Assembly (NCBI RefSeq): GCF_038003085.1
Contig: NZ_JBBOOM010000001.1
Coordinates: 1,364,001 to 1,428,000, forward strand
DNA: 64,000 bases
Source of the DNA: Psychrobacillus sp. FSL K6-2836
Lineage (GTDB): Bacteria > Bacillota > Bacilli > Bacillales_A > Planococcaceae
Reading direction: 5' to 3'
The notes beneath the pieces were generated by a model. That model did not search any database. It had not been told where the DNA came from and saw only the letters and a program-made list of their open reading frames with translations. This document shows, piece after piece, positions 1-64,000 of this stretch (position 1 is the stretch's first letter; every line of letters begins with the position of its first letter). A program made the translations under genes and the position numbers.

Positions 1-2763
1 GTACAAGTATCCTACACGGATATTAGCACCTGGTGCTCCGCCGTTTGTATTATCGACTGGTGCAACATCTGTCCAATTGTATGTTGGACCCCCATTTGCA
101 GTGATTGCTGCAATAAGACGTTCATAGCTTCCAGTAGCATCACTGTTACCAGAATTTGTTTCCCCATCTGTATCTTGTACTTCTACTAATGTAATAATAT
201 CTGGTGATTTCATGTTATCCACAAATGATTTAGCAATTTTCACTACTTTTTCATCTGGAGTGTTGTTTGTGTTTGTTGAGAAATTTTCTATATTGTATGC
301 AGCTACTGTTAGTTGATCTTCTTTTGTTTCGATTGTTGTTACATCTTTTGTTCGCTCTAAACGAGTAATTTCAGGTAATTCGCTTTCTACTGCTAATACT
401 TTGAAGTTGCTATTTCCATAAGAAATTACTCCGATAATATCGCCAGTGAAATAGTCACCAGAGTTTGTAATATAGTTGTTATTATTAATATCTAAAAATA
501 CTTTTTCTGGGTTATAATCATCTTTTGCAATGTTCAATCCACCAAGTACATTGAAATCGTTGTTCGTTGTATTTTCAGCAACGATTGGGATATCTCCACT
601 GTATGGTGTTCCGATTACTTTTGCATTTGGGAATGAAACTCGCATAAACTCTACCGATTCCCAGAAATCAATTCCATCCTCTGACGGATTGAATGAAGTG
701 AGTTTATCGTTATCAATAATTTTGTTAGGTGGATTAATATCTACTCCAACTACTAATGGTTCAGGTAGTGCTGCTGTTCCATCTGCTGCTACAGTTGTTG
801 CTTTAATACGAGTAGTTGTAAGATTTGTACCGGAACCATTTTCTTCTACTGTTCCTGCAACTGTTACTTTATCCCCTACTGTTACACCGTGAGATGATTT
901 GTTTATTTGAATCGCTTCTGACGTAGTCATGTCTGCGTCAGCATTCTCGATGTCTTGCATAACAAAATTTGATCCATCAATTTTATGTGTTACAACACCT
1001 GTAATATTCTTCACGGATGCTCCAACATAAGGTGATCTATGATCATTTCCTTGAATATCACGGATAGTTACGTCTTCTGCTTTAATAATTGTGTATGTAA
1101 AGCTAAATGCGTCACTAGTCTTTTCATTTGTTACTGCAATTGCTTTAATTGTTGTCGTTTCCGTAAGAGTGATTGCCCCTACATATTTCGTGCTTGCTGT
1201 TGTTGGTTCAGAACCATCAATAGTGTAATAGATTTCAGCACCATCTAAGCCAGATGCAAGTTCAATTTGCGTATTAACTGGAACAGTTCCAGCATATTTG
1301 GATGCATAAACGGCAGGCTTGTTTACAAGGTCAAAACTTTTAAGGCCTAACGTTTTAAATTGGAACACATTGTTAAAAACTGCTGCTATTCCTGTTAAAT
1401 TTACTTTATCGCCTTCATTGAAATATTTAATGAATTCACTGTAATCCACACCTGTGCGGTTATCATGGCGAACAAGAACCTTTTCTCCATTTTCTGCTAG
1501 TGCTTGGAATTCAAATGTTCCATAATCTTTTTGTGATAAATCTGTGATTTCTATATTTTCTAAAGCTACTAGCTCCCCTTGAGTATCATCATTGACACCT
1601 GATGGAGTTACTACTTGGGCGTTTGGAATTTCATTGTCTGAAGAAATTACTTCAATATTCGTTGGTTCTATTTCTATTTCAGATGAATAGGTGATTACCT
1701 TCCCAGTTACACTGATTTTGTCTCCAGGTTGAACACTAGCTGAACCTGCGTAAATGTACATTCCTGCAGTTTCATCTTGCATATAGAATGCTTGACTTCC
1801 CCATGGTCCTGCTTCTGTTGTAACAATCCCTTCGATTTGAACTGTTTCGTTTAGAGCTTCACGAGCTTCTGAGATTGACTGGACAGCAAGTATTGTATAA
1901 GTAAGTGATGTTATATCACTATTATCTAGTCCATCCTTAATCGCAATTGCTTTAATGGTTGTATCTGCATTAATAATAATTGGGCTTGTGTATTCTATAC
2001 TTGAACTAGATGGTTCTGTCCCATCAGTTGTATAGTAAATTGTTGCTCCTTCAGTGTTTGTTGATAATTCGATTTCGGTTCCGGCTGAAACACTTGAAGA
2101 TGGTGTAGATGCTTTTACATCACTCACTTTTGTTTCTACAGGTGGTGTATCTCCGCTATCCATTGAGTGTGAACCGATATTTGTAAAATTATCTTTTCCT
2201 AAATCAGTCCATTGTGAAGACCAGTCAAAAGCATCGTCAATAATTGTATCACCAGCTATTACATTAGGATTTCTAACTAATGAAACATCTGCAAGAGCAT
2301 TTTCTATTGATCCAACTTGACCTATTGAATCAATAACTGATCCAGATTTTAATAGAGTAACTTGATCATTACCATTAAAATTAATGACACTTGAATCTTC
2401 AAGATTCCCTTTACTTTTTATAGCGTCATTTGCATCTTTGTGATGTATAACATAAGTTTCACCACTAGCTAATGTCCCTTTTAAAGATAAATTATTAGTA
2501 GCAGTCAGTGTACCTGTTTCTGCTTTACTTCCATTTGAATAAAGTTCTAGTGTGTAAGTACTTAAATCAATTTCAGCTTCAGTGCCATTATAAAGTTCAA
2601 TAGCTTTATTAAAGCTGCTACCCTCAATATACTCCGAAATAATTAAGTCAGGTGCATTCATAGCAGCTACTGCATTTGATGGCATTGCTGGCAGTACTAA
2701 ACCTGCTACTAAACTAGCGGATAAAAAAGCATTAATCGGCTTTTTCCAACTCCATTTACTCAT
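1..2763 (-). CDS. Secreted multidomain nuclease (lamin-tail / endonuclease-exonuclease-phosphatase), 3' end off window
   Basis: I translated 921 codons from the ATG at 2763 to the left edge without a stop; the C-terminus is outside the window. A good ribosome site (AGGAG) sits about 10 bases upstream. Order of parts: signal peptide (residues 1-34, ending SNAVAA); lamin-tail domain (about 38-150, DLIISEYIEGSSFNKAIELYN); two chitobiase-type beta domains (about 214-290 and 484-560, IYYTTDGTEP / IYYTIDGSEP); an OB-fold-like stretch (about 294-358, VQIEGIVTTEAGPW); and the start of an endonuclease/exonuclease/phosphatase domain from about 811 (LTVAAYNIENFS, then DIITLVEVQD). This layout is that of large extracellular DNases of the YhcR/ExeM type. 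It lies directly downstream of the SLH 5'-nucleotidase gene, which suggests joint degradation of extracellular nucleic acid to nucleoside and phosphate. No SLH or LPXTG anchor is visible in the part present. Confidence 0.85.
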   Translation of the reverse strand, partial: MSKWSWKKPINAFLSASLVAGLVLPAMPSNAVAAMNAPDLIISEYIEGSSFNKAIELYNGTEAEIDLSTYTLELYSNGSKAETGTLTATNNLSLKGTLASGETYVIHHKDANDAIKSKGNLEDSSVINFNGNDQVTLLKSGSVIDSIGQVGSIENALADVSLVRNPNVIAGDTIIDDAFDWSSQWTDLGKDNFTNIGSHSMDSGDTPPVETKVSDVKASTPSSSVSAGTEIELSTNTEGATIYYTTDGTEPSSSSIEYTSPIIINADTTIKAIAIKDGLDNSDITSLTYTILAVQSISEAREALNETVQIEGIVTTEAGPWGSQAFYMQDETAGMYIYAGSASVQPGDKISVTGKVITYSSEIEIEPTNIEVISSDNEIPNAQVVTPSGVNDDTQGELVALENIEITDLSQKDYGTFEFQALAENGEKVLVRHDNRTGVDYSEFIKYFNEGDKVNLTGIAAVFNNVFQFKTLGLKSFDLVNKPAVYASKYAGTVPVNTQIELASGLDGAEIYYTIDGSEPTTASTKYVGAITLTETTTIKAIAVTNEKTSDAFSFTYTIIKAEDVTIRDIQGNDHRSPYVGASVKNITGVVTHKIDGSNFVMQDIENADADMTTSEAIQINKSSHGVTVGDKVTVAGTVEENGSGTNLTTTRIKATTVAADGTAALPEPLVVGVDINPPNKIIDNDKLTSFNPSEDGIDFWESVEFMRVSFPNAKVIGTPYSGDIPIVAENTTNNDFNVLGGLNIAKDDYNPEKVFLDINNNNYITNSGDYFTGDIIGVISYGNSNFKVLAVESELPEITRLERTKDVTTIETKEDQLTVAAYNIENFSTNTNNTPDEKVVKIAKSFVDNMKSPDIITLVEVQDTDGETNSGNSDATGSYERLIAAITANGGPTYNWTDVAPVDNTNGGAPGANIRVGYLY

Positions 2764-2813
2764 CTAAATAATTCTCCTTTTAAGTTAGGGATTTTTTTGT
2801 TTGTTATTTAGAA

Positions 2814-2850
2814 TGCGAAACCTTCTCCCACAGGTGCAGAAGGTTTCGCA
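2814..2850 (-). terminator. Stem-loop between the nucleotidase and nuclease genes
   Basis: A perfect 13-bp inverted repeat (2814-2826 with 2838-2850, 11-base loop) starts 7 bases after the stop of the minus-strand nucleotidase gene. On the minus strand it is not followed by a U-run, so it may be a processing or partial-termination hairpin that lets some transcription into the downstream nuclease gene. Confidence 0.5.
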
Positions 2851-2856
2851 AAATTG

Positions 2857-5800
2857 TTATAGTACTACATTTCCATCTTTTGCATCTAAACCTTCAATCT
2901 TAATGTCACCGTCAACTCCAGTGAAGTCTACATCACCTGTAACAGTTACATTTGTGAGTGTTAATGTTCCACTATTAGTACCTGTTAAAATTAGGTTACC
3001 GTTTACTGTTGCATTCTGAAGATTTGTAACTTCTGTAACGTCAACAGAAATATTACCTTCATGCGTGTTATCGGAGAAATCAGCTGCAGCAACTGGTGTT
3101 ACTGGAATTCCAGTTCCTTCAAATTCATAAACAGCTACGGTTCCTGACATTTCGTGTGTTGCTGCAAGTAATGCGTTACCTGTTGGGCTTTCAGAAGCTG
3201 GGATAAATCTTAAGCCTTCTGGTGCTACATCTCCTGCAACATCTTCAGAGAAGTCACGACTTGTAATAAATGTCACAAACTCTGGGTTTGATGGATCAGC
3301 AAGATCATAAACCATAATACCGCTGATGCGTTCTAAAGCGATAAATGCGTAAGTCTTCCCATTCATTTCACCAGTTACTACCGATTCCGGTTCTGGACCT
3401 TTACTGTTACTGCGATCATCTACATCCACATTGTCGTTACTTACATTGAAGTATTGTTTTAATCTTGGGTCGTTTGCAATGATAGATTCAAAATCACTTC
3501 CACTATCAAATGCTAGCTCCATTGTGTCTGCATTAAATATAGAGAAGCTACGTCCACCGTATCCATAAAGCGCTTCGTATACAGTTCCATCTGCGCTTAA
3601 TCCATTTTCAGTCGTAACTTTGTAATCTACTAGCTTAGTTAAATCAAAATCATTTAGCTCTTCTTGTGTATAACCAGCATAATTTTTTTCATTTAATTTA
3701 ATCTCTTTACCGATTTTTGATAACTTTTTCTCTTCACTGTACGCATCGTAGTCCCGAGCGTCTCCTTCATTCGGTGTAACAATATATGTCTGATCAGCTA
3801 CGGTAAACGTATCAATTGCATCTGGCATATAGAAGGAAAGTATTGGTTGTTTCTCTAGTTTTACTACTCCATCCTTAAGCGCATCTAGTTCGTTTCCTTC
3901 TACGGAATGATCTTTCACGCCAAGACCCTTCACATCTATAATCTTATTATTTACAAGGTCTACTGTTGCTACTGCGTTATTTTCTTGTAATGAAACATAA
4001 GCTGTTTTACTGTCTGCAGAAACAGTTACATATTCTGGTTCTAGTTGCTCTAAAATTGTACCTTTAGAACTAACACGAACATGCTCATCTAACATACCCT
4101 CTGTAAAAGCTAGTGTATCTACTGTAAATGTTGCTAAGTCAATGATTGAAATGGAGCCTTCTGGATCTACAGAATAGTCATCGTTTGGCTCCCCTTCATT
4201 TGCCACAATTGCTTTTGTCCCGTCAGGAGTGAATGTTACCATGTCTGGTAATGCACCAACTTCAACATGATTCACATATTTTCCTTCTTTTGTAGCAAAT
4301 ACGATATGTCCATTATCTGTTTTCGGATCATTTACCGCAGAAATTGCGATTAAATCCTCAGTTGGATGGGAAGCAATACTAGTAATATCCTTTACCTCTT
4401 TAATATTAAAGCTTGATAACAGAACTCTTGTAGTTTCTGTAATTCCTGTTAATGTACCAGATTTCAAGTTTTCGAATGATACAATATCAAAACCTTTAAC
4501 TTTCCCATTTGTTACGAAAGCTTTTTTCAAGTTTGCATCATATGCTAAAATCTCTGTTCCAGTTTCTCCTTGACCGCTATCATATCGAGCAATTTGAGAG
4601 ACTGCTAACTTTTCAGGGTTCGAGTTATAGAATCCAGTGATTGGATCTGGTTCCACAACTTGTCCTACAATGTCTACAATACGATCTTCAGTTTTAGTTG
4701 GGATAGTTTCTAGTGATTGTAAATGTTCACTTAAGTTTTCCCAATCTGACAGCCCTAGGTCTGTTACACGACCTTCTTCATAAGCTTTTTTAAGAACGTC
4801 ATAGCCGTCTCCACCTTTAGCTGTGAATGCGTTTGTTGCTACTGTGTATGTCTTAGCGTCTTCAATTTTAGTGTCAGTACCATCTTCATTTTTATAATGG
4901 ATTGAAACTACACGTTCTCCTGCAGGTTTAGAAGAATCGAATTCTACTTTCGCACCAGATACATGGAGGAAACCGCCACTTTCTTTTGGATACTCTTTGA
5001 AACTAATTTCAAATGCCTCTTTTAGTTCTGCACCCGTAACGTCCATAGTCGCTAGCGTGTTACCAAATGGAAGTACTGTAATTACTTCACCTACAGTGAT
5101 TGGACCGGCTCCAATACCAGCACGAATTCCTCCACCATTTTGAAATGCCATGATCACCTTGTTGTTATATTTTTTCGCTTTAGCTAGCATTCCATCCGTA
5201 ATTATGTTCCCTAGAATCGTTTCACTCGCACGTACACTTGTGCCAGGTACATAATCCTCATCAGATGTTCTTGGATTTACTAGTGCCTTATCAAGTGTTA
5301 CTCCAATTTCTTTGTTATTTACAGCTTCGATTTTTTCCTTATATGGTTTTAAAAGCGCTACTGCCTCAGCATCTTCTTTTTTACCTTTAGTTTCGATTAG
5401 CTTGCCAGCATGTCCTATTACGACACCATTTTTGTCAAATTCAACATCTAAAGTACCTAGGTAATCTGAATACTGATACGCTTGTACAATAATTGTTTTA
5501 TCCTTCGCTACACCATTTTCATCTTTGTCTACAACGACTGGAACATCTAATTTAGTATGACTATGTCCTCCTACAATTACGTCAATTCCCTCGACATTTG
5601 CAGCTAGTTGTTGGTCATTGTCCATAGCGGCATTATCGTCAAAACCAATATGTGTAAGTGCAACGATTTTGTTAACACCCATTGCTTCAAATTCAGCAAC
5701 CATTTTCTCTGCATCTTCAATATAATTAGAGAATGTAATTTTTCCTGGACTTGCAATGTCTGCCGTTTCTGCAGTTGTTAGACCAAAGATTCCAACTTTT

Positions 5801-7863
5801 TCTCCGTTTACTTCTTTTACAATCCCAGTGTAAATATTGCTTTTTTCTGGATTTGTTGAAATTTTTGTATTGAACAGCCCTGTAAATTTGTCATCTTTTG
5901 TAAAATCTACGTTTGATGATACAAATAGGAAGTCTGCTGCTTTAATGAAATCAACCAATGCTTGATGACCTTCAGGAGATGAACCCAGGTCAAACTCATG
6001 GTTACCAAATGTCATTGCGTCGACTTTCATCAAATTCATAAATTCTAAATCTGCTTGGCCTAGGAATTCATTAAAATACAACGTTCCAGAGAAAACATCC
6101 CCTGCATCTAATAACAATGCATCTGGTTTAGCTGTTCGTACTTCTTTTACTGCTGTAACAAGTTTTGGTGCTTTGTCCGTATTAGCATGTATATCATTTA
6201 CATGCATTAAAGAAAGTTGGAAGTATTCATCTGTACCTCCGCCGTTACCTCCACCATTGTTTCCGCCGTTATTGCTGCCATTGTCTCCAGAGTTGTTTCC
6301 ACCACTAGAAGTACCGCCGCTATTGGATTCATCGAAATTCGCAATAACATCTTTTGCCGATACTCCTTCTGGTAGTTCATAGCTATCGACTTTTGTTCCA
6401 GCACCTAATGTGATTGCAGTACCTTTAATCGCAACAATCACTTTTTCTATTTTTCCGGTTGTTTGAAGCTTTAGATCTGTCTTAGATTCGACAGTGATAT
6501 TTTTGATATTGGCTGTTCCATTAATCGACAATGCATTAGGCGTATTCACTGAAAGATTGTCCACTGATGCGTCAAGTGTTACGTTCGTCGCACCTTTGTT
6601 GATGTTCACTTTTGGTAATGTAATTCCTTTATCGGCCTTTAAATGGACGTTCGATAAAAGAGTGAATCCTTGAGCTGTTGAATTCCCTTTTACTTCAATT
6701 ATTACTTTATTACTCTTTGACACTTCAACAGTTTGGATGCTAGAGTCCGTGAAAACAAAACTTGGTTCTTTCACTTCTACAGCAGCTGTTGAAAATACAT
6801 TATTGTCTCGGCTAATGGAGGTTTTATCGGTAAGATTAGTTTTCCCTAAAACCTTGATGTCAAATGCTTTGAAACTATTTTCTACTTCTTTCCCTATTTC
6901 CAAATCTTCTTCAATCGTTAAGTTTTTCAATGAAACATAGTCACCATTAACACGTACCGTCCCTGCAAATTTAGACCCTTGTCCATCTAGTACTACATTA
7001 TTTGTTTCATTGCCATCCGCTGTAAGTTCAATTGAGGCAATTCCAACGATTACACCTTCTTTGACTGTATATTCCAAAGCCGCTCCTAAAAGAGCTGCCG
7101 AATTTGAAGCATTCAATATTTTCTTTAAGTCCGCTGACAATGCATATGTTCCAGACGATAACTCAACTGTCTCATTTGTTATTCCAATCAATTTTGCCGT
7201 CTTTTGTACAGGGGATTCACTGCGAACAATAAACGAAGCCATTTGTCCTCTAGTAACGTAAGCATTTGGCTCAAATGTAGTTGGAGTAGTTCCTGTTGTA
7301 ATATTATTTGCGATCAATGCTTGGACATAATCTGTATACCAGTGTCCCGTTTTCACATCAGTAAATGGAGTATTTGTAAGCTTTTCTTCTTCTAGTTTGA
7401 AACCAAGACTAATGATTTTAGACATTTGTGCACGTGTAAGTGGTTCACCCGGCTTAAACGTTTTGTCGTTATATCCATCGATAATCCCTGCTTCTACAAG
7501 TGCTGCAATTGGTCCATAATATTCGTCCGTCACCTTCACATCTTTGAATCCTGGGTTTTTCACATTTTTTATATTCATCTCAAGTGTTTTAGCTAAAGCG
7601 CTAGCCATTTGTCCCCGAGTTACTGATTGAAAAGGTTTAAAAGTACCATCGCCAAATCCTTTTACAATACCTCTAGAAGCCAAACTTCTAACACTCTCGT
7701 AGAAATGATGACTTTCAATATTCTTTACATCCGAAAAGGAAGGAACTCCCACCTCATCGGCTTGTGTAATTACTGGTACAGCTGTTGTAGTCGTTCCAGC
7801 TACCACCACCGTAGCTAATGTTGCTCCGAATAATTTTTGATATGAACTAGCATGTTTCTTCAT
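2857..7863 (-). CDS. SLH-anchored 5'-nucleotidase fused to choice-of-anchor-I type beta-propeller
   Basis: A 1668-residue secreted enzyme. A signal peptide (about 1-35, ending TQA-DE) is followed by three SLH repeats (about 42-92, 103-155, 165-215, each ending in a VTRGQMAS or LTRAQMSK motif) that bind the secondary wall polymer. After a beta-rich stretch and a Gly/Asn/Ser linker comes a metallophosphatase domain (from about 549: MHVNDIHAN, LLDAGDVFSG, TFGNHEFDLG, GGHSHTK). A 5'-nucleotidase C-terminal domain follows (NGGGIRAG, AKGGDGYD). Residues about 1084-1588 match the choice-of-anchor-I/alkaline-phosphatase-like propeller (AVSQIARYDSGQGETGTEIL). The tail is a short beta-helix-like repeat. 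Metal-binding residues look intact. AGAGGAGGT precedes the ATG. Expected role: hydrolysis of nucleotides at the wall for phosphate and nucleoside uptake. Similar fusions are seen in YfkN-like proteins. Confidence 0.92.
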   Translation of the reverse strand: MKKHASSYQKLFGATLATVVVAGTTTTAVPVITQADEVGVPSFSDVKNIESHHFYESVRSLASRGIVKGFGDGTFKPFQSVTRGQMASALAKTLEMNIKNVKNPGFKDVKVTDEYYGPIAALVEAGIIDGYNDKTFKPGEPLTRAQMSKIISLGFKLEEEKLTNTPFTDVKTGHWYTDYVQALIANNITTGTTPTTFEPNAYVTRGQMASFIVRSESPVQKTAKLIGITNETVELSSGTYALSADLKKILNASNSAALLGAALEYTVKEGVIVGIASIELTADGNETNNVVLDGQGSKFAGTVRVNGDYVSLKNLTIEEDLEIGKEVENSFKAFDIKVLGKTNLTDKTSISRDNNVFSTAAVEVKEPSFVFTDSSIQTVEVSKSNKVIIEVKGNSTAQGFTLLSNVHLKADKGITLPKVNINKGATNVTLDASVDNLSVNTPNALSINGTANIKNITVESKTDLKLQTTGKIEKVIVAIKGTAITLGAGTKVDSYELPEGVSAKDVIANFDESNSGGTSSGGNNSGDNGSNNGGNNGGGNGGGTDEYFQLSLMHVNDIHANTDKAPKLVTAVKEVRTAKPDALLLDAGDVFSGTLYFNEFLGQADLEFMNLMKVDAMTFGNHEFDLGSSPEGHQALVDFIKAADFLFVSSNVDFTKDDKFTGLFNTKISTNPEKSNIYTGIVKEVNGEKVGIFGLTTAETADIASPGKITFSNYIEDAEKMVAEFEAMGVNKIVALTHIGFDDNAAMDNDQQLAANVEGIDVIVGGHSHTKLDVPVVVDKDENGVAKDKTIIVQAYQYSDYLGTLDVEFDKNGVVIGHAGKLIETKGKKEDAEAVALLKPYKEKIEAVNNKEIGVTLDKALVNPRTSDEDYVPGTSVRASETILGNIITDGMLAKAKKYNNKVIMAFQNGGGIRAGIGAGPITVGEVITVLPFGNTLATMDVTGAELKEAFEISFKEYPKESGGFLHVSGAKVEFDSSKPAGERVVSIHYKNEDGTDTKIEDAKTYTVATNAFTAKGGDGYDVLKKAYEEGRVTDLGLSDWENLSEHLQSLETIPTKTEDRIVDIVGQVVEPDPITGFYNSNPEKLAVSQIARYDSGQGETGTEILAYDANLKKAFVTNGKVKGFDIVSFENLKSGTLTGITETTRVLLSSFNIKEVKDITSIASHPTEDLIAISAVNDPKTDNGHIVFATKEGKYVNHVEVGALPDMVTFTPDGTKAIVANEGEPNDDYSVDPEGSISIIDLATFTVDTLAFTEGMLDEHVRVSSKGTILEQLEPEYVTVSADSKTAYVSLQENNAVATVDLVNNKIIDVKGLGVKDHSVEGNELDALKDGVVKLEKQPILSFYMPDAIDTFTVADQTYIVTPNEGDARDYDAYSEEKKLSKIGKEIKLNEKNYAGYTQEELNDFDLTKLVDYKVTTENGLSADGTVYEALYGYGGRSFSIFNADTMELAFDSGSDFESIIANDPRLKQYFNVSNDNVDVDDRSNSKGPEPESVVTGEMNGKTYAFIALERISGIMVYDLADPSNPEFVTFITSRDFSEDVAGDVAPEGLRFIPASESPTGNALLAATHEMSGTVAVYEFEGTGIPVTPVAAADFSDNTHEGNISVDVTEVTNLQNATVNGNLILTGTNSGTLTLTNVTVTGDVDFTGVDGDIKIEGLDAKDGNVVL

Positions 7864-8000
7864 TTACTGACCTCCTCTAGTCATGGGCTCAGATTAATCC
7901 CTAAATAAAGATTACCATTCTAAAATTAGTTTAATGTTAAGTGATTGTTAATACTTTACTCCTATAAAAACTAATGCAAAATTAAATGAATTCGCCTAAA

Positions 8001-8073
8001 ATTCATAGGAACAATTAACGAAAAAGCCGCCCCGTCCTTCACTTTGCAGCTTACGAGAGTCTCTTCTATGAAT
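8001..8073 (-). promoter_or_regulatory. Structured leader candidate upstream of the SLH nucleotidase gene
   Basis: On the minus strand an 8-bp perfect outer helix (8066-8073 with 8001-8008) closes a 73-base domain. Inside is a GC-rich 7-bp stem with one G-U pair (8046-8052 with 8024-8030, 15-base loop) directly followed by a short U-run, so it could act as a weak terminator/attenuator about 140-210 bases upstream of the start codon at 7863. I could not match it to a known riboswitch class. The local GC content is clearly above the surroundings. Confidence 0.35.
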
Positions 8074-8143
8074 AGTTTTAGCTTTAGTAGATTACTAAAT
8101 TATTGTAAAAATTATAAAGTTTTAAATTGTAAACATATAAAAA

Positions 8144-8173
8144 AGTCCAGACATTTACTTAAATGTCTGGACT
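8144..8173 (-). terminator. Rho-independent terminator-like hairpin
   Basis: A perfect 13-bp stem (8144-8156 with 8161-8173) with a 4-base loop is followed on the minus strand by a run of U (bases 8143-8139). No intact minus-strand gene lies just upstream, so it may be left from a lost gene or shield the nucleotidase gene from read-through. Confidence 0.7.
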
Positions 8174-8197
8174 AAATTATTGAGACAATCGTTGGAT

Positions 8198-8268
8198 CGT
8201 CCATATGATGCAGCTCATAAAGTAGTAGCTCCTGAACAGCTACTAAAGTTGTATCAGTAAGTGCGACT
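8198..8268 (+). pseudogene. Relic fragment of an SLH/S-layer protein gene
   Basis: This 71-base stretch is nearly identical to the reverse complement of about 21967-22038 inside the S-layer gene at 19336-22704. I count three substitutions and one deleted base over 72 aligned positions. It encodes the end of the third SLH repeat and the following linker (YDxAHKVVAPE, then after the deletion ATKVVSVSAT). It matches that paralogue specifically, because the other two have a different linker (AHPVV or AHPEEV). It is on the strand opposite to all intact S-layer genes and has no surrounding SLH sequence. It is therefore a degraded, inverted remnant of a lost copy or a recombination scar. Confidence 0.8.
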
Positions 8269-8929
8269 GATCTTACCGCTAATGCGGGTAATAGGTTCTA
8301 CGCTTTTCTTTATATTCGATGGTGATAGTACCGTGTACTATTCTTATTATTACCTTTCCTAGGAGAAGTAAACTTATATAACGGAATTGTATATTATGTA
8401 AGAATAATGTATTTTTTGTGATGTTGTTGCAATGTAAATGGAGAATTATGTATCTATATTGTTTAGTTGTATTGTATTAGTTTAGGTTACCAAGTTCTAA
8501 TAGACAATTCGAGTCTGTCGAATGGAATGAAATAATTAAAAAAGAGAATATCTTTGATCCGTTTCAACTGATACCTCAATTATATATCTTTATTTTGAAA
8601 TAGTAATATCCAACTTAATTCCATTATAGAGTTAGTAGCTTATTTAATTTGGGCGATTTATATGAAGAAGTATCAAGTGAAGGAAGGATAAAAACAAATC
8701 TGCTATCCGGGTGATATTATTTCGTTTAGATTGGTGAAGAAATCTAGTTTGTTGTACAAGGATTTTTCTGTGCGGAGTGCTGGTGAAAAGCGGTTTAGTT
8801 ATTGTTTAAGCAGTTCCTAGGTTGAAAGTGATTGTGGCTATTTGAATGCCAAGTTTCGTCCAACCAAGAAAAGTCATGAAAACTGCAATTAGCATACTAT
8901 AGCTATATTAATAATAGGAGGGAAATTCA

Positions 8930-9637
8930 TTGTCTAATGCTTATTTAGATTTATTGGCTTATTTTGGAATTGGGGGTGCACATCCTGGAGGGTTTAGTCT
9001 AACCAAATCTATATTGGAAGCTGAAAACATTCAACCAAATGAATCTGTATTAGAAATAGGCTGTGGGACAGGGCAGACTGCAGCTTTCTTAGCCGAAAGA
9101 ATTAATTGTCAAGTGACTGCGATTGATAATCATCCAATTATGGTAGAAAAAGCTAGGCAACGATTTGAAAAAATAGAGTCACCAGTCAAGGTAATGGTAG
9201 GTGACGTACAAAAATTGGATTTTGTAGATGATTCATTCGACTTAATAATAGCCGAGTCTGTTATAATTTTTACTGATATTTCAAGGACGTTAAAGGAACT
9301 TTCTAGAGTTTTAAAAAGTGATGGGAAATTGATCATGATTGAAATGACTGCTGAACAGCATCTTTCAGAAGAAAAACAAAAAAAAGCATGTAGTCTATAC
9401 GGCATCAATGAAATATTAGATAAAGAAGAATGGATATTGCGGTTACATCAAGCAGGATTAACTCAAGTTGAAATGATAAGTACTCCACCTGCGCTTATTC
9501 AAAGTGAAATTAATGACATAAATCCATCGAAGAACATTAATATGGACCTCTTTGAGCTATGGGAGGAGCATAACAAATTTATACTTCAAAACCAGGATTT
9601 CATCGGCTATCGTGCATTTAAATGTAGCAAATCGTAG
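8930..9637 (+). CDS. Class I SAM-dependent methyltransferase
   Basis: A 235-residue methyltransferase of the Rossmann type. Motif I VLEIGCGTGQT (about residues 40-50), motif II acidic end (TAIDNH), GDVQKLDF (motif III) and a DLIIAESV strand (motif IV) are all present, so SAM binding should be intact. The C-terminal third carries no domain that would identify the substrate; the IGGAHPGGFSLT N-terminus is typical of small methyltransferases near membrane or quinone functions, but I cannot assign one. It starts at TTG (8930) with GGAGGG about 8 bases upstream. It stands alone, with no partner gene and no clear terminator after it. Confidence 0.85.
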   Translation: MSNAYLDLLAYFGIGGAHPGGFSLTKSILEAENIQPNESVLEIGCGTGQTAAFLAERINCQVTAIDNHPIMVEKARQRFEKIESPVKVMVGDVQKLDFVDDSFDLIIAESVIIFTDISRTLKELSRVLKSDGKLIMIEMTAEQHLSEEKQKKACSLYGINEILDKEEWILRLHQAGLTQVEMISTPPALIQSEINDINPSKNINMDLFELWEEHNKFILQNQDFIGYRAFKCSKS

Positions 9638-9893
9638 GGAAATGTTAATACTGCTACAAAAATGTCACTTTAGCGGAGGTATATATCTCAAATAATAAAA
9701 AAGAACCTCTTACTGACTGCTCCTCTTCCTCTCATTATCTTATATCATATGAAGCTATGAATTCTTACCAGTTTTATAAAACTTAAAATTATCTTCAACT
9801 TTCATTCTCTAGACGGTTGTCTCTTACACGATATTATTAACTGCATATGTTAAAAAAGACACGTTTGTAAGTAGTCTTGAAAGGAGGAAGAAA

Positions 9894-10148
9894 ATGAATC
9901 AATCTGATTTATATAATCAATGTTGTAGGTTTCATGGTCAACGAGTGAGAATTACTTGTAATGATGGTAGGGTTCACGTAGGGGAAATTACTAGAGTTAG
10001 CAGAAATATGGTCTGGATTCGACCTGAGGAAAACCTTGGTGGTTATGGCTTAGGATTTTTTGGCGGATTTGGAGAATCCGGATTTGGATTTGGAATCGCC
10101 CTAGGTGCAATCGCTGGAATCGCTCTAGCTTCAGCATTTTTTTGGTAA
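9894..10148 (+). CDS. Small glycine-rich protein with Sm/SH3-like N-terminal half
   Basis: An 84-residue protein with an excellent ribosome site (AAAGGAGGAAG) before the ATG. Residues 10-45 (VRITCNDGRVHVGEITRVS, then VWIRPEE) look like a small beta-barrel of the kind that binds RNA or ligands: G-x-V-R-I, GRVHxGxI and VWI strands. Residues 47-84 are glycine/phenylalanine-rich and end in a hydrophobic, probably membrane-inserting segment (IALGAIAGIALASAFFW). Small proteins with this layout occur in Bacillales and are sometimes spore- or envelope-linked. I do not recognise a named family, so the function is open. Confidence 0.7.
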   Translation: MNQSDLYNQCCRFHGQRVRITCNDGRVHVGEITRVSRNMVWIRPEENLGGYGLGFFGGFGESGFGFGIALGAIAGIALASAFFW

Positions 10149-10254
10149 AATATATCCTATTTTCTTTTTCAAATTAATTTACTACTCTATAAGTATCCTC
10201 TAACATTTTCAACTAACAGACCCCCCTCTCTCACAATAATATACGAAAAGAATA

Positions 10255-10282
10255 GCCTTGCAGAAATCTATTTCCACAAGGC
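10255..10282 (-). terminator. Terminator of S-layer gene 10359-13268
   Basis: A 12-bp stem (10255-10266 with 10271-10282), fully paired with two wobble pairs, followed on the minus strand by a U-rich stretch. It is a near copy of the terminators at 13593-13620 and 19249-19276. Confidence 0.85.
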
Positions 10283-10358
10283 CTTCTATTATTTATTTAA
10301 TCAAATGACTCTACAAAATATAATTCTCAGAATTTTTTTCGAATGTAATACTTGAAAA

Positions 10359-13268
10359 TTATTCTATCGATACACTTGTTGCAGTAAATGCGTTAGCAGT
10401 ATTACCTGCTGCGTCACGGATATATTCTGGAGTTTTTACAGTAGCAACGGATAAAGCACCAGTGTAAGTTGCGTATTTATTTACCAAAGCAACAGTGGCG
10501 GTATCATCGTTTGCAGATGCGGTTACTGTGTAATGATCTCCAGCTTTCAATCTGTTACCTGCAGCATCTGTAATAACTAAATCACTAGCCCATAGAGCAG
10601 TAGATGCTGACAAGGCTTCATCAAAATCAATAGTGAAATCAGAAACATCACCAGTTGCTGTATTGTTAGCTATTAATAATTTTCCGTCAGTACCTTTCTC
10701 CACACTTGGAGCAATCCCATCTTTAACTGGGATGGTGATTGGTGAGTTTGGAGTTCCAAATGTATTCGTTAAAGCACCAGCTGTAGCTACAACTTTTAAT
10801 TGTTGGTTTGGTGCAAAGGAAGATGTTGTACTGTTAGCTGCAAGTGTTAAAGTTACAGTTGCTTTTCCATTGCTATTTTCATAGGAAGCTCCACCAAATG
10901 TAAATGTTCCTTCAGGTGTTGGATCAGCTATAGTAAACATAGATGGATTCAATGAACCTTGTAGTTCTTGGTTTAATTGGAACTTAACAGTTTTATTTGA
11001 AGCTGTCATAGCAGAACCTTCGACAAGAGATGTTTCGGCTAGAGAATCAGCAGTAACCGGTGCTAAAATGAAATCGGTATTGCTATATACATTGCCTGCA
11101 GCATCTTTGAGTGATCCACTTACACGTACTCCATCGATATTATTGATAACTGTATTGCCAGCAGGTAACCGAATCTCAATGGTTGAATTATTAATAACAA
11201 CGATTGTTGTACCAGCCGGGTAATCCTCCATTACGTCCTTATTTCGCAAACTATAATTAGAAAGATTTGTTAATCCATCTGCGCTCATAGCTTCGTTAAA
11301 TGTTAATCGGATATTATTTCCACTTTTAACTGCACTTTGAACACCCCATGCTGTTGAATCAGGTATAGCAACGTCAATAGTTTGTGAAGTTAATTTATTT
11401 TTTTCATAAGATACATCTTCTACATTTTTAACTACTAATGCGTAAGAACCTGGTTTTAAGCTTGTAGGCAAAGTAACAGTTACAGTCTTTTTCGCATTGT
11501 CGTAAACGAAATTAGCGCCAGTAAGTGATATAGTTTTCCCAGCCGAATCCGTTAAAGCATAATTTGCTGCTAATTCAGCTGTTGCTTTAGTTACTTCTTC
11601 CGAGAAAGTAATAACAAATTTCTTGTCAGTTGAAGCATCTACTTTTGTAACAGAAGGGGCAGTTTTATCTAAAACTATATTAGCTGATAATTCCGTTGAT
11701 GCAACGTCATTACCCCAAGCATCTTCAAAGGCATTTTCTTTTGTGTTTAAGAATAACTTCGAAGCACCCTCTGGAAGTGGAGTTGCAAAATTCACTGTAA
11801 ATGTACTAGCAAAACCATTAACTGGATTTACGGCAGTAAGACCTGTCCCTACATAACTAGCACTATTATTAACAGTATGATAGAGCGAAACATTACCAGC
11901 GTTTGTCACTTTAACCGGTTTAGAGAATTTTAATGTAACGCGGTCTGGTGCTGCTTTATCAATTGTCACTGTTGGTACTGTTGTATCAACAGCATAGTTA
12001 AAGTCTTTAGTAGTTTTAGCTACTTTATATGAAGCGTAGTCTTGACCACCTTCTATTTCAAGTGAGTGTTCACCTGTTGTAGGAGCTATACCAAATTCAA
12101 CTACTGCTCTAGAGCGATTGGCAGGATCAATGGTAACAGCTGTAGAGATAGATCCATTATCTAATTTAACAGTTGGTGCAACTGCTAATGGCTCAGAGAA
12201 GTTAATCTCTACTGAACGTGGACCAACTGTACGAAGCATTTCAACTGTTGGTGCTGCTCTATCAAAGAATGTAACATTTCCTTCGTATTTTTTGTTAGCC
12301 ACATTTTTTTCATTTACTACGTCTTCTACAGTAACCCTCACTTCGTCTTGTTGACGAGCTTCCGTTCCAAGTGTTACAAATACAGTTTTCCCGTCAGCTT
12401 GTAGCTCCACAGAACCGTTTTTTAAATCTGCAGTAGCCCCAGATGTTTCATCAACTAATGAATAATTTGCAATATCTTCAGCAGATGCTTTATCTACTTT
12501 TGTATTAAAAGTAATAGAGAACTGTTTTAAGTTATCTGCATTTACGGAAACTACTTCAGGAGTTGGGTTCTCAACTACTGGATGGGCAACATCAAATGAA
12601 CGGTTTAAGAATGACGCCATTTGTCCACGTTTAACGTCTCCAGTTGGATTGAACGCAGAAACTTCTGTTACACCATTTTCAGATAAGATATTGATGTATT
12701 TCACATATTGTGCCTGTGCTTTAGCATTGTCTGTAACCTTCGACTCAACTCCAGTAAGATCCTTTAAACTAAACCCGTTCACAAGTACTTGTGCCATTTG
12801 TTGACGAGTAATGTTGTTAGAAGGCATCAAGTTGTTATTGCTACCTCTGAAAATTCCAGAATCTTTAACGATTAAAGAAGCATTATATAATTCTTTGTCT
12901 CCATGGGTCGCAGGAACATCTTTAAAAGGAGTTACTTTATCTGCTAATTTGTTAGCAGTAATATACTCCTCGAAAGTTTTATAGTCAGATTGAGCAACTA
13001 CATATTTCGCAAGAGATTTTACTACACCTTTACGATCAATAGAGTTTTCAGGTTTAAAAGTACCATCTTTGTAGCCGTCAAATAGTCCACGTTCTACAGC
13101 TTGCATAATTGCAGCATAGTGTGTGTGAGTTGAAGCTACATCCGAAAAATCTGTTGCTGCAGTTTTTACTTCTGCTCCTAAAGCAGTTGGTACAATTGCT
13201 GTTGCTACTAGTGTAGCTGTAGCTGCACCTGCTGAAAACTTACGGTATTTTTTAGGTTTGTTAGCCAT
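10359..13268 (-). CDS. S-layer-type protein with three SLH domains and Ig-like repeats
   Basis: A 969-residue secreted protein. The correct start is the ATG at 13268 (MANKPKKYRKF), because an upstream in-frame ATG at 13286 lies within the ribosome site ATGAGGAGG itself. A signal peptide (about 1-31, ending ALGA) is followed by three SLH modules (about 40-95, 105-170, 180-235; note DRKGVV in the first, ITRQQMAQ in the second, VKRGQMAS in the third). Then come many Ig-like/SwmB-type beta domains of about 90-110 residues, each with an ITFS-EEV or INFSEPL strand and TAPSV or TVPTV linkers. It is rich in Thr, Val, Ala and Asn, with almost no Cys. It should form or join the surface lattice, attached through the pyruvylated wall polymer. 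Its leader and SLH part closely match those of the two paralogues nearby. Confidence 0.92.
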   Translation of the reverse strand: MANKPKKYRKFSAGAATATLVATAIVPTALGAEVKTAATDFSDVASTHTHYAAIMQAVERGLFDGYKDGTFKPENSIDRKGVVKSLAKYVVAQSDYKTFEEYITANKLADKVTPFKDVPATHGDKELYNASLIVKDSGIFRGSNNNLMPSNNITRQQMAQVLVNGFSLKDLTGVESKVTDNAKAQAQYVKYINILSENGVTEVSAFNPTGDVKRGQMASFLNRSFDVAHPVVENPTPEVVSVNADNLKQFSITFNTKVDKASAEDIANYSLVDETSGATADLKNGSVELQADGKTVFVTLGTEARQQDEVRVTVEDVVNEKNVANKKYEGNVTFFDRAAPTVEMLRTVGPRSVEINFSEPLAVAPTVKLDNGSISTAVTIDPANRSRAVVEFGIAPTTGEHSLEIEGGQDYASYKVAKTTKDFNYAVDTTVPTVTIDKAAPDRVTLKFSKPVKVTNAGNVSLYHTVNNSASYVGTGLTAVNPVNGFASTFTVNFATPLPEGASKLFLNTKENAFEDAWGNDVASTELSANIVLDKTAPSVTKVDASTDKKFVITFSEEVTKATAELAANYALTDSAGKTISLTGANFVYDNAKKTVTVTLPTSLKPGSYALVVKNVEDVSYEKNKLTSQTIDVAIPDSTAWGVQSAVKSGNNIRLTFNEAMSADGLTNLSNYSLRNKDVMEDYPAGTTIVVINNSTIEIRLPAGNTVINNIDGVRVSGSLKDAAGNVYSNTDFILAPVTADSLAETSLVEGSAMTASNKTVKFQLNQELQGSLNPSMFTIADPTPEGTFTFGGASYENSNGKATVTLTLAANSTTSSFAPNQQLKVVATAGALTNTFGTPNSPITIPVKDGIAPSVEKGTDGKLLIANNTATGDVSDFTIDFDEALSASTALWASDLVITDAAGNRLKAGDHYTVTASANDDTATVALVNKYATYTGALSVATVKTPEYIRDAAGNTANAFTATSVSIE

Positions 13269-13483
13269 GTATAATTTCCTCCTCATCTTAGATGCTAGAT
13301 TCTAAAGTAGTTTTAAGTAGTGTAATAGAAATTTTCATATTTTACACTACCTGTACTATTTCCTTCGCTATAAGAAATAAACGTTTAATAGTGTTATTAT
13401 GCATTATTTAAGGTTAATGAAATTTTTGTAATGTTGTGGTAAAGAACTTGATACTATAGAAAAAATCTATAAACAAATAAAAA

Positions 13484-13510
13484 GCCTCACAGAGTTTAAC
13501 TCTGCAAGAC
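13484..13510 (-). terminator. Second tandem terminator after S-layer gene 13697-16258
   Basis: An 11-bp stem (13484-13494 with 13500-13510) with wobble pairs, followed by a U-rich tract on the minus strand. It lies about 80 bases beyond the main terminator and looks like a diverged relative of it. Confidence 0.65.
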
Positions 13511-13592
13511 TTTCTATTACACATCCAAGAGAACTGTTTCTAACACAGGGTTGGTTTGAAAAAGTTATTATACGGATTAAGGCAAAAGAAAA

Positions 13593-13620
13593 GCCCTGCA
13601 GAGATTTCTCTCCACAAGGC
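13593..13620 (-). terminator. Terminator of S-layer gene 13697-16258
   Basis: A 12-bp stem (13593-13604 with 13609-13620) closed by a GAAA tetraloop on the RNA strand and followed by U-rich sequence. The hairpin is identical to the one at 19249-19276 in another S-layer gene. Confidence 0.9.
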
Positions 13621-13696
13621 ATTTTCTTATTCAATTATTCCACTCAGTAGAATAGAATTGTCTGAATTGTTTTAGCACGTCGCACTCAAAATAATA

Positions 13697-16258
13697 TTAT
13701 TTAGAAATAGTAACGTCTTTAACTTTGTTATTATTAGCATCTAATAGGTTAGTTGATTTAAACTCAACATCAATGCTATCAGTTAGAGCAAAGTCATTAG
13801 TTGTCTTAACAGTTAGCTTGCCATTAGCTGCTACTACTGAAGTAGGAACTACAGAAGCACCAGCAATCTTAACTGTTAAACCAGTAACAGTAGCTTGGTC
13901 AGCAATTGCTTCAGAGAAATCAACAGTAAATGTTTTGCTATCTACTACAGTTACTTTAGAAGCTACTGGAGCAACGCTTTCTTTTAGTACAACTGGAGTT
14001 GTAGCTTTACCGTCTTTAAGAGTGTTACCTTTAGTATCTACAACATTCTTAGCTTCAAGTACATAGCTACCATTAGCAGTGATAGAACCTTCTGGTAATG
14101 TGAATCTTACTTTTTTAGTTCCATTTACAAACTGTAGTTGAGTTCCAGCAGGTAATACTTTTCCTCCAAGAGTGTAGTTAGCTACTGTTGTTGCTGAAGA
14201 AGTAACATCCGCAGCATACTCAACAGTGAATACTCTATTGTTAGTAGCATCTACTACAACTGGTGTATTGCCTAATACTAATGAAGCAGTAACTGTTCCA
14301 GGTGTAATTTGGAAAGTACCTGAAGCAACATCAAACGTAATAGTATCTGCATTCACATTTCCAGACAAGTCTGCTACCGATCCAGCAGCCAATTCGAAAG
14401 AGTATGTTGAATTGCTATCTAAATCAAGAGAAACTTTAACAGTATTTAACTCAGAACCTTCAATTTTACCGTTACCATCAACATCAGTTCCAGCAACTTC
14501 ATCTACAGCTATTACATTTCCAGTTGTGTAGACAATACCATTTTTAGTATTAAGAGTTAAATCACCTTTAACATTTACAGGTTCATTGAAAGTAAGGTAT
14601 AAAGCATCTACATCTGTAGTAACAGTTGAATCATCTGCAACTAACATTTTTGTTGAAGTAGATGAAAGAACAGCAGGAGTTGAATCTTTAGCTAAAGTAG
14701 CATCGAATTCAAATGCATCTCCAGCATTACCAGCTAGGTCTTTTTGTCCTTCTACTTTAACTTTTGTATTAATAAATTTCGCTGCACCTAATACAGATAC
14801 TGCATCTACAGTGAATTTAGTTTTATCAGTAGCATCTTTAATATTAGCATCAGTCAAGTAGAAATCAGTAGTTCCTACAGTTACTTTTGCATACTCATTA
14901 CGACCTAAAGTCCCATCAAGATTTTGTTTAGACAATTCTTCTGAGAAATCAAAAGTGATTTCAGTACCGTTAACTGTAGTAGATACAGTTGGGTTTGAAT
15001 TATCAACTACTGGCTTAGCTACTGTGAAGTTAACAGCGATAGGGTTAGAGATATTGTTAGCGAAGTCAGTTGCTCCAACAACATCTACTTTATAAGACTT
15101 TTCAGCAGTTAAACCTGTAATTGTTAGTGTTTTACCAGCTAAAGTATATTGAGTAGATGCAAGTTGAACACCATCCAAGCTTACAGTTCCTTCGTTTTGT
15201 ACAGGCTCATCAAAAGTGATAACTGCTGTAGTTCCTTTTGCTTCAACAGATTTAACATCAACAGGAGTTGTATCTGCAAATGTTAGCAATTTGTTGAACT
15301 CTGAAGTTAGTACAGTAGCATCTTCTTTTGTTTTGATTGGTGAAACAGTAACTTTAGCATTTGATACTTTTAACTCATCAGCAGTTGTTAAAGTTACAGT
15401 CTTACCATCTTCTGAAACTACTGCGTTAGAGATAACTTCGCCTTCAACAGCATATTTCGTTTTAATAGCAGCATCAGTTGCATCAACAGCTTGGTTGAAT
15501 GTAACAACTAATTCTTTAGCGTTAACCGCACTAACAGAAACTACTTCTGGAGTTGAGATAACTTCTTCTGGATGAGCAACATCAAATGAACGGTTTAAGA
15601 ATGAAGCCATTTGTCCACGTTTAACGTCTCCAGTAGGATTGAAAGAAGTAACTGCAGTTACACCGTTTTCAGATAAGATGTTAATGTAGTTTACATATTG
15701 TGCTTGTGCATTTTCGTTGTCTGTAACTGTTGACTCTACGTCAGCAAGATCTTTTAGATCAAATCCATTAACAAGTACTTGCGCCATTTGTTGACGAGTA
15801 ATGTTGTTTGCAGGCATTAAGTTGTTGTTACTACCTCTGAAGATTCCAGAATCTTTAACGATTAAAGAAGCGTTAAATAATTCTTTGTCACCATGAGTTG
15901 CAGGAACATCATTGAATGGCGCTACAGTTTCAGCTAACTTGTTAGCAGCAACATACGCTTCAAAAGTTTTATACTCAGATTGTGAAACTACATAGTTAGC
16001 AAGAGATTTAACTACACCTTTACGGTCGATAGTGTTTTCAGGTTTGAAAGTACCATCTGTGTAACCATTGAATAATCCACGTTCTACAGCTTGCATAATT
16101 GCACCGTAGTGTGTGTGTGTTGGAGCTACGTCTGAGAATTCTTTTGCTGCTGTTTCTACCTCTGCTGCTAAAGCAGTTGGTACGATTGCTGTTGCTACTA
16201 GAGCAGCTGAAGCTGCACCAGCTAAAAATTTACTGTATTTCGATGATTGGTTAGCCAT
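13697..16258 (-). CDS. S-layer-type protein with three SLH domains and Ig-like repeats
   Basis: An 853-residue paralogue of its neighbours. The start ATG at 16258 (MANQSSKYSKF) is preceded by TTAGGAGGAAATTATTC. A signal peptide ends near residue 31 (TALAA). SLH modules lie at about 38-92, 102-165 and 175-233, the last ending VKRGQMASFLNRSFD. The rest is a chain of Ig-like domains with recurring FDEPV, FSEEL, FNEPV and FSEAI strands. One insert has an acidic DVDGNGKIEGSE loop resembling an EF-hand-like calcium site (about residue 590-600). Shorter than the other two. It presumably shares their export route (SecA2/SlaP) and wall anchor. Which paralogue forms the lattice cannot be told from sequence. 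Confidence 0.92.
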   Translation of the reverse strand: MANQSSKYSKFLAGAASAALVATAIVPTALAAEVETAAKEFSDVAPTHTHYGAIMQAVERGLFNGYTDGTFKPENTIDRKGVVKSLANYVVSQSEYKTFEAYVAANKLAETVAPFNDVPATHGDKELFNASLIVKDSGIFRGSNNNLMPANNITRQQMAQVLVNGFDLKDLADVESTVTDNENAQAQYVNYINILSENGVTAVTSFNPTGDVKRGQMASFLNRSFDVAHPEEVISTPEVVSVSAVNAKELVVTFNQAVDATDAAIKTKYAVEGEVISNAVVSEDGKTVTLTTADELKVSNAKVTVSPIKTKEDATVLTSEFNKLLTFADTTPVDVKSVEAKGTTAVITFDEPVQNEGTVSLDGVQLASTQYTLAGKTLTITGLTAEKSYKVDVVGATDFANNISNPIAVNFTVAKPVVDNSNPTVSTTVNGTEITFDFSEELSKQNLDGTLGRNEYAKVTVGTTDFYLTDANIKDATDKTKFTVDAVSVLGAAKFINTKVKVEGQKDLAGNAGDAFEFDATLAKDSTPAVLSSTSTKMLVADDSTVTTDVDALYLTFNEPVNVKGDLTLNTKNGIVYTTGNVIAVDEVAGTDVDGNGKIEGSELNTVKVSLDLDSNSTYSFELAAGSVADLSGNVNADTITFDVASGTFQITPGTVTASLVLGNTPVVVDATNNRVFTVEYAADVTSSATTVANYTLGGKVLPAGTQLQFVNGTKKVRFTLPEGSITANGSYVLEAKNVVDTKGNTLKDGKATTPVVLKESVAPVASKVTVVDSKTFTVDFSEAIADQATVTGLTVKIAGASVVPTSVVAANGKLTVKTTNDFALTDSIDVEFKSTNLLDANNNKVKDVTISK

Positions 16259-16463
16259 GAATAATTTCCTCCTAATAGGTAAATAAAAATTTGTAAACCA
16301 TACTTTAGCAAAAATCGCTCCTGCAAATGTAGAAATAACGAAATGTTGCTGTCTCTTCGTATATTTACATCCTCCAATAAATCTTTTGGAGACTACTAAG
16401 TTAGTATAAATCTAGTATTTTATTAAGTCTAATAGCAATGATTGGTATACCCACCACATAAAA

Positions 16464-16498
16464 GAAAGATCCAGCACCTAATTGATGCAGGATCTTTC
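16464..16498 (-). terminator. Hairpin terminator
   Basis: A 9-bp stem (16464-16472 with 16490-16498) followed on the minus strand by CUUUUAUG. It closes the short minus-strand ORF at 16549-16755. Immediately beyond it lies a lone copy of the family-A repeat core (TTATGTGGTGG, minus strand, 16451-16462). Confidence 0.6.
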
Positions 16499-16548
16499 AT
16501 GTCTATTAAGCAGATTGAGAATTTTTCAAAACTTCGTTTAAGCCTGGT

Positions 16549-16755
16549 TTAATCAATATCTGAGAGGTTCTTTAGCCTTCGGAAGTAGGCTTCTTGTACA
16601 TCAAAGGTTGCGGATTCACTAACTCCTTTTGTTTCCATTAATTGAGGTTTAATTGGTAGAAATTGGTCATCCATTACTGTAATAACTTCTGCTGCTATAT
16701 TTTTCTGCAGGTTTGGAGGTCGATGTAGGAACTTTCTTGCCACTGATCCTTCCAT
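16549..16755 (-). CDS. Unrecognised short ORF, possibly a gene fragment
   Basis: 68 residues, with an in-frame stop 9 bases upstream and no convincing ribosome site. The peptide (VARKFLHRPPNLQKNIAAE, then ATFDVQEAYFRRLKNLSD) is not low-complexity and has a plausible helical pattern, so it could be the remains of a larger gene next to the IS. No family recognised. The hairpin at 16464-16498 supports transcription on this strand. Confidence 0.3.
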   Translation of the reverse strand: MEGSVARKFLHRPPNLQKNIAAEVITVMDDQFLPIKPQLMETKGVSESATFDVQEAYFRRLKNLSDID

Positions 16756-16818
16756 TGTTGTTTAGAATTCTTTTATTTCTTGCTAGAAAATATCCATTCT
16801 TCTAATATCAATTAAACT

Positions 16819-16869
16819 AAATATGAACAGCAGATAAGCTTACTAAAAGCCTATCTGCTGTTCATATTT
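16819..16869. terminator. Strong bidirectional hairpin beside the IS
   Basis: A perfect 18-bp inverted repeat (16819-16836 with 16852-16869) with a 15-base interior that can extend the stem further. Short U-runs on both sides. It separates the short minus-strand ORF from the transposase gene and may protect the transposase from read-through. Confidence 0.65.
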
Positions 16870-16951
16870 TAATTAAACAAACTAAATTGAAGCTTTCTAT
16901 CATCTCATTTAGAATGAATAATTACTATTCTTTATTTAGTAGTGATTTATT

Positions 16952-18049
16952 TTGTCGATTATTCGTTCTCTATATGTGTTTTTTAAAGAATGGATGAGCT
17001 ATCTCATGCCTTTTCTTTCGCTTTTCTTTAAATCTTCCAAAGATATTAAACTTGAAAATATTGTTCTCAGAAGTCAATTAGCACGGTATCAACAACGTTT
17101 CGAAAAACAACAGCTGCCCAAACCGGCAACAACTCCAGCTTTTAGACAGCTTTGGGCTATACTTTCTAATTATTTGGTAAACTGGGAATCTCACTTGATT
17201 CTTGTCAAACCTGAAACAGTCATAAAATGGCATCGAACGGCTTTCAAACTACACTGGAGACGTAAATCAAGTAAACCAGGACGACCGAAAATATCTCCAG
17301 AAACGATTAAGCTCATAAAACAAGTCCATCATGATAATCAATTGTTATCACCTGAGAAAATACATGAAAAACTACAACAACTAGGAATAGAAAAAACTCC
17401 TGCACCAAATACAATTGCTAAATATATTCCGAGTACAAGAAAACCACCTACAGAAAAACAAATTCAATCATGGAAGACATTCCTTAAAAATCATCAGTCA
17501 GTTACTTGGGCAACAGATTTCTTTACGATTCCAACTTTAACTTGCAATATACTTTATGTGTTAGTAATTATTGACCATCGAACTCGAAAAATTATTTCTT
17601 TCGGAGTTACATATAACCCTACTGCAGAGTGGACGATTCAACAGTTCAGAAATACAACGCCATTTGGTGAAGCACCTAAATATCTCATTCATGATAATGA
17701 TCCTATTTTTCGTTCAAAGGCTTTTCAGCGATTTCTATCATCATCGAGAATCACCACTAAGAGAACAGCATATCGCTCACCTTGGCAAAATGCGTATGCA
17801 GAAAGAGTAATTGGAACAATCAAACGCGAATTATTAGATCATATCATCCCACTAAACCAATTACACTTGCATAAAATACTTCATTAATATATTAAAGACT
17901 ATTACAACACCAGCCGAACACATCAAGGATTAGAAGGGAAAACACCAATTCCTTCCCCTGTGTATCTTCCAACAAAAGCTGCGGAAACAAAATTAGAAGC
18001 AACACCTGTGTTAAACGGTCTTTATCATACATACAAAAAAGTAGCTTAA
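16952..18049 (+). pseudogene. IS transposase (rve integrase), interrupted by one nonsense codon
   Basis: A transposase reading frame of 365 residues broken by a single in-frame TAA at 17885-17887, giving a 311-residue product. The frame continues without shift to the natural stop at 18049 (YIKDYYNTSRTHQGLEG, the usual integrase C-terminus). The normal residue at the stop is probably Gln (CAA to TAA). The DDE residues are all in the first part: D in WATDFF, D in IHDNDP, E in YAERVIG. Upstream are an N-terminal helix region and a GRPKIS motif of the helix-turn-helix. It resembles single-ORF rve elements. It starts at TTG 16952 with a poor ribosome site. I could not define terminal inverted repeats. 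Loss of the last 54 residues after the catalytic Glu probably inactivates it. Confidence 0.88.
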
Positions 18050-18081
18050 CATCTCACAAAGAATTTTTAAAACCCTTGAGA

Positions 18082-18111
18082 GAAAGGCTTTTTTGTCATG
18101 CCTTTCTTTTT
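18082..18111 (+). terminator. Terminator after the IS transposase
   Basis: A 7-bp stem (18082-18088 with 18100-18106) followed by UUUUU, 33 bases past the natural stop of the transposase frame. Confidence 0.75.
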
Positions 18112-18632
18112 CCACTTTTTCCATTCCACCGTATGTATCCACTTCATCCTGTCTAGAATAAACATACAGCTGACAATAAAAAAGAAATCACACTACAAAT
18201 TTGGTTGATTTAATCAATTTTTTTTCGTGGGTTTACTTTTTGAAGGGGACAGGTCATTTAAGAAGTCTTCTTGTATTTTATGATTCAAATTTTCACCCCA
18301 TCTTGTTCTGATACACCATTCTGTATTGGATGTGTATACTCCTGATTATTTAGACATGTTGTAAGAGAATGTGGAATTTTCTTTGGTGGAGACATGGCGG
18401 CACCAACCTTTCTTTTATTCTTAAATTAATTTGTTAATCAGTCTTCACAACTTATTGTTTTTTAATCATTTTTAAAAATGATAATCTAACTCATAAGGCA
18501 GAATAGAAAAACCCCTACTCTAGCATAAGAGCAAGGATTCGATGATAACTTTGTTGATTTATTTTAATAACTAAAGAATAAATAACCAAGTAATAGACAA
18601 TAAATAGTCTATATTGGAGGTCGATTATTAAT
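18112..18632. other. Intergenic region without a recognisable gene
   Basis: AT-rich sequence, including GGGGACAGGT near 18245, a string common at the edges of decayed insertion elements. No coding signal beyond the ribosome site (TTGGAGG, 18615) of the next gene. Confidence 0.4.
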
Positions 18633-18869
18633 ATGATAATAAAAAAGAGTGAGGATAAAATCATTTATTGCTACTGCTGTCGCAAAAAGACTTTATTTAT
18701 ACGTAGAGATTTACACAATAATAGTGGGGTAGAGAGTCATTGTAGTGAATGTTCATACGTTTGGTTTGAGTGGCAAAATCGAGCAGTGGAGCGAGAAAAA
18801 GAGAAATGGGTTGAATATAATGAGGGAATAGAAAATAAATTAAAAGGTAACGAACAAATTTTTATATAA
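18633..18869 (+). CDS. Small zinc-ribbon protein
   Basis: 78 residues. Two Cys pairs (YCYCCRKKT at about 12-17 and CSECSY at about 37-42) form a likely zinc ribbon. The second half is a charged helix (RAVEREKEKWVEYNEG). The ATG has TTGGAGG about 12 bases upstream, a slightly long gap. Such orphan zinc ribbons are common near mobile DNA. No specific role can be named. A strong terminator (19014-19049) follows in the same direction. Confidence 0.6.
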   Translation: MIIKKSEDKIIYCYCCRKKTLFIRRDLHNNSGVESHCSECSYVWFEWQNRAVEREKEKWVEYNEGIENKLKGNEQIFI

Positions 18870-19013
18870 TAACGATCAATTTCACTTTTTTTTCTGTTTC
18901 GAAGAAATCAAAAATACTGTAACCTTTAAGTTGCTCTCAATAACTCTATTAAATGGTAATGCTGTTATAAAAACTTAGTCGTGATATACCCTAATCTTTA
19001 AATGAACTCTAAT

Positions 19014-19049
19014 ACTGCCCTGTAGAACTTTCTCTACAGGGCAGTTTTT
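19014..19049 (+). terminator. Terminator downstream of the zinc-ribbon gene
   Basis: A perfect 13-bp stem (19014-19026 with 19033-19045) with a 6-base loop, followed by UUUUA. Confidence 0.85.
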
Positions 19050-19248
19050 ACTCTACTATTTTAATCAACTTTTATGTTTCAATCTATATAACTATCTAAT
19101 TACATTACAACCACACCACAAAAACTACAATATCCTTACATAATATACAAATCCGTCATATACGTTTACTACTCACCTGAAAGGAAATAATAAGAATAGT
19201 ACACAGTACATAAAAACAACTGAAATCAATAGGAATACAAAAAGAAAA

Positions 19249-19276
19249 GCCCTGCAGAGATTTCTCTCCACAAGGC
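19249..19276 (-). terminator. Terminator of S-layer gene 19336-22704
   Basis: A 12-bp stem (19249-19260 with 19265-19276), GAAA tetraloop on the RNA strand and a U-rich tail. Hairpin identical to 13593-13620. Confidence 0.9.
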
Positions 19277-19335
19277 TTTCTCTTATTGAACCACATATTT
19301 ATCTGAATTGTATTAGAATCTGGTACCTCAGATAA

Positions 19336-22300
19336 TTATTGTGGAATTACTGCAGTTACAGTTGATGTAGTTACATTTTGACCATCAGCTGCTGTTAATT
19401 TAACAGTAAATTTATACTCACCATCAGTTGTGTCATCTACTGCTGCAGTGTAACTAACTTCTGTTACAGCAGATGTAAATGATTTAGAGCTAACAGCTGG
19501 TAATGCATCTACTGCTGCTTTTACTTTTGTTGCTGCTTGTGCAGCTGTATCAGTAGTTGCAAGTGTATAAGTAGCACCTTCAACAGCACCTTTAGCAGTA
19601 TTTAAATCAGCAAGTACTGCTGCTGCTGTCGCTGCATCAATTGTATCTTGAACAGCATCAAGACGAACTTGAAGTGCATCTTTGTCTGAACCAGCAGGTA
19701 ATGCAGTTACTTTTGTTTGTGCTGCATCTTTATTAGCTTGTGTTGGAGTAGCTTCTGCAGTTTCAACAGCATTAGTTGCTGCTTGTAATGTTGCAGCAGC
19801 TGCAGTTACAACTGCTGATTGACCAACAGAATTTTCAATTGCATTTTCAGCAACAGATAGGTCTGTAAAGTAATCAGCACCATCTACAGTTACACGGTAT
19901 GCAGAATTCACTGTACGTGCATCTGAAAGTGTAATTTCAATTTTATTTCCACCTGTAACAGCAACATTATAGTCGCCAATTGGATTTAATTTCTTGTTAT
20001 CAGAAATACGAGTAATAGTAAAGTCTGTATCTAGTAAATCTTGTGACGCACCAGTAACAGCTTCAATTCCTTCTGAATAATTAATTGTTATTGTATTATT
20101 TACAACGCTATAAGCACCTGTGTCAAGAACTTCTGGTGCTACAGAATCTAATAAGTTAGTAGAATCAACAACATCTGTACCAGTACCATTGCTTCCAGCA
20201 ATTGTTACTAATTTAGTGAAATCAACATCTAAGTCTAAACCAGTAGCAGCAGTTCCAAGATCATTTTTGAATTTAACAGTTACTGTTGAAGTTCCATCAA
20301 CTTCAACATCTTCAACTTGCTCTACGCCATTAACGACATAAGAGAATGCACCAGTAGATGCGGAGTTAATACCAGCAGTAAATTTAACTTTAACTGTTTT
20401 AGTATCAACTAGCTCTGCTTCATAACCATTATAAGCAGCTTCAGTACTGATATTAGCTAACTCTAATTCTGTGTCTTCTGTTAAGTCAACAATATTAGAT
20501 CCATTTGCAGATGTAAATTCGCTTAGTAAGTTACCAGCAGCATCTTTAACACCTAGTACTTGTAATTCAGAAACATTAGCGTTTGTTGATGATGATGTAC
20601 CACCACCTGCGAATACAACATTTTTACCATTTAGAGTTTCAGCAAATGTAATAACTACAGCTGTACCATCTTGCATTACTGAAATGTCTGCAACGTCAGA
20701 AGATAAAGCTTGTAATTGACCATTGATTTTCACTAGGTAATTTGAGTAATCAACTAATGTATCAACATTCATTTTTTTGTCGAATTTTAGAACAACACGA
20801 CGATCTGATTTACTAACAATCTCTTCAAATGAAGGTGCTTCTTTATCAGCTCTTACAATTTTTCCGCTATAATCAAGCATTGTGTTTTGAAGTTTAGTAT
20901 TATCTTTTACATTTTTAATAGTTAATGTGTTTTCACCAGTTGAAAGTGAAGTGTAAAGTTTAACAATAACAGATTTAGAATCTGTTGCATCTACAGTAGC
21001 ACTTTGAACAGAAACCACTTTACCATCTTTGTTTAATACAGTATAGTTTTTCACTTCTTCAGCGCTATCAGCATTAACAGCTTTAGAGAAAGTTACTTTA
21101 ACTGTTGTTGCATCAAGAACAGATACTTTGTTTACTTCAGGACGAGTTTGATCGATTTCAGGTTTTACAGATACTTTTGTATCTTTAGCAATTTCATTAC
21201 CTGAATAATCTTTAGTTCCTTCAACATGAATATCTACAGTTCCTGTTGGAAGAGAGTTAGTTGTTGAGAAAGTGTATTTGAATTTGTTGTCAGCTAATTG
21301 TTCAACAGTTCCTGTTGCTGCTTTCTTAGAGTCACCAGATTTCCAGTAAACTTTAGAAGCAGAAATTGTAGATGGGTCAACATCTTCAGAGAAAGTTAAT
21401 GTAACACTTTCTAATGTAGCTGTAGCTTCTACTACTGTTGGAGCATCTTTATCTTCAACTACTGTGAAGTCATGAGTAGATGCTAATGATACGAAACCAG
21501 CAAAGTCTTTAACTCCAGAGATAGATACTTTATGGTCACCAACTGCAAGAGCAGAAGAACTGAATGGAGTTAAGATAACCGAACGGTTATTAGCTCCTAA
21601 ATCAACTTTACCGAAGTAAGCTTTACCATCAAGAGTAAAGTTGCTTTGTTTCAAATCAGTAACTGGTTCACTGAATACTACTTTCAATGATTTAGTTCCT
21701 AAAGATTTGATTGATTCAGCTACTGGAAGTGCGTTATCAACAGTTGTGAATTCAACATTTTTAGCATCAAGGAAATTAGATACTGTTACTGCATCCGCTT
21801 TGTTGTTAGCTAATGTTCCTTCAACTGTGATTGTAACTGATTTTCCATCTTCATTTAAAACAACAGATTTAATTGCTTTACCTGATTTTAATGAGTAGTT
21901 AGATTTTTCTTCAGCATTTTCTTTTGAAACAGAACCGTCAAAAGCAACAACTACTTCTTTCAGGTTAGTCGCACTTACTGATACAACTTTAGTAGCTGTT
22001 TCAGGAGCTACAACTTTATGAGCTGAATCATATGCACGGTTTAAGAATGAAGCCATTTGGCCACGTTTAACTGGTGAAGTTGGGTTGTAAGTAGTAACTT
22101 CAGTTACACCGTTTTCAGATAAGATGTTGATGAAGTTTACATATTCAGCTTGAGCTTTGTCAGTGTCAGTAACTTTTGACTCAACTCCAGCAAGATCTTT
22201 AAGACCAAATCCGTTAACTAATACTTTAGCCATTTGTTGACGAGTAATTACGTTAGCAGGCATTAAGTTGTTGTTGCTTCCCGTGAAGATACCAGAATCT

Positions 22301-22704
22301 TTAACGATTAAAGAAGCGTTAAATAATTCTTTATCACCATGAGTTGCAGGAACATCAGTGAACGGTGTTACTTTATCAACTAATTTGTTAGCAGTGATGT
22401 ATTCTTCATAAGTTTTGTAGTCAGATTGTGAAACTACATAGTTAGCAAGAGATTTAACTACACCTTTACGGTCGATAGTGTTTTCAGGTTTGAAAGTACC
22501 ATCTGTGTAACCGTTGAATAGTCCACGTTCTACAGCTTGCATAATTGCAGCGTAGTGTGTGTGTGTTGCAGCTACATCAGAAAAGTCAGTTGCTGCTGTT
22601 GTTGCGTCTGCTGCTAGAGCAGTTGGTACGATTGCTGTTGCTACTAAAGTAGCAGAAGCTGCACCAGCTAAAAATTTCTTGTATTTCGTTGGTTGGTTAG
22701 CCAT
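19336..22704 (-). CDS. S-layer-type protein with three SLH domains, Ig-like repeats and helical tail
   Basis: A 1122-residue protein, the largest of the three close paralogues. The start is ATG 22704 (MANQPTKYKKF); the in-frame ATG 18 bases upstream overlaps the ribosome site AGGAGG. Signal peptide about 1-31. SLH modules lie at about 38-93, 103-166 and 176-232 (VKRGQMASFLNRAYD), then the linker AHKVVAPETATKVVSVSA that is also found in the relic at 8198-8268. Ig-like domains with TFSEDVD, TFSKAVN and VFSEPV strands follow. Near the C-terminus there is an Ala/Thr-rich helical segment (TNAVETAEATPTQANKDAA, about 975-1065) unlike the paralogues, then a final beta domain. Located divergently from secA2-slaP, which probably handle its export and assembly. 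Confidence 0.92.
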   Translation of the reverse strand: MANQPTKYKKFLAGAASATLVATAIVPTALAADATTAATDFSDVAATHTHYAAIMQAVERGLFNGYTDGTFKPENTIDRKGVVKSLANYVVSQSDYKTYEEYITANKLVDKVTPFTDVPATHGDKELFNASLIVKDSGIFTGSNNNLMPANVITRQQMAKVLVNGFGLKDLAGVESKVTDTDKAQAEYVNFINILSENGVTEVTTYNPTSPVKRGQMASFLNRAYDSAHKVVAPETATKVVSVSATNLKEVVVAFDGSVSKENAEEKSNYSLKSGKAIKSVVLNEDGKSVTITVEGTLANNKADAVTVSNFLDAKNVEFTTVDNALPVAESIKSLGTKSLKVVFSEPVTDLKQSNFTLDGKAYFGKVDLGANNRSVILTPFSSSALAVGDHKVSISGVKDFAGFVSLASTHDFTVVEDKDAPTVVEATATLESVTLTFSEDVDPSTISASKVYWKSGDSKKAATGTVEQLADNKFKYTFSTTNSLPTGTVDIHVEGTKDYSGNEIAKDTKVSVKPEIDQTRPEVNKVSVLDATTVKVTFSKAVNADSAEEVKNYTVLNKDGKVVSVQSATVDATDSKSVIVKLYTSLSTGENTLTIKNVKDNTKLQNTMLDYSGKIVRADKEAPSFEEIVSKSDRRVVLKFDKKMNVDTLVDYSNYLVKINGQLQALSSDVADISVMQDGTAVVITFAETLNGKNVVFAGGGTSSSTNANVSELQVLGVKDAAGNLLSEFTSANGSNIVDLTEDTELELANISTEAAYNGYEAELVDTKTVKVKFTAGINSASTGAFSYVVNGVEQVEDVEVDGTSTVTVKFKNDLGTAATGLDLDVDFTKLVTIAGSNGTGTDVVDSTNLLDSVAPEVLDTGAYSVVNNTITINYSEGIEAVTGASQDLLDTDFTITRISDNKKLNPIGDYNVAVTGGNKIEITLSDARTVNSAYRVTVDGADYFTDLSVAENAIENSVGQSAVVTAAAATLQAATNAVETAEATPTQANKDAAQTKVTALPAGSDKDALQVRLDAVQDTIDAATAAAVLADLNTAKGAVEGATYTLATTDTAAQAATKVKAAVDALPAVSSKSFTSAVTEVSYTAAVDDTTDGEYKFTVKLTAADGQNVTTSTVTAVIPQ

Positions 22705-23048
22705 GGATAATTTCCTCCTCATAGGTAAAAATAAATTTGTAAACTATTAACACGGCAAAATGATAATAGTTTACCAACTACACATTAAAGTATAGATTGG
22801 TTATAGAATTCTGTCAATTATTAAATTGGAAACAGTTTCATATAGCATCCAGTTTTATAGCTAATTGTTAGATTCCTCATTTCCATTCTATAGCAATAAA
22901 AGATAATTTCAAGTGTTTTTTTGGATTAATATTCCTATCCTCTCTTTTTGTCTTCCTAAATAGTTAAGTTTAACCAATTTATAATATTTTGTCTGAATTA
23001 TGATATACTTATTGACTGAAGAGTATTCATATAAAAGGAGATTAACAA
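22705..23048. other. Divergent promoter region between the S-layer gene and secA2
   Basis: This 344-base stretch holds the leader of the minus-strand S-layer gene, which resembles that of the 13697-16258 gene just upstream of the ribosome site (TTTGTAAAC and flanks are shared). It also holds the secA2 promoter candidate. I see no gene. Confidence 0.5.
23001..23009 (+). promoter_or_regulatory. Extended -10 promoter candidate for secA2-slaP
   Basis: TGATATACT matches an extended -10 (TGnTATAAT) about 40 bases before the secA2 start. A -35 box is poor. The ribosome site AAAAGGAG follows at about 23034-23041. Confidence 0.45.
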
Positions 23049-25427
23049 ATGGCTCGCATATGGAAAAAGATTTTCCCCTCAGTAGATGATAAAAAACTAA
23101 CCTTATATAAGAAGGAATTACTAGAAATAGATAAATGGGACGAAACATTACGCGGTCTTTCTGACATCGAGTTAGCGAACAAGACGACCGAATTTAAAGA
23201 AAGACTTGCACAAGGTAAAAAACTACAAGCTATTCGCCCCGAAGCTTTCGCCGTTGTTCGTGAAGCAGCTCACCGAGTTCTTGGTATGCGTCACTTTGAT
23301 GTGCAGCTTATCGGTGGAATGGTCCTTTCAGACGGTAATATCGCTGAAATGCCTACTGGTGAAGGTAAAACATTAGTTGCCTCCCTTCCATCTTACTACC
23401 GCGCATTAGAAGGAAAAGGCGTACATGTTATTACGGTAAATGAATATTTGGCAAAACGTGACCAGGAGCAAATCGGTCAGATCCATGAGTTTTTAGGATT
23501 AACGGTCGGCATCACACTACCTATGACGGAGCCTTCTCAAAAGGCTGCAGCTTATGCTGCTGATATTACATATGGAATAGGCTCTGAATTTGGTTTTGAT
23601 TTCCTTCGAGATAATATGGCTTATAACGCAGCCTCTCGTGTACAGCGTCCGTATCATTTTGCTTTAGTAGATGAAGTGGATAGTGTATTAATCGATGAAG
23701 CGAAGACACCACTTATAATCGCTGGAAAAACGGACGTGCATGATCAGCTCAGCACACTGTGCGCTAAGCTAGTGAAATCATTTAAGCAAGAGAAGCATTT
23801 TCTTTATGACTTAGAAACGAAGACAGTAAGTTATACAGAAGAAGGGATCGAACAGATTGAACGCTTCTTCTCTATTGATAATTTATACGATTTAGCCCAT
23901 CAAACGCTTTATCATTATATGATTCAAGCATTGCGTGCACGCATGATGTTCGCCCGTGATGTAGATTATATTGTTAAAGAGGGCAAAGTATTACTAGTGG
24001 ATATGTTCACAGGCCGTCCAATGGAAGGGCGCAGTCTTTCTAATGGGCTTCACCAGGCGATTGAAGCTAAAGAAGGATTAATCATTACAGAAGAAAACAA
24101 AACACAGGCTTCTATTACAATACAAAACTATTTCCGTATGTATCCATTCCTTTCCGGGATGACCGGTACGGCGAAGACGGAAGAAAAAGAGTTCCAAGAA
24201 TTGTATGCGATGAACGTTATGCAAATACCAACTAATCGACCAATCATTCGAAAAGATTTACCAAATCGTATATATGCGAAAATAGATGACAAATATAAAG
24301 CAGTTGCTTCGAAGGTAAACGAACTCCATGCAACTGGGCAGCCTGTATTAATAGGAACAACCTCTATTATTCAATCGGAAGAGGTTTCGAGCTATTTAAA
24401 GCAAGCAGGCATTACACATGAATTATTAAATGCGAAAAGTATTGACCAAGAGATTTCGCTTATTTCATTGGCTGGGCAAAAAGGTATGGTCACTGTTGCC
24501 ACGAATATGGCAGGTCGTGGGACGGATATCTCCCTTGGCGAAGGTGTAGCGGAGCTTGGTGGACTGTATGTTATCGGAACAGAGTTACATGAGTCTCGTC
24601 GTATTGACAATCAGTTGAAGGGTCGCTCTGGTCGTCAAGGAGATCCAGGTACTTCTGAATTTTTCATCTCGCTTGAGGATGAAATGTTCAAACGTTTTGC
24701 TGGAGAAGAGTTAGAAAAACTAGTTGCCAATGTAAAAGCAGGTAAAGACGGACTTATCGAAAACAAAAAGGCAATGGAATTCGTCTCAAGAACGCAGCGG
24801 ATTTGTGAAGGTGCCAGCTATAGTGTGCGGGAATATAATTTGAAGCTGGATAATGTATTAAATGTACAGCGTAAAACTATTTATGAGCTTCGTGATCAGT
24901 TGATTTTTGGAGAAAATATAGAAGAAACCTTTGTTACATTTATAAAGGAGTTCCCAGAACATGAGCTTAACTTCTTTTTTGATGAGGAGATTTCTCATTC
25001 AGACGAAGAGTTTGAAGCACTTCGCCAAGTTTTCTTAGATAAGATGCCAGGTATAGAGCTTCCAGCTTGGGATACCGGTTTAACGATTGAAGTAGCGAAA
25101 AAACAAGTAAATGCGCAGGCTAGTCTATACAAAAACACGGTTCTCGAGCTATTAAGCCATGCTACTGAAAAGGAACAGCTTCGTATGTATTTAATCGGCA
25201 CAGTGGATCAGCATTGGTTGACTCATATGGATTCGATGGACAAGCTAAAAGAAGGTATCGGTATGCGCAGCTACTCCCAGGAGGATCCGATGAGACAATA
25301 TGAACGAGAAGGTTTAGAATTATTTACTCGTATGATTCACGGAATTGGTAAAGGAGTCGCAACAGAGATTTCTAATTTGATACGTGAGCATGGCGTTACT
25401 TTACAAAATGGAGGAGAAGTAGAATGA
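23049..25427 (+). CDS. secA2: Accessory Sec translocase ATPase SecA2
   Basis: 792 residues. The SecA core is intact: Walker A MPTGEGKT (about 101-108), FDFLRDNM, the DEVDSVLIDEAKTPLI Walker B region (about 208), SGMTGTAKT (about 371), TNMAGRGTDI and GRSGRQGDPG. It lacks the C-terminal zinc-binding CxCxSG tail of housekeeping SecA, and its length fits SecA2. It overlaps slaP by four bases (ATGA), the arrangement described for the B. anthracis S-layer secA2-slaP pair. In this family SecA2 with SlaP promotes export of S-layer proteins through SecYEG. The next gene on the left is an S-layer gene in the opposite direction, which supports this role. Confidence 0.95.
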   Translation: MARIWKKIFPSVDDKKLTLYKKELLEIDKWDETLRGLSDIELANKTTEFKERLAQGKKLQAIRPEAFAVVREAAHRVLGMRHFDVQLIGGMVLSDGNIAEMPTGEGKTLVASLPSYYRALEGKGVHVITVNEYLAKRDQEQIGQIHEFLGLTVGITLPMTEPSQKAAAYAADITYGIGSEFGFDFLRDNMAYNAASRVQRPYHFALVDEVDSVLIDEAKTPLIIAGKTDVHDQLSTLCAKLVKSFKQEKHFLYDLETKTVSYTEEGIEQIERFFSIDNLYDLAHQTLYHYMIQALRARMMFARDVDYIVKEGKVLLVDMFTGRPMEGRSLSNGLHQAIEAKEGLIITEENKTQASITIQNYFRMYPFLSGMTGTAKTEEKEFQELYAMNVMQIPTNRPIIRKDLPNRIYAKIDDKYKAVASKVNELHATGQPVLIGTTSIIQSEEVSSYLKQAGITHELLNAKSIDQEISLISLAGQKGMVTVATNMAGRGTDISLGEGVAELGGLYVIGTELHESRRIDNQLKGRSGRQGDPGTSEFFISLEDEMFKRFAGEELEKLVANVKAGKDGLIENKKAMEFVSRTQRICEGASYSVREYNLKLDNVLNVQRKTIYELRDQLIFGENIEETFVTFIKEFPEHELNFFFDEEISHSDEEFEALRQVFLDKMPGIELPAWDTGLTIEVAKKQVNAQASLYKNTVLELLSHATEKEQLRMYLIGTVDQHWLTHMDSMDKLKEGIGMRSYSQEDPMRQYEREGLELFTRMIHGIGKGVATEISNLIREHGVTLQNGGEVE

Positions 25428-26311
25428 TCCCTTTTTTCAAACGTACTTCTAAGAAACAACAGAAAGAATCTGCCATCGCTTCGAAAGATTTACTAGATAC
25501 GGCATCTGAAGCGACAGAGGAAGAAATTCATACGAAACTATACTTCTACGGCGGAAAACCAAAGCAAGTAGAGGATCAATATTATTTCCAATTTCTGCTA
25601 AACGAATTACAGCCTTTAAAGCGAAATCAGCTTTCCCTTGCACCGATTGAGTTAAAGATTGAAGGAGAAACTGTCCATGCACAGTTTTTCTTCCGCCAAA
25701 CATTAGCCAAAGAAATTAATATGGGAATTACGCCACTTGTTTTGTTCGGTGAGGATGGAAAATTAGTTGGTCGTATGGATGCAGATTTAAGTGAGCTAGG
25801 GACAATTCCTGCAGAGAGTGCTATGCCGTGGATTGTTACTTTTGAAAAAGAGCATTTGGTTATTCCAGCTGATCAAATTTTGAAGGAAAACTGGTCCATT
25901 GCATTTGAGCAAAAGCTTCCCCATCGTTTAGATTTAGACGAAAATTGGGAGAAGTCTTTAGCTACTGCGAATAAAGATCAATTAAGAAAAATTGTAGAGG
26001 ATTTAACTCCTCCAAAGAAAAACGAAGTCAATTTCATGGGCTTGCAGCAAAGCTTGCGTGATGATGGAGGTTTGAGCGTAACTGTATTAATAAGAAGTGG
26101 TCATGAAAAGGACATTTCTATTAGCCAGCTACCACTTGAGGTTATGGATGCAGCTAAAGAAACGGTAGCAAAGGGTGCATTTACTCTTCCCCCACTTACT
26201 GTTCAAGCTAACACAAGTAAACCGTGGACATTCATCTTCCCAAAAGAAATGGTGCTAAAAGAACAGCCAGATTTCACTAGCTGGTCCGTAAAAGTAATCG
26301 AGCATAACTGA
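25424..26311 (+). CDS. slaP: Accessory Sec system S-layer assembly protein SlaP
   Basis: 295 residues, no signal peptide or membrane segment. The protein has two related halves (SLAP-type duplication): about 40-150 (KLYFYGGKPKQVEDQYYFQF, then ITPLVLFGEDGKLVGRM, PWIVTFEKEHLV) and about 180-295 (EVNFMGLQQSLRDDGGLSVT, then PWTFIFPKEMVLKEQP). Each half ends in a PW-(I/T)-x-x-F strand. This matches the cytoplasmic SlaP partner of SecA2 known from B. anthracis. Translation is coupled to secA2 by the ATGA overlap, and a perfect terminator follows. Confidence 0.92.
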   Translation: MIPFFKRTSKKQQKESAIASKDLLDTASEATEEEIHTKLYFYGGKPKQVEDQYYFQFLLNELQPLKRNQLSLAPIELKIEGETVHAQFFFRQTLAKEINMGITPLVLFGEDGKLVGRMDADLSELGTIPAESAMPWIVTFEKEHLVIPADQILKENWSIAFEQKLPHRLDLDENWEKSLATANKDQLRKIVEDLTPPKKNEVNFMGLQQSLRDDGGLSVTVLIRSGHEKDISISQLPLEVMDAAKETVAKGAFTLPPLTVQANTSKPWTFIFPKEMVLKEQPDFTSWSVKVIEHN

Positions 26312-26318
26312 ATAACAC

Positions 26319-26354
26319 AAAAAAGCCTAAGTAGAATTCTACTTAGGCTTTTTT
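26319..26354. terminator. Bidirectional terminator after slaP
   Basis: A perfect 36-base palindrome with A-run and U-run at the ends, so it can stop slaP transcription and the minus-strand tagA transcript alike. Confidence 0.95.
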
Positions 26355-26492
26355 GCGTGGGCAACCAACCGACTTTTTTTAATGATTTATATATTCTGAG
26401 GAAACGATCCTTACAATTTCATGCTACCATCTTTTGTTTAAAACTTCAATAGATAAATCACTGTCAAGTAGTAAATATTAGAAATTTTTTTA

Positions 26493-27200
26493 TTACTTTT
26501 TTAAAGTCTCTATTAAGAATACAGGTAGAACTAGTTGTCTTTTTAAGCGGCTTGGTTCTTTTGCCAGACGATAAAACCACTCTAGCCCAGTTTTTTGGAA
26601 AAATCCTGGTGCTCGTTTTACATTCCCAGCTAATACGTCAAATGAACCTCCCACGCCTTGGTAAAGGGACGGATGAAGTTTGTCTCGATTTGCTTCAATC
26701 CATTCTTCTTGACGAGGTGACCCCATTGCAACGAAAAGGATATCTGGTTTTGCTTCGTTTATCTTCTGAATAACTTTTTCGTTATCTTTTTCGTAACCAT
26801 CCTGTGTACCTGCAATTTGAAGCGAAGCATATGTAAATTTAAGTGCTTCGGCTGCGCTTTCCGCTACACCTGGCTTTGCTCCGTATAGGAATATAGACTT
26901 CCCAGTTCTTGCTGCTTCTCTTACGATGCGATCCATCATATCGATGCCCGTAACGCGAGATTTGATATTCCCTTTGTTTAGCTTGGAAGCAAGAATGACT
27001 CCTATACCGTCTGGAATTTGAAATTCCGCACGGTTTAGGAGGTCTTTTAAGGACTGATCTTCTTTTGCTTTCATCAGCTTCTCAGGGTTTATCGCAACAA
27101 CCAGTGACTTTTCTTTTTTGTCGATACGTTTGAACAGTTTTTGTATGAGTTCATCGTAATTATCGGTGTCGACTTTAACACCAAGTATCATTTCTTTCAT
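26493..27200 (-). CDS. tagA: WecG/TagA-family N-acetylmannosaminyltransferase
   Basis: 235 residues of the WecG/TagA/CpsF family, which adds ManNAc to GlcNAc-diphosphoundecaprenol on the inner face of the membrane. Family signatures are visible: NPEKLMKA (about 39), IPDGIGVIL (about 63), TGIDMMDR (about 84), FLYGAKPGVAE (about 100), VAMGSPRQEEWI (about 157), GVGGSFDVLAGNVKRAP (about 182) and the C-terminal EWFYRLAKEPSRLKRQ. It overlaps the upstream dehydrogenase gene by four bases (ATGA). With a ManNAcA-forming enzyme beside it, the pathway is most likely the secondary cell wall polymer that SLH domains bind; linkage to teichoic acid proper is the alternative. Confidence 0.93.
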   Translation of the reverse strand: MKEMILGVKVDTDNYDELIQKLFKRIDKKEKSLVVAINPEKLMKAKEDQSLKDLLNRAEFQIPDGIGVILASKLNKGNIKSRVTGIDMMDRIVREAARTGKSIFLYGAKPGVAESAAEALKFTYASLQIAGTQDGYEKDNEKVIQKINEAKPDILFVAMGSPRQEEWIEANRDKLHPSLYQGVGGSFDVLAGNVKRAPGFFQKTGLEWFYRLAKEPSRLKRQLVLPVFLIETLKK

Positions 27201-28504
27201 TGGTTCTGATGCTCCAATTGACTTTGGCTTTTATTTTTTGCATCACCAAGCGTGTAGAAAGCAAATCCTGCTTGTTCCCATGTTTGGCGAAGTAGGCAGT
27301 TTTTCGTATCTAATACGACTGCTGTTTCTACGTTTTCACGAATAGAAGCTGGTTGTAATGCTTTGAATTCGTTATGGTCTGTCAGCACAAGTACAACATC
27401 TGCTCCAGCAGTTGCTTCATCTAAAGATTGCGTTTGTGTTGGATGCGTATTTGTTTTAATATGCGGGTCGTATGATACTACTTCTAACCCAAGTTCTTGC
27501 AATTCTTGGATCACGTCTGTTGAAGGACTTTCACGCATATCATCTACGTTTCCTTTGAAGGCTAGCCCAAGTACAGCAACTTTACCAGTTGTTTTGTTTG
27601 CTACTTCTTGTAGGATTTGTTTTGTCTTTTTCGCCGTATATCCTGGCATTCCATCATTCGTGTTACGAGCAAGCTCAATGATTTTCGCTTCCGAGCTAAG
27701 TTCAACTAAGAACCACGGGTCAACCGCGATACAGTGCCCCCCTACTCCAGGACCTGGATAGTGGATATTCACGCGCGGATGGAAGTTTGCAAATTTAATA
27801 GCTTCCCAAATGTTCACATCTAGCGTTTCTGCAATTTTTGCTAGTTCATTTGCGAATGCAATATTCACGTCACGGTATGTGTTTTCCATTACTTTTACAA
27901 GTTCCGCTGTTGTAGCGTCTGTAATATGAATTGTCCCTTTTACGAACGTTTCATAAAGCTCTTTCGTCATTTGGGCAGATTCATCATTGATCCCACCAAC
28001 GATACGGTCATTGTTCGTAAGCTCCTCGAAGATACGACCAGGAATAACGCGCTCTGGTGAATGAGAAACGAAAAGTTCTACACCAATTTTCAAACCTGAT
28101 TTAATCAGTTCTGGCAACATGATGTTTTCAACCGTTTTTGGTGGCACGGTAGATTCTAGGACAACAAGGTTTCCTTCCTTTAAGTAAGGAACGACTGATG
28201 CTGTTGCTTGACGTACATATTCTAAGTTTGCTGTTTTATCACGATTAATCGGAGATGGTACGGCAATAATGAATACGTCCGCTTCTTCCGGTTTAGTGGA
28301 AACTGTTAGTAGTTTTTCATCTATCGCTTTATCTAGGCGCTCTTGTAGGCCGTCTTCTTCTATATGAAGTTGTTTGTTTTGAATCATTTCTACTGCTTTT
28401 TCATTTACGTCTACGCCATGTACGCGGACGCCGTGGTTAGCGAATGTAACTGCGGTTGGAAGTCCGATATAACCTAAGCCGACCACACATAATTTTTTTT
28501 GCAT
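27197..28504 (-). CDS. wecC: UDP-N-acetyl-D-mannosamine dehydrogenase (WecC-like)
   Basis: 435 residues. N-terminal NAD domain CVVGLGYIGLPTAVTFA (about 5-21), middle domain with SPERVIPG and NTYRDVNIAFANELA, the catalytic Cys region GPGVGGHCIAVDPWF (about 252-266; Cys in GGHCI), and a C-terminal UDP-binding domain (LGLAFKGNVDDMRESPS). The NTYRDVNIAFANE sequence and GPGVGGHCIAVDPWF are typical of UDP-ManNAc dehydrogenases rather than UDP-glucose dehydrogenase. The product UDP-ManNAc uronate is a building block of teichuronic-like wall polymers known in S-layer Bacillales. First gene of a two-gene operon with tagA. Confidence 0.9.
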   Translation of the reverse strand: MQKKLCVVGLGYIGLPTAVTFANHGVRVHGVDVNEKAVEMIQNKQLHIEEDGLQERLDKAIDEKLLTVSTKPEEADVFIIAVPSPINRDKTANLEYVRQATASVVPYLKEGNLVVLESTVPPKTVENIMLPELIKSGLKIGVELFVSHSPERVIPGRIFEELTNNDRIVGGINDESAQMTKELYETFVKGTIHITDATTAELVKVMENTYRDVNIAFANELAKIAETLDVNIWEAIKFANFHPRVNIHYPGPGVGGHCIAVDPWFLVELSSEAKIIELARNTNDGMPGYTAKKTKQILQEVANKTTGKVAVLGLAFKGNVDDMRESPSTDVIQELQELGLEVVSYDPHIKTNTHPTQTQSLDEATAGADVVLVLTDHNEFKALQPASIRENVETAVVLDTKNCLLRQTWEQAGFAFYTLGDAKNKSQSQLEHQNQ

Positions 28505-28539
28505 GTTTGGGTACTTCCTTTCTTTTTTTACCTTGCAAT

Positions 28540-28548
28540 ATTATAGCA
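28540..28548 (-). promoter_or_regulatory. Extended -10 promoter candidate for wecC-tagA
   Basis: On the minus strand TGCTATAAT, an ideal extended -10, lies 36 bases before the wecC ATG, with AAAGGAAG as ribosome site. A -35 box is weak. The repeat array 28602-28995 ends about 55 bases further upstream. Confidence 0.6.
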
Positions 28549-28601
28549 TATTTTATGGAAATGGGCGATTTTTGATGTGTTGGGGTTGGGATTGGGTTGG
28601 T

Positions 28602-28995
28602 TGTGTGGTGGTTTTGGGTGGGTATGTGGCGGTTGGCTTTGGTTATGTGGTAGTTGGTTGGATATGTGGTGGTTGTAGAAGTTTATGCGGTTGTTGGCTG
28701 GATATGTGGTGGTTGGTGTGGTAATTGTAGAAGTTTATGTGGTGGTTGGCTGGATATGTGGTGGTTTGACCTGGGTATGTGGTAGTTTAATCTAATTATG
28801 TGGTGATTTGACTTGGGTATGTGGTGGTTTACTCTAGTTATGTGGTGGTTGTATAAGTTTATGTGGTGGTCGGCTGGATTTGTGGTGGTTTGACCTAGGT
28901 ATGTGGTAGTTGGATCTAGTTATGTGGTGATTTGACTTGGATATGTGGTGGTTCGCTTTGGTTATGTGGTGGTTGGATCTAGTTATGTGGCGGAT
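28602..28995 (+). repeat. Family-A 21-bp phased repeat array A1 (19 units)
   Basis: Core TATGTGGTGGTT followed by 9 variable bases (7 in short units). Core starts: 28602, 28623, 28644, 28663, 28684, 28703, 28736, 28755, 28776, 28797, 28818, 28839, 28860, 28879, 28900, 28921, 28942, 28963, 28984. Most spacings are exactly 21, with some 19 and one 33. A 124-base higher-order unit (19+5x21) is visible at 28736-28860-28984. The array lies between the NERD gene terminator (29013-29046) and the wecC promoter. ORFs across it are artefacts of the period. Confidence 0.93.
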
Positions 28996-29012
28996 GCCAA
29001 GTTGGAATATAA

Positions 29013-29046
29013 AAGGAAGCCAATTTTTGGTTGGCTTCCTTTTTTT
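29013..29046. terminator. Terminator of the first NERD gene
   Basis: An 11-bp stem (29013-29023 with 29031-29041) with strong U-run on the plus strand and UUUUAUAUU on the minus strand, directly at the 3' end of the minus-strand NERD gene and next to array A1. Confidence 0.9.
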
Positions 29047-29941
29047 AGTGCAATATTTTGTATTTGGTGGATTTTTTGTATCCACTTTTTTCTACATTCA
29101 TTTTCTGGAGGCTGTTGTAGATGGTGTATCTTGAATTTATTTCTAGATAATGCATGCAGTCTTTCACCGATAGGTCTGGTTTTATTAACAAGAATAGGTC
29201 TTCAATGTTTGATGAAATCGGATTTTTCTCCGTTGCTAGGCATGTTTTGCAGTGCCAGATTTGGAGTGATTTTCTATGGAGTTTGGAGTTGCAGTTTTTG
29301 CATAGGACCCCCTTTTTTAGTATTTCAGGATTTATATTCATGCGATTGCATAGGGAATCAGGTGTAAAATTATTGTTCATTTTCGTTAGTTGGTTGGCTA
29401 TTTGGTTAAATTGTTGGGCAGTAATTATTGATGACCCTTTGTTTAGTTTTTGGATGAATAATGGGAGTTGTTTGGCAAAGAAGATATGACGGTTTTTTGG
29501 GGCATCTTCGATGATTGTGTTTTGGGATGGAAACACAAGTGCTTGAATGATGGGTAGTTTGGCTCTCGGAAATAATGTCTTAATACCATCGCAGTTTCGA
29601 TCTAGTTGTGTGAACGGACAAGCGTATGATTTTTCTTCTACGTTGTCTTTAATTCGAACTAGTTGGTTGGGGTCTGTTTTGAATCGTAGGGTACCGGTGA
29701 TATTTTTTACTTCTATTAAGAGCATGTAGGATCTGGTTAAAATTAATGTGTCGATTTGGATGTGTCGTTTGGAATGTAAGCGGGTGTGTAGATCTGGGAT
29801 GATGAGTAGTTGCTGTGGAAATAATACTTCTTCTATGAATCGATCGGTTCGTAATTCTCCAAAATAGCCTGCGCTTATTTGGTCCAACTTTTCTAGGATT
29901 GCTGGGTATTTTTCGTGATGGGTTGGCAAGCGGGCTTTCAA
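29045..29941 (-). CDS. NERD-domain protein with zinc ribbon and C-terminal HTH-like domain (paralogue 1)
   Basis: 298 residues from the TTG at 29941. NERD domain (about 18-125): GELRTDRFIEEVLFPQ, then the PD-(D/E)xK-like pair D...ExK in IQIDTLILTRSYMLLIEVKN. A zinc ribbon follows (CKNCNSK ... WHCKTC, about 212-235), then about 55 C-terminal residues with a helix-turn-helix-like pattern (SVKDCMHYLEI ... STKYKILH). The paralogue at 35700-36653 has the same architecture, and its N-terminus aligns with sequence upstream of this TTG. In-frame homology (IEIIRPLP) reaches 29989, where an ATA codon lies 8 bases after AAAGGGG and behind an in-frame TAG (30007-30005). The true start may therefore be ATA 29989. 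Family-A repeat arrays flank the gene on both sides. Likely a DNA-binding or DNA-cutting protein; role unknown. Confidence 0.85.
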   Translation of the reverse strand: MKARLPTHHEKYPAILEKLDQISAGYFGELRTDRFIEEVLFPQQLLIIPDLHTRLHSKRHIQIDTLILTRSYMLLIEVKNITGTLRFKTDPNQLVRIKDNVEEKSYACPFTQLDRNCDGIKTLFPRAKLPIIQALVFPSQNTIIEDAPKNRHIFFAKQLPLFIQKLNKGSSIITAQQFNQIANQLTKMNNNFTPDSLCNRMNINPEILKKGVLCKNCNSKLHRKSLQIWHCKTCLATEKNPISSNIEDLFLLIKPDLSVKDCMHYLEINSRYTIYNSLQKMNVEKSGYKKSTKYKILH

Positions 29942-30088
29942 TCTTGTTAGTGCGTGGTAGTTTTGAGGTAATGGTCTGATAATTTCTATGAGTAGTGCCC
30001 CTTTCTATTGCGTTGGCAATAGGATACCAGATATTAGGTGTTGAGGCAATTGTTTTTTGGGGAATTTTATGTTGTAGATTGGACTGTT

Positions 30089-30266
30089 TGTGTGGTGGTT
30101 GAGAAGAGTTTTGTGGTGGTTGTCGGTCTTTTTGTGGTGATTAAACTTGGTTATGTGGTAGTTGCAAGGTTAAGTGGTGAATAGGATGAGTTTTGTGGTG
30201 GTTGGGATGGGTTATGTGGTGGTTAGTTTGATTTATGTGGTACTTATCAGAGTTTATGTGGCGTTG
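30089..30266 (+). repeat. Family-A 21-bp phased repeat array A2 (9 units)
   Basis: Core (T/A)TGTGGTGGTT. Core starts: 30089, 30110, 30131, 30152, 30171, 30192, 30213, 30234, 30255; spacing 21 except one 19. Same strand as A1 and A3. Located between the 5' end of the NERD gene and the terminator of the SLH gene 30336-32021. Confidence 0.9.
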
Positions 30267-30294
30267 AAGAATTTGAGGGGGTATACCTAAAAAG

Positions 30295-30323
30295 ATCCAT
30301 TGACCTTTGGATGGTCAATGGAT
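30295..30323 (-). terminator. Terminator of SLH gene 30336-32021
   Basis: An 11-bp perfect stem (30295-30305 with 30313-30323) followed on the minus strand by CUUUUUAGG. Confidence 0.9.
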
Positions 30324-30335
30324 TGGGATTTGGTT

Positions 30336-32021
30336 TTATTTTACTAAAGTGTTGTCTACAGTTGCTTCTTTGCCGTTTTTGTATTTAACAGAGAATGTCA
30401 CTTTTGTTGGTTCGCCAGTGAATTTGCCTTCTGTTTTCCAGAAACCGTCTGTTACGTAGTCAAATGCTGGGTCGAATGGCATTGAAATTTGTGTTGCTGT
30501 TGGATAGTCAGTTGCAAATTTTTCTGTCATTGTACCTTTCGCTAAAGATTTTCCGTCTTTGTCAAACCACTCAGCAGTTAGAGTTTCGATGTCGCTAACT
30601 GTTTTGTTTTCTGTTAAAGCTGCTCCAGCTGAATAGCTTGTTTCAGAAGTATTAGAGAAATCTTGTGCTTTGATGTCCCCAGAAACTGTTCTTGTATTTT
30701 CTACAGTAGCTTCTTTGCCGTTTTTGTATTTAACCGAGAATTCAACTTTAGCAGGTTCTCCCTTGAAATTACCTGTTGCAGTCCAGTATCCGTCACCAAT
30801 ATATGCAAAGTTTGCATCGAATGGCATTGAAATATCAGTAGCCATTGGGTATTCTTTTGCAAGTTTGTCTGTTAACGTTCCTTTACCTATTACATTTCCA
30901 GCTAAATCAAACCATTTAACTGTTAGTGTGTCAATATCACTTACTGTTTTGTATTCAGTTAGAACTGCTCCAGCAGAGTATTTGTCTCCACTAACTAAAC
31001 CGAAGTCTTGAGCAACGATGTTACCAGATAATTCTCTTGTGTTTTCAGCTGTTTCTACATCACCATTTTTGAATGTTACAGTGAATTTCACTTTAGTTGG
31101 TTCGCCAATAAAATCACCCGCTACAGTCCAGTAACCGTCTGTTACATAGTTAAAGTTAGCATCAAATGGCATTGAAATTTGTGTAGCCGTTGGGAAATCA
31201 GCTGCAAACTTCTTATTCAATGTTCCTTTACCTAGTTCAGCTCCTGCTTGGTCAAACCATTCTACAGTTAGTGAAGCTACGTCGCTAGCGTTTTGTCCCT
31301 CTGTTAGATCTGCTCCAGCTGTAAAAGTAGTTTTAGTAAGTTGTCCGAAGTCTTCGGCTACAATATTACCGACTTCTTTTTCACTTCTGAAGATAAATGA
31401 AGCCATTTGTCCACGTGTTACATTTGAATATGGGCTGAAAGTTGTTGCAGTTGTACCAGTTGTGATTTCGTTTGCATAAAGTGTTTGAACAAATCCAGCA
31501 ACCTCTTTGTCTTTTGAAATATCAGTAAATGGATTTTCTGCTAGAGTCACTTGATCAAAATCAAATCCTAAAGTAATCATTTTAGCCATTTGCGCTCTTG
31601 TAAGCGTGTTGTTTGGACCAAAAGTGTTGTCATTATATCCTTTGATAATTCCTGCTTCCACTAGTGCCGCGATGTGTACGTAGTATGGGTGATCCTTATT
31701 GATGTCTGTAAAACCAGGGTCCTTAACCTTTTTTGGGTCTAGATCTAAATCAAGTGCCAAAGCCATGATTTTAGCTGCCTGTTTACGATTGATACTTTGG
31801 TACGGTTTAAATGTTCCATCTTCGTATCCAGTGATGATTTGGCGTGAAGCTAAATCCATAACTGGTGCGTAAAGATGGTTTGTCGGTGTATTTTTTACAT
31901 CCGAAAAAGTTGGTACTTTCACTTCTTCTGCTTGTGTTGTGTTTGGTAATGCCGCTACTAGTACGCTAGTAGAGAGTGCAGTTGCTAATGCAATTTTGAA
32001 CATTTTTTGGTACTTGCTCAT
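30336..32021 (-). CDS. SLH protein with three tandem ~110-residue repeats
   Basis: 561 residues from ATG 32021 (MSKYQKMFKIAL), chosen because GGGGGTC lies 12 bases upstream and a clear signal peptide starts here; a longer in-frame ORF reaches 32069 without support. Signal peptide about 1-32 (TTQAEE). SLH repeats lie at about 38-88 (NRKQAAKI), 100-150 (LTRAQMAKM) and 162-212 (VTRGQMASF). They are closer to the SLH nucleotidase at 2857-7863 than to the three S-layer paralogues. Three near-identical modules follow (start IVAEDFG, IVAQDFG, IKAQDFS), each with LTVEWFD, ATQISMPFD and TDGYW motifs. A wall-attached protein of unknown ligand; the regular modules suggest a stalk or adhesive function, which is inference. 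Confidence 0.9.
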   Translation of the reverse strand: MSKYQKMFKIALATALSTSVLVAALPNTTQAEEVKVPTFSDVKNTPTNHLYAPVMDLASRQIITGYEDGTFKPYQSINRKQAAKIMALALDLDLDPKKVKDPGFTDINKDHPYYVHIAALVEAGIIKGYNDNTFGPNNTLTRAQMAKMITLGFDFDQVTLAENPFTDISKDKEVAGFVQTLYANEITTGTTATTFSPYSNVTRGQMASFIFRSEKEVGNIVAEDFGQLTKTTFTAGADLTEGQNASDVASLTVEWFDQAGAELGKGTLNKKFAADFPTATQISMPFDANFNYVTDGYWTVAGDFIGEPTKVKFTVTFKNGDVETAENTRELSGNIVAQDFGLVSGDKYSAGAVLTEYKTVSDIDTLTVKWFDLAGNVIGKGTLTDKLAKEYPMATDISMPFDANFAYIGDGYWTATGNFKGEPAKVEFSVKYKNGKEATVENTRTVSGDIKAQDFSNTSETSYSAGAALTENKTVSDIETLTAEWFDKDGKSLAKGTMTEKFATDYPTATQISMPFDPAFDYVTDGFWKTEGKFTGEPTKVTFSVKYKNGKEATVDNTLVK

Positions 32022-32179
32022 TATGTTGGACCCCCGAATTTTTTTTGGGTAAAAGCTCTCTGTGTTCAATTGATATTAGCATGTTTTATTTGTTTTGAAT
32101 CCATGTAATTTGTGGATATTTTACCAATCAGTAAGAATATGTTAATTGGTATGGGATTTATTTGGTTGATTAATGGATT

Positions 32180-32296
32180 TTTGTGGTGGATGAGGAGGTT
32201 TATGTGGTGGATGGGACAAGTTAAGTGGTGGATTTGATGGTTTATCCGGTGGAATTGACTACATATGTGTTGTTTGATTGGGTTTATGTGGTAGGC
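32180..32296 (+). repeat. Family-A 21-bp phased repeat array A3 (6 units)
   Basis: Core starts 32180, 32201, 32222, 32243, 32264, 32285, all exactly 21 apart; core words TTTGTGGTGG, TATGTGGTGG, TAAGTGGTGG, TATCCGGTGG, TATGTGTTG, TATGTGGTAG. It lies between the start of the SLH gene and the terminator of the ABC transporter operon, in a 327-base gap with no gene. Confidence 0.88.
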
Positions 32297-32333
32297 GGGT
32301 AAAAGTATGGGGGTTTGTTTAATTGCATGTAAA

Positions 32334-32357
32334 AACCACTAGATTGCTCTAGTGGTT
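32334..32357 (-). terminator. Terminator of the amino-acid ABC operon
   Basis: A perfect 9-bp stem (32334-32342 with 32349-32357) that includes the stop codon of the ATPase gene and is followed by UUUUACAU on the minus strand. Confidence 0.9.
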
Positions 32358-33077
32358 AAGTACTTTAGATAGGAAGTCTTGGGCACGCTGTGTGTCCGGA
32401 TTAGTAAAGAATTTGGATGGTGCTGCGCGCTCGACTATTTTGCCTTCTGCCATGAAGACAATTTCGTCGCAGATTTCTTTGGCGAAGCCCATTTCGTGCG
32501 TTACGACGACCATGGTCATGCCGTCTTTCGCTAGTTTACGGATGGCATCGAGCACTTCAGTTACCATTTCTGGGTCGAGTGCGGATGTCGGTTCGTCAAA
32601 TAGCATGACTTGCGGGTCCATTGCTAATGCTCGTGCGATGGCCACACGTTGTTGTTGACCCCCGGAAAGTCTGTTTGGGTAGGCATCAAATTTGTCTGCT
32701 AGTCCAAGGGAAGTTAGTAGTTCTTTTCCTCTTTTTTCAGCTTCTTCTTTGCTTAGTCCTTTTACTTTCATCGGTGCCATAGTTACGTTTCCTAGTGCTG
32801 TCAGGAACGGAAATAGGTTGAAGCTTTGGAAAACGAAGCCGATGTTATTACGCGCTCCATTGATATCCGTTTTTTTGTCGTGGATGGATACGCCGTCCAC
32901 TGTTATTTCTCCATTGTCTATCGGCTCTAATGCGTTGATGGTTCGGATTAGGGTTGATTTACCCGCTCCACTTGGGCCAATCAATGCGACAACATTCGAT
33001 TTTGGTACTTCGAGCGAAACGTCGGTTAGGACGTGGTGGTCGCCGAAGCTTTTATTGACATTTTTGATAGTAATCAT
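32349..33077 (-). CDS. Polar amino-acid ABC transporter, ATP-binding protein
   Basis: 242 residues, typical length for GlnQ/TcyC-type ATPases. Walker [10 protein letters not shown] (about 34-42), Q-loop VFQSFNLFP, signature [15 protein letters not shown] (about 136-150), Walker [14 protein letters not shown], and the switch His in VVVTHEMGF. Third gene of a binding protein-permease-ATPase operon on the minus strand. The ribosome site AAGGAGGG lies in the short 21-base gap after the permease gene. It energises uptake of a polar amino acid; the exact substrate cannot be read from the ATPase. Confidence 0.95.
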
Positions 33078-33098
33078 TTGGGTACACCCTCCTTAACG

Positions 33099-33758
33099 TT
33101 ATGCTTCGCTTTTTTGTAATCGTTTTTCGAAGTATCGAATGATTAGCGATAAGCTGAATGTCATGATGAAATACACAAGCGCAACGAATGTCCAAACTTC
33201 AATCGGACGGAACGATGTTGCTACTAGGTTTTTTGCGTCTAATGTCAACTCGCTTGCAGCAATAATAGATATTAGAGACGAATCTTTGATAAGCATAATA
33301 AATTGTGAAGCAAGTGGCGGTAATATCCGTCTAAATGCTTGCGGTAAAATAATATGTGTCATCGCTTTTGTATGGGACATTCCAAGGGAACGCGCTGCTT
33401 CCATCTGCCCTTTTGGTACGCCTTGGATTCCAGAGCGAACAATTTCTGCGATAAATGCACCGGCAAATATTGCGAGTCCTACAATGGACCCCCAATACGA
33501 GCCTAATCTAAATACTTGCCCGAGCACATAAAATATCCACATTAGTAGAACGAGTAATGGCACCCCACGAATTATTTCAACATACGCAGATGATATAAAT
33601 CGAATGAATTTGTTTTTGGAAATGCGCCCAAGTCCAAAGATAATCCCGATTGGAATTGCCAAAAGGATCGAAATTGCTGAGATTTCTAACGTTTTGAGTG
33701 CACCATATATGAACACATCCATATTTTGTGGGATGACACTCCAGTTATATTGATACAT
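33099..33758 (-). CDS. Polar amino-acid ABC transporter, permease
   Basis: 219 residues, His/Glu/Gln/Arg/opine permease family. About five membrane spans. The family hallmarks AYVEIIRGVPLLVLLMWIFY (about 58-77) and the EAA loop EAARSLGMSHTKAMTHIILPQA (about 133-154) are present. It is probably a homodimer in the membrane, working with the ATPase and the lipoprotein encoded on either side. AGAGGAGG precedes the ATG. Confidence 0.95.
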   Translation of the reverse strand: MYQYNWSVIPQNMDVFIYGALKTLEISAISILLAIPIGIIFGLGRISKNKFIRFISSAYVEIIRGVPLLVLLMWIFYVLGQVFRLGSYWGSIVGLAIFAGAFIAEIVRSGIQGVPKGQMEAARSLGMSHTKAMTHIILPQAFRRILPPLASQFIMLIKDSSLISIIAASELTLDAKNLVATSFRPIEVWTFVALVYFIMTFSLSLIIRYFEKRLQKSEA

Positions 33759-33789
33759 AGTTGTTCCTCCTCTAGGTTGCCAGAGTGTA

Positions 33790-34611
33790 TTACTCTTCTA
33801 CTACTTCTGATAACCAGTCAGAAGTTTCGAACCATTTTTCGCGAGATGCAAGTTCTGTCGGGCTTCCAAGGTAGCTGTCTAGGAATGAATTCACCCACTG
33901 AATTGTTTCAAAGTCATTTTTTCTAATAGCAATCCCTAAGTTCTCAGTTGAAATTAAACCTTCTAATTGAGTTACAGCATCTCCGTTACGTAATTTCCAT
34001 ACCGCGATTGCTGGCTCATCGTACACTACTGCGTTTGCTTCCCCTTGCGCCATTGCTGCCGCTGCTGATGGGAATTCTTCAAAGTCTAGAATTTCTGCAT
34101 TTTTGAATACATCTTTCGCAAGTAAAGCACCAGTTGTTCCGATACCTACTGCAATTTTGTTACCTTTTACATCAAGATCTTGCCAAGTTTTTGTTGTTGT
34201 ATCTGATCCAGGAATCATTACAGCTTGACCAGTTTGGAAGTATGGATTTGCAAAGCTTACTGCTAATGCACGGTCGCCACGAATGGTCATTCCTGCGAAA
34301 ACCATATCCACTTCGCCTGTTTGTAATGCTGAAATTAGACCATCAAATGTGAATTGTTTATATTCCACATCCACACCAAGTGCTTCTCCTAGTGCATTTG
34401 CAGTGTCTACGTCATAACCTACGAAATCGCCATTTGGATCTTTCATATCAAATGGGAAATATCCTGGAGACATCCCGATAATTAATTTCTTCTCTTTTAA
34501 TGCTTTTTGAATTGTTGAGTTTTCTGTTGATACTCCCCCGCCTGAATCATTGCTACAACCTGCGATGATTAAAACGGTAATCATAAGTACTGCTGCTAAC
34601 CATTTCTTCAT
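33790..34611 (-). CDS. Amino-acid ABC transporter substrate-binding lipoprotein
   Basis: 273 residues. Lipoprotein signal peptide with lipobox IIAGC (Cys at about 19), then the family-3 solute-binding fold: LIIGMSPGYFPFDMKDPNG (about 43), GYDVDTANALGEALG, FDGLISALQTGEVDMVFAGM, VGIGTTGALLA, VVYDEPA. The binding site residues for the amino-acid carboxylate (in the SxxxxT/GIGTTG region) look intact. First gene of the operon, behind a clear SigA-type promoter, divergent from an XRE-cupin regulator. Confidence 0.94.
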   Translation of the reverse strand: MKKWLAAVLMITVLIIAGCSNDSGGGVSTENSTIQKALKEKKLIIGMSPGYFPFDMKDPNGDFVGYDVDTANALGEALGVDVEYKQFTFDGLISALQTGEVDMVFAGMTIRGDRALAVSFANPYFQTGQAVMIPGSDTTTKTWQDLDVKGNKIAVGIGTTGALLAKDVFKNAEILDFEEFPSAAAAMAQGEANAVVYDEPAIAVWKLRNGDAVTQLEGLISTENLGIAIRKNDFETIQWVNSFLDSYLGSPTELASREKWFETSDWLSEVVEE

Positions 34612-34658
34612 AATCTTTTTACCCCCGTTTTTTTTATTCAGTTCCCCTTATGAAACTT

Positions 34659-34700
34659 GTGAATTATTAGTAGTATAGATTATTATTATTCACATGTCTA
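34659..34700 (-). promoter_or_regulatory. SigA-type promoter and palindromic operator candidate of the ABC operon
   Basis: On the minus strand -35 TAGACA (34700-34695), 17-base spacer, -10 TATACT (34677-34672). An imperfect inverted repeat GTGAAT...ATTCAC (34659-34664 with 34688-34693) spans the -10 region. It is a plausible binding site for the XRE-cupin protein encoded divergently; that link is inference. Confidence 0.6.
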
Positions 34701-34880
34701 CATAAAAAATAATTAGTTATAATATTTTTATTATTGATTCTATTTGGGAAAAAGTGCAAAATAGATTGTATATACTTGTAGTTTATGTAACTTGGTATAA
34801 GATTAGTATTTTATATTTTCAGCATTTAGATGTTTTATTATTCTGCATAATGCATTTTTATTCAAAAAGGAGTGTTTGTC

Positions 34881-35435
34881 TTGGTTTTTCCTAAAAGTGA
34901 GGTTGGTAAGCGAATTAGGTATTTACGTAGATTTCAAGGATTGACGTCAGAAGAGTTGGCGAAAAAAACTAGCGTGAGCCAGAGTATGATTTCTCAAATT
35001 GAGCGAGGACAAGTTTCTCCTTCTTTAGAAACGTTGTGGAAATTAAGTCATAGCTTGAAGGTTCCGGTGTTTTCGTTCTTTGAGTCAGAGGAAAATAATG
35101 CAGTAACGCTTACCCGCAAAGGTGAGGGTAATCTGATAAAACGTGTGCGACCTAATGTAGGATACGAACTTTTGTCGCCAAGTTCCGGCAAACAGATGAG
35201 CTTTTTTAAGATGATCGTGTCGCCAGGCGATGGCACCGATGATCCACTCATGTTCCATGGCGGCGAGGAGTGCGGGCTGATGCTGGTTGGTAGTTTGCGT
35301 ATTGAGATTGATGGCGAGGCTTACCTAATTAACGAGGGCGATAGTATTTACTTTGATAGTTCGCTACCGCATCGGTTTATGAATGATGGCGATACGGATG
35401 CAATAGCTATTTGGACGATGACATATGATTTTTAG
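34881..35435 (+). CDS. XRE-family regulator with cupin domain
   Basis: 184 residues from the TTG at 34881; an in-frame GTG at 34872 overlaps the ribosome site AAAAAGGAG, whereas TTG 34881 is 8 bases from it. N-terminal HTH (about 4-58: VGKRIRYLRRFQGLTSEELA, then SQSMISQIERGQVSPSLETL). C-terminal cupin_2 barrel (about 105-180: GGEECGLMLVGSLRIEIDG, then EGDSIYFDSSLPHRF), which senses a small molecule in this family. Regulators of this type often control a divergent transporter, here the amino-acid ABC operon, which carries an inverted repeat over its -10 box. Confidence 0.9.
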   Translation: MVFPKSEVGKRIRYLRRFQGLTSEELAKKTSVSQSMISQIERGQVSPSLETLWKLSHSLKVPVFSFFESEENNAVTLTRKGEGNLIKRVRPNVGYELLSPSSGKQMSFFKMIVSPGDGTDDPLMFHGGEECGLMLVGSLRIEIDGEAYLINEGDSIYFDSSLPHRFMNDGDTDAIAIWTMTYDF

Positions 35436-35490
35436 GTTTTGAGGGTCTTTCGCGAGAGTGGAGGGCTTTTTTTGTTGGGGAGGTTTTTGT

Positions 35491-35656
35491 CTCTCGGATA
35501 GATTGGGTTGTCTCTCGTATAGGAGCTGTGCTCTCTCGTATAATCTGAGGTCGCTCTCGTATATGGGGAGCTCTCTCGTATCACCTGGAAATTCTCTCGT
35601 ATAAATCGGAATCTCTCTCGTACACTCTCGTTTAGATTGGTATCACTCTTTGCTAA
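35491..35656 (+). repeat. Family-B 21-bp phased repeat array B1 (9 units)
   Basis: Core CTCTCGTATA. Core starts: 35491, 35512, 35533, 35554, 35573, 35594, 35615, 35625, 35646; spacings 21, 21, 21, 19, 21, 21, 10, 21. The 10-base step is one helical turn. The array fills the space between the XRE-cupin gene and the terminator of the second NERD gene. Confidence 0.9.
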
Positions 35657-35672
35657 AAGTTTATTTATAAGT

Positions 35673-35701
35673 AAAGCCCTTTGACTTGGTCAGAGGGCTT
35701 T
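35673..35701. terminator. Terminator shared by the XRE-cupin and second NERD genes
   Basis: A 12-bp stem with one wobble pair (35673-35684 with 35690-35701) that overlaps the NERD stop codon; U-rich on both sides, so usable in both directions between convergent genes. Confidence 0.85.
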
Positions 35702-36653
35702 ACTTTGGAAAGATCATTTGGTATTTAGTACTTGAGGATTTTCCGATTTTCGTTAGATTTGCTTTTTTCATTATTCTGGTTGCCTCATGGTTATTGTTTA
35801 GGCGCAAGAATTGTCTGCACTCCTTGTTTGATAGTGTTTTTCTAGCTATTAAAAAATATTCTTTGATTGTATGTTGGTGTGCAGTTTGACTTGGCGTACT
35901 ACACTTAGGACAAATCCATCGGAGCTTAACCTTTTTGATTCCAATATAGGTACAATTTTCGCAAATAACTCCAGTGATTAAATCTTTGGGATCAATCGAA
36001 TAGTAATCACTTAGCGGAAATGGTTGATAGTCCTTGTTTTTCTGTAAAATGAGATTTTTTATTCGTTCGAGTTGCGTTACGTTTAAATGGGGCTTTTGAG
36101 TTTTTATTGCTCGCAGATAAGAGAGTAAATCGTTTTGTAAGAGAATAGTTGTCCGGTTGGAGGAATTAATGATGTGCAGAGTTTCAAAAGCGAAGACAAC
36201 GGCACCTAGGACTGGAAGATTGATATTGAATTGTTTGAAAAACTGGGTTAGTTGATAAATATAATCTTCTACCTGAGATTCGGGGCTGCGACTGACATTT
36301 TTCACTCCATTTGCAAGTGTCTGAACCATCTGGCTGGGGTTAGTTGTAATTTCAACGGTATCTTTGAAATTTTTTACTTCTAGGATTAATGCGTAGTGTG
36401 GCGTAACAATTAGGATATCCATTTGAATTAGCTTTTCGGCATATAGACTGACGTTGTGGTATGCGTGAAACGAGTACGGGAGTTTTAGTTTTGCCAGTTC
36501 GCGCATTACTACTTCTTCACCAATGTCTCCGGCGGCTTTGTTTTTTGCTTTTTTCAGCATACTTTTATGCATTGGATGAGATATTGGGAGTCTTAGCGCA
36601 ATAGAATTTAGTGCTTCTGATTCTAAAGTTGTTTTGAATGGTTTTACTATCAA
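35700..36653 (-). CDS. NERD-domain protein with zinc ribbon and C-terminal HTH-like domain (paralogue 2)
   Basis: 317 residues from TTG 36653 (GAGGTGA about 8 bases upstream). NERD domain (about 35-150): AGDIGEEVVMRELAKLKLPY, then D...ExK in LIQMDILIVTPHYALILEVKNFKDTV, the catalytic pattern of the restriction-endonuclease fold. Zinc ribbon CENCTYIGIKK ... WICPKCS (about 228-252). C-terminal 60 residues (SNKECRQFLRLNNNHEATRI, then SSTKYQMIF) look like a small winged or helix-turn-helix domain. It is a clear paralogue of the protein at 29045-29941. It is flanked by family-B arrays on both sides (35491-35656 and 36969-37533). NERD proteins in general are uncharacterised nuclease-like proteins; the link to the repeats is a new inference. 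Confidence 0.88.
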   Translation of the reverse strand: MIVKPFKTTLESEALNSIALRLPISHPMHKSMLKKAKNKAAGDIGEEVVMRELAKLKLPYSFHAYHNVSLYAEKLIQMDILIVTPHYALILEVKNFKDTVEITTNPSQMVQTLANGVKNVSRSPESQVEDYIYQLTQFFKQFNINLPVLGAVVFAFETLHIINSSNRTTILLQNDLLSYLRAIKTQKPHLNVTQLERIKNLILQKNKDYQPFPLSDYYSIDPKDLITGVICENCTYIGIKKVKLRWICPKCSTPSQTAHQHTIKEYFLIARKTLSNKECRQFLRLNNNHEATRIMKKANLTKIGKSSSTKYQMIFPK

Positions 36654-36968
36654 TATTTATCACCTCAATAATAGATTAGCATAGTACTTTCAGGGAATCC
36701 ATTTAATTTCCATTTTTACGTTTTAATTAGATATTGTGCTGTAGAAATGGAATTGTTACATATTTTAAACAATTTAATAATCGATGGTTTTTCAGTATTT
36801 AACGTTGATATGAATGGAATTTTCAATAGAATGCAAGTTAGTGGATTAAGAAATTGTTCGGGATTATATAATATTATGATGCTGTTAGATTTCATGATTT
36901 TAATGTGCTTTTCGCTTTTAGACGAAAAGCTTCCGATTGGGTTTTACTCTGGATATGTGAGGATTCTA

Positions 36969-37533
36969 CTCTTGTATGAATGTGGCTCTCTCGTATAGGA
37001 GGTGATCGCTCTCGCGTAAGCGATGATCAATCTCGTATAGGTGGTGATTGCTCTCGTATCGGCTATGATCATTCTCGTATAGAATGCGATCTCTCTTTTA
37101 TGCACTAGGGTCTCTCGTACAGAGGTTGATTGCTCTCGCATAGGCGATGATCATTCTTGTATAGACTGGGATCGCTCTCGTATGCGCTAGGTCTCTCGTA
37201 TAGGGGTGGATTGCTCTCGCATGGGAGACGATCATTCTCGTATAGAAAGGGATCTCTCTCGTATGCGTTGGGGTCTCTCGTATAGGGATGGATCGCTCTC
37301 GCATAAGCGATGATCATTCTCGTATAGACTGGGATCGCTCTCGTATGGGTCGGGTTCTCTCGTTTAGGGGTGGATTGCTCTCGCATAGGCGATGATCACT
37401 CTCGTATAGACTAGTTTCTCTCTCGTATGCACTAGGGTCTCTCGTCCAGATGGTGATTACTCTCGTATCGGCGACGATCATTCTCGTATAGAATGGGATC
37501 GCTCTCGTATATATAGCAATCACTCTCGCATAG
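36969..37533 (+). repeat. Family-B 21-bp phased repeat array B2 (28 units)
   Basis: Core CTCTCGTATAG plus about 10 variable bases, often ending GATC or GATT. I read 28 cores from 36969 to 37523. Spacing is 21 except for short units of 18-19 at regular places, giving a higher-order unit of 82 bases (19+21+21+21): 37193, 37275, 37357, 37439. The array sits upstream of the second NERD gene and downstream of the argD terminator. The remaining part of the gap (36654-36968) is AT-rich with no gene visible. Confidence 0.95.
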
Positions 37534-37560
37534 GGCATTTTCTTTATGTGGGCATTATTA

Positions 37561-37589
37561 AAGGACCCGCCGTATTTAGGCGGGTCCTT
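37561..37589 (-). terminator. Terminator of the argCJBD operon
   Basis: A perfect 11-bp GC-rich stem (37561-37571 with 37579-37589), followed on the minus strand by UUUAAUAAU. Confidence 0.9.
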
Positions 37590-37639
37590 GGGAGTGAATA
37601 GCGGTTCGCTGAGCGCTTTAATTCAAGGTAATATAAGTT

Positions 37640-38767
37640 TTATTTACTAAGGATTGCTTGTAAGATGTCGACGACTTGGTCGATTTCTTCCGTTGTTACG
37701 GTTAGTGGTGGCAGGAGGCGGATGACGTTTGGTCCTGCCGCTACTAGTAGTAGACCTGCTTCGTCGGCTGCTGTTATGTAGGCTGCAACTTCTTCTTCGC
37801 AGACGATTCCAAGTAATAGACCAGAGCCGACTAGCTGATTGGTTGGTAGAGCTTCATTTAATTTCTCGATAAAATAAGCAGATTTTTTATTCACATCTGC
37901 TATAAATTCCGGTACAAATACGTTATCCAATACTGTTTGTGCGACGGCTACCGCTAGAGGATTTCCTCCGAAGGTCGTGCCGTGTGTGCCTGGACCTAAT
38001 GAGTCGTGTAGGTCTGCTGTTCCGAGCATAGCACCGATTGGGAAGCCACCGCCAAGCCCTTTGGCTAACGTCATAATGTCAGGTTTTAGGACTGTTTGCT
38101 CGTATGCATAGCGAGTACCTGTACGGCTAATGCCTGTTTGGACTTCGTCTACTATGAGTAGGATTCCATTGGCTGCGCATATGTCCGTGATAGCCTGTGC
38201 AAATTCCGGTGTTACTTGGTTGACTCCGCCTTCTCCTTGGATTACTTCGAGCATGATTGCGCCGACTTCATCGTCGATTACTGCTTCTAATGCAGTTACG
38301 TCGTTGAAGGGTACTGTTTTGAACGTTTCGAGCAATGGACCGAAGCCGCTGCGTATTTTGTCCTGACCAGTTGCGGACATGGCACCGAATGTGCGACCGT
38401 GGAATGATTTTTCAAAGGTGATGATCGTGTGCTTTCCAGTATGTTTGCGTGCCAGCTTGATAGCTGCTTCGTTCGCCTCTGCTCCGCTATTACAGAAGAA
38501 TGCGTGAGCAAAATGTGTATCATTTACAAGAGTTTCAGCAAGTTTTTCTTGTTCTGGGTTTTCGAATAAGTTCGAGATATGCCAGAGTTTTTCACTTTGC
38601 TGTTGAATCGCTTGGACCACTGCAGGATGAGTGTGCCCCAGACTGAGCACAGCTATACCACTTGTAAAATCGAGATAGTTTTTTCCAGTATTGTCCGTAA
38701 CGATCGTACCTTTACCTTTCACAAGGTGAATAGGTCGGCGAGTATAGTTTTGGAATAAAGAGCTCAT
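37640..38767 (-). CDS. argD: Acetylornithine aminotransferase
   Basis: 375 residues from ATG 38767 (MSSLFQNYTRRP), with AGGAGGT upstream; the longer frame to 38851 runs inside argB and is not used. Class-III aminotransferase that makes N-acetylornithine with glutamate as donor, PLP-dependent, cytoplasmic. Signatures: FCNSGAEANEAAIKLAR (about 94-110), HGRTFGAMSATGQ, LLIVDEVQTGISRTG (about 203-217), and the PLP-binding Lys in MTLAKGLGGGFPIGA (about 238). Last gene of argCJBD; its ATG overlaps the argB stop (ATGA). N-terminus and length are normal for ArgD. Confidence 0.95.
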   Translation of the reverse strand: MSSLFQNYTRRPIHLVKGKGTIVTDNTGKNYLDFTSGIAVLSLGHTHPAVVQAIQQQSEKLWHISNLFENPEQEKLAETLVNDTHFAHAFFCNSGAEANEAAIKLARKHTGKHTIITFEKSFHGRTFGAMSATGQDKIRSGFGPLLETFKTVPFNDVTALEAVIDDEVGAIMLEVIQGEGGVNQVTPEFAQAITDICAANGILLIVDEVQTGISRTGTRYAYEQTVLKPDIMTLAKGLGGGFPIGAMLGTADLHDSLGPGTHGTTFGGNPLAVAVAQTVLDNVFVPEFIADVNKKSAYFIEKLNEALPTNQLVGSGLLLGIVCEEEVAAYITAADEAGLLLVAAGPNVIRLLPPLTVTTEEIDQVVDILQAILSK

Positions 38768-39543
38768 GCGTATACCTCCTGCTGCAAAATTGTTGTGCCG
38801 GATAGCTGATCTCCGACGATTTGGACGGAGGGAATACCTGCTGTTAGGCAATCAAGAGCCGCTGTTACTTTTGGAATCATCCCACCGTATATATCACCCG
38901 AAGTGATCCATTCGGTAATTTTATCAGAGGTAACAGTTTCTTGTACCTCTCCATCTATTTTTATACCTGGCGTGTCGGTTACGAGTTGCAGGCTTACTGC
39001 TTTTATTGCTAAAGCGACTTCGCTTGCTACAGTGTCGGCATTGATGTTCAGTGGGTCTCCATCTGTGGTGCAGCCAATGCTTGAAATGACTGGCGTGATT
39101 CCATTTTTCAGTAATACTTCAATAAATGATGTATTCACTTGTTGGATTTCTCCGACAAATCCGTACGTTGCTTCATCTAATAGCTCGCATTGTAACAGCT
39201 GACTATCGTAGCCACTAAGACCGATTGCTTGGATTCCGCTTTTATTCAGCTGGTGCACTAGTGCTGGATTTACTTGACCGACTAGTGTTGACTGGACAAT
39301 CCCGATTGCTTCGGCGGATGTCACTCGTATTCCGTTAATAGAAATGGTCGAGATTCCGTTACTTGCAAGGGCTTTGTTGATCGCAGGTCCCCCGCCGTGA
39401 ACGATGACGATTTCACGTCCAGATACTTGCAGTCTTTTGAAATTGGTGAAGAAGTTTTCATTTAACCCCTCAAGCATGCTACCGCCCAGCTTGATGACGA
39501 TGCGTTTAGGAGCGGTAAGTTGCGTTGATTTGGACGTAGTCAT
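38764..39543 (-). CDS. argB: Acetylglutamate kinase
   Basis: 259 residues. Amino-acid kinase fold: IVIKLGGSMLEG (about 15-26), IVHGGGPAINKAL (about 48), NINADTVASEVALA (about 168), and TDTPGIKID. It phosphorylates N-acetylglutamate, the second step of arginine synthesis. The start ATG 39543 lies 38 bases inside argJ, with GGGGGTG about 13 bases upstream; this larger overlap is unusual but no better in-frame start is seen. The short N-terminus lacks the helix of arginine-inhibited kinases, which fits an ArgJ-containing (cyclic) pathway. Confidence 0.94.
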   Translation of the reverse strand: MTTSKSTQLTAPKRIVIKLGGSMLEGLNENFFTNFKRLQVSGREIVIVHGGGPAINKALASNGISTISINGIRVTSAEAIGIVQSTLVGQVNPALVHQLNKSGIQAIGLSGYDSQLLQCELLDEATYGFVGEIQQVNTSFIEVLLKNGITPVISSIGCTTDGDPLNINADTVASEVALAIKAVSLQLVTDTPGIKIDGEVQETVTSDKITEWITSGDIYGGMIPKVTAALDCLTAGIPSVQIVGDQLSGTTILQQEVYA

Positions 39544-40732
39544 ATGTCAAATCGCACCCCCAAGCAGTTCCTTGGCCGTTGCCTTGATGAATATCGACGA
39601 AGATTTTGACTTCTGGCTGCTTCAAATAAACGATTAAATCATCCTCTGAAAAAGGTACAGGCTCGCCGTTTTCTACAACTTTTGTTGTCCCTAGCAGGAT
39701 TGTAATGGCGTTTGGATCAATTGTTGCACCGCTATAGCCGACCGCTGCAATGATTCGTCCCCAGTTTGCGTCATTACCAAAAATGGCAGTTTTCACAAGC
39801 GGAGATCCAACTACTGTTTTTGCTATTTTACGTGCTTCTATATCAGTAATAGCACCTTTTACTTCCACTTCAATTAGTTTCGTTGCGCCTTCCCCGTCTT
39901 TGGCAATCATTTTAGCTAGATCTTGAGACACAGTGTGTAAGGTTTCTACGAAGTTTTCCCAGTCTGGATGGTCTGGTGTTAACGTATTATTTTGTGCCAT
40001 TCCATTTGCCATCACGATGACCATGTCATTTGTCGATGTGTCGCCATCAACAGTAATTGCGTTGAAAGTAACGTCTGTGATTGCTTTTAGTGCGTCCTGA
40101 AGATGGTTGGATTCGATATTTGCATCGGTAGTGATAAAACCAAGCATCGTTGCCATATTTGGTTCAATCATGCCAGAGCCTTTTGCGGTCCCTGCGATAA
40201 TAACCTCTTTACCATCAATGATTGTTGAATAAGTTGTATTTTTTGTTACGGTATCTGTTGTCATGATTGCTAAAGAGAAGTCGATCGCACCTTCTAGTTC
40301 GTCCGCAGGTTCTAACGTTTGAATCCCTATAGTTACTGGCTCCATTTTCATGAGCTCCCCGATAACTCCAGTTGAGGCAACACCGATAAGTGATTGATCT
40401 ATCCCTAGTTTTTCTGCCGTTAGTTTTTGCATCGTGTATGCGTCTGCCATCCCTTGTTTTCCTGTGCAGGCATTGGCATTCCCAGCGTTGACGATGATTG
40501 CTTGCATTTTACCTGTTTCATATACGACATCTTTTGTGATTAGTAGTGGTGCCGCTTTGATGGCATTTGTTGTGAAAACTCCAGCTACACTTGCAGGGAC
40601 GTCGCTAACAAGTAATGCAAGATCTTTTTTCTTATGTTTTAGGCCGCAATGGATACCTGTTGCTTGGAAACCCTTTGGTGAAGCGATGTTTTTATAGGAA
40701 ATGCTTTTCATCGTAATCGTTTTTGTAGTCAT
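39506..40732 (-). CDS. argJ: Bifunctional ornithine acetyltransferase / N-acetylglutamate synthase
   Basis: 408 residues. ArgJ recycles the acetyl group from acetylornithine to glutamate and, in bifunctional forms, also uses acetyl-CoA. The precursor self-cleaves before the Thr in GSGMIEPNMATMLGF (about 190). Other family strings: VNAGNANACTGKQG (about 82), VDGDTSTNDMV, and the C-terminal WGCDLTYDYVQINATYRS. GAGGAGGAATAACCG precedes the ATG. It is the second gene of the arginine operon, 18 bases after argC. Whether it is mono- or bifunctional cannot be decided here; no separate argA is visible in the window. Confidence 0.95.
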   Translation of the reverse strand: MTTKTITMKSISYKNIASPKGFQATGIHCGLKHKKKDLALLVSDVPASVAGVFTTNAIKAAPLLITKDVVYETGKMQAIIVNAGNANACTGKQGMADAYTMQKLTAEKLGIDQSLIGVASTGVIGELMKMEPVTIGIQTLEPADELEGAIDFSLAIMTTDTVTKNTTYSTIIDGKEVIIAGTAKGSGMIEPNMATMLGFITTDANIESNHLQDALKAITDVTFNAITVDGDTSTNDMVIVMANGMAQNNTLTPDHPDWENFVETLHTVSQDLAKMIAKDGEGATKLIEVEVKGAITDIEARKIAKTVVGSPLVKTAIFGNDANWGRIIAAVGYSGATIDPNAITILLGTTKVVENGEPVPFSEDDLIVYLKQPEVKIFVDIHQGNGQGTAWGCDLTYDYVQINATYRS

Positions 40733-40750
40733 CGGTTATTCCTCCTCTTT

Positions 40751-41785
40751 CTAGATAAATAGTGGGACTTGCTGAAGACCAGTCGTTTGGTCGAGATTAA
40801 ACTGTACGTTCATATTTTGAATTGCCTGGCCCGCTGCTCCTTTTACGAGGTTGTCGATGACCGAAACGATGGTCGCGCGATTTGTGCGCGGGTCGACTTT
40901 GACGTGAATATCACAGAAATTAGAGCCGTACACTTGATTGGTACCGAATTTGTTCGTTTGTTCGATAATTCGGACGAACGGATGGTTTGCATATGTTTCT
41001 TTTAATGCGTTTGTCAGTTGTTGCTCGGTAACGTTCGGTTTAAGAGAGGCGTAGCTTGTTGCTAGAATTCCTCTAGTCATCGGAACAAGATGTGTCGTAA
41101 AGGTGATAGGTGATTCTAGATTTGCAAATAAGTTGATTGCCTGTTCTATTTCCGGTATATGTTGGTGTTCATGTATTTTATAAATAGCAGTGTTTTCATT
41201 TGTTTCGCTGAAATGCGTCATTTGAGATGGTTTGTTACCTGCTCCTGACACGCCACTTTTTGCATCTATGATGAGATTCGCCCCGTCGATCAGATTTTCC
41301 TTTAGTAGTGGTAACAATGAAAGCAATACTGCGGTAGGGTAGCATCCCGGGTTTGCGATTAGATCTGCTTGCCTAATTGCTTCTTCGTTCCACTCTGTTA
41401 GACCATAGACACTTTTTTCTACTGCGTCAGATGGAGCTGGTGTTTTTTTGTACCACTGCTCATAGTCTACTGGATTTTTCAAACGGAAATCACCGGACAA
41501 ATCAATAAGCTTTGGACCGCTTCCTATTAAAGAGGGTAAAATATCGGTAGATACCCCTGAGGGAGTACTCGTAAAAATGACATCATATTCTGTTAGTCTA
41601 TTATGTTCGATTGCTAGAAGCGCTTGATCGTAAATATTCATTAAATGTGTATATTTATTCGAAAATTGTATTCCTTCTTCTGAAGAAGTGAATAAATCAA
41701 TATACTCGGCATCCGGATGATTATGCAATAATCTTATTAATTCTAGACCACCATAACCCGTTGCTCCTATAATTCCTATTTTCAT
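40751..41785 (-). CDS. argC: N-acetyl-gamma-glutamyl-phosphate reductase
   Basis: 344 residues from ATG 41785 (MKIGIIGATGYGG) with GGAGTGA in front; a longer frame to 41830 covers the promoter and is rejected. NADPH-binding GATGYGGLELIRLL, the catalytic Cys in ANPGCYPTAVLLSL (about 145), and DAKSGVSGAGNKP (about 170), KIHEHQHIPEI are all present. It reduces acetylglutamyl phosphate to the semialdehyde. First gene of the operon, behind the promoter and ARG-box candidate at 41816-41860. Confidence 0.95.
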   Translation of the reverse strand: MKIGIIGATGYGGLELIRLLHNHPDAEYIDLFTSSEEGIQFSNKYTHLMNIYDQALLAIEHNRLTEYDVIFTSTPSGVSTDILPSLIGSGPKLIDLSGDFRLKNPVDYEQWYKKTPAPSDAVEKSVYGLTEWNEEAIRQADLIANPGCYPTAVLLSLLPLLKENLIDGANLIIDAKSGVSGAGNKPSQMTHFSETNENTAIYKIHEHQHIPEIEQAINLFANLESPITFTTHLVPMTRGILATSYASLKPNVTEQQLTNALKETYANHPFVRIIEQTNKFGTNQVYGSNFCDIHVKVDPRTNRATIVSVIDNLVKGAAGQAIQNMNVQFNLDQTTGLQQVPLFI

Positions 41786-41815
41786 CCTTATCACTCCAAC
41801 CGTAAGATAATGATT

Positions 41816-41860
41816 AGTATAATACTGCATAATTATAAAGTCAATTGTATTTTTAATTAT
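41816..41860 (-). promoter_or_regulatory. argC promoter with ARG-box-like operator
   Basis: On the minus strand -35 TTGACT (41844-41839), exactly 17 bases, -10 TATACT (41821-41816). The 18 bases at 41860-41843 (ATAATTAAAAATACAATT) resemble the AhrC/ArgR ARG box and overlap the -35 box, which would allow repression by arginine. The operator assignment rests on similarity to the known AT-rich consensus. Confidence 0.65.
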
Positions 41861-41896
41861 TATTGTGAATATTTATCTGATGAGTTGATGAAAATA

Positions 41897-41923
41897 AACC
41901 CCCTTACTTTACGCAAGGGGGTT
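41897..41923 (-). terminator. Terminator of sigI-rsgI
   Basis: A perfect 9-bp stem (41897-41905 with 41915-41923) followed on the minus strand by UAUUUUC. Confidence 0.85.
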
Positions 41924-41926
41924 GGA

Positions 41927-42853
41927 TTAGTTATTCGAATTGTTTTTGTTACCATTGCCATTGTTATTACCATTGTTGTTATCATTGTTGTTATCATTGT
42001 TATTGTTATTGTTATTGTTACCATTGCCATTGTTATTACCGTTGTTTTTGTTTCCGTTATTCGGTTTGTTATTTGATTTATCTTCGTTCTTTTTCTTTTC
42101 TTGCCCTGGTTTTTCATTGGAATTATTTGTTGGCTTGGCTTCTGTTGTTGGCTGTTCTTGATTGATATTTGTGTCTGTTTTTTTAGTATTTTGTTTTGGT
42201 GGGTTCTTTTGTTCCTTACTTGTTGCTGGTGTATTTGAATTTGATGACTTTTCTTCTTTTTTAATTTGTCCGGGAGGCTTTGTTGTAGGCTGTGCTTTTT
42301 TCGATTTTGTCTCCACAGAACTCTTGTCTGATGATGATTTTGCTTTTTTTACTTCCTGGACCGCTTTTTCAATTTGTTTTTTGAGCTTCGGTTTATCTTC
42401 TTTTTCATAAACGGTTGTGACAGCAAGTTCTTTCTTTTCTGTACTTACTTGTTCTACTGCTTTTGCTAACACCGAATCGATCGATTGACCCTTCCAATCT
42501 TTCATTGCTCCTGTAGTTGAATGAAGAGACATAACTTTGCCTTCCTCGTCTACACCGATTTCAATAGTCGAATCCCCTTCCACTTGTATGTAGGCGTAGG
42601 CAGTAGTTGTTTGTGGAAACCACGATGCAACTAAAAATATAAGTAGGACTGCAGCTACTAAGGCTGGCGCTATGAAAATTGGTTTCACTCGTTTTGAAGA
42701 TGTGGATGGGGCAATTAAACGAAACTCTGCTTCTTCACCAATTTGAACGTCTTCAATAAGTGGAACTCCACGAAGAAATTCGCCATCTTCTGTAAGAAAA
42801 ACAGAGTAGGCAGCCTTCTTTTCGCAAACAATGCCTCTATATTTGCGCATCAT
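41927..42853 (-). CDS. rsgI: Anti-sigma-I factor RsgI-like, with asparagine-rich tail
   Basis: 308 residues. The N-terminal RsgI domain (about 4-50: RGIVCEKKAAYSVFLTEDGE) binds SigI in the cytoplasm. One membrane span follows (about 60-80: FIAPALVAAVLLIFLVASWF). Then a periplasmic-side domain (about 85-165), a Lys/Ser/Pro/Gln-rich stretch, and a tail of almost pure Asn/Gly/Asp. RsgI proteins often end in a sensory or polysaccharide-binding domain; here the tail is low-complexity only, so what it senses is unclear. It overlaps sigI by four bases (ATGA), as expected for the pair. Confidence 0.92.
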   Translation of the reverse strand: MMRKYRGIVCEKKAAYSVFLTEDGEFLRGVPLIEDVQIGEEAEFRLIAPSTSSKRVKPIFIAPALVAAVLLIFLVASWFPQTTTAYAYIQVEGDSTIEIGVDEEGKVMSLHSTTGAMKDWKGQSIDSVLAKAVEQVSTEKKELAVTTVYEKEDKPKLKKQIEKAVQEVKKAKSSSDKSSVETKSKKAQPTTKPPGQIKKEEKSSNSNTPATSKEQKNPPKQNTKKTDTNINQEQPTTEAKPTNNSNEKPGQEKKKNEDKSNNKPNNGNKNNGNNNGNGNNNNNNNNDNNNDNNNGNNNGNGNKNNSNN

Positions 42854-43599
42854 ATGATTTCTCCTTTCACGTAGTCTTTTATATAAACGAAGTCACTGTT
42901 CAATAGAAGTACAACTGCAATTATGTATTTTCGTTGCCGTTCCAATGTTTTTCTCGACACTTCCACCAGTGCTTCTATTTCTTTCAAAGGTAGTTTTTTA
43001 GTTTTTATTAATAGTCCATATAGTTCTTCTGAATCTGCGGTAATTTGAGCAATTTGAAAGGCTGTTTTTCTAGCGTCCTTATGTTTTGGTGCTGCTTTTG
43101 TCAGTTCGTCAAATGATAAGTTAAAGTTGGATAATAATTCGCTATATTTTATCAGTTCTTCTCGTCTTGTTTCTTTAAATTGCTCTTCCGAATATGTAGT
43201 TACTGCGTGCTGTTTTAATAAAAAATGATCATCTTCCAATTCATTTTCACCGTTATCAAAGAGTAATTCTTGTTTATATCGAACCGCTTCTTTACGGATA
43301 AAATCAATTAAGCGTCTTTTTATAATTAAGTGGGCAAATGTTTGGAAAGAAGCATTTTCAGTTGGATTATATGCATTTATCGCTTCGTGACAACCATTTA
43401 ACGCAATGCTGAATTCCTCATCCTGTTCATCAATCGTTCGTTTACATATGAAACTAGCTGTTTTTTTCAAAAAAAGGGTATGAGCAAGAAGGAGGTCATT
43501 TAAAACCTCCTCATCACCCGCTTGCGCCTTTGTTATAAGCTCTTGCATATTTTGTTTTGGTTTTGTTTTGAATAGACCTTGCATAATTGACAAGAGCAT
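42850..43599 (-). CDS. sigI: RNA polymerase sigma factor SigI
   Basis: 249 residues. Sigma region 2 is visible (about 50-110: CKRTIDEQDEEFSIALNGCHEAINAYNP then FQTFAHLIIKRRLIDFIRKE). The C-terminal region (about 190-235: LPLKEIEALVEVSRKTLERQRKYIIA) is the SigI-specific DNA-binding part. SigI responds to heat or wall conditions in Bacillales. GGAGGGT precedes the ATG at 43599. First gene of the sigI-rsgI operon. Confidence 0.94.
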   Translation of the reverse strand: MLLSIMQGLFKTKPKQNMQELITKAQAGDEEVLNDLLLAHTLFLKKTASFICKRTIDEQDEEFSIALNGCHEAINAYNPTENASFQTFAHLIIKRRLIDFIRKEAVRYKQELLFDNGENELEDDHFLLKQHAVTTYSEEQFKETRREELIKYSELLSNFNLSFDELTKAAPKHKDARKTAFQIAQITADSEELYGLLIKTKKLPLKEIEALVEVSRKTLERQRKYIIAVVLLLNSDFVYIKDYVKGEII

Positions 43600-43769
43600 A
43601 CATACCCTCCGTTCCCATGTTTCCCTTAGCCTATTATTTTACTCGGCCGAGTAGAGAATGAAAAGCGGTGCTATTTTTGTTTTGGTAGTTTCTTAAATTA
43701 CTAGACGAAATTAAAAGTATCTACACGATTTATTTCATCTCTTAAAATAGTGTTTTATTTGAAATGGAT

Positions 43770-44432
43770 TTATTTTTGATCTTTGTTCTTATTGTTTTCG
43801 TGTTTTTCAGCTTTGTGTTCTTCCTTCAAAGCTTTCTTTTCTGCTTTATGTTCAGCTTGTAATGCTTTGCGTTCTTCTTTTTGTTCTGTTTGAAGTGCTT
43901 TTCTTTCTTCTTTTTCAGCTTGCTTAGTTTCTTTCGCTGGTTGTTCAACGACAGTTTCTTCTTCAACTGGTTTTACTACAGGAGTTTCTGTTGCAGGTTC
44001 TTCTGTTTTCGGCTGTTCTGTTACAGGAGGCTGTTTTACAGGTTCTTCTGTTTTAGGCTCTTCTTGTTTAGGTGTTTCAGTAGCTTCTTCTTGTGAAGCT
44101 TCAAATTTTGCAATTGCGCGTTCCGCATTACGTTTAATCGCTGCTTTAGCAGTTTCGTTTCCGGCATTTTCATATGCTTTAGAAAGTGCCGCTAAGTTTC
44201 CAGCAGTGTATCCTTCTGGAATTTCAATACCCATTCCCACTGTGTCGTCAGTTGTAACAACTGGTGTAGAAGTTTTCGGTGCTTCAACAGTTTCAGTTTC
44301 TTTTTGATTGAGTACTTCGTTCAAATCCACCGTATCAAACAGATTTTCGTTTGCCCACGCATAACTTGCTCCAGTAAGCGTCATTGTTGCAACTAATAGA
44401 GCTGCTCCGGTTTTCTTAAATTTCATCTGCAT
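43770..44432 (-). CDS. Secreted protein with Pro/Glu-rich linker and charged coiled-coil tail
   Basis: 220 residues. Signal peptide about 1-28 (ending SYAWA-NE). Residues 70-105 are a small helical domain (AGNLAALSKAYENAGNETA ... AIAKFEAS) reminiscent of DUF5667-like secreted proteins. A Thr/Glu/Pro repeat (about 112-165, several TEEP/EEPxxQ units) leads to a strongly charged helix (EERKALQTEQKEERKAL) up to the C-terminus. GAGGTGATT lies before the ATG. Gene upstream of sigI in the same direction, separated by 170 bases, so co-regulation is possible but not shown. No enzyme motif. Confidence 0.8.
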   Translation of the reverse strand: MQMKFKKTGAALLVATMTLTGASYAWANENLFDTVDLNEVLNQKETETVEAPKTSTPVVTTDDTVGMGIEIPEGYTAGNLAALSKAYENAGNETAKAAIKRNAERAIAKFEASQEEATETPKQEEPKTEEPVKQPPVTEQPKTEEPATETPVVKPVEEETVVEQPAKETKQAEKEERKALQTEQKEERKALQAEHKAEKKALKEEHKAEKHENNKNKDQK

Positions 44433-44531
44433 TGTCTAATCACCTCGTATGGAATTTGTCCTTTTGTTCGGACACCTAGTTATTCGAAGGACTTGTCCTT
44501 TTTATGGGGGTCGGCTGGAAAGAAATTATTT

Positions 44532-44625
44532 TTACTTGCGGTCGCTGGCTGGATAATTGCTCTCGGGAGGCAGTTACTTGCTCTTTGCCTACGTTTACTT
44601 GCGATGCGGTGGCTTTTCTTGCGGA
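44532..44625 (+). repeat. Family-C 21-bp phased repeat array C1 (5 units)
   Basis: Core TTACTTGCG. Core starts 44532, 44553, 44574, 44595, 44615 (21, 21, 21, 20). It is followed, 14 bases after the last core start, by GAATATTTATCCA (44629-44641), exactly as in array C2. Located between the 43770-44432 gene start and the terminator of the next gene. Confidence 0.8.
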
Positions 44626-44652
44626 ACCGAATATTTATCCAATTTAATACAC

Positions 44653-44677
44653 AAAAAAAAAACGCAGTTTATGCGTT
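44653..44677 (-). terminator. Terminator of gene 44682-45044
   Basis: A 6-bp stem (44661-44666 with 44672-44677) followed by a run of ten U on the minus strand. Confidence 0.85.
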
Positions 44678-44681
44678 CCTT

Positions 44682-45044
44682 TTAGTGGAGTACTTTCATG
44701 CCTTGAAGGAGCGTTTTGGCGTCTTCGTTTAAGTACTGTTTTATTTCTTCATTTAGGAAGAGTTCTGGGTTGTTGTTCACTACTAGTTTGAGTCCAGTGA
44801 GATCAAATTTAGTAGCGTACGTATTTATGGAATAGATTACGGTCATTTCGTGGCGACTTAATGGTCTTTCACCTATATCTTTTTTCTGTTTGATGAGATC
44901 AAACATTGCTCTAGTATTACCTTGTAAAAGCTGTCTATTTTTTGTTAATATATCTATATTTTCTTCGATATACTTTCTAGCTGACACTAAGTCTAAACTA
45001 TCCATACTTTTATTAAGTTGTTTTAATAATTCTCGAAAGTCCAT
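44682..45044 (-). CDS. Unrecognised 120-residue protein, tandem paralogue of 45148-45540
   Basis: All-helical cytoplasmic protein without Cys or membrane segments. Begins MDFRELLKQLNKSMDSLDLV. About 50-60 percent of positions match its neighbour (SARKYIEENIDILTKNRQLL, MTVIYSINTYATKFDLTGLK, LFLNEEIKQYLNEDAKTLL). AAAAGGGGC lies before the ATG, and a strong terminator follows. The SARKYIEEN pattern and repeated helices recall TPR-like or YqxJ-like helical bundles, but I cannot place it in a family. Probably arose with 45148-45540 by duplication. Confidence 0.7.
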   Translation of the reverse strand: MDFRELLKQLNKSMDSLDLVSARKYIEENIDILTKNRQLLQGNTRAMFDLIKQKKDIGERPLSRHEMTVIYSINTYATKFDLTGLKLVVNNNPELFLNEEIKQYLNEDAKTLLQGMKVLH

Positions 45045-45147
45045 TCTATTGCCCCTTTTGCAAAGTAGCCTTTTTATAAGTATAGGCTATAGGTTTCCTT
45101 GTGTATATGGACACTTTGAACCTAGACTAACGCAATATATGGAGTTT

Positions 45148-45540
45148 TCAATGTAGGGCCGGGATTGAATCTTGATTCTTTTGAATTACATTCATGCTTT
45201 CTAATAGGGTTAAAGCATCATCATTTAAATAAGCTTGAATTTCCTGTCTCATTAGCAATTCAGGGTAATTATTCACTAATAATTTTAAACCACGAATATC
45301 GAAGGAGCTCGCATATCTATTTATCGAATAGAGAATTGTCATCTCTCTTCTGTCTAATGGCTCACGACCGGAGTCTTTCTCACTTCTTAAAAAGTCAAAT
45401 AATGCTCTTGCATTACTACGTAGTAGATGTCTATACTCACCTACTACATCTAGGTTTTGCTCTATATATTTTCTTGCAGATATCAAGTCCAATTTTTCCA
45501 TGCTATTATTGATCTGTTTTAATAAATCTCTGTAGTCCAC
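45148..45540 (-). CDS. Unrecognised 130-residue protein, tandem paralogue of 44682-45044
   Basis: Begins MDYRDLLKQINNSMEKLDLI and aligns end to end with the downstream neighbour, with about ten extra residues at the C-terminus (QKNQDSIPALH). Conserved between the two: SARKYIEQN, NARALFDFLR, PLDRREMTILYSINRYAS and LKLLVNNYPELL. These shared blocks mark the important surfaces. No catalytic motif. A lone family-A core (TAAGTGGTGGTT, minus strand, 45608-45619) lies between this gene and the DMT transporter gene. Confidence 0.72.
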   Translation of the reverse strand: MDYRDLLKQINNSMEKLDLISARKYIEQNLDVVGEYRHLLRSNARALFDFLRSEKDSGREPLDRREMTILYSINRYASSFDIRGLKLLVNNYPELLMRQEIQAYLNDDALTLLESMNVIQKNQDSIPALH

Positions 45541-45640
45541 ATAATCATTCCTTTTGCTCTATAATCACTTATTTTATTATAGATCTAAAGGGACTGTTTT
45601 ACAAATAACCACCACTTAATTTGACCTACTATCGCCAAGT

Positions 45641-46555
45641 CTAATGACTCGATTTGATTTGTTTTTGTTTCTTCCATAAATCTTCCGCGGCACCAGAACC
45701 TAACATGACACCTGCTACGATTAATATAAGTCCGAGGAAATGATTGAGATGTAACACCTCTCCTAAGAATAGTGCCGATATGATTAATGAAAATAATGGG
45801 TTTAAGTTCATAAATATTGCTGCTTTCGTTGCACCAGCTTGACCCACAGCATAATTGTATATAAGGTGACCGATTGCCGTTGATACGACTGCAGAAGCTA
45901 AGAAAATTGTCCAGAAGGTCGGTGTTGTTGCTGCAAATTGTTTGATGGCACCTGGTTCTTGAATGAGACTGATTACAAATAGAATTGCCGCACCAATTAG
46001 TAGCATATAGACTGTGAGTAATCGTGGATCTAATGTTTTAGAAGCTTTACTTACCACCATAAAGCTTAATACTTGGACAAGTATCGCTAGGAATACATAG
46101 AAATCACCTAGATTTGCTCCCATTGTTTCACTGCCTACTAGGATGGATACCGCAACCCCCGCTAGACCAATTACTAGTCCTAACCACTGAAATTTTGAAG
46201 GAAAATATTTTAAAATGATCGCCGCTGATATTGCAGTCAACATAGGTCCTGTTCCTAAGATTAATCCTCCGTGGGTTGCACTTGTGATGGATAATCCCAT
46301 GTTTAGAAAATAGTGATGGGCTACCACATTAGTGAGTGCTCCGAGTAAAATATACTTCCATTCACCCGACGTTGGTCTACGCAGCAGTTTCATTTTCCAT
46401 AAAATCGGTAGTACGACTAAACCCGCTACGAGTATTCTGAATGCAGTAAGTGTTACGGGTGGTACTGCTTCTACCATATATTTGAGTAGTGATACGTTAG
46501 CTCCCCAAGCGAACATGACAAATACGAGCATTGCATATATTTTCCATTTATTCAT
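45641..46555 (-). CDS. EamA/DMT-family permease
   Basis: 304 residues with ten predicted membrane spans in two EamA halves (about 8-140 and 150-290). Typical strings: FAWGANVSLLKYMVEAVPPV, LNMGLSITSATHGGLILGTGPMLTA and TFWTIFLASAVVSTAIGHLI, plus AAIFMNLNPLFSLIISALFLGE near the end. Drug/metabolite transporter superfamily exporters act on amino acids, nucleosides or sugars; no substrate can be read from the sequence. AAGGAGATC before the ATG. 15 bases after panF, so probably read on the same transcript. Confidence 0.92.
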   Translation of the reverse strand: MNKWKIYAMLVFVMFAWGANVSLLKYMVEAVPPVTLTAFRILVAGLVVLPILWKMKLLRRPTSGEWKYILLGALTNVVAHHYFLNMGLSITSATHGGLILGTGPMLTAISAAIILKYFPSKFQWLGLVIGLAGVAVSILVGSETMGANLGDFYVFLAILVQVLSFMVVSKASKTLDPRLLTVYMLLIGAAILFVISLIQEPGAIKQFAATTPTFWTIFLASAVVSTAIGHLIYNYAVGQAGATKAAIFMNLNPLFSLIISALFLGEVLHLNHFLGLILIVAGVMLGSGAAEDLWKKQKQIKSSH

Positions 46556-46570
46556 TCGAGGATCTCCTTG

Positions 46571-48019
46571 TTAAAATATATATTTTGTTCTATTGATCAA
46601 TAAACTGAATGACACATAGGCGATTAACGATAAGATAACCGGAATTACCACTGTGTGAATGTCAAATAGATTACCGTATGCTTCATTGTAAAAATGGAGT
46701 GCGATATAGGAAACGATTCCTGTTACCATCGATGCGATTGCTCCGTGCTTGTTTCCATACGACCAGTACAAGCCTAGCACAATCGGCCATATAAAGGCTG
46801 CCTCAAGTCCACCAAAAGCAAATAAATTCAAAAAGATTAATAATTCAGGTGGATTTAATGCTAATAAAAAGACGATGGTGCCTAAAAGTGTTGTTATCGC
46901 AAAGCTTAAGGTTTTTACTTTCTTCTCTGTTGCATTTGGATTGATATAATTAATATAAACATCTTTTACAATTGAAGAACTCACTAGAATGAGCAGGGAA
47001 TCTACTGTAGACATAATTGCAGCAAGTGGTGCAGCAAGTACTATCCCAGCAAGCCATGCAGGTAATACTTTCAGCGCAACAAGTGGGATCACTGTGTCTG
47101 CCACCTCAATCCCCGGCATAAGCGGGCGAGCAAAAATACCGATGAGATGCATATTCAGCATGATAAAACCAGTAACAAGCGTTCCAATTACTAGCGCTCG
47201 GTGCATCGAGCGTGTATTTTTATAAGACATTGCTCTCACTGCCATTTGTGGAAGTCCAACAACGCCTACTCCTACAAGTATCCAAAAGGATGATACATAG
47301 GCTGCAGATAAATTCCCTTCATTACCGTATGGAGTCACCAAGTTTGGATTTTCGTTCAAAAGGTCCTGCATAATACTCGGTACTCCTCCGCCAGCGATAA
47401 TGACTGCGATTAGCAGCACGAGCGTCCCAATAACCATAACCCCGCCTTGCACTGCATCTGTCACCGCCACTGCTCGGAAACCGCCGATGACTACGTAAAC
47501 GAGTACTGACACAGCGAAAATAAATAATGCTGTCGTATACTTCATGCCAGTTAGTGACTCGATTAAACGACCGCCACCCACCCACTGAGCTGTCATTGCG
47601 GAAAACAAAAAGATAATGATACTAGCAGCCGCAAGTAATACTACTGCTTTACTATTGTTATAGCGCACTTTTAGAAAATCTATTAATGTGATCGCGTTAT
47701 ATTTTCGAGCTAATATAGCAAACTTTTTCCCTAGAATAAGCAGAACAAAATAACTCGTCACTACTTGAGTCATCGCAAGTAGTACCCAGCCAAAGCCCAT
47801 TGTGTATGCAGTTCCTGGCCCCCCTAGGAAACTCGAGGCACTACCATACGTTGCAACCATCGTCATGGCCAACACAAATCCTCCAAGCTCACGCCCCCCT
47901 AAAAAGTACTCCTGTAAAAAACCACCTGTCGATGATCCTAATTTTTTACTAGACCAAAAACCAATGAAAAAAATAATACCAAGAAAAATGACCATCGGGA
48001 TGATTACTTGTATATTCAT
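46571..48019 (-). CDS. panF: Sodium/pantothenate symporter
   Basis: 482 residues, sodium:solute symporter (SSS) family, about 13 spans. Family strings GGRELGGFVLAMTMVATYGSASSFLGGPGTAYTMG split over about 41-75, the SSS signature region GGFRAVAVTDAVQGGVMVIGT (about 178), and MSTVDSLLILVSSSIVKD (about 345). Its identity as PanF is supported by the preceding yhdT gene, a known partner of panF in many bacteria. The two overlap by four bases (ATGA). It takes up pantothenate with Na+ for CoA synthesis. Confidence 0.92.
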   Translation of the reverse strand: MNIQVIIPMVIFLGIIFFIGFWSSKKLGSSTGGFLQEYFLGGRELGGFVLAMTMVATYGSASSFLGGPGTAYTMGFGWVLLAMTQVVTSYFVLLILGKKFAILARKYNAITLIDFLKVRYNNSKAVVLLAAASIIIFLFSAMTAQWVGGGRLIESLTGMKYTTALFIFAVSVLVYVVIGGFRAVAVTDAVQGGVMVIGTLVLLIAVIIAGGGVPSIMQDLLNENPNLVTPYGNEGNLSAAYVSSFWILVGVGVVGLPQMAVRAMSYKNTRSMHRALVIGTLVTGFIMLNMHLIGIFARPLMPGIEVADTVIPLVALKVLPAWLAGIVLAAPLAAIMSTVDSLLILVSSSIVKDVYINYINPNATEKKVKTLSFAITTLLGTIVFLLALNPPELLIFLNLFAFGGLEAAFIWPIVLGLYWSYGNKHGAIASMVTGIVSYIALHFYNEAYGNLFDIHTVVIPVILSLIAYVSFSLLINRTKYIF

Positions 48020-48276
48020 CGTTCATCCCCCTCTTCCTCTAAAGAAACATCCTTCAACACGAATTTCACAAGAAATATAACCGTAATTGCCACAAGTATA
48101 AAACCGACAATACAGCTATAAAAAAACCAATCTGGAAATCCGAGAATATACGAATACTCCTCTACCGGCTTTGAGCCAAGCCCATACGCAAACCCAAACC
48201 ACCATATAAAATGCACAATTGCGAGCACAACGCCAATCAGCGCCTCCCTATGTGCAATCTTAAATCTAGGATCCAT
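48016..48276 (-). CDS. yhdT: YhdT/DUF997 membrane protein
   Basis: 86 residues from ATG 48276 (MDPRFKIAHREAL); an in-frame GTG at 48285 overlaps the ribosome site AGGAG, so ATG is preferred. Two membrane spans (about 13-32 and 50-72). The motif HREALIGVVLAIVHFIWWFGFAYG and the central YILGFPDWFFYSC mark the YhdT family, which always travels with panF. Function is probably as a small subunit or chaperone of the symporter; this is unproven. Confidence 0.9.
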   Translation of the reverse strand: MDPRFKIAHREALIGVVLAIVHFIWWFGFAYGLGSKPVEEYSYILGFPDWFFYSCIVGFILVAITVIFLVKFVLKDVSLEEEGDER

Positions 48277-48387
48277 TTCATCCACTCCTGCCGTTCATAA
48301 TGTTTCACTTTAGTATAACGAAGATAAATTCAGTTGTTAAGAGCTGGGGTTTGAAAAGGTGGGGTTTGTTGGTTGGAGGGGTTGTGT

Positions 48388-48763
48388 CTGTCGTAATTTT
48401 GGGTTCGCTTTCGTATGGAATGGCAATCTCGTGTAGATTGGTTTCTCTCTCGTATAAGCCCATTTTACTCTCGTATGGTTGCTATGCTCCCTCGTATAGG
48501 CGCAAATCGCTCTCGTATAGAACGGCAAGCTCGTATAGCTTGGTTTTTTTCTCGTATAAACCCACTTTACTCTCGTATAGTTGCTATGCTCTCTTGTATA
48601 GGCGCAAATCGCTCTCTTATAGAACGGCTATCTCGTATAGATTGGATTCGCTCTCGTATAAACCCATTTTACTCTCGTATAGTTGCTATGCTCTCTCGTA
48701 TAGGCGCTAACCTCTCTCGTATAGCATGGCAATCCCGTATCGACCGGATTCGCTCTCGTATAG
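48388..48763 (+). repeat. Family-B 21-bp phased repeat array B3 (19 units)
   Basis: Core CTCTCGTATAG. Core starts: 48388, 48408, 48426, 48447, 48468, 48489, 48510, 48528, 48549, 48570, 48591, 48612, 48630, 48651, 48672, 48693, 48714, 48732, 48753. The pattern 18+21+21+21+21 repeats three times, a 102-base higher-order unit (48426, 48528, 48630, 48732). 102 is a multiple of three, so several frames stay open across it; these ORFs are not genes. A run of C (48777-48786) follows. Confidence 0.94.
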
Positions 48764-48793
48764 CTGAATCTATCCCCTCCCCCCCCAAAAAAA

Positions 48794-48816
48794 CCGGGAA
48801 GCACTGTGCTTTCCGG
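48794..48816 (-). terminator. Terminator of the S41/Yip1/fusion-protein operon
   Basis: A 9-10-bp stem (48794-48803 with 48807-48816) with one G-U pair, then a run of seven U on the minus strand. Confidence 0.9.
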
Positions 48817-48832
48817 TTGTTTTCAATGGAAT

Positions 48833-50092
48833 TTATTTGTATGTTAAGTATTTTACGTATTCCTTCCAATTGACAGCTTTGATGCTGTTCCAGGTTGGAA
48901 GGTCTAATGGGAATGGTAGGAATGCTTCGGCGTCGTCTGTTTTATGTTCTGAATTGAGGACGACGTTACCATTGTTAAGTCCCTCCGAAAGGATAGCATG
49001 TTGTTTCAAATCGAATGGTACGGTAACAGGAGTACGAGCGATTCTACCGTCACTAGTGAGCATGTACACTTCCGCTACTTCTTTGGAGCGGTTTAGTAGC
49101 CATTTCGATTTTATTTGCACTGCATTCTCTGCTTGTTTTGTAATGATTACTGAGTTTAGATTTGCTGCAAAAGGCAGGGTTTCTAGTTGTTCCGCTAACT
49201 GGATCCTTACTTCGTAAACAGGTTCGTCGATTTTATGTTCAAATTGTTCGAATGCTGTTAGCCATTTGGATGCATTTGCAGGTACTTGTGTTTTGCCCAA
49301 GACGCTTCCTTCTACTACTCCTTCACGGTGGGTTGAGTAGTTTTTCACGGTTTGTCCTTCTTCAATATTATGCCAATCGGACTCTTGTACGTAAGTGATA
49401 ACGGATTTTTCATCTGCATATAGGTGTATGAAATAGTTTCCGTTACGTTCTTCGATAGTAGAAACAGTACCACTTATTGGGCTTAATAAAGAAAGATCAC
49501 CTGAATCTTGCGCAAGCTGAGCATCGACAATTTGAAGTTTACGATCTATTTCTGCTTGTTTTTGCTTTGCATCAGCTATACCCTGAGCAAAGTTTCCGTC
49601 TTGTGAAACATTTACGTCTACTTGAACATTTACATCTACAATCTCATCTGCCGTTCCACCGGTTGCCTGACCATCGCCCGATGAACTAGAATCTGCTTCA
49701 GAACGTTCAGATTCTAGTTCCCTGATAATAGTACGAAGCTTCGACTGTTCCAGCGTATAAGCCTGTTTCTCTGTTTCCCATAATGAACGCTGGTCTTCAG
49801 CAGAATCTGTCTTCAGTGTAGCAAGGTCAGCACCTTCCTCCACATGATCCCCCTCCGCAACAACGATATCATTAACAGCTTCTACATTAATCGTCACAGA
49901 CATTTCATTTGCTGGAACTACTATAGATTCTTTTTCTAGTTCCTTTGCATATGTATTTTCATATACACGATCATATTCACTCACGTAAAATGTTCGACTG
50001 ATTTGACTTTTATCCGAATATATTAGGATCGCATTTGCCCCGATAAAAGTAGAGACCACTATGGAAACCCCTATAGTTAACCATTTATTCAT
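48833..50092 (-). CDS. HlyD/YknX-like membrane fusion protein
   Basis: 419 residues from ATG 50092 (MNKWLTIGVSIVV), preceded by GAGGGGGGC; a longer frame lies inside the upstream gene. N-terminal membrane anchor (about 4-26), then a barrel-sandwich (biotinyl-lipoyl-like) domain in two parts (VVPANEMSVTINVEAVNDIV ... EGDHVEEGADLATLKTD and SPISGTVSTIEERNGNYFI). Between them is a coiled coil (about 125-215) interrupted by Ser/Gly-rich and valine-repeat loops. C-terminal beta domains complete it. Membrane fusion proteins couple to transporters; YknX works with the YknYZ ABC pair, but no ABC gene is present here. Overlaps the Yip1-like gene by eight bases. Confidence 0.82.
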   Translation of the reverse strand: MNKWLTIGVSIVVSTFIGANAILIYSDKSQISRTFYVSEYDRVYENTYAKELEKESIVVPANEMSVTINVEAVNDIVVAEGDHVEEGADLATLKTDSAEDQRSLWETEKQAYTLEQSKLRTIIRELESERSEADSSSSGDGQATGGTADEIVDVNVQVDVNVSQDGNFAQGIADAKQKQAEIDRKLQIVDAQLAQDSGDLSLLSPISGTVSTIEERNGNYFIHLYADEKSVITYVQESDWHNIEEGQTVKNYSTHREGVVEGSVLGKTQVPANASKWLTAFEQFEHKIDEPVYEVRIQLAEQLETLPFAANLNSVIITKQAENAVQIKSKWLLNRSKEVAEVYMLTSDGRIARTPVTVPFDLKQHAILSEGLNNGNVVLNSEHKTDDAEAFLPFPLDLPTWNSIKAVNWKEYVKYLTYK

Positions 50093-50768
50093 TTGATTTG
50101 CCCCCCTCGATCCATGATTCAATTGGGAGTACTTCAAAGCCCGCTGAGGTAAGTGATAAAATTACTTGTATTATTATTAGTAATATAAATAGATTACGAG
50201 CGGACAACGTTGTAAAAGCTCGTAAAAAATGAAACTGAAGAGCGATTATTAATGCGGTGATTAAAGATAATTCATTGAAGAAATGATTGAAATATGAATG
50301 TTCGAGAAATGTTGCTGCTAGTGGACCAAATGAGAGTACCGAGTAATCAGTTGCGTAGCCTACTATTGCATATAGAAAAAAGTTAAATGCTTTTTCCATT
50401 AATAAAAGTGCTACGACAAATAATTGGAGTACCGCTACCTTTGATAATTCCACATTCGTAATTTTATGTAAAATAAACGCAATTATAAAGAAATGAAATC
50501 CCATATATAGTAAAGACCATATAATTGTTCCTATTAAAGAGGTGATTCTAGCAATCGTAAAAGTATCTTCATAGCCGTTGACAAATAGCGCCGTTAGTTC
50601 TTCTGTATGTAATCCCCAAATATCTCGTAGCGCGTATAATAGGACTCCAAAGATCGCTACGAACCATACTCGACTCTGAAAACCTCGCATCGTTGCATCT
50701 TCCTTTAACGATACAATTAGTTCATTTCTATTGAAAAGGTATTTCCAAAACCGAAATTCAAAAAACAT
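50085..50768 (-). CDS. Yip1-like (YknW-type) membrane protein
   Basis: 227 residues, five predicted membrane spans (about 32-46, 72-102, 112-130, 168-186, 195-212). The N-terminal 25 residues are cytoplasmic. The pattern resembles Yip1-domain proteins such as B. subtilis YknW, which assembles with the YknX fusion protein. Its position next to a YknX-like gene supports this reading; sequence similarity alone is weak. Middle gene of a three-gene operon with an S41 protease upstream. Confidence 0.65.
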   Translation of the reverse strand: MFFEFRFWKYLFNRNELIVSLKEDATMRGFQSRVWFVAIFGVLLYALRDIWGLHTEELTALFVNGYEDTFTIARITSLIGTIIWSLLYMGFHFFIIAFILHKITNVELSKVAVLQLFVVALLLMEKAFNFFLYAIVGYATDYSVLSFGPLAATFLEHSYFNHFFNELSLITALIIALQFHFLRAFTTLSARNLFILLIIIQVILSLTSAGFEVLPIESWIEGGKSNE

Positions 50769-50784
50769 TCAAGTGTTCCCCCTC

Positions 50785-52164
50785 TTATGGTTGAACAGTT
50801 ACTTCCACATAAGCACCAGTTTTCATCATGATCCCTGCATTCGTTTGGAAAGTCGGATGGATGAGTAGTAGATAAGCTGCTCCTTTTTTTAGTGGTGCTG
50901 TTGGTGTGACAACGAACTGTTTCGATGATTTTGGTTCAATTGTTACCGGAACGATATCTGTAGTTCCTAGTTTTACTAATTCCACTTTTTGTTTTGAACT
51001 TTTTACTATATTGTTGGAAAAAGTAATGGTAAATTGTTTCGTTGTCGGTACATTATGTAGTGTGGACATTTTTTTATAGTTTTTATTTGTTTCCACTAAT
51101 GCATCTTTATGCGCTTGTATTAGCTCGTAACCCATTACTGTTTCATAGTGCGGCTTCACGCCAGTTTTGTGAATAGGAGTGCCTTTTGGTCCGGTAAAGT
51201 TTGCAATCGTCAGCTTTAAAATGGATCCGTCAGAAAGACTAAAAAAAGATTGCATCGATCCTTTTCCGTAAGTCGTTTGCCCGTAGAGGGTTGCAGAGTT
51301 TTGGTCTAGTAGCGCTGCTGCTGTCATTTCAGACGCACTCGCACTATACCCATTGACTAGTACTCTTGTATTCTCAGGAAATAACGAGGTTTGCTTTGTC
51401 GATTTAGTTAACATAGACTCACTAGTTGTAATAATTTTAAATGCATTGGGACTGTTGGGAAATAAACCAATAAGTTCTTCTGCTGTATGTACATATCCGC
51501 CGCCATTATTACGTAAGTCTAGTATAAACGAAGTTGCACCTTGCTTTTGAAGTTCGACTTTTGCTTTTTGTACAAGGACTGCTCCATCATCTGAAAACGA
51601 ATTCATCCTTATATACCCTATATTGCCTGCCAAGAGTTCTTTCGTTACGACAGGAATCGTAAATTTCATACGGGTTATGTTATACATTTGTTTCGTATGG
51701 TTACTTTTCAAAACCAGAAGCTTGACTGTGGTTCCTTCTTTACCCGTGATGATGGAAGAAGCTTGTTGAACTGCCATACCAATTGTAGATATACCATCGA
51801 CTGAAAGAATAATATCACCAGGAGAAATTCCAGCTTGCCCTGCTGCTGCTCCTTCAAATGTGCTGACAATTTGTATACCACTTTCATGTTCCTCAATCGT
51901 CACACCAATTCCAGTCGTCGTATTATTGATGGTGTTCGTATATGCCTCATATTCTTCACTCGTAAAATAAGCAGAGTAGGGATCCAACTGCTCCATTATC
52001 TCATCAATAGAATTTATTTCTTCTATATTAGAGGGTAGTTCTCCTTTATAGTGCACACTAACTAAACTCTTCACTTCATCTAGTGGTGCTGCCAATGTGG
52101 AAATCGGAGCTAAGATTAATCCGGTAATCATAATGATTGCTGCTAAGAGAGTAGACCTCTTCAT
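50785..52164 (-). CDS. S41-family C-terminal processing peptidase with PDZ domain
   Basis: 459 residues. Signal peptide about 1-25 (STLA-AP). N-terminal helical region, PDZ domain (about 82-165: GIGVTIEEHESGIQIVSTF, then AGISPGDIILSVDG), and the S41 protease core (about 170-345). The nucleophile Ser lies in NGYSASASEMTAAALL (about 275) and the general-base Lys in TYGKGSMQS (about 300). The last 100 residues form an added beta domain (IVPVTIEPKSSKQFVVTP). It works outside the membrane on protein C-termini. Its operon with a fusion protein and Yip1-like protein suggests it processes a surface or exported substrate; that is inference. Confidence 0.92.
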   Translation of the reverse strand: MKRSTLLAAIIMITGLILAPISTLAAPLDEVKSLVSVHYKGELPSNIEEINSIDEIMEQLDPYSAYFTSEEYEAYTNTINNTTTGIGVTIEEHESGIQIVSTFEGAAAGQAGISPGDIILSVDGISTIGMAVQQASSIITGKEGTTVKLLVLKSNHTKQMYNITRMKFTIPVVTKELLAGNIGYIRMNSFSDDGAVLVQKAKVELQKQGATSFILDLRNNGGGYVHTAEELIGLFPNSPNAFKIITTSESMLTKSTKQTSLFPENTRVLVNGYSASASEMTAAALLDQNSATLYGQTTYGKGSMQSFFSLSDGSILKLTIANFTGPKGTPIHKTGVKPHYETVMGYELIQAHKDALVETNKNYKKMSTLHNVPTTKQFTITFSNNIVKSSKQKVELVKLGTTDIVPVTIEPKSSKQFVVTPTAPLKKGAAYLLLIHPTFQTNAGIMMKTGAYVEVTVQP

Positions 52165-52292
52165 CCCATTTCCCCCTTTTAAATATCTATAAACCTATCT
52201 TAACTGAAATTTACAAGAACTGCATAAATTTCTATATTATAAAAGAAAAGTATTATTGGGTTGAACAGTAAAACAACTGTTGTCCCCTCTGA

Positions 52293-53108
52293 TTATTTGA
52301 GAAGTTGCAGTACTCCCTGTGCTTGTTGCATATGCAAGCTTAGAACATATTGACCCGCTTGCATTAATAGACTAGCTTTAGTGAGGGCCATCATTTCCTT
52401 TGCAATATCTACATCTCTAATTCTAGATTCCGCTGCGGTTAGATTTTCTTCCATATTAACTGCATTATTATACGCATGTTCCATTCGATTTGTATAAGCT
52501 CCCATTTTTGAGCGTTCACTGGATACTTTTTGAAGTGCTTTATCGAGTTCCCCAATCGCATTATCTGCACCATCTCTCGTAGAAATGGATAAATCCTGTA
52601 TACCAATACTAGCGGCACCCATATTGCCAAAGGACAGTTCGATATATTGCCCGGCATTTGCACCAACTTGAATCTTAAGAGAGCTCTGAGACCCATCTAA
52701 TAACGGCTTTGTATTAAACTCAGTATCTTTTGAAATTCTAGACACTTCTTTTTTTAGTTCTTCAAATTCTATTGCTAATTGATCACGATCCCTGTCAGTT
52801 AACGTATCATTTGCTGATTGAACACTTAGTTCTCTCATCCTTTGTAAAATAGAATGTGTTTCATTTAGAGCACCTTCCGCAGTTTGGACAAGGGAAATCC
52901 CATCCTGAATATTCCTCGAAGCTTGTCCTAGTCCCCGAATTTGTGCACGCATTTTTTCAGAGATAGCTAGACCTGCAGGATCATCACCTGCGCGGTTGAT
53001 ACGATACCCGGAAGAAATGCGTTCCATCGACTTATTTACCATTGCCCATTGAGAGTTCATGTTCCGCACAATAGATAATCCCGTAGAGCTCCATTTTCCA
53101 AGCATCAT
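52293..53108 (-). CDS. Short, divergent flagellin
   Basis: 271 residues, only the conserved D0/D1 core without a variable D2/D3 insert. N-terminal part NKSMERISSGYRINRAGDDPAGLAISEKM split (about 27-55), IQDGISLVQTAEGALNE, and the C-terminal coiled-coil ending LLMQAGQYVLSLHMQQAQGVLQLLK. The first 20 residues (MMLGKWSSTGLSIVRNMN) deviate from the usual MRINHNIAALN and so differ at the part recognised by the export apparatus; the end differs too (QQAQGVLQLLK versus NQAPQSVLQLLG). It may be a minor flagellin or specialised filament protein. Start has AAAAAGGAGCTGAG. A SigD-like promoter and structured leader lie upstream. Confidence 0.92.
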   Translation of the reverse strand: MMLGKWSSTGLSIVRNMNSQWAMVNKSMERISSGYRINRAGDDPAGLAISEKMRAQIRGLGQASRNIQDGISLVQTAEGALNETHSILQRMRELSVQSANDTLTDRDRDQLAIEFEELKKEVSRISKDTEFNTKPLLDGSQSSLKIQVGANAGQYIELSFGNMGAASIGIQDLSISTRDGADNAIGELDKALQKVSSERSKMGAYTNRMEHAYNNAVNMEENLTAAESRIRDVDIAKEMMALTKASLLMQAGQYVLSLHMQQAQGVLQLLK

Positions 53109-53127
53109 CTCAGCTCCTTTTTGAACC

Positions 53128-53254
53128 GTTTATCCCGCATTAACGGTCAGTATGACTCCCATTTCAAGGTTGGTCCAAAGCAACGAAGTGTACGTGGGAG
53201 ATCAACTGACCGTAAAAGCCCGAATGGTTCAACTAACAACCAGTGGGGATAAAC
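53128..53254 (-). ncRNA. Structured 5' leader RNA of the flagellin gene
   Basis: On the minus strand an outer 9-bp perfect helix (53246-53254 with 53128-53136) encloses a second long helix: 53205-53213 pairs with 53143-53151 (9 bp perfect) and 53195-53202 with 53154-53161 (one bulge). Further G/U-rich and CAACC/GGTTG stretches in the left arm and apical loop could pair, giving a junction or pseudoknot. It begins right after the expected start of the SigD transcript. No match to a riboswitch class I know; it could bind a ligand, CsrA or another regulator. Confidence 0.6.
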
Positions 53255-53269
53255 TTTTACTTTATCCTT

Positions 53270-53296
53270 ATATCGTCGTTATTTTAATATCTTTCA
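53270..53296 (-). promoter_or_regulatory. SigD-like flagellar promoter
   Basis: On the minus strand TGAA (53296-53293), exactly 15 bases, GACGATAT (53277-53270), close to the SigD consensus TAAA-N15-GCCGATAT. It would start the transcript near 53262, just before the structured leader. Confidence 0.7.
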
Positions 53297-53446
53297 ATCT
53301 TTGAGATTTCTTAAAATTAATACGCTTGAAAACGATTAATTCCTTTCAGTTTAGGAGAGTATAAATGTAACTTTTAAAATAGTTTTAAGACAAACTTAAT
53401 AATCGAGTTATTTCCCGGGAAATTGACAGGAAAGGAGTTTTTGTAA

Positions 53447-53548
53447 ATGAAAATCGACAAGTTTGGATTTAATTGGGGGGACATTTTGTTTGGAGTACTC
53501 GGATCAAGTGGTTTTGTTTTGTTTCTTTACTTTTTTACATCCTATTAA
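53447..53548 (+). CDS. Small membrane peptide (33 residues)
   Basis: ATG 53447 with AAAGGAG 11 bases upstream encodes a short polar start (MKIDKFGFNWGD) and one hydrophobic segment (ILFGVLGSSGFVLFLYFF), ending at TAA 53546-53548. A hairpin terminator follows within 20 bases. The combination of ribosome site, membrane segment and terminator argues for a real gene. The SSG in the middle could allow helix packing. Function unknown; its place between flagellin and an IDEAL-domain gene gives no clear hint. Confidence 0.65.
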   Translation: MKIDKFGFNWGDILFGVLGSSGFVLFLYFFTSY

Positions 53549-53563
53549 ATTGGAAAGCATATA

Positions 53564-53602
53564 AAAACACCTATCGAAATGCTCCTATTCGTTAGGTGTT
53601 TT
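53564..53602. terminator. Bidirectional terminator between convergent genes
   Basis: A 10-bp perfect stem (53564-53573 with 53593-53602) with A/T-rich ends in both directions; closes the 33-residue gene and the minus-strand IDEAL-domain gene. Confidence 0.8.
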
Positions 53603-53637
53603 CTATTTGATAAATTTAAACAATGTAACGTCCTCCG

Positions 53638-54075
53638 TTAATTTTTTTTATACTGTTGTAGTTTGTTGAATAATGACTCATCTCTTGTCGTCAAAGCAAA
53701 GTCAAACATGCGCTCTAAGTTTAGTTGTTCTAGTAATTCGATGACTTCTTCAGTTCCTTCTATCGGTACTTCCTGTGTATCTTGGTTTGCTTCTTCTAAA
53801 ATTGTTTGTAAATGTGTATGAATATCTGACACAAGCAATAATTGATAGAGTGGCAATCTAATAAATCTATTCCCTTTTTGAAAAACAAATACTTCCGACA
53901 AATTTTCCACCTGTAATGTCTGCGCATTTAAAATGATTTCTTTGCCCTCTACTGGTATAAAATGAAACAGCTCATCATCTTTCCTTATGGAAAAATACTG
54001 ATAGGCAAACACCATCTTTATACTATTCCCTTCATACTTTGTATAAAATGGTTTCATTAACTGTACTAGTATCAT
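53638..54075 (-). CDS. IDEAL-domain protein
   Basis: 145 residues. The first 80 residues form a beta-rich part (YQYFSIRKDDELFHFIPVEG, QTLQVENLSEVFVFQKGNRF). An acidic linker follows (EEANQDTQEVPIEGTEE), and the C-terminal 35 residues carry the IDEAL motif (LNLERMFDFALTTRDESLFNKL), a short helical domain found in Firmicutes proteins of unknown function, such as in competence- and sporulation-linked genes. Cytoplasmic. AGGAGAGGAG-like ribosome site before the ATG. Monocistronic between two terminators. Confidence 0.75.
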   Translation of the reverse strand: MILVQLMKPFYTKYEGNSIKMVFAYQYFSIRKDDELFHFIPVEGKEIILNAQTLQVENLSEVFVFQKGNRFIRLPLYQLLLVSDIHTHLQTILEEANQDTQEVPIEGTEEVIELLEQLNLERMFDFALTTRDESLFNKLQQYKKN

Positions 54076-54211
54076 ATTCTCCTCTCCTTTAATAGAATTT
54101 TCTGATTACTATTAGTTTATCACATTTTCTCATTTTCGTGTAGTTAATGCCATTAAATATTCTTACTAGATGGGAAATATTTAACGTTAACGCTTTGTTC
54201 CTTGGGATCAT

Positions 54212-54325
54212 TTACACGCTCATAACTACTGGATAGTTGCGCTCTTTCTTTATTTATTTGCATTCGTGAAGGATTTACTTGCTATGGTATTCTAAATACT
54301 TCCGGTGGAGCACCATTTACTCGTA
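54212..54325 (+). repeat. Family-C 21-bp phased repeat array C3 (6 degenerate units)
   Basis: Core TTACTTGC with substitutions. Core starts 54212 (TTACACGC), 54233 (ATAGTTGC), 54254 (TTATTTGC), 54275 (TTACTTGC), 54296 (ATACTTCC), 54317 (TTACTCGT), all exactly 21 apart. The fixed spacing makes the weak cores credible. It fills part of the 364-base gap 54076-54439, which otherwise shows no gene. Confidence 0.7.
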
Positions 54326-54400
54326 TTTTCCTCTATGTTTTATACGGGATTAATGCTGTGGGTAATTGTTTTCGATAAAGTAACTATCGAATAAATAAAA

Positions 54401-54429
54401 AAAAGCGAATGCACTCCGTATCCGCTTTT
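54401..54429 (-). terminator. Terminator of gene 54440-54814
   Basis: A 7-bp stem (54401-54407 with 54423-54429), extendable with mismatches, followed by eight U on the minus strand. Confidence 0.8.
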
Positions 54430-54439
54430 AAATATGATT

Positions 54440-54814
54440 TTATTTTACTAGAGATCTCGGTCTATTCTTTCCTTTTGCTATGGTGAAAAAACCAAATGAG
54501 TGCGGGTTGTATTCAACGATAAACGTTTGAAATACTTTTTCCAGTACTTTTGTTTGGTTATACTCCCCTTTATGTTCTAAAAAAAATGATAATAGGTTAG
54601 CGTTACAATCGAGTTGTAAATCATAAACAGTGAAATCCTCTGCAACAATCTGTTCAATATGAGTCATCTCTTTTCTACGATATCCACTAAAATACTCAAT
54701 ATACTTTTTCTTAACACCAATAACCTTTATATCTTCCTCATTCCTACTTGAATCATTATCCTGAAACTCAAATAAGGACGGTATGTTAAATTGTACTCTT
54801 TCTATAACTATCAC
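54440..54814 (-). CDS. Unrecognised 124-residue protein
   Basis: Soluble, no signal peptide, no Cys-rich motif except one Cys. Starts GTG 54814 with AAAAGGAA unusually close; the true start could lie slightly downstream. Residues 60-115 (AEDFTVYDLQLDCNANLLSF, EKVFQTFIVEYNPHSF) look like an alpha/beta fold. Codon use and the terminator behind it support a real gene. Divergent from the XRE regulator at 54981-55379 with a 166-base gap, so it may be its target. No family recognised. Confidence 0.6.
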   Translation of the reverse strand: MIVIERVQFNIPSLFEFQDNDSSRNEEDIKVIGVKKKYIEYFSGYRRKEMTHIEQIVAEDFTVYDLQLDCNANLLSFFLEHKGEYNQTKVLEKVFQTFIVEYNPHSFGFFTIAKGKNRPRSLVK

Positions 54815-54980
54815 TTCCTTTTACATTATATTAATTCCTATATTTCTCATTAATGTTAGTGGATGTATATTCCTTATACTATAAATGCTTGTGTTTTTTA
54901 TGGATATCTCCAATTTAGCGATTTTTATTCATTGCTCTTTTAATTTCGCTATCCTTGCATTGTATATGGGAGGGATGAAT

Positions 54981-55379
54981 ATGACATTTGGGGAGCATTT
55001 GCGTGCTTATCGTGAAAAACTAGACATCACACAAATGGAAGCTGCTAAAATTTTAGGTATTGATCATTCCGCATTATCAAAATATGAAAAAGGCGATCTT
55101 GGTATTTCCCTCGAGTTATTAGCAAAAATAAAAGAAAAATACAAAATTCCAGATGATCAATTTTTATATATGTTCCAGGATAAGCGCTATAAAAGCGAAG
55201 ATCCGATCCTAGAGGCTAGGGAAAGTAAAGCAAGATACATAGAAACCTTTCAGGATGAGTTTGTCAACGAAGTCATTCACTTGAAAGAATATCGTGATTT
55301 CACCATGGATATTGTTAATTTTGCCGAAAGTGACAAAGAACGAAGAAAATACATTTTAAGTCGATTAAAAAAAGATTAA
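54981..55379 (+). CDS. XRE-family transcriptional regulator
   Basis: 132 residues from ATG 54981 (MTFGEHLRAYREKL); GGAGGG ends 6 bases upstream, and the in-frame ATG at 54975 is too close to it. The longer frame to 54885 is not supported. HTH (about 3-57): LDITQMEAAKILGIDHSALS, KYEKGDLGISLELLAKI. The last 70 residues are charged and helical, likely for dimerisation. No ligand domain. Probably a DNA-binding repressor of the divergent gene or its own promoter. A terminator follows at once. Confidence 0.88.
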   Translation: MTFGEHLRAYREKLDITQMEAAKILGIDHSALSKYEKGDLGISLELLAKIKEKYKIPDDQFLYMFQDKRYKSEDPILEARESKARYIETFQDEFVNEVIHLKEYRDFTMDIVNFAESDKERRKYILSRLKKD

Positions 55380-55380
55380 A

Positions 55381-55416
55381 GCTTTTACTTACATCACAAT
55401 AAGTAAAGGCTTTTTC
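55381..55416 (+). terminator. Terminator after the XRE gene
   Basis: A 10-bp stem with one G-U pair (55381-55390 with 55401-55410), then UUUUUCUG. Confidence 0.9.
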
Positions 55417-55521
55417 TGTTGTTACGTCGCCTTTTAGTCAAATTGTTTTAGGTTCGACTTTTAATCAGCAGGTTTTAAACGTATAATGGAAGGAAAGCCT
55501 TTTTTCTTAGGAGAGATCCGT

Positions 55522-57102
55522 TTGAACCTTACTTCTTATCAAAAACTTGCATCTCATTATAATAAACAGATTCACCAGTCTATGGATACGATTGCTAAAA
55601 AGCTACATCCTGCTATGTTAGAGGATGAGGAGCTTGTCCGTCGTGCCGCTTTTTTTGTGCGTAACGGTGCTGTTTCTATAACGAATTATTACCCTCAGGA
55701 GCATCGGGTTGATTTTACAATACGCGATGTGACGAATATTGAAGTGAACTATCATATTACCAAAGATAATTTTCACTGCCCTTGTCCTATACATAAGCCG
55801 TGTAGACATATTGTGGCAGCTGTTTTTTATTTGTATCAACAAAATGATTCCTTGTCTACTTGGATTTCTGAATGGCGTTCACAGGCAGACCAGGTCCAAC
55901 TGACTTTGCTAAAAGATGAACGTAGTCCTAGAAGTTGGGATATTATTGTCGAAAACTTTTTCCGTAAATTTATCGCCAATTATCCACCTACAAGTTTTTA
56001 TTTACTTGAATTTGCTATTCATGATTTGAAATCTCAAATTCGAAAGTCCCGTCCATTTGAACGCGAGTGGCAGCCTATTTTTGATGTGTATGTGGAACTT
56101 TCTATACTCATAAAGTCATGGCCATATATCGAACCTCTTGCCCAGTCGAATATGCAAAATCGAGTTCTACATTTTTTAAACGAATACTTGGATGAGCTGA
56201 ATGATCATTTAAACCAACTATCATCGAAGCCGCGTATGTTCGCAGCCGATCCCTTTTACGATGAAATAATGGTGCGAGTTCAGCATTTTTACTTTGATAT
56301 GGAAAACCTTGTACACTATCGAAAGCAAGTATATCTGTCCTTTTGGGATGCGCTCGTAACAGACAAAAATAAAAGAATGAAAGAAGTAAAATATTTAGAG
56401 GCATTAGACACAGTAGAAGATGATGTGCCTTTAAATATGGTGCTACCATACTTTTACTTAACCTTGTCCATGACCGATGAACTATTGTTAGCTGCGGAAA
56501 AAATGGAAGGAAACCAGTTACTTGAGTGGGTAGAAGTATGTGAAAAGGCGCTTCAAACTGGCAAAAAAGAATTAGGTACCAACTTAGCTCGAAAGCTGCT
56601 GCCTCATGTTTCTTATTACTTAAACGAGGTAATACTAAATCCATCACGTGTTATACTCATCCGTAGATTAGAGCTTTTATTTGAAACAGTGCAGTTGCAG
56701 CCTGCAGAGTTAGAAAAAGTATACCAATCTTTTGGACTGTATGGATTACAGTCTTATTCGAACTTACTCATTAAGGAGAAGCGTTACTATGATTGGATGG
56801 CACTCCATCAATCGGCAAATTCCTCATTAGAGTATGCGGAAGCATGTGGACTTTCAGTTATAAAAGAAGAGGCTCCAGATGTTTTACTTCCACTTTATCA
56901 TCACTATGCAATGCGTTTCATTCAAGAGAAAAATCGCTATAGCTACAAACAAGCCGTTAGAATTTGGAAAAAAATGAAACAAGTTGCGAAAAAATCGAAT
57001 GATACTGACTACTGGAATGCATACGTGGAAAATGTTCGCGAAAAGTATCGCCGACTTCGCGCACTGCAACAAGAAATAGAGAAAGGAAACCTACCATTAT
57101 GA
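55522..57102 (+). CDS. ywqB: SWIM zinc-finger protein YwqB-like
   Basis: 526 residues from TTG 55522 (MNLTSYQKLASHY), 8 bases after TAGGAGAG; the ATG at 55486 has no ribosome site. SWIM zinc finger at about 70-95 (FHCPCPIHKPCRHIVAAVFY; C-x-C...C-x-H). The remainder is helical. It overlaps the SNF2 helicase gene by four bases (ATGA), the same order as ywqB-ywqA in B. subtilis. The SWIM protein probably aids or targets the helicase on DNA; the exact role is not known. Confidence 0.9.
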   Translation: MNLTSYQKLASHYNKQIHQSMDTIAKKLHPAMLEDEELVRRAAFFVRNGAVSITNYYPQEHRVDFTIRDVTNIEVNYHITKDNFHCPCPIHKPCRHIVAAVFYLYQQNDSLSTWISEWRSQADQVQLTLLKDERSPRSWDIIVENFFRKFIANYPPTSFYLLEFAIHDLKSQIRKSRPFEREWQPIFDVYVELSILIKSWPYIEPLAQSNMQNRVLHFLNEYLDELNDHLNQLSSKPRMFAADPFYDEIMVRVQHFYFDMENLVHYRKQVYLSFWDALVTDKNKRMKEVKYLEALDTVEDDVPLNMVLPYFYLTLSMTDELLLAAEKMEGNQLLEWVEVCEKALQTGKKELGTNLARKLLPHVSYYLNEVILNPSRVILIRRLELLFETVQLQPAELEKVYQSFGLYGLQSYSNLLIKEKRYYDWMALHQSANSSLEYAEACGLSVIKEEAPDVLLPLYHHYAMRFIQEKNRYSYKQAVRIWKKMKQVAKKSNDTDYWNAYVENVREKYRRLRALQQEIEKGNLPL

Positions 57103-59810
57103 CTCAGCCTTTATCTATTACGAAAGAATTTTCTTTAAACATTCACCCTTTGGAAAACGGGCAGTTTCGCTTAGTTTCGATAAATATACCTGCCGAAAAG
57201 TGGGTACCATCCTTATATTTAAATCATCGAGAAAGCTTTTTCGGTCTCAATGCTCAAATAGAAGATAATGCACTTATCGCCTCTCCCGTTGAGTTAGTTG
57301 AACTTTTCTCTAGAAAAATGAATCCATTTACATTGTTTGACGGTGTCAATGAAGATTCTAATAAATGGTTAGAAACATTCAAAGATACAGCAAAAGTTTG
57401 GGCAACGCCTGACTTATGGGACTTTATAAACGTTGAAGGAAATGAACTTAAAATTACTGCACCAATTGATGATAGTGGGCAAGCACTTCTTGGGAATGCT
57501 GTTAAACAAAAGCTTTTCCAAGCCGGGCTATCGATGGAGGATATAGAGCCACTCATACCATTTTTCAAACGAGGTGGCTGGCCGATCAAGTCTCAGGCTA
57601 CTCATCCAAGTTTATTAGTTGCACTTAGATTGTCAGAACCAGAAGCAATGGAAGACACATGGTTGCTCGAGACAGTGGTTCGTGGGAAAAAAAGCAGTGT
57701 TTACTGGACACCTGCATACCGAAAGAAATCATTACCCATAGGTAAAGCACTTCCTGATAAATGGGTTGAATTTAGTGATTTTATAGAAGAAACACAGTCA
57801 AAAATATTTTCTCTTATTTCTTCCATCGATCAAACAAATCCAGAAACATTCTATTCTTCCACATTAACTGATGAAGAAGTACGGATGTTTCTTCGTGATG
57901 ATTTAGTGAAACTACAGGCACTTGGATTTGAGATTGTTCTTCCTGCTTGGCTGAAGGCGGTAAAAGACACAAAAATGCGTATTAAAACTGTCGCTAAGAC
58001 GGCCAATTCATATAAAACTACTGCAGGTTTAAATGAAATACTGCAATTTAATTGGAGTTTTTCTTTGAACGGTCAAGAGATTTCAGCCGATGTGTTTCAA
58101 CAGATGGTAAATGAAAATCGTTCGTTTATACAGGCTGGCAATGAATGGTTCCGTATCGATTCCGCTTGGATGCATGAAGTTCGAGAGCTTATAAGAAAAT
58201 CAGAGGATGAGAACTGGACGGTGAAAGAGCTACTGTTCCGCGAAATTCCCGAAGAGCTTGCACTCGCACTTGACGACGAAGAGGAAACTGATGCTGATCC
58301 GTTATTTGAATTTGAAATGCAAAAATCCTTGCAAACTCTTATGACACAGCTCTCGGATAAAAAGGGTTTCCCTTCCGTAGAGATTTCTCCTAATCTGTTG
58401 ACGACTTTACGCCCTTATCAGCAGCAAGGATTAGAATGGCTCGTCTTTATGCGAAATGAAAAATTTGGGGCTTGCCTAGCGGATGATATGGGTCTTGGAA
58501 AAACGGTACAGTTGATATCTTATTTACTGCATGTCCATGAAAATACAGAGCAACCGACACCTTCGCTCATTATTTGTCCTACTTCTGTATTAGGAAACTG
58601 GCAAAAAGAAATTGCCAAGTTTGCTCCTTCACTTAAAGTACAGACACATTACGGATCTTCCCGAACAAAAGAGATAGATATGACGAGTGATGTTGTTCTC
58701 ACTACATTTGGAACTGCTATGCAAGATATCGATTCACTTTCTGAAATCGTATGGACCAGTACTACTTTAGATGAGGCACAGAACATTAAAAATATGCATA
58801 CAAAACAATCACGTGCTATTCGAAAGTTAACTGGTGGTCATCATATTGCGCTGACTGGTACGCCTGTAGAAAATAGATTATCGGAGTTATGGTCTATCTT
58901 TGACTTTATCCATAAAGGATATTTAGGCTCTTTCGGTAAGTTCCAAGAAAATTATATAGCACCTATTGAACGAGATAATTCCGATGCAACAAAACATAAA
59001 TTACGAGTGAAAATTCAACCATTCCTATTAAGAAGAACGAAACAAGATCCAGAGCTTCAGCTTAACTTACCAGAAAAGTTGGAGCAACGAGAGTATTGTG
59101 CCCTTACTACAGAGCAGGCGGCTTTGTATGAATCACTTATACAAGAAACCGTAAGCAAGCTCGACACACTAACTGGGTTCGAGAAAAAGGGCCTCATTCT
59201 CAAAATGCTCAGCAAGCTGAAACAACTTTGTAATCACCCCGCACTCTATTTAAAAGAGCCCTTTGATGATGCAGAGGATATGCTTGAGCGTTCCGAGAAG
59301 CTAGCTCAAATTGTGACACTTGCCGGAGAAATTGCAGCACGTGGTGAGCAATGTCTAATCTTTACTCAGTATATCGGGATGGGACATTTACTTCAGCATT
59401 GTTTAACAGAGCTATATGAAATTGATGCACCATTTTTGACTGGTAGTATGCCTAAAAACCAACGTGATCATTTGGTAGAAGCATTCCAAGCAAAAGAGTT
59501 TCCTGTATTCTTATTATCACTTAAGGCTGGCGGAACTGGCTTAAACTTAACTGCGGCAAGTCATGTGCTCCATGCCGATCGATGGTGGAATCCTGCAGTT
59601 GAAAACCAAGCAACTGATCGTGCTTACCGGATTGGACAGACAAACTTTGTTCATGTCCATAAATTTATAACAATTGGAACAATTGAAGAAAAAATCGATA
59701 AGCTTCTAGTTGAGAAACAGGCGCTATCAGAGGAGTTAATCCATTCTAGTCAGTGGATCACTGAAATGTCGGATAATGACATAAAAGACTTACTCACACT
59801 GTCTATTTAA
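57099..59810 (+). CDS. ywqA: SNF2-family DNA helicase/translocase YwqA-like
   Basis: 903 residues. N-terminal SNF2-associated region (about 1-420), then the ATPase core: Walker A ADDMGLGKTVQLISYL (about 462-477), SLIICPTSVLGNWQKEI, DEAQ box TTLDEAQNIKN (about 557), and ALTGTPVENRLSELWSIF. The C-terminal helicase lobe has FTQYIGMGHLL, LLSLKAGGTGLNLTAASHV and the arginine fingers of ATDRAYRIGQ (about 845). Probably a dsDNA translocase in repair or chromosome maintenance. Translationally coupled to ywqB. A terminator lies at 59824-59856. Confidence 0.94.
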   Translation: MTQPLSITKEFSLNIHPLENGQFRLVSINIPAEKWVPSLYLNHRESFFGLNAQIEDNALIASPVELVELFSRKMNPFTLFDGVNEDSNKWLETFKDTAKVWATPDLWDFINVEGNELKITAPIDDSGQALLGNAVKQKLFQAGLSMEDIEPLIPFFKRGGWPIKSQATHPSLLVALRLSEPEAMEDTWLLETVVRGKKSSVYWTPAYRKKSLPIGKALPDKWVEFSDFIEETQSKIFSLISSIDQTNPETFYSSTLTDEEVRMFLRDDLVKLQALGFEIVLPAWLKAVKDTKMRIKTVAKTANSYKTTAGLNEILQFNWSFSLNGQEISADVFQQMVNENRSFIQAGNEWFRIDSAWMHEVRELIRKSEDENWTVKELLFREIPEELALALDDEEETDADPLFEFEMQKSLQTLMTQLSDKKGFPSVEISPNLLTTLRPYQQQGLEWLVFMRNEKFGACLADDMGLGKTVQLISYLLHVHENTEQPTPSLIICPTSVLGNWQKEIAKFAPSLKVQTHYGSSRTKEIDMTSDVVLTTFGTAMQDIDSLSEIVWTSTTLDEAQNIKNMHTKQSRAIRKLTGGHHIALTGTPVENRLSELWSIFDFIHKGYLGSFGKFQENYIAPIERDNSDATKHKLRVKIQPFLLRRTKQDPELQLNLPEKLEQREYCALTTEQAALYESLIQETVSKLDTLTGFEKKGLILKMLSKLKQLCNHPALYLKEPFDDAEDMLERSEKLAQIVTLAGEIAARGEQCLIFTQYIGMGHLLQHCLTELYEIDAPFLTGSMPKNQRDHLVEAFQAKEFPVFLLSLKAGGTGLNLTAASHVLHADRWWNPAVENQATDRAYRIGQTNFVHVHKFITIGTIEEKIDKLLVEKQALSEELIHSSQWITEMSDNDIKDLLTLSI

Positions 59811-59823
59811 TAATATTTTATTA

Positions 59824-59856
59824 AAACCCTGGCCAAATATTTTTTGGTCAGGGTTT
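59824..59856. terminator. Terminator between ywqA and ssbB
   Basis: An 11-bp stem with one wobble (59824-59834 with 59846-59856), U-rich after on the plus strand (UUUCCCUCUUUU); between convergent genes. Confidence 0.75.
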
Positions 59857-59901
59857 CCCTCTTTTGATAATCATTGAATAGGATTGCGGCCTTATCAATC
59901 A

Positions 59902-60309
59902 TTAAACTGGTAGTTGGTTTGGTGGTGTTACTGGAAATTCAAAATCACTCTCAATATTTTTATTTGGCTGTTGCACTGTTTGTGCTGGTTGTTCCTCGTC
60001 TCGTTTCTTTGTTGCTAAAAATCGGATGTCCTCCACAACTATTTCTGTAACGAATACTCTCGCTCCCGCTTCCTTCTCATAAGACCTTGTATTAAGTCTA
60101 CCTGTTATCCCTACAAGTGACCCTTTACCACAATACTTGACGGTCGTTTCAGCGAGCTTTCCCCAAATCGTGCATAGCACAAAGTTCGCTTCATCATTTT
60201 TATAGCTTTTATTTACCGCGACTATGAAACTCGTTTGCATCCTCCCTTCTGATAAATGCTTTAATTGTGGAGATTTCGTCATACGTCCGATTATCGAAAC
60301 AGTGTTCAA
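59902..60309 (-). CDS. ssbB: Single-stranded DNA-binding protein (SsbB type)
   Basis: 135 residues. OB-fold ssDNA-binding protein (about 1-103: VSIIGRMTKSPQLKHLSEGR, FVLCTIWGKLAETTVKYCGKGS, GRLNTRSYEKE). A short C-terminal tail lacks the acidic DDDLPF tip that binds partner proteins, as in B. subtilis SsbB (YwpH) of competence. It starts at TTG 60309 with a strong AAAGGAGGTGA. Next to ywqA and ywpF, as in the B. subtilis ywq/ywp region. A role in natural transformation is likely by analogy, though no clear ComK box is seen. Confidence 0.88.
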   Translation of the reverse strand: MNTVSIIGRMTKSPQLKHLSEGRMQTSFIVAVNKSYKNDEANFVLCTIWGKLAETTVKYCGKGSLVGITGRLNTRSYEKEAGARVFVTEIVVEDIRFLATKKRDEEQPAQTVQQPNKNIESDFEFPVTPPNQLPV

Positions 60310-60564
60310 TCTGTCACCTCCTTTACTAGCATTAGCCCTATCATACTGGCAGTATAAATTGTTGGCAAAAGCTTATAATTCAATTTTCAAGCATTTTTTA
60401 AGCACAAAATTTAATTCCTGAAACCGACTTTCTTTAAACTCTTTCTATATCAACTTTCTAATTTTCAATAATGCTATTTTGGTAGTTTGTACTATTATTT
60501 TTTCCACCTAAATCACTATGCTATAATGGAAACTAATTAATGCTTTTCCAAAGGGGATTTGTGT

Positions 60565-60993
60565 ATGAAAACATTCAAAATGATTTCAGTCAGTATTATT
60601 TCAGACCATGAAGAAGTGCCAATAACAATTGAGGATGGCATTGTTATCAATCAGGAAAATTCAAGCCGTTCTTGGATATTAGAACTATTTACTGATCAAA
60701 AATACGAAAATTATTTTAATGAATTAAAAATGTCTAATGAAGTATATGATGTAAAAGTTATTATTTCTTATCCAGAAAACGAACCTGCTCATTTTGAAGT
60801 GGTAACCTACTCTGTTAAACAAATTGGCAATCACCTTTCCGTGCTGCTTAGAGGTACATTGAAACGAGTAAGAAGAAAATACGCAGAGTCTTTGCTAGCG
60901 CAGCTAATCGAGGAAGGCTTAACTGGCGAAGATTTACTTTCTAAATTTGAAAACGATATGAAAACTAGACCTGCCTTGAAGAAGGATCAATAG
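60565..60993 (+). CDS. ywpF: YwpF-like protein
   Basis: 142 residues from ATG 60565 (MKTFKMISVSII), 8 bases after AAGGGGA; an in-frame TTG at 60559 is too close. Beta-rich first 100 residues (ENSSRSWILELFTDQKYEN, VKVIISYPENEPAHFEV) and a C-terminal helix (RKYAESLLAQLIEEGL). Matches the YwpF family, of unknown function. Its position among ssbB, fabZ and flhP mirrors the B. subtilis order. Cytoplasmic. Confidence 0.82.
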   Translation: MKTFKMISVSIISDHEEVPITIEDGIVINQENSSRSWILELFTDQKYENYFNELKMSNEVYDVKVIISYPENEPAHFEVVTYSVKQIGNHLSVLLRGTLKRVRRKYAESLLAQLIEEGLTGEDLLSKFENDMKTRPALKKDQ

Positions 60994-61201
60994 TAGGAAA
61001 CCTAATACTAGCTTTGCTAATGCAATTTTTGTTTATACCGGAATTCTTGGAATCCCTGTGAATTTGCAGCGATTTTTGTTACGTAAAATCACTGAGACCA
61101 GCCATTGCTATCGGTTGAGATCAATTTTTCCACTTTGCCAAGTTTATAAATACCGTTTACTTCCATGAAGGATATCGCAAGTTTTTCTTCTTTAATACTA
61201 G

Positions 61202-61316
61202 TTACTTGCGTTAACATGTCGGTTACTTGCGCTCATGGTAAATTTACTTGCTCTATCCTATCCGGTACTTGCGCTACGTCGTTGGTTACTTGCTTTCAAG
61301 TGCCATTTATTTGGGA
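61202..61316 (+). repeat. Family-C 21-bp phased repeat array C2 (6 units)
   Basis: Core TTACTTGCG. Core starts 61202, 61223, 61244, 61265, 61286, 61307, all exactly 21 apart. Fourteen bases after the last core start comes GAATATTTATCCA (61321-61333), the same flank at the same distance as in C1. A solitary core lies at 61383. The array sits between ywpF and the convergent lipoprotein gene; the rest of 60994-61410 shows no gene. Confidence 0.88.
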
Positions 61317-61410
61317 AACGGAATATTTATCCATTAAGAAAGGTGGATATTCTATAGAAATCATCTAGGACGAAAGATTTAGTTACTTGCGCTTGCCATT
61401 TGTTTAACTG

Positions 61411-61456
61411 AAAAAAGATGCTGATCCTAAATTTTTTAGGAATCAGCATCTTTTTT
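61411..61456. terminator. Bidirectional terminator of the lipoprotein gene
   Basis: A perfect 15-bp stem (61411-61425 with 61442-61456) with A-run and U-run ends. Confidence 0.92.
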
Positions 61457-61470
61457 AATTTTTATTCAAA

Positions 61471-61863
61471 TTATTTAGTATTATTGTCTTTATCATTTAT
61501 CAATTCATCATCATCGTGCTCTGTGCTTGGTTCTTTTATCCATTTATCATCGTTTGGTACATTTCCGTTTCCTGTACCATTATCAGTTCCCATTCCATTT
61601 CCTGTACCATTATCGCCATCCATTGTTCCGTTATCGAGTGTTCCGTTATTGTTGGTTCCATCATTGATGGTTCCATCGTTTAATGTTCCATTCCCATTGT
61701 TATCCATACCGTTGTTTGTGTTCGGCGATGGAGTATTTATATCATCTCGCACATCCTCCATTGGGGTTTCATTGTTGTCAGGGATAGCATCATCGTTTAC
61801 ATTGTTACACCCAACTAATAAAAAAGAACATAAAGCTACAGCAGGAACGGCTTTTTTCCACAT
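61471..61863 (-). CDS. Putative lipoprotein with Asn/Gly/Thr repeats
   Basis: 130 residues. Lipobox LLVGC (Cys at 19), so membrane-attached on the outside. The mature part is acidic and made of short NGT/DGT/NNG units (about 55-100), then a charged end (DDDELINDKDNN). No globular domain. Similar repeat-rich lipoproteins occur in spore-formers, with unknown role. GGAGGAATTTTTTT precedes the ATG. Monocistronic. Confidence 0.75.
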   Translation of the reverse strand: MWKKAVPAVALCSFLLVGCNNVNDDAIPDNNETPMEDVRDDINTPSPNTNNGMDNNGNGTLNDGTINDGTNNNGTLDNGTMDGDNGTGNGMGTDNGTGNGNVPNDDKWIKEPSTEHDDDELINDKDNNTK

Positions 61864-61952
61864 AAAAAAATTCCTCCTTTCTTAGATATCGTCATCACTA
61901 ATTTGTGACTTACGATAGGTTATCCAAGAAAAAAGGAACTATCCTATGGCAT

Positions 61953-62342
61953 TTATGCCTGTTTTTGCATTTCTTTTAGAAGCGATTCAACGTATAATGC
62001 CTCTGCTTTGCAGCCATATTTAAAGTGAGTATCTAATTTTTCTTGCATAATTTCAATGGAAGCAATCAAATCCTCATTAACTGGCTCTGATAAAATTTTC
62101 TCAATAGATGCATTTATTTTTAGTGCTATTTCTTCATGGAACTCTGGACTTTCTTTTACCTCTTGAGGTACTTTCTCAAACCAAGTGGCAGACTCAACAA
62201 TGTATAATTGCCAACTTTTCACGAAGTCTTCGATAGTAAAAAGTTCTTCATCCCAATTGATATTCGTCATATATATTTCAAAAGCCTTTGTTATAGATCT
62301 AGTAATACTGCTTTTAATTCCTGATGACAACTCATTATACAT
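61953..62342 (-). CDS. Unrecognised acidic helical protein
   Basis: 129 residues, cytoplasmic, mostly helical (ITRSITKAFEIYMTNINWDE, EIALKINASIEKILSEP, EALYVESLLKEMQKQA). One Cys, no motif. AGGAGGTTTTATGCTTC lies upstream of the ATG. It is separated from fabZ by 91 bases. Not assigned to a family; codon use is normal for the region. Confidence 0.6.
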   Translation of the reverse strand: MYNELSSGIKSSITRSITKAFEIYMTNINWDEELFTIEDFVKSWQLYIVESATWFEKVPQEVKESPEFHEEIALKINASIEKILSEPVNEDLIASIEIMQEKLDTHFKYGCKAEALYVESLLKEMQKQA

Positions 62343-62433
62343 GAAGCATAAAACCTCCTACATTATTGCAACGCATAAATATTTCTAAATAATTCAACTT
62401 ATTTTATATGATATAACTCTATATTGCAAATTA

Positions 62434-62871
62434 TTACTTCTCTACTACAGGTCCAAGGGCAAAAAGTATATCTGCCTCACACACTAATTCTCCATCTACT
62501 GTTGCGATTCCGTGACCTTTTCCCATAGTTCCACGTAGTTTTGTCAATTCAACCTCTAGTTTTAATTGGTCACCTGGCTTCACTTGACGTTTAAATCGGC
62601 AATTATCAATCCCAGTAAAGAATGCGAGTCTTCCTTTATTCTCTGGAATTTGAAGAACAGCTACTGCCCCTATCTGAGCAAGAGCCTCTACGATTAGTAC
62701 TCCGGGCATTACTGGATATCCTGGGAAATGACCATTGAAGAACTCTTCGTTAATCGTTACATTTTTTAAGCCTACCGCACGCTTTCCTTCTTCAACTTCT
62801 AGAATTTTATCTATCATAAGAAAGGGATAACGATGAGGTAAAATTGCTTGAACTTGCTCTGTTGTTAACAT
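62434..62871 (-). CDS. fabZ: 3-hydroxyacyl-ACP dehydratase
   Basis: 145 residues from ATG 62871 ([15 protein letters not shown]), 8 bases after TTGGAGGA; the longer frame to 62913 overlaps the upstream gene and is not used. Hot-dog fold dehydratase of fatty-acid elongation. Catalytic His and Glu in [21 protein letters not shown] split (about 48-68; His in GHFP, Glu in VEAL). [10 protein letters not shown] near the N-terminus is diagnostic. Works on ACP-bound 3-hydroxyacyl chains in the cytoplasm. Confidence 0.95.
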
Positions 62872-62890
62872 AGAATCATCCTCCAAAAGA

Positions 62891-63169
62891 TTATTTGCCA
62901 TCTTTAATATCAATCATATGCTGGTATGTATCCCATTTTAATGCGTCCTTTGGTTCACCATCACCTAATACGCCATAACCAACCATTAGACCTGCCATAG
63001 CTGCTCCAGCAAAGAATAGAATAACGAGTAGTATACGCAACCAAATAGGAAACATGCGGATCTGAACCCATTTGGTTGCTCCAGTCGTTGCTGCTTGTTC
63101 ATTGGCTTTTTCTTGTTCTTTTTCTAATCTTCGCTGTTGTCTACCAGAAATTTTACTTTCTTCTGTCAT
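62891..63169 (-). CDS. EpuA-like small membrane protein
   Basis: 92 residues from ATG 63169 ([14 protein letters not shown]), 8 bases after AAGGAG; the in-frame GTG at 63175 is too close. A charged N-terminal tail (about 1-35) precedes one membrane span (about 45-70: [25 protein letters not shown]) and a short outside end ([18 protein letters not shown]). This is the EpuA/PF11772 type often labelled RNA polymerase subunit beta in databases, although it does not look like one. Between flhP and fabZ. Confidence 0.82.
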
Positions 63170-63193
63170 AAACACAACTCCTTACACGAATAA

Positions 63194-64000
63194 TTATCTA
63201 ATGCCATTAATAAGTCCCAGCATTTGGTCCGCAATTGTAATGGAACGGGCATTGAACTGATAAGAACGTTGCGCTGTCATGAGATCCGTTATCTCTTTAG
63301 ATGTATCCACATTAGACAACTCTAACATACCATTCGCCATAGCTATTTCCTCGCGGTCTGCACCTTGTAGATCTGTCATAATATCTTCTGCATTTAAACC
63401 TAATTCTTGTAGGTTTTCCGGCATCGCAATATATGTTGCAGATAAATGCTCCATCGCATTCGGCTTTTGTAACACAGAAACTGCTAATTCACGTTGCTGA
63501 GTAGTACCGTCTGGATATGTTGCTGTTAGAGTTCCTGTTTCATTTACAGTGAAACCCGTAGCACCATCTGGAATAGTAATCGCTTGTCCACCTGCATTAG
63601 CTACTGGATAACCATCACCGTTCACAAGCATAAGCTCTCCATTTTCCATTGGCGAAACATAAAAGGCACCTTGACGCGTATAGGCTGTCTGTTGCCCGTC
63701 TACCCCATCCGGCATAAGCACATTAAAATATTGCTTCGGCTCTTGGAAAGCGAAATCTAAATCGCGGTCTGTAGATTGGAGACTACCTTGCTTCCAGTTC
63801 ATTTGCGTCTGCGCAAGAGCTGCACCAACACCATAGCGGATTCCTGTAGGTGAATCTCGTTCTACTCTATCTAATTTATCATTATTGTATTGTTGATATA
63901 ATAATTCTTGGAATTTTGCATCCTTCGCTTTATAGCCATGAGTACCTGTATTAGAAAGGTTATTCCCAATAATGTCTATTTGGCTTTGTAGTTGCGACAT
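63194..64000 (-). CDS. flhP: Flagellar hook-basal body protein FlhP (N-terminus off window)
   Basis: At least 268 residues; the frame is open to the right edge and the usual first residues (a start like MLRTMYTASTGM) lie outside, so the Met at the edge is internal. FlgG/FlhP rod family: QSQIDIIGNNLSNTGTHGYK (start), the central YTRQGAFYVSPMENG and NGDGYPV strands, and the C-terminal ELSNVDTSKEITDLMTAQRS and NARSITIADQML. In B. subtilis flhO-flhP lie near mbl and ywp genes, as suggested here by fabZ and ywpF. It forms part of the distal rod. Confidence 0.92.
   Translation of the reverse strand: MSQLQSQIDIIGNNLSNTGTHGYKAKDAKFQELLYQQYNNDKLDRVERDSPTGIRYGVGAALAQTQMNWKQGSLQSTDRDLDFAFQEPKQYFNVLMPDGVDGQQTAYTRQGAFYVSPMENGELMLVNGDGYPVANAGGQAITIPDGATGFTVNETGTLTATYPDGTTQQRELAVSVLQKPNAMEHLSATYIAMPENLQELGLNAEDIMTDLQGADREEIAMANGMLELSNVDTSKEITDLMTAQRSYQFNARSITIADQMLGLINGIR

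Follow-up and report, generated by a model that had tools for sequence, protein, structure and literature searches.

Why do two NERD-domain genes of a Psychrobacillus chromosome each lie between arrays of a short repeat of their own, and which proteins read these repeats? The window (the whole stretch of DNA analysed, 64,000 nucleotides) covers positions 1,364,001-1,428,000 of NZ_JBBOOM010000001.1 from Psychrobacillus sp. FSL K6-2836 (GCF_038003085.1), a strain of the same genus as Psychrobacillus antarcticus. All coordinates below are window positions, and the features concerned are as follows.

28602..28995, plus strand: array A1, 19 cores TATGTGGTGGTT detected, 13 steps of 21 bp and 4 of 19 bp
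29045..29941, minus strand: N1, NERD protein (Pfam NERD, E=1.2e-10) with a four-Cys zinc ribbon and a C-terminal winged-helix-like tail, between A1 and A2
30089..30245, plus strand: array A2, family A, 7 cores detected
32180..32275, plus strand: array A3, family A, 4 cores detected, at the 3' side of an ABC-transporter gene
35491..35635, plus strand: array B1, 8 cores CTCTCGTATAG detected
35700..36653, minus strand: N2, NERD protein (Pfam NERD, E=1.6e-14) with a zinc ribbon and a winged-helix-like tail, between B1 and B2
36988..37533, plus strand: array B2, family B, 25 cores detected, higher-order repeat of 82 bp
44532..44623, plus strand: array C1, dispersed, family C, core TTACTTGCG (CGCAAGTAA on the other strand)
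48408..48763, plus strand: array B3, dispersed, family B, 17 cores detected, higher-order repeat of 102 bp
61202..61294, plus strand: array C2, five C cores at 21-bp steps, one extra core at 61383-61391

On the strands of the NERD genes, the family A core reads AACCACCACATAA (N1) and the family B core CTATACGAGAG (N2). Core A, with at most two mismatches, matched the window 37 times against 6.1 expected, and core B 57 times against 11.2; neither count was reached in 100 shuffles. Core C (at most one mismatch) gave 25 matches against 15.5 expected. As 3/100 shuffles reached that number, family C is weak within the window alone; across the whole genome, its core pairs numbered 78, compared with 0 for a reversed control pattern. 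The three repeat families with separate cores described in the initial annotation were thus confirmed. Out of the nine arrays that it listed, eight clusters were recovered, family C consisting of two clusters plus a lone core. Both NERD genes are indeed enclosed by their own arrays, and they account for two of the five such gene-array pairs in the genome.

The arrays had also been placed always on the plus strand, outside coding regions and mostly next to a terminator, and each of these statements held in part. Cores do lie on the plus strand locally, but both strands are used genome-wide (90 and 78); with both strands and both orientations in use, a plus-strand rule or a strict orientation to transcription was rejected. 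None of the 58 merged arrays falls within a called ORF, although B3 overlaps one. The mechanical ORF list does contain frames crossing arrays. A coding role was rejected because unit steps of 18, 19, 20 and 21 break the frame. A terminator-like stem was seen by eye at 7/8 clusters (all but C2), but a consensus scan of 28500-48400 gave no terminator excess (19 found, 18.0 expected). The window contains no Rfam match, and identity with a known RNA was therefore rejected. Single-strand folding of three array stretches on both strands gave z-scores of -1.43 to +1.57, which excluded a hairpin or REP-like repeat. CRISPR was rejected since, besides the lack of an Rfam match, the spacers are neither unique nor of guide length: behind the core as cut by us they measure 7-10 bp and are often duplicated inside an array (53/193 in family A).

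Both window proteins belong to the NERD family, with matches to Pfam PF08378 at 42.4 and 54.8 bits (cut-off 22.1). Pfam gave weak zinc-ribbon-type matches on the NERD proteins as well, and all 42 members of the protein set labelled A3 match Pfam NERD at E<=0.5. N2 is 26% identical to N1 and 87% identical to its match in Psychrobacillus antarcticus. Residues E46, D79, E92, K94 and Q127 are invariant across 96 homologues, and the zinc Cys are kept in 99-100%. The first four we take to be PD-(D/E)XK-type catalytic residues; NERD domains keeping them are putative nucleases. The domain borders of N2 were set by us at 39-157 (NERD), 158-215 (linker), 216-262 (zinc ribbon) and 263-317 (tail). In the tail, an AlphaFold2 model from three sequences gave H275-284, H287-296, E299-302 and E309-312 at a low mean pLDDT of 44.7. 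A PDB profile search returned no match with E below 0.1, and the matches listed cover the zinc-ribbon stretch.

The genome encodes five full-length NERD/zinc-ribbon/HTH paralogues (N1-N5), and all five genes adjoin a 21-bp phased array, each with its own core; the N4 array was missed by a cruder first array test and found by a later one. An array lies near 97/1021 (9.5%) of the other genes in 1.2 Mb. Three further NERD-domain genes of other architecture have no array.

This pairing extends through the Bacilli. With three or more core pairs 21 bp apart in the flanks as the threshold for a positive locus, 98 of 107 NERD loci (84 places, less 4 seen twice, plus 27 more) were positive, compared with 0/107 dinucleotide-shuffled flanks (one shuffle each). 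Hence, arrays are not random relative to NERD genes. The positive loci comprise 72/76 from the genus (most of the genus matches, among the matches listed), 10/11 from other genera of the family and 16/20 from other families, or 18/20 once period 20 is allowed. For these 20 class-level loci, 20 of the 30 matching genomes of other families contributed one locus apiece, picked from the top of the list and not at random. The protein occurs in 17 other families, and the array adjoins it in 10 of the 13 examined. Among the nine failing loci (L052, L063, L173, L191, L193, L221, L227, L229 and L235), the flank is truncated in L052 and L191, and period 20 scores in L229 and weakly in L221.

A core spacing of exactly 21 bp had been proposed. 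The spacing is dominant in the window, the genome and other NERD loci, while steps of 18-20 and 29 bp occur too. In 1.2 Mb of the genome, period 21 gave 43 segments and any other period from 12 to 40 at most 8; at least 5 of the 43 are coding or low-complexity stretches, judged by their words, and not arrays. Core-to-core distances around 75 NERD loci were 21 (813), 19 (72), 20 (39), 42 (35), 40 (26) and 18 (21), all others being rarer still. At spacings of 15-17 and 23-27, the same threshold was passed in just 0-6 of 80 loci. Period 20 exceeded 21 at 4/20 distant loci, weakly in one of the four. The 1.2 Mb held 72 array clusters, as against 0 in dinucleotide-matched random sequence and 9 in reversed sequence, all from families B (4) and D (5), which also match when read backwards. 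The words adjoining N1, N2, N4 and N5 reappear in arrays scattered over the chromosome, which links genes and arrays in trans; the N3 word had no further occurrence in the chromosome stretches fetched.

If NERD proteins read the arrays, array family should co-vary with protein type, and it does. After 11/107 loci were dropped (in-frame stop or length <270), 96 were aligned, of which the 80 that had four or more pairs and five or more aligned cores were compared. Mean core similarity rose with protein identity from 0.30 (<30%) to 0.56 (50-60%), 0.69 (70-80%) and 0.88 (>80%), while the reverse-complement comparison stayed flat at 0.24-0.34 across identity classes. No Mantel permutation reached the observed association (0/999). 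The all-pairs rank correlation is just 0.24 because most pairs are <40% identical, and locus pairs in these correlations are not independent. Array orientation relative to the gene is also kept, with forward exceeding reverse similarity in 281/290 pairs at >=50% identity.

Where closely related alleles have unlike cores, most of their differences lie in the C-terminal winged-helix-like tail. At the N5 locus, 17/25 fixed differences between E-type and F-type alleles fall in the last 55 positions, and among 56 pairs with NERD domains at least 75% identical, the core tracks tail identity (rho 0.79) over NERD identity (0.50). Among 333 pairs with NERD domains at >=55%, the core correlated with linker (0.65), zinc ribbon (0.56) and tail (0.45), and partial correlations put the linker foremost (0.38; tail 0.18). 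L068 has the same core as L070/L071 despite 56% tail identity. In the sister genomes G135 and G136, a single differing tract within otherwise about 97% identical DNA takes in the C-terminal portion of the gene together with its adjoining array. The recognition tail and the array appear to be exchanged jointly between strains.

Family C has no cognate NERD allele found in this genome, and its core belongs to a NERD allele that a sister species carries at the N2 locus. A cognate gene is present in G137, with 40 C pairs, but was not found in G130, with 216; array unit number thus does not track the resident gene. G137 also holds 34 B pairs, and its N2-locus gene has a different core. Arrays can be retained without their cognate gene, as in family C here and in G130. 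A pairs are present in G000, G137, G132 and G127; G127 has 5, with the A word shown beside none of its five NERD genes (four read). Since shared ancestry contributes, core-gene co-occurrence over 19 genus genomes was not used as proof.

Dispersed arrays are mostly old. For 13 of them, both flanks could be matched in relatives; 11 of these have the same family there, so that present-day mobility is low; one is a single core and one (C) is absent in G125. The place matching B3 also holds a B array in G137 and G125. Two A arrays separated by 2.3 Mb agree at 86% over 399 bp, with unlike flanks, and A arrays have 16 spacers in common against 3.5 expected (maximum over 200 shuffles, 12). Distant copying is shown for family A only, because the B and E spacer excess stems from arrays within 2.3 kb. 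A arrays also cluster near N1, 10 of 13 falling less than 400 kb from the gene (2.5 expected).

The suggestion of the initial annotation, that the arrays are read by related NERD proteins differing in specificity, is supported by gene-array pairing and co-variation. Because of the computed pairing and co-variation, the tail and array forming one tract, the C allele in a sister species and the invariant catalytic-type residues, we infer that NERD proteins very probably bind the arrays. Our overall explanation, with a probability of about one half, is that a sequence-specific nuclease and its own array form one self-spreading pair. Each gene would encode a DNA nuclease whose NERD domain has an intact PD-(D/E)XK-type site and whose C-terminal winged-helix-like tail recognises its own array. 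One protein would occupy each 21-bp unit, the common spacing computed above, on the same helix face throughout, so that neighbours pack side by side; such cooperative packing along the array is probable. Gene and array would be a single selfish or semi-domesticated pair. The protein may nick or cut its own arrays, and recombinational repair between arrays would then lengthen them, copy unit blocks across and seed new arrays, mostly near the gene and at harmless insertion places behind gene 3' ends. Local clustering and copied blocks are computed for family A, and we propose only tentatively that cutting at arrays drives their spread. New specificity would come from replacement of recognition tail and adjoining array as one block, with old-type arrays left behind as orphans. 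The pairs may, although we would not bet on it, be a bacterial self-programmed recombination-hotspot system, in which nucleases cut their own helically phased arrays and drive copying near the gene, and exchange of the tail-and-array cassette between strains gives fast specificity turnover and orphan strata.

Could the array restrain the nuclease instead? In such a sequestration or self-marking scheme, which we consider rather unlikely, the array would be an antidote that tethers the nuclease inactive; free nuclease, or DNA without properly occupied arrays, would be cut, gene plus array would act as a module of addiction or defence, with dispersed arrays as extra sinks. Gene and array are almost always together and seemingly exchanged as one block, and a diversifying tail is combined with invariant catalytic-type residues, as would suit such a module. 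Conserved catalysis with a diversifying part is also typical of polymorphic toxins and restriction enzymes. The NERD part weakly matches that of the anti-phage proteins MAD6 (N2) and PglW (N1), but PADLOC models gave nothing beyond a short PglW stretch in N1 (E=0.0017, profile positions 50-141 of 1403) and no match for N2, neither protein matching a defence protein model over its full length. Five specificities side by side in one genome and the lack of any N2 match among phage (50,697) and plasmid (72,556) records also speak against sequestration; C arrays without a cognate gene in G130 are compatible with either model. Fast turnover of specificity and the NERD domains of known defence proteins would suit an anti-phage or anti-plasmid nuclease with arrays as guide-like or decoy sequences from invaders. 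We hold this to be quite improbable, given the short, duplicated spacers, the two loci read, which adjoin argD and, from translation, a putative methionine-pathway gene, and the lack of N1 or N2 relatives in viral contigs (close relatives searched). That the genes came from phages or plasmids likewise found no support for N2 in viral contigs, phage or plasmid records, or for N1 in viral contigs.

NERD proteins might alternatively be nucleoid-associated, coating the arrays at the ends of genes to block transcription or organise the chromosome, the nuclease fold being structural. Arrays do lie behind genes (3/58 merged arrays between divergent genes, against 90/428 intergenic regions), and their positions are largely kept between species. 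Such host architecture is nevertheless unlikely: specificity differs in sister species and old arrays are orphaned, unlike housekeeping, E46, D79 and E92xK94 are conserved 100%, and orientation to genes is not strict (25 arrays between tandem genes are sense and 12 antisense). Linkage by descent only, with ordinary mini-satellites inherited beside NERD genes by chance, would fit arrays that are locally clustered and often vertically inherited. It is hardly credible given five loci in one genome and 10 other Bacilli families with the same period and different words, a word that follows the protein and a fixed orientation to the gene.

Taken together, these results point to a fast-changing system of nucleases and their target sites in bacterial chromosomes, as yet undescribed. 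Small NERD/zinc-ribbon proteins of unknown role gain a DNA target and a recognition tail, both predicted, and their natural domain-swap alleles are directly usable in gel shifts. If the self-spreading pair is real, a widespread nuclease domain would be tied to a new repeat class, natural pairs would be available for learning a protein-DNA recognition code, and a second, unrelated case of a long-lived gene-repeat partnership of the REP/RAYT type would be at hand; as recombination hotspots, the pairs would represent a novel form of conflict or partnership between gene and repeat that is widespread in Bacilli.

As the initial annotation had held, no described system of this kind was found in the open-access literature searched, which also names no reader protein for such dispersed intergenic Bacillales repeats. 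Plasmid iterons, which serve replication or partition, are direct repeats spaced roughly two turns of the helix, to which winged-helix proteins bind. NERD arrays differ in being chromosomal, dispersed, of many families per genome and paired with a protein that has a nuclease domain; N2 has no match in plasmid records. A RAYT gene is flanked by its own repeats and present as a single copy per group. The portions used of three reports on REP/REPIN and RAYT (TnpA-REP) 'REPtrons' describe a chromosomal gene near its own short repeats, protein-repeat co-evolution, several gene-repeat groups per genome and repeats dispersed in extragenic space (PMC3116915, PMC8049555, PMC8266576). The NERD gene is likewise flanked by its own repeat family, which is also dispersed. 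Set against those portions, NERD-array repeats are direct, 21-bp phased and without excess single-strand folding, the protein has NERD, zinc ribbon and tail and is not an HUH tyrosine transposase (Pfam), and in sister genomes the tail and the array differ jointly, as a block.

Beggiatoaceae have abundant short intergenic direct repeats, TAACTGA, in a report whose title names RNA polymerase subunits and not NERD proteins (PMC4679880); the word is a different one. In the sections used of their report, STAR elements of Staphylococcus are direct repeats dispersed between genes, with a GC-rich core of 14 bp that is conserved and with variable locus-specific spacers at least 40 bp long (40-44 at gapR); they expand and contract, with function unknown and no cognate protein named (PMC3532100). 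NERD arrays are similar to STAR elements, so described, in dispersal, direct repetition, conserved core and variable spacer, but they have period 21 and other cores and are not STAR elements. In type I restriction HsdS, and in PRDM9 with its hotspots, the catalytic part is conserved and the DNA-reading part rapidly exchanged, so that a domain swap yields a new word; in NERD pairs, the target array changes along with the reading domain.

Among named species, the nearest relative identified for this strain is Psychrobacillus antarcticus, which has a protein 87% identical to N2. In the strain's 4.54-Mb genome, where the window is C1:1364001-1428000, eight NERD-domain matches were detected, five of them full-length relatives of N1 (N1-N5; N1 and N2 lie in the window). 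All five possess the cysteines of the zinc ribbon and resemble one another in the tail, and each adjoins a 21-bp array with its own word, the short conserved core of the array unit. The remaining three NERD-domain genes have no array within their 1.5-kb flanks, and 97 of 1021 non-NERD genes adjoin an array. As the N3 match (locus L040, about 1490-1560; near 2986932 in the genome) shows an in-frame TGA just ahead of the open frame used, there is doubt about where it starts or whether it is intact.

Words of the arrays adjoining the five full-length NERD paralogues, given on the strand of the gene
N1: AACCACCACATAA
N2: CTATACGAGAG
N3: GAATCRCTAGAATGT
N4: CGCTCG/CGCCCG
N5: GCGCAAC

The pairing of NERD genes with arrays is general. 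Of 261 genomes in the taxonomic family, 236 encode a member of the protein family; in a sample of 398 genomes from the class, 68 do, and 30 of these belong to 17 other families. The flanks of 107 loci were examined for three or more core pairs with a spacing of 21, which were present at 72/76 loci from the genus, 10/11 from other genera and 16/20 from other families, and at 0/107 after the flanks were shuffled. Thus arrays are placed non-randomly relative to NERD genes, as the initial annotation had supposed. Of the 75 positive loci in the first set of 80, 21 have arrays flanking the gene on both sides, 41 have them 3' and 13 have them 5'. Period 20 outscored 21 in four distant loci (L216, L218, L229 and, weakly, L221); the first three, from other families of Bacilli, have NERD-adjacent arrays with a dominant period of 20, not 21.

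The initial annotation also called for a test of whether array family co-varies with NERD type; core similarity climbs from 0.30 to 0.88 with rising protein identity, core orientation relative to the gene being conserved. Over all pairs, the rank correlation between protein identity and core is just 0.24, because the majority fall under 40% identity, a range in which words show no relation. A clear case of co-variation is the N2-type locus, which is flanked by argD and a gene for an HTH regulator and is occupied by a NERD gene in 7 of the 18 relatives.

Array words at the argD locus in this genome (G000) and its relatives
G000 and G125 (87% identical proteins): CTATACGAGAG
G137 (50% identical): CGCAAGTA, the C family
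G140: CGAGAGTA
G131: TCCGCCAGTAA
G139 and G141: CGACAAAC
G142: CCGAGAGAA

Family C is without a NERD partner in the window; since the argD-locus NERD gene of G137 bears the C word, it does have one in a sister species. Similarly, family F is partnerless in our genome, and its word belongs to N5 alleles of 75% identity that occur in G130 and G131.

Comparison of closely related alleles suggests that the tail reads the word and that tail and array change as one block. E-type and F-type N5 alleles, named after their words, share 83-90% identity across the NERD domain and 50-54% across the tail, where 17 of their 25 fixed differences are located; within either type, tail identity is 85-94%. Genomes G135 and G136 agree at ~97% across most of a stretch of almost 6 kb (blocks of 100 bases at 0.91-1.0, a single end block at 0.82). 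Within the gene, blocks lie between 0.83 and 0.97 in the first half and then drop to 0.78-0.82, 0.65 and 0.56; the 3' array has 0.49-0.56, and identity returns to 0.97-1.0 directly past the array. The two proteins share 97% identity in the NERD domain and 40% in the tail, and the words are GCAAGGTT and GCAACACT. A similar drop was observed between G130 and our genome at N5 and between G137 and G125 at an N3-type locus; in the same-word pair of G125 and our genome at N5, gene identity was never <0.73. Evidence pointing the other way is that, across 333 pairs with NERD domains at least 55% identical, the correlation with the word was 0.65 for the linker, 0.56 for the zinc ribbon and 0.45 for the tail, and the word of L068 against L070/L071 is unchanged at 56% tail identity, an exception to the tail-word rule. 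Therefore, other parts of the protein may contribute to word reading.

A scan covering 1.2 Mb of our genome found 43 period-21 segments, at least five of which are no arrays, against at most eight segments for any other period from 12 to 40, so the 21-bp phasing claimed earlier stands. One period-21 segment, at window 41939-42073, is false and is produced by a 69-bp tandem repeat within a gene for an Asn-rich, presumably RsgI-like, protein. A search of the 1.2 Mb with seven words (A, B, C, D, E, F and N3) gave 72 clusters, merged to 58 arrays, and zero clusters in dinucleotide-matched random sequence. Of the three families described in the window, A and B greatly exceed chance there; C is marginal in the window and real genome-wide. 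The cores had been described as always on the plus strand, which holds only locally, as arrays occur on both strands of the genome. Single-strand folding of three tested array stretches was no stronger than that of shuffles. Beside array C1 lies a visibly alike gene pair (window 44682-45044 and 45148-45540), both without a Pfam match.

Higher-order repeats of 82, 102 and 124 bp inside arrays indicate that units duplicate in blocks. A arrays have blocks in common: one pair, separated by 2.3 Mb, matches at 86% across 399 bp, with no flank match found, although one right flank taken still contains array units. The pair at 1136698 and 1161086 also has flank sequence in common and may reflect ordinary duplication. 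A arrays have 16 spacers in common (3.5 expected); in families B and E, spacers are shared between arrays at most 2.3 kb apart. When the count is restricted to A arrays that contain an exact core pair, 10/13 lie within 400 kb of N1 (2.5 expected) and 5/7 lie near N1 in G137 (1.3 expected), two tests that are non-independent because some arrays are common to both genomes. Inverted-core units (AAATGGTGG...CCACATAAATCC) occur at the ends of A arrays at C1:1202596 and 3493945.

Most dispersed arrays are old. For 13 of them a relative has a match to both flanks or spans them; at 11 of these sites the relative carries an array of the same family, at one it has a single core and at one no array. C arrays stand at G137 C1 near 2916909 (L215 10908-10981) and G125 C26 near 36000, where our genome lacks a three-C-core cluster, and hence C arrays come and go. 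The argD locus of G130 (C8, L141 10240-10960) lacks the NERD gene but still carries a series of C arrays, which show a ~186-bp higher-order repeat; this suggests gene loss via recombination between flanking direct arrays. G130 holds 216 C pairs genome-wide and no C word beside its three NERD matches; array number is therefore not simply set by the resident gene.

In 96 homologues, 16 positions are at least 95% conserved (R21, G42, G45, E46, D79, E92, K94, N95, P124, Q127, G228, four Cys and W246), a pattern typical of an active PD-(D/E)XK-type site together with a zinc ribbon. Variability is among the highest at tail positions such as 288 (3.6 bits). Because a conserved catalytic-type site, an array in cis, copied blocks and local clustering come together, we suggest that the protein would cut at its own arrays and that repair would copy them, a reading to which we give a probability of roughly 0.5. 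Pairing and block exchange are explained equally well if the array acts as an antidote that sequesters the nuclease, which we consider rather unlikely. A purely structural role, less likely still, would account for placement at gene ends, as divergent intergenic regions are underused (3/58 arrays against a background of 90/428), but would leave both the turnover and the invariant residues unexplained.

Among the papers listed for the open-access literature searched, no description of NERD proteins with arrays was found. REP/RAYT pairs are nearest to the NERD-array system in logic and STAR elements nearest in repeat style, and the system differs from both in the defining features tested.
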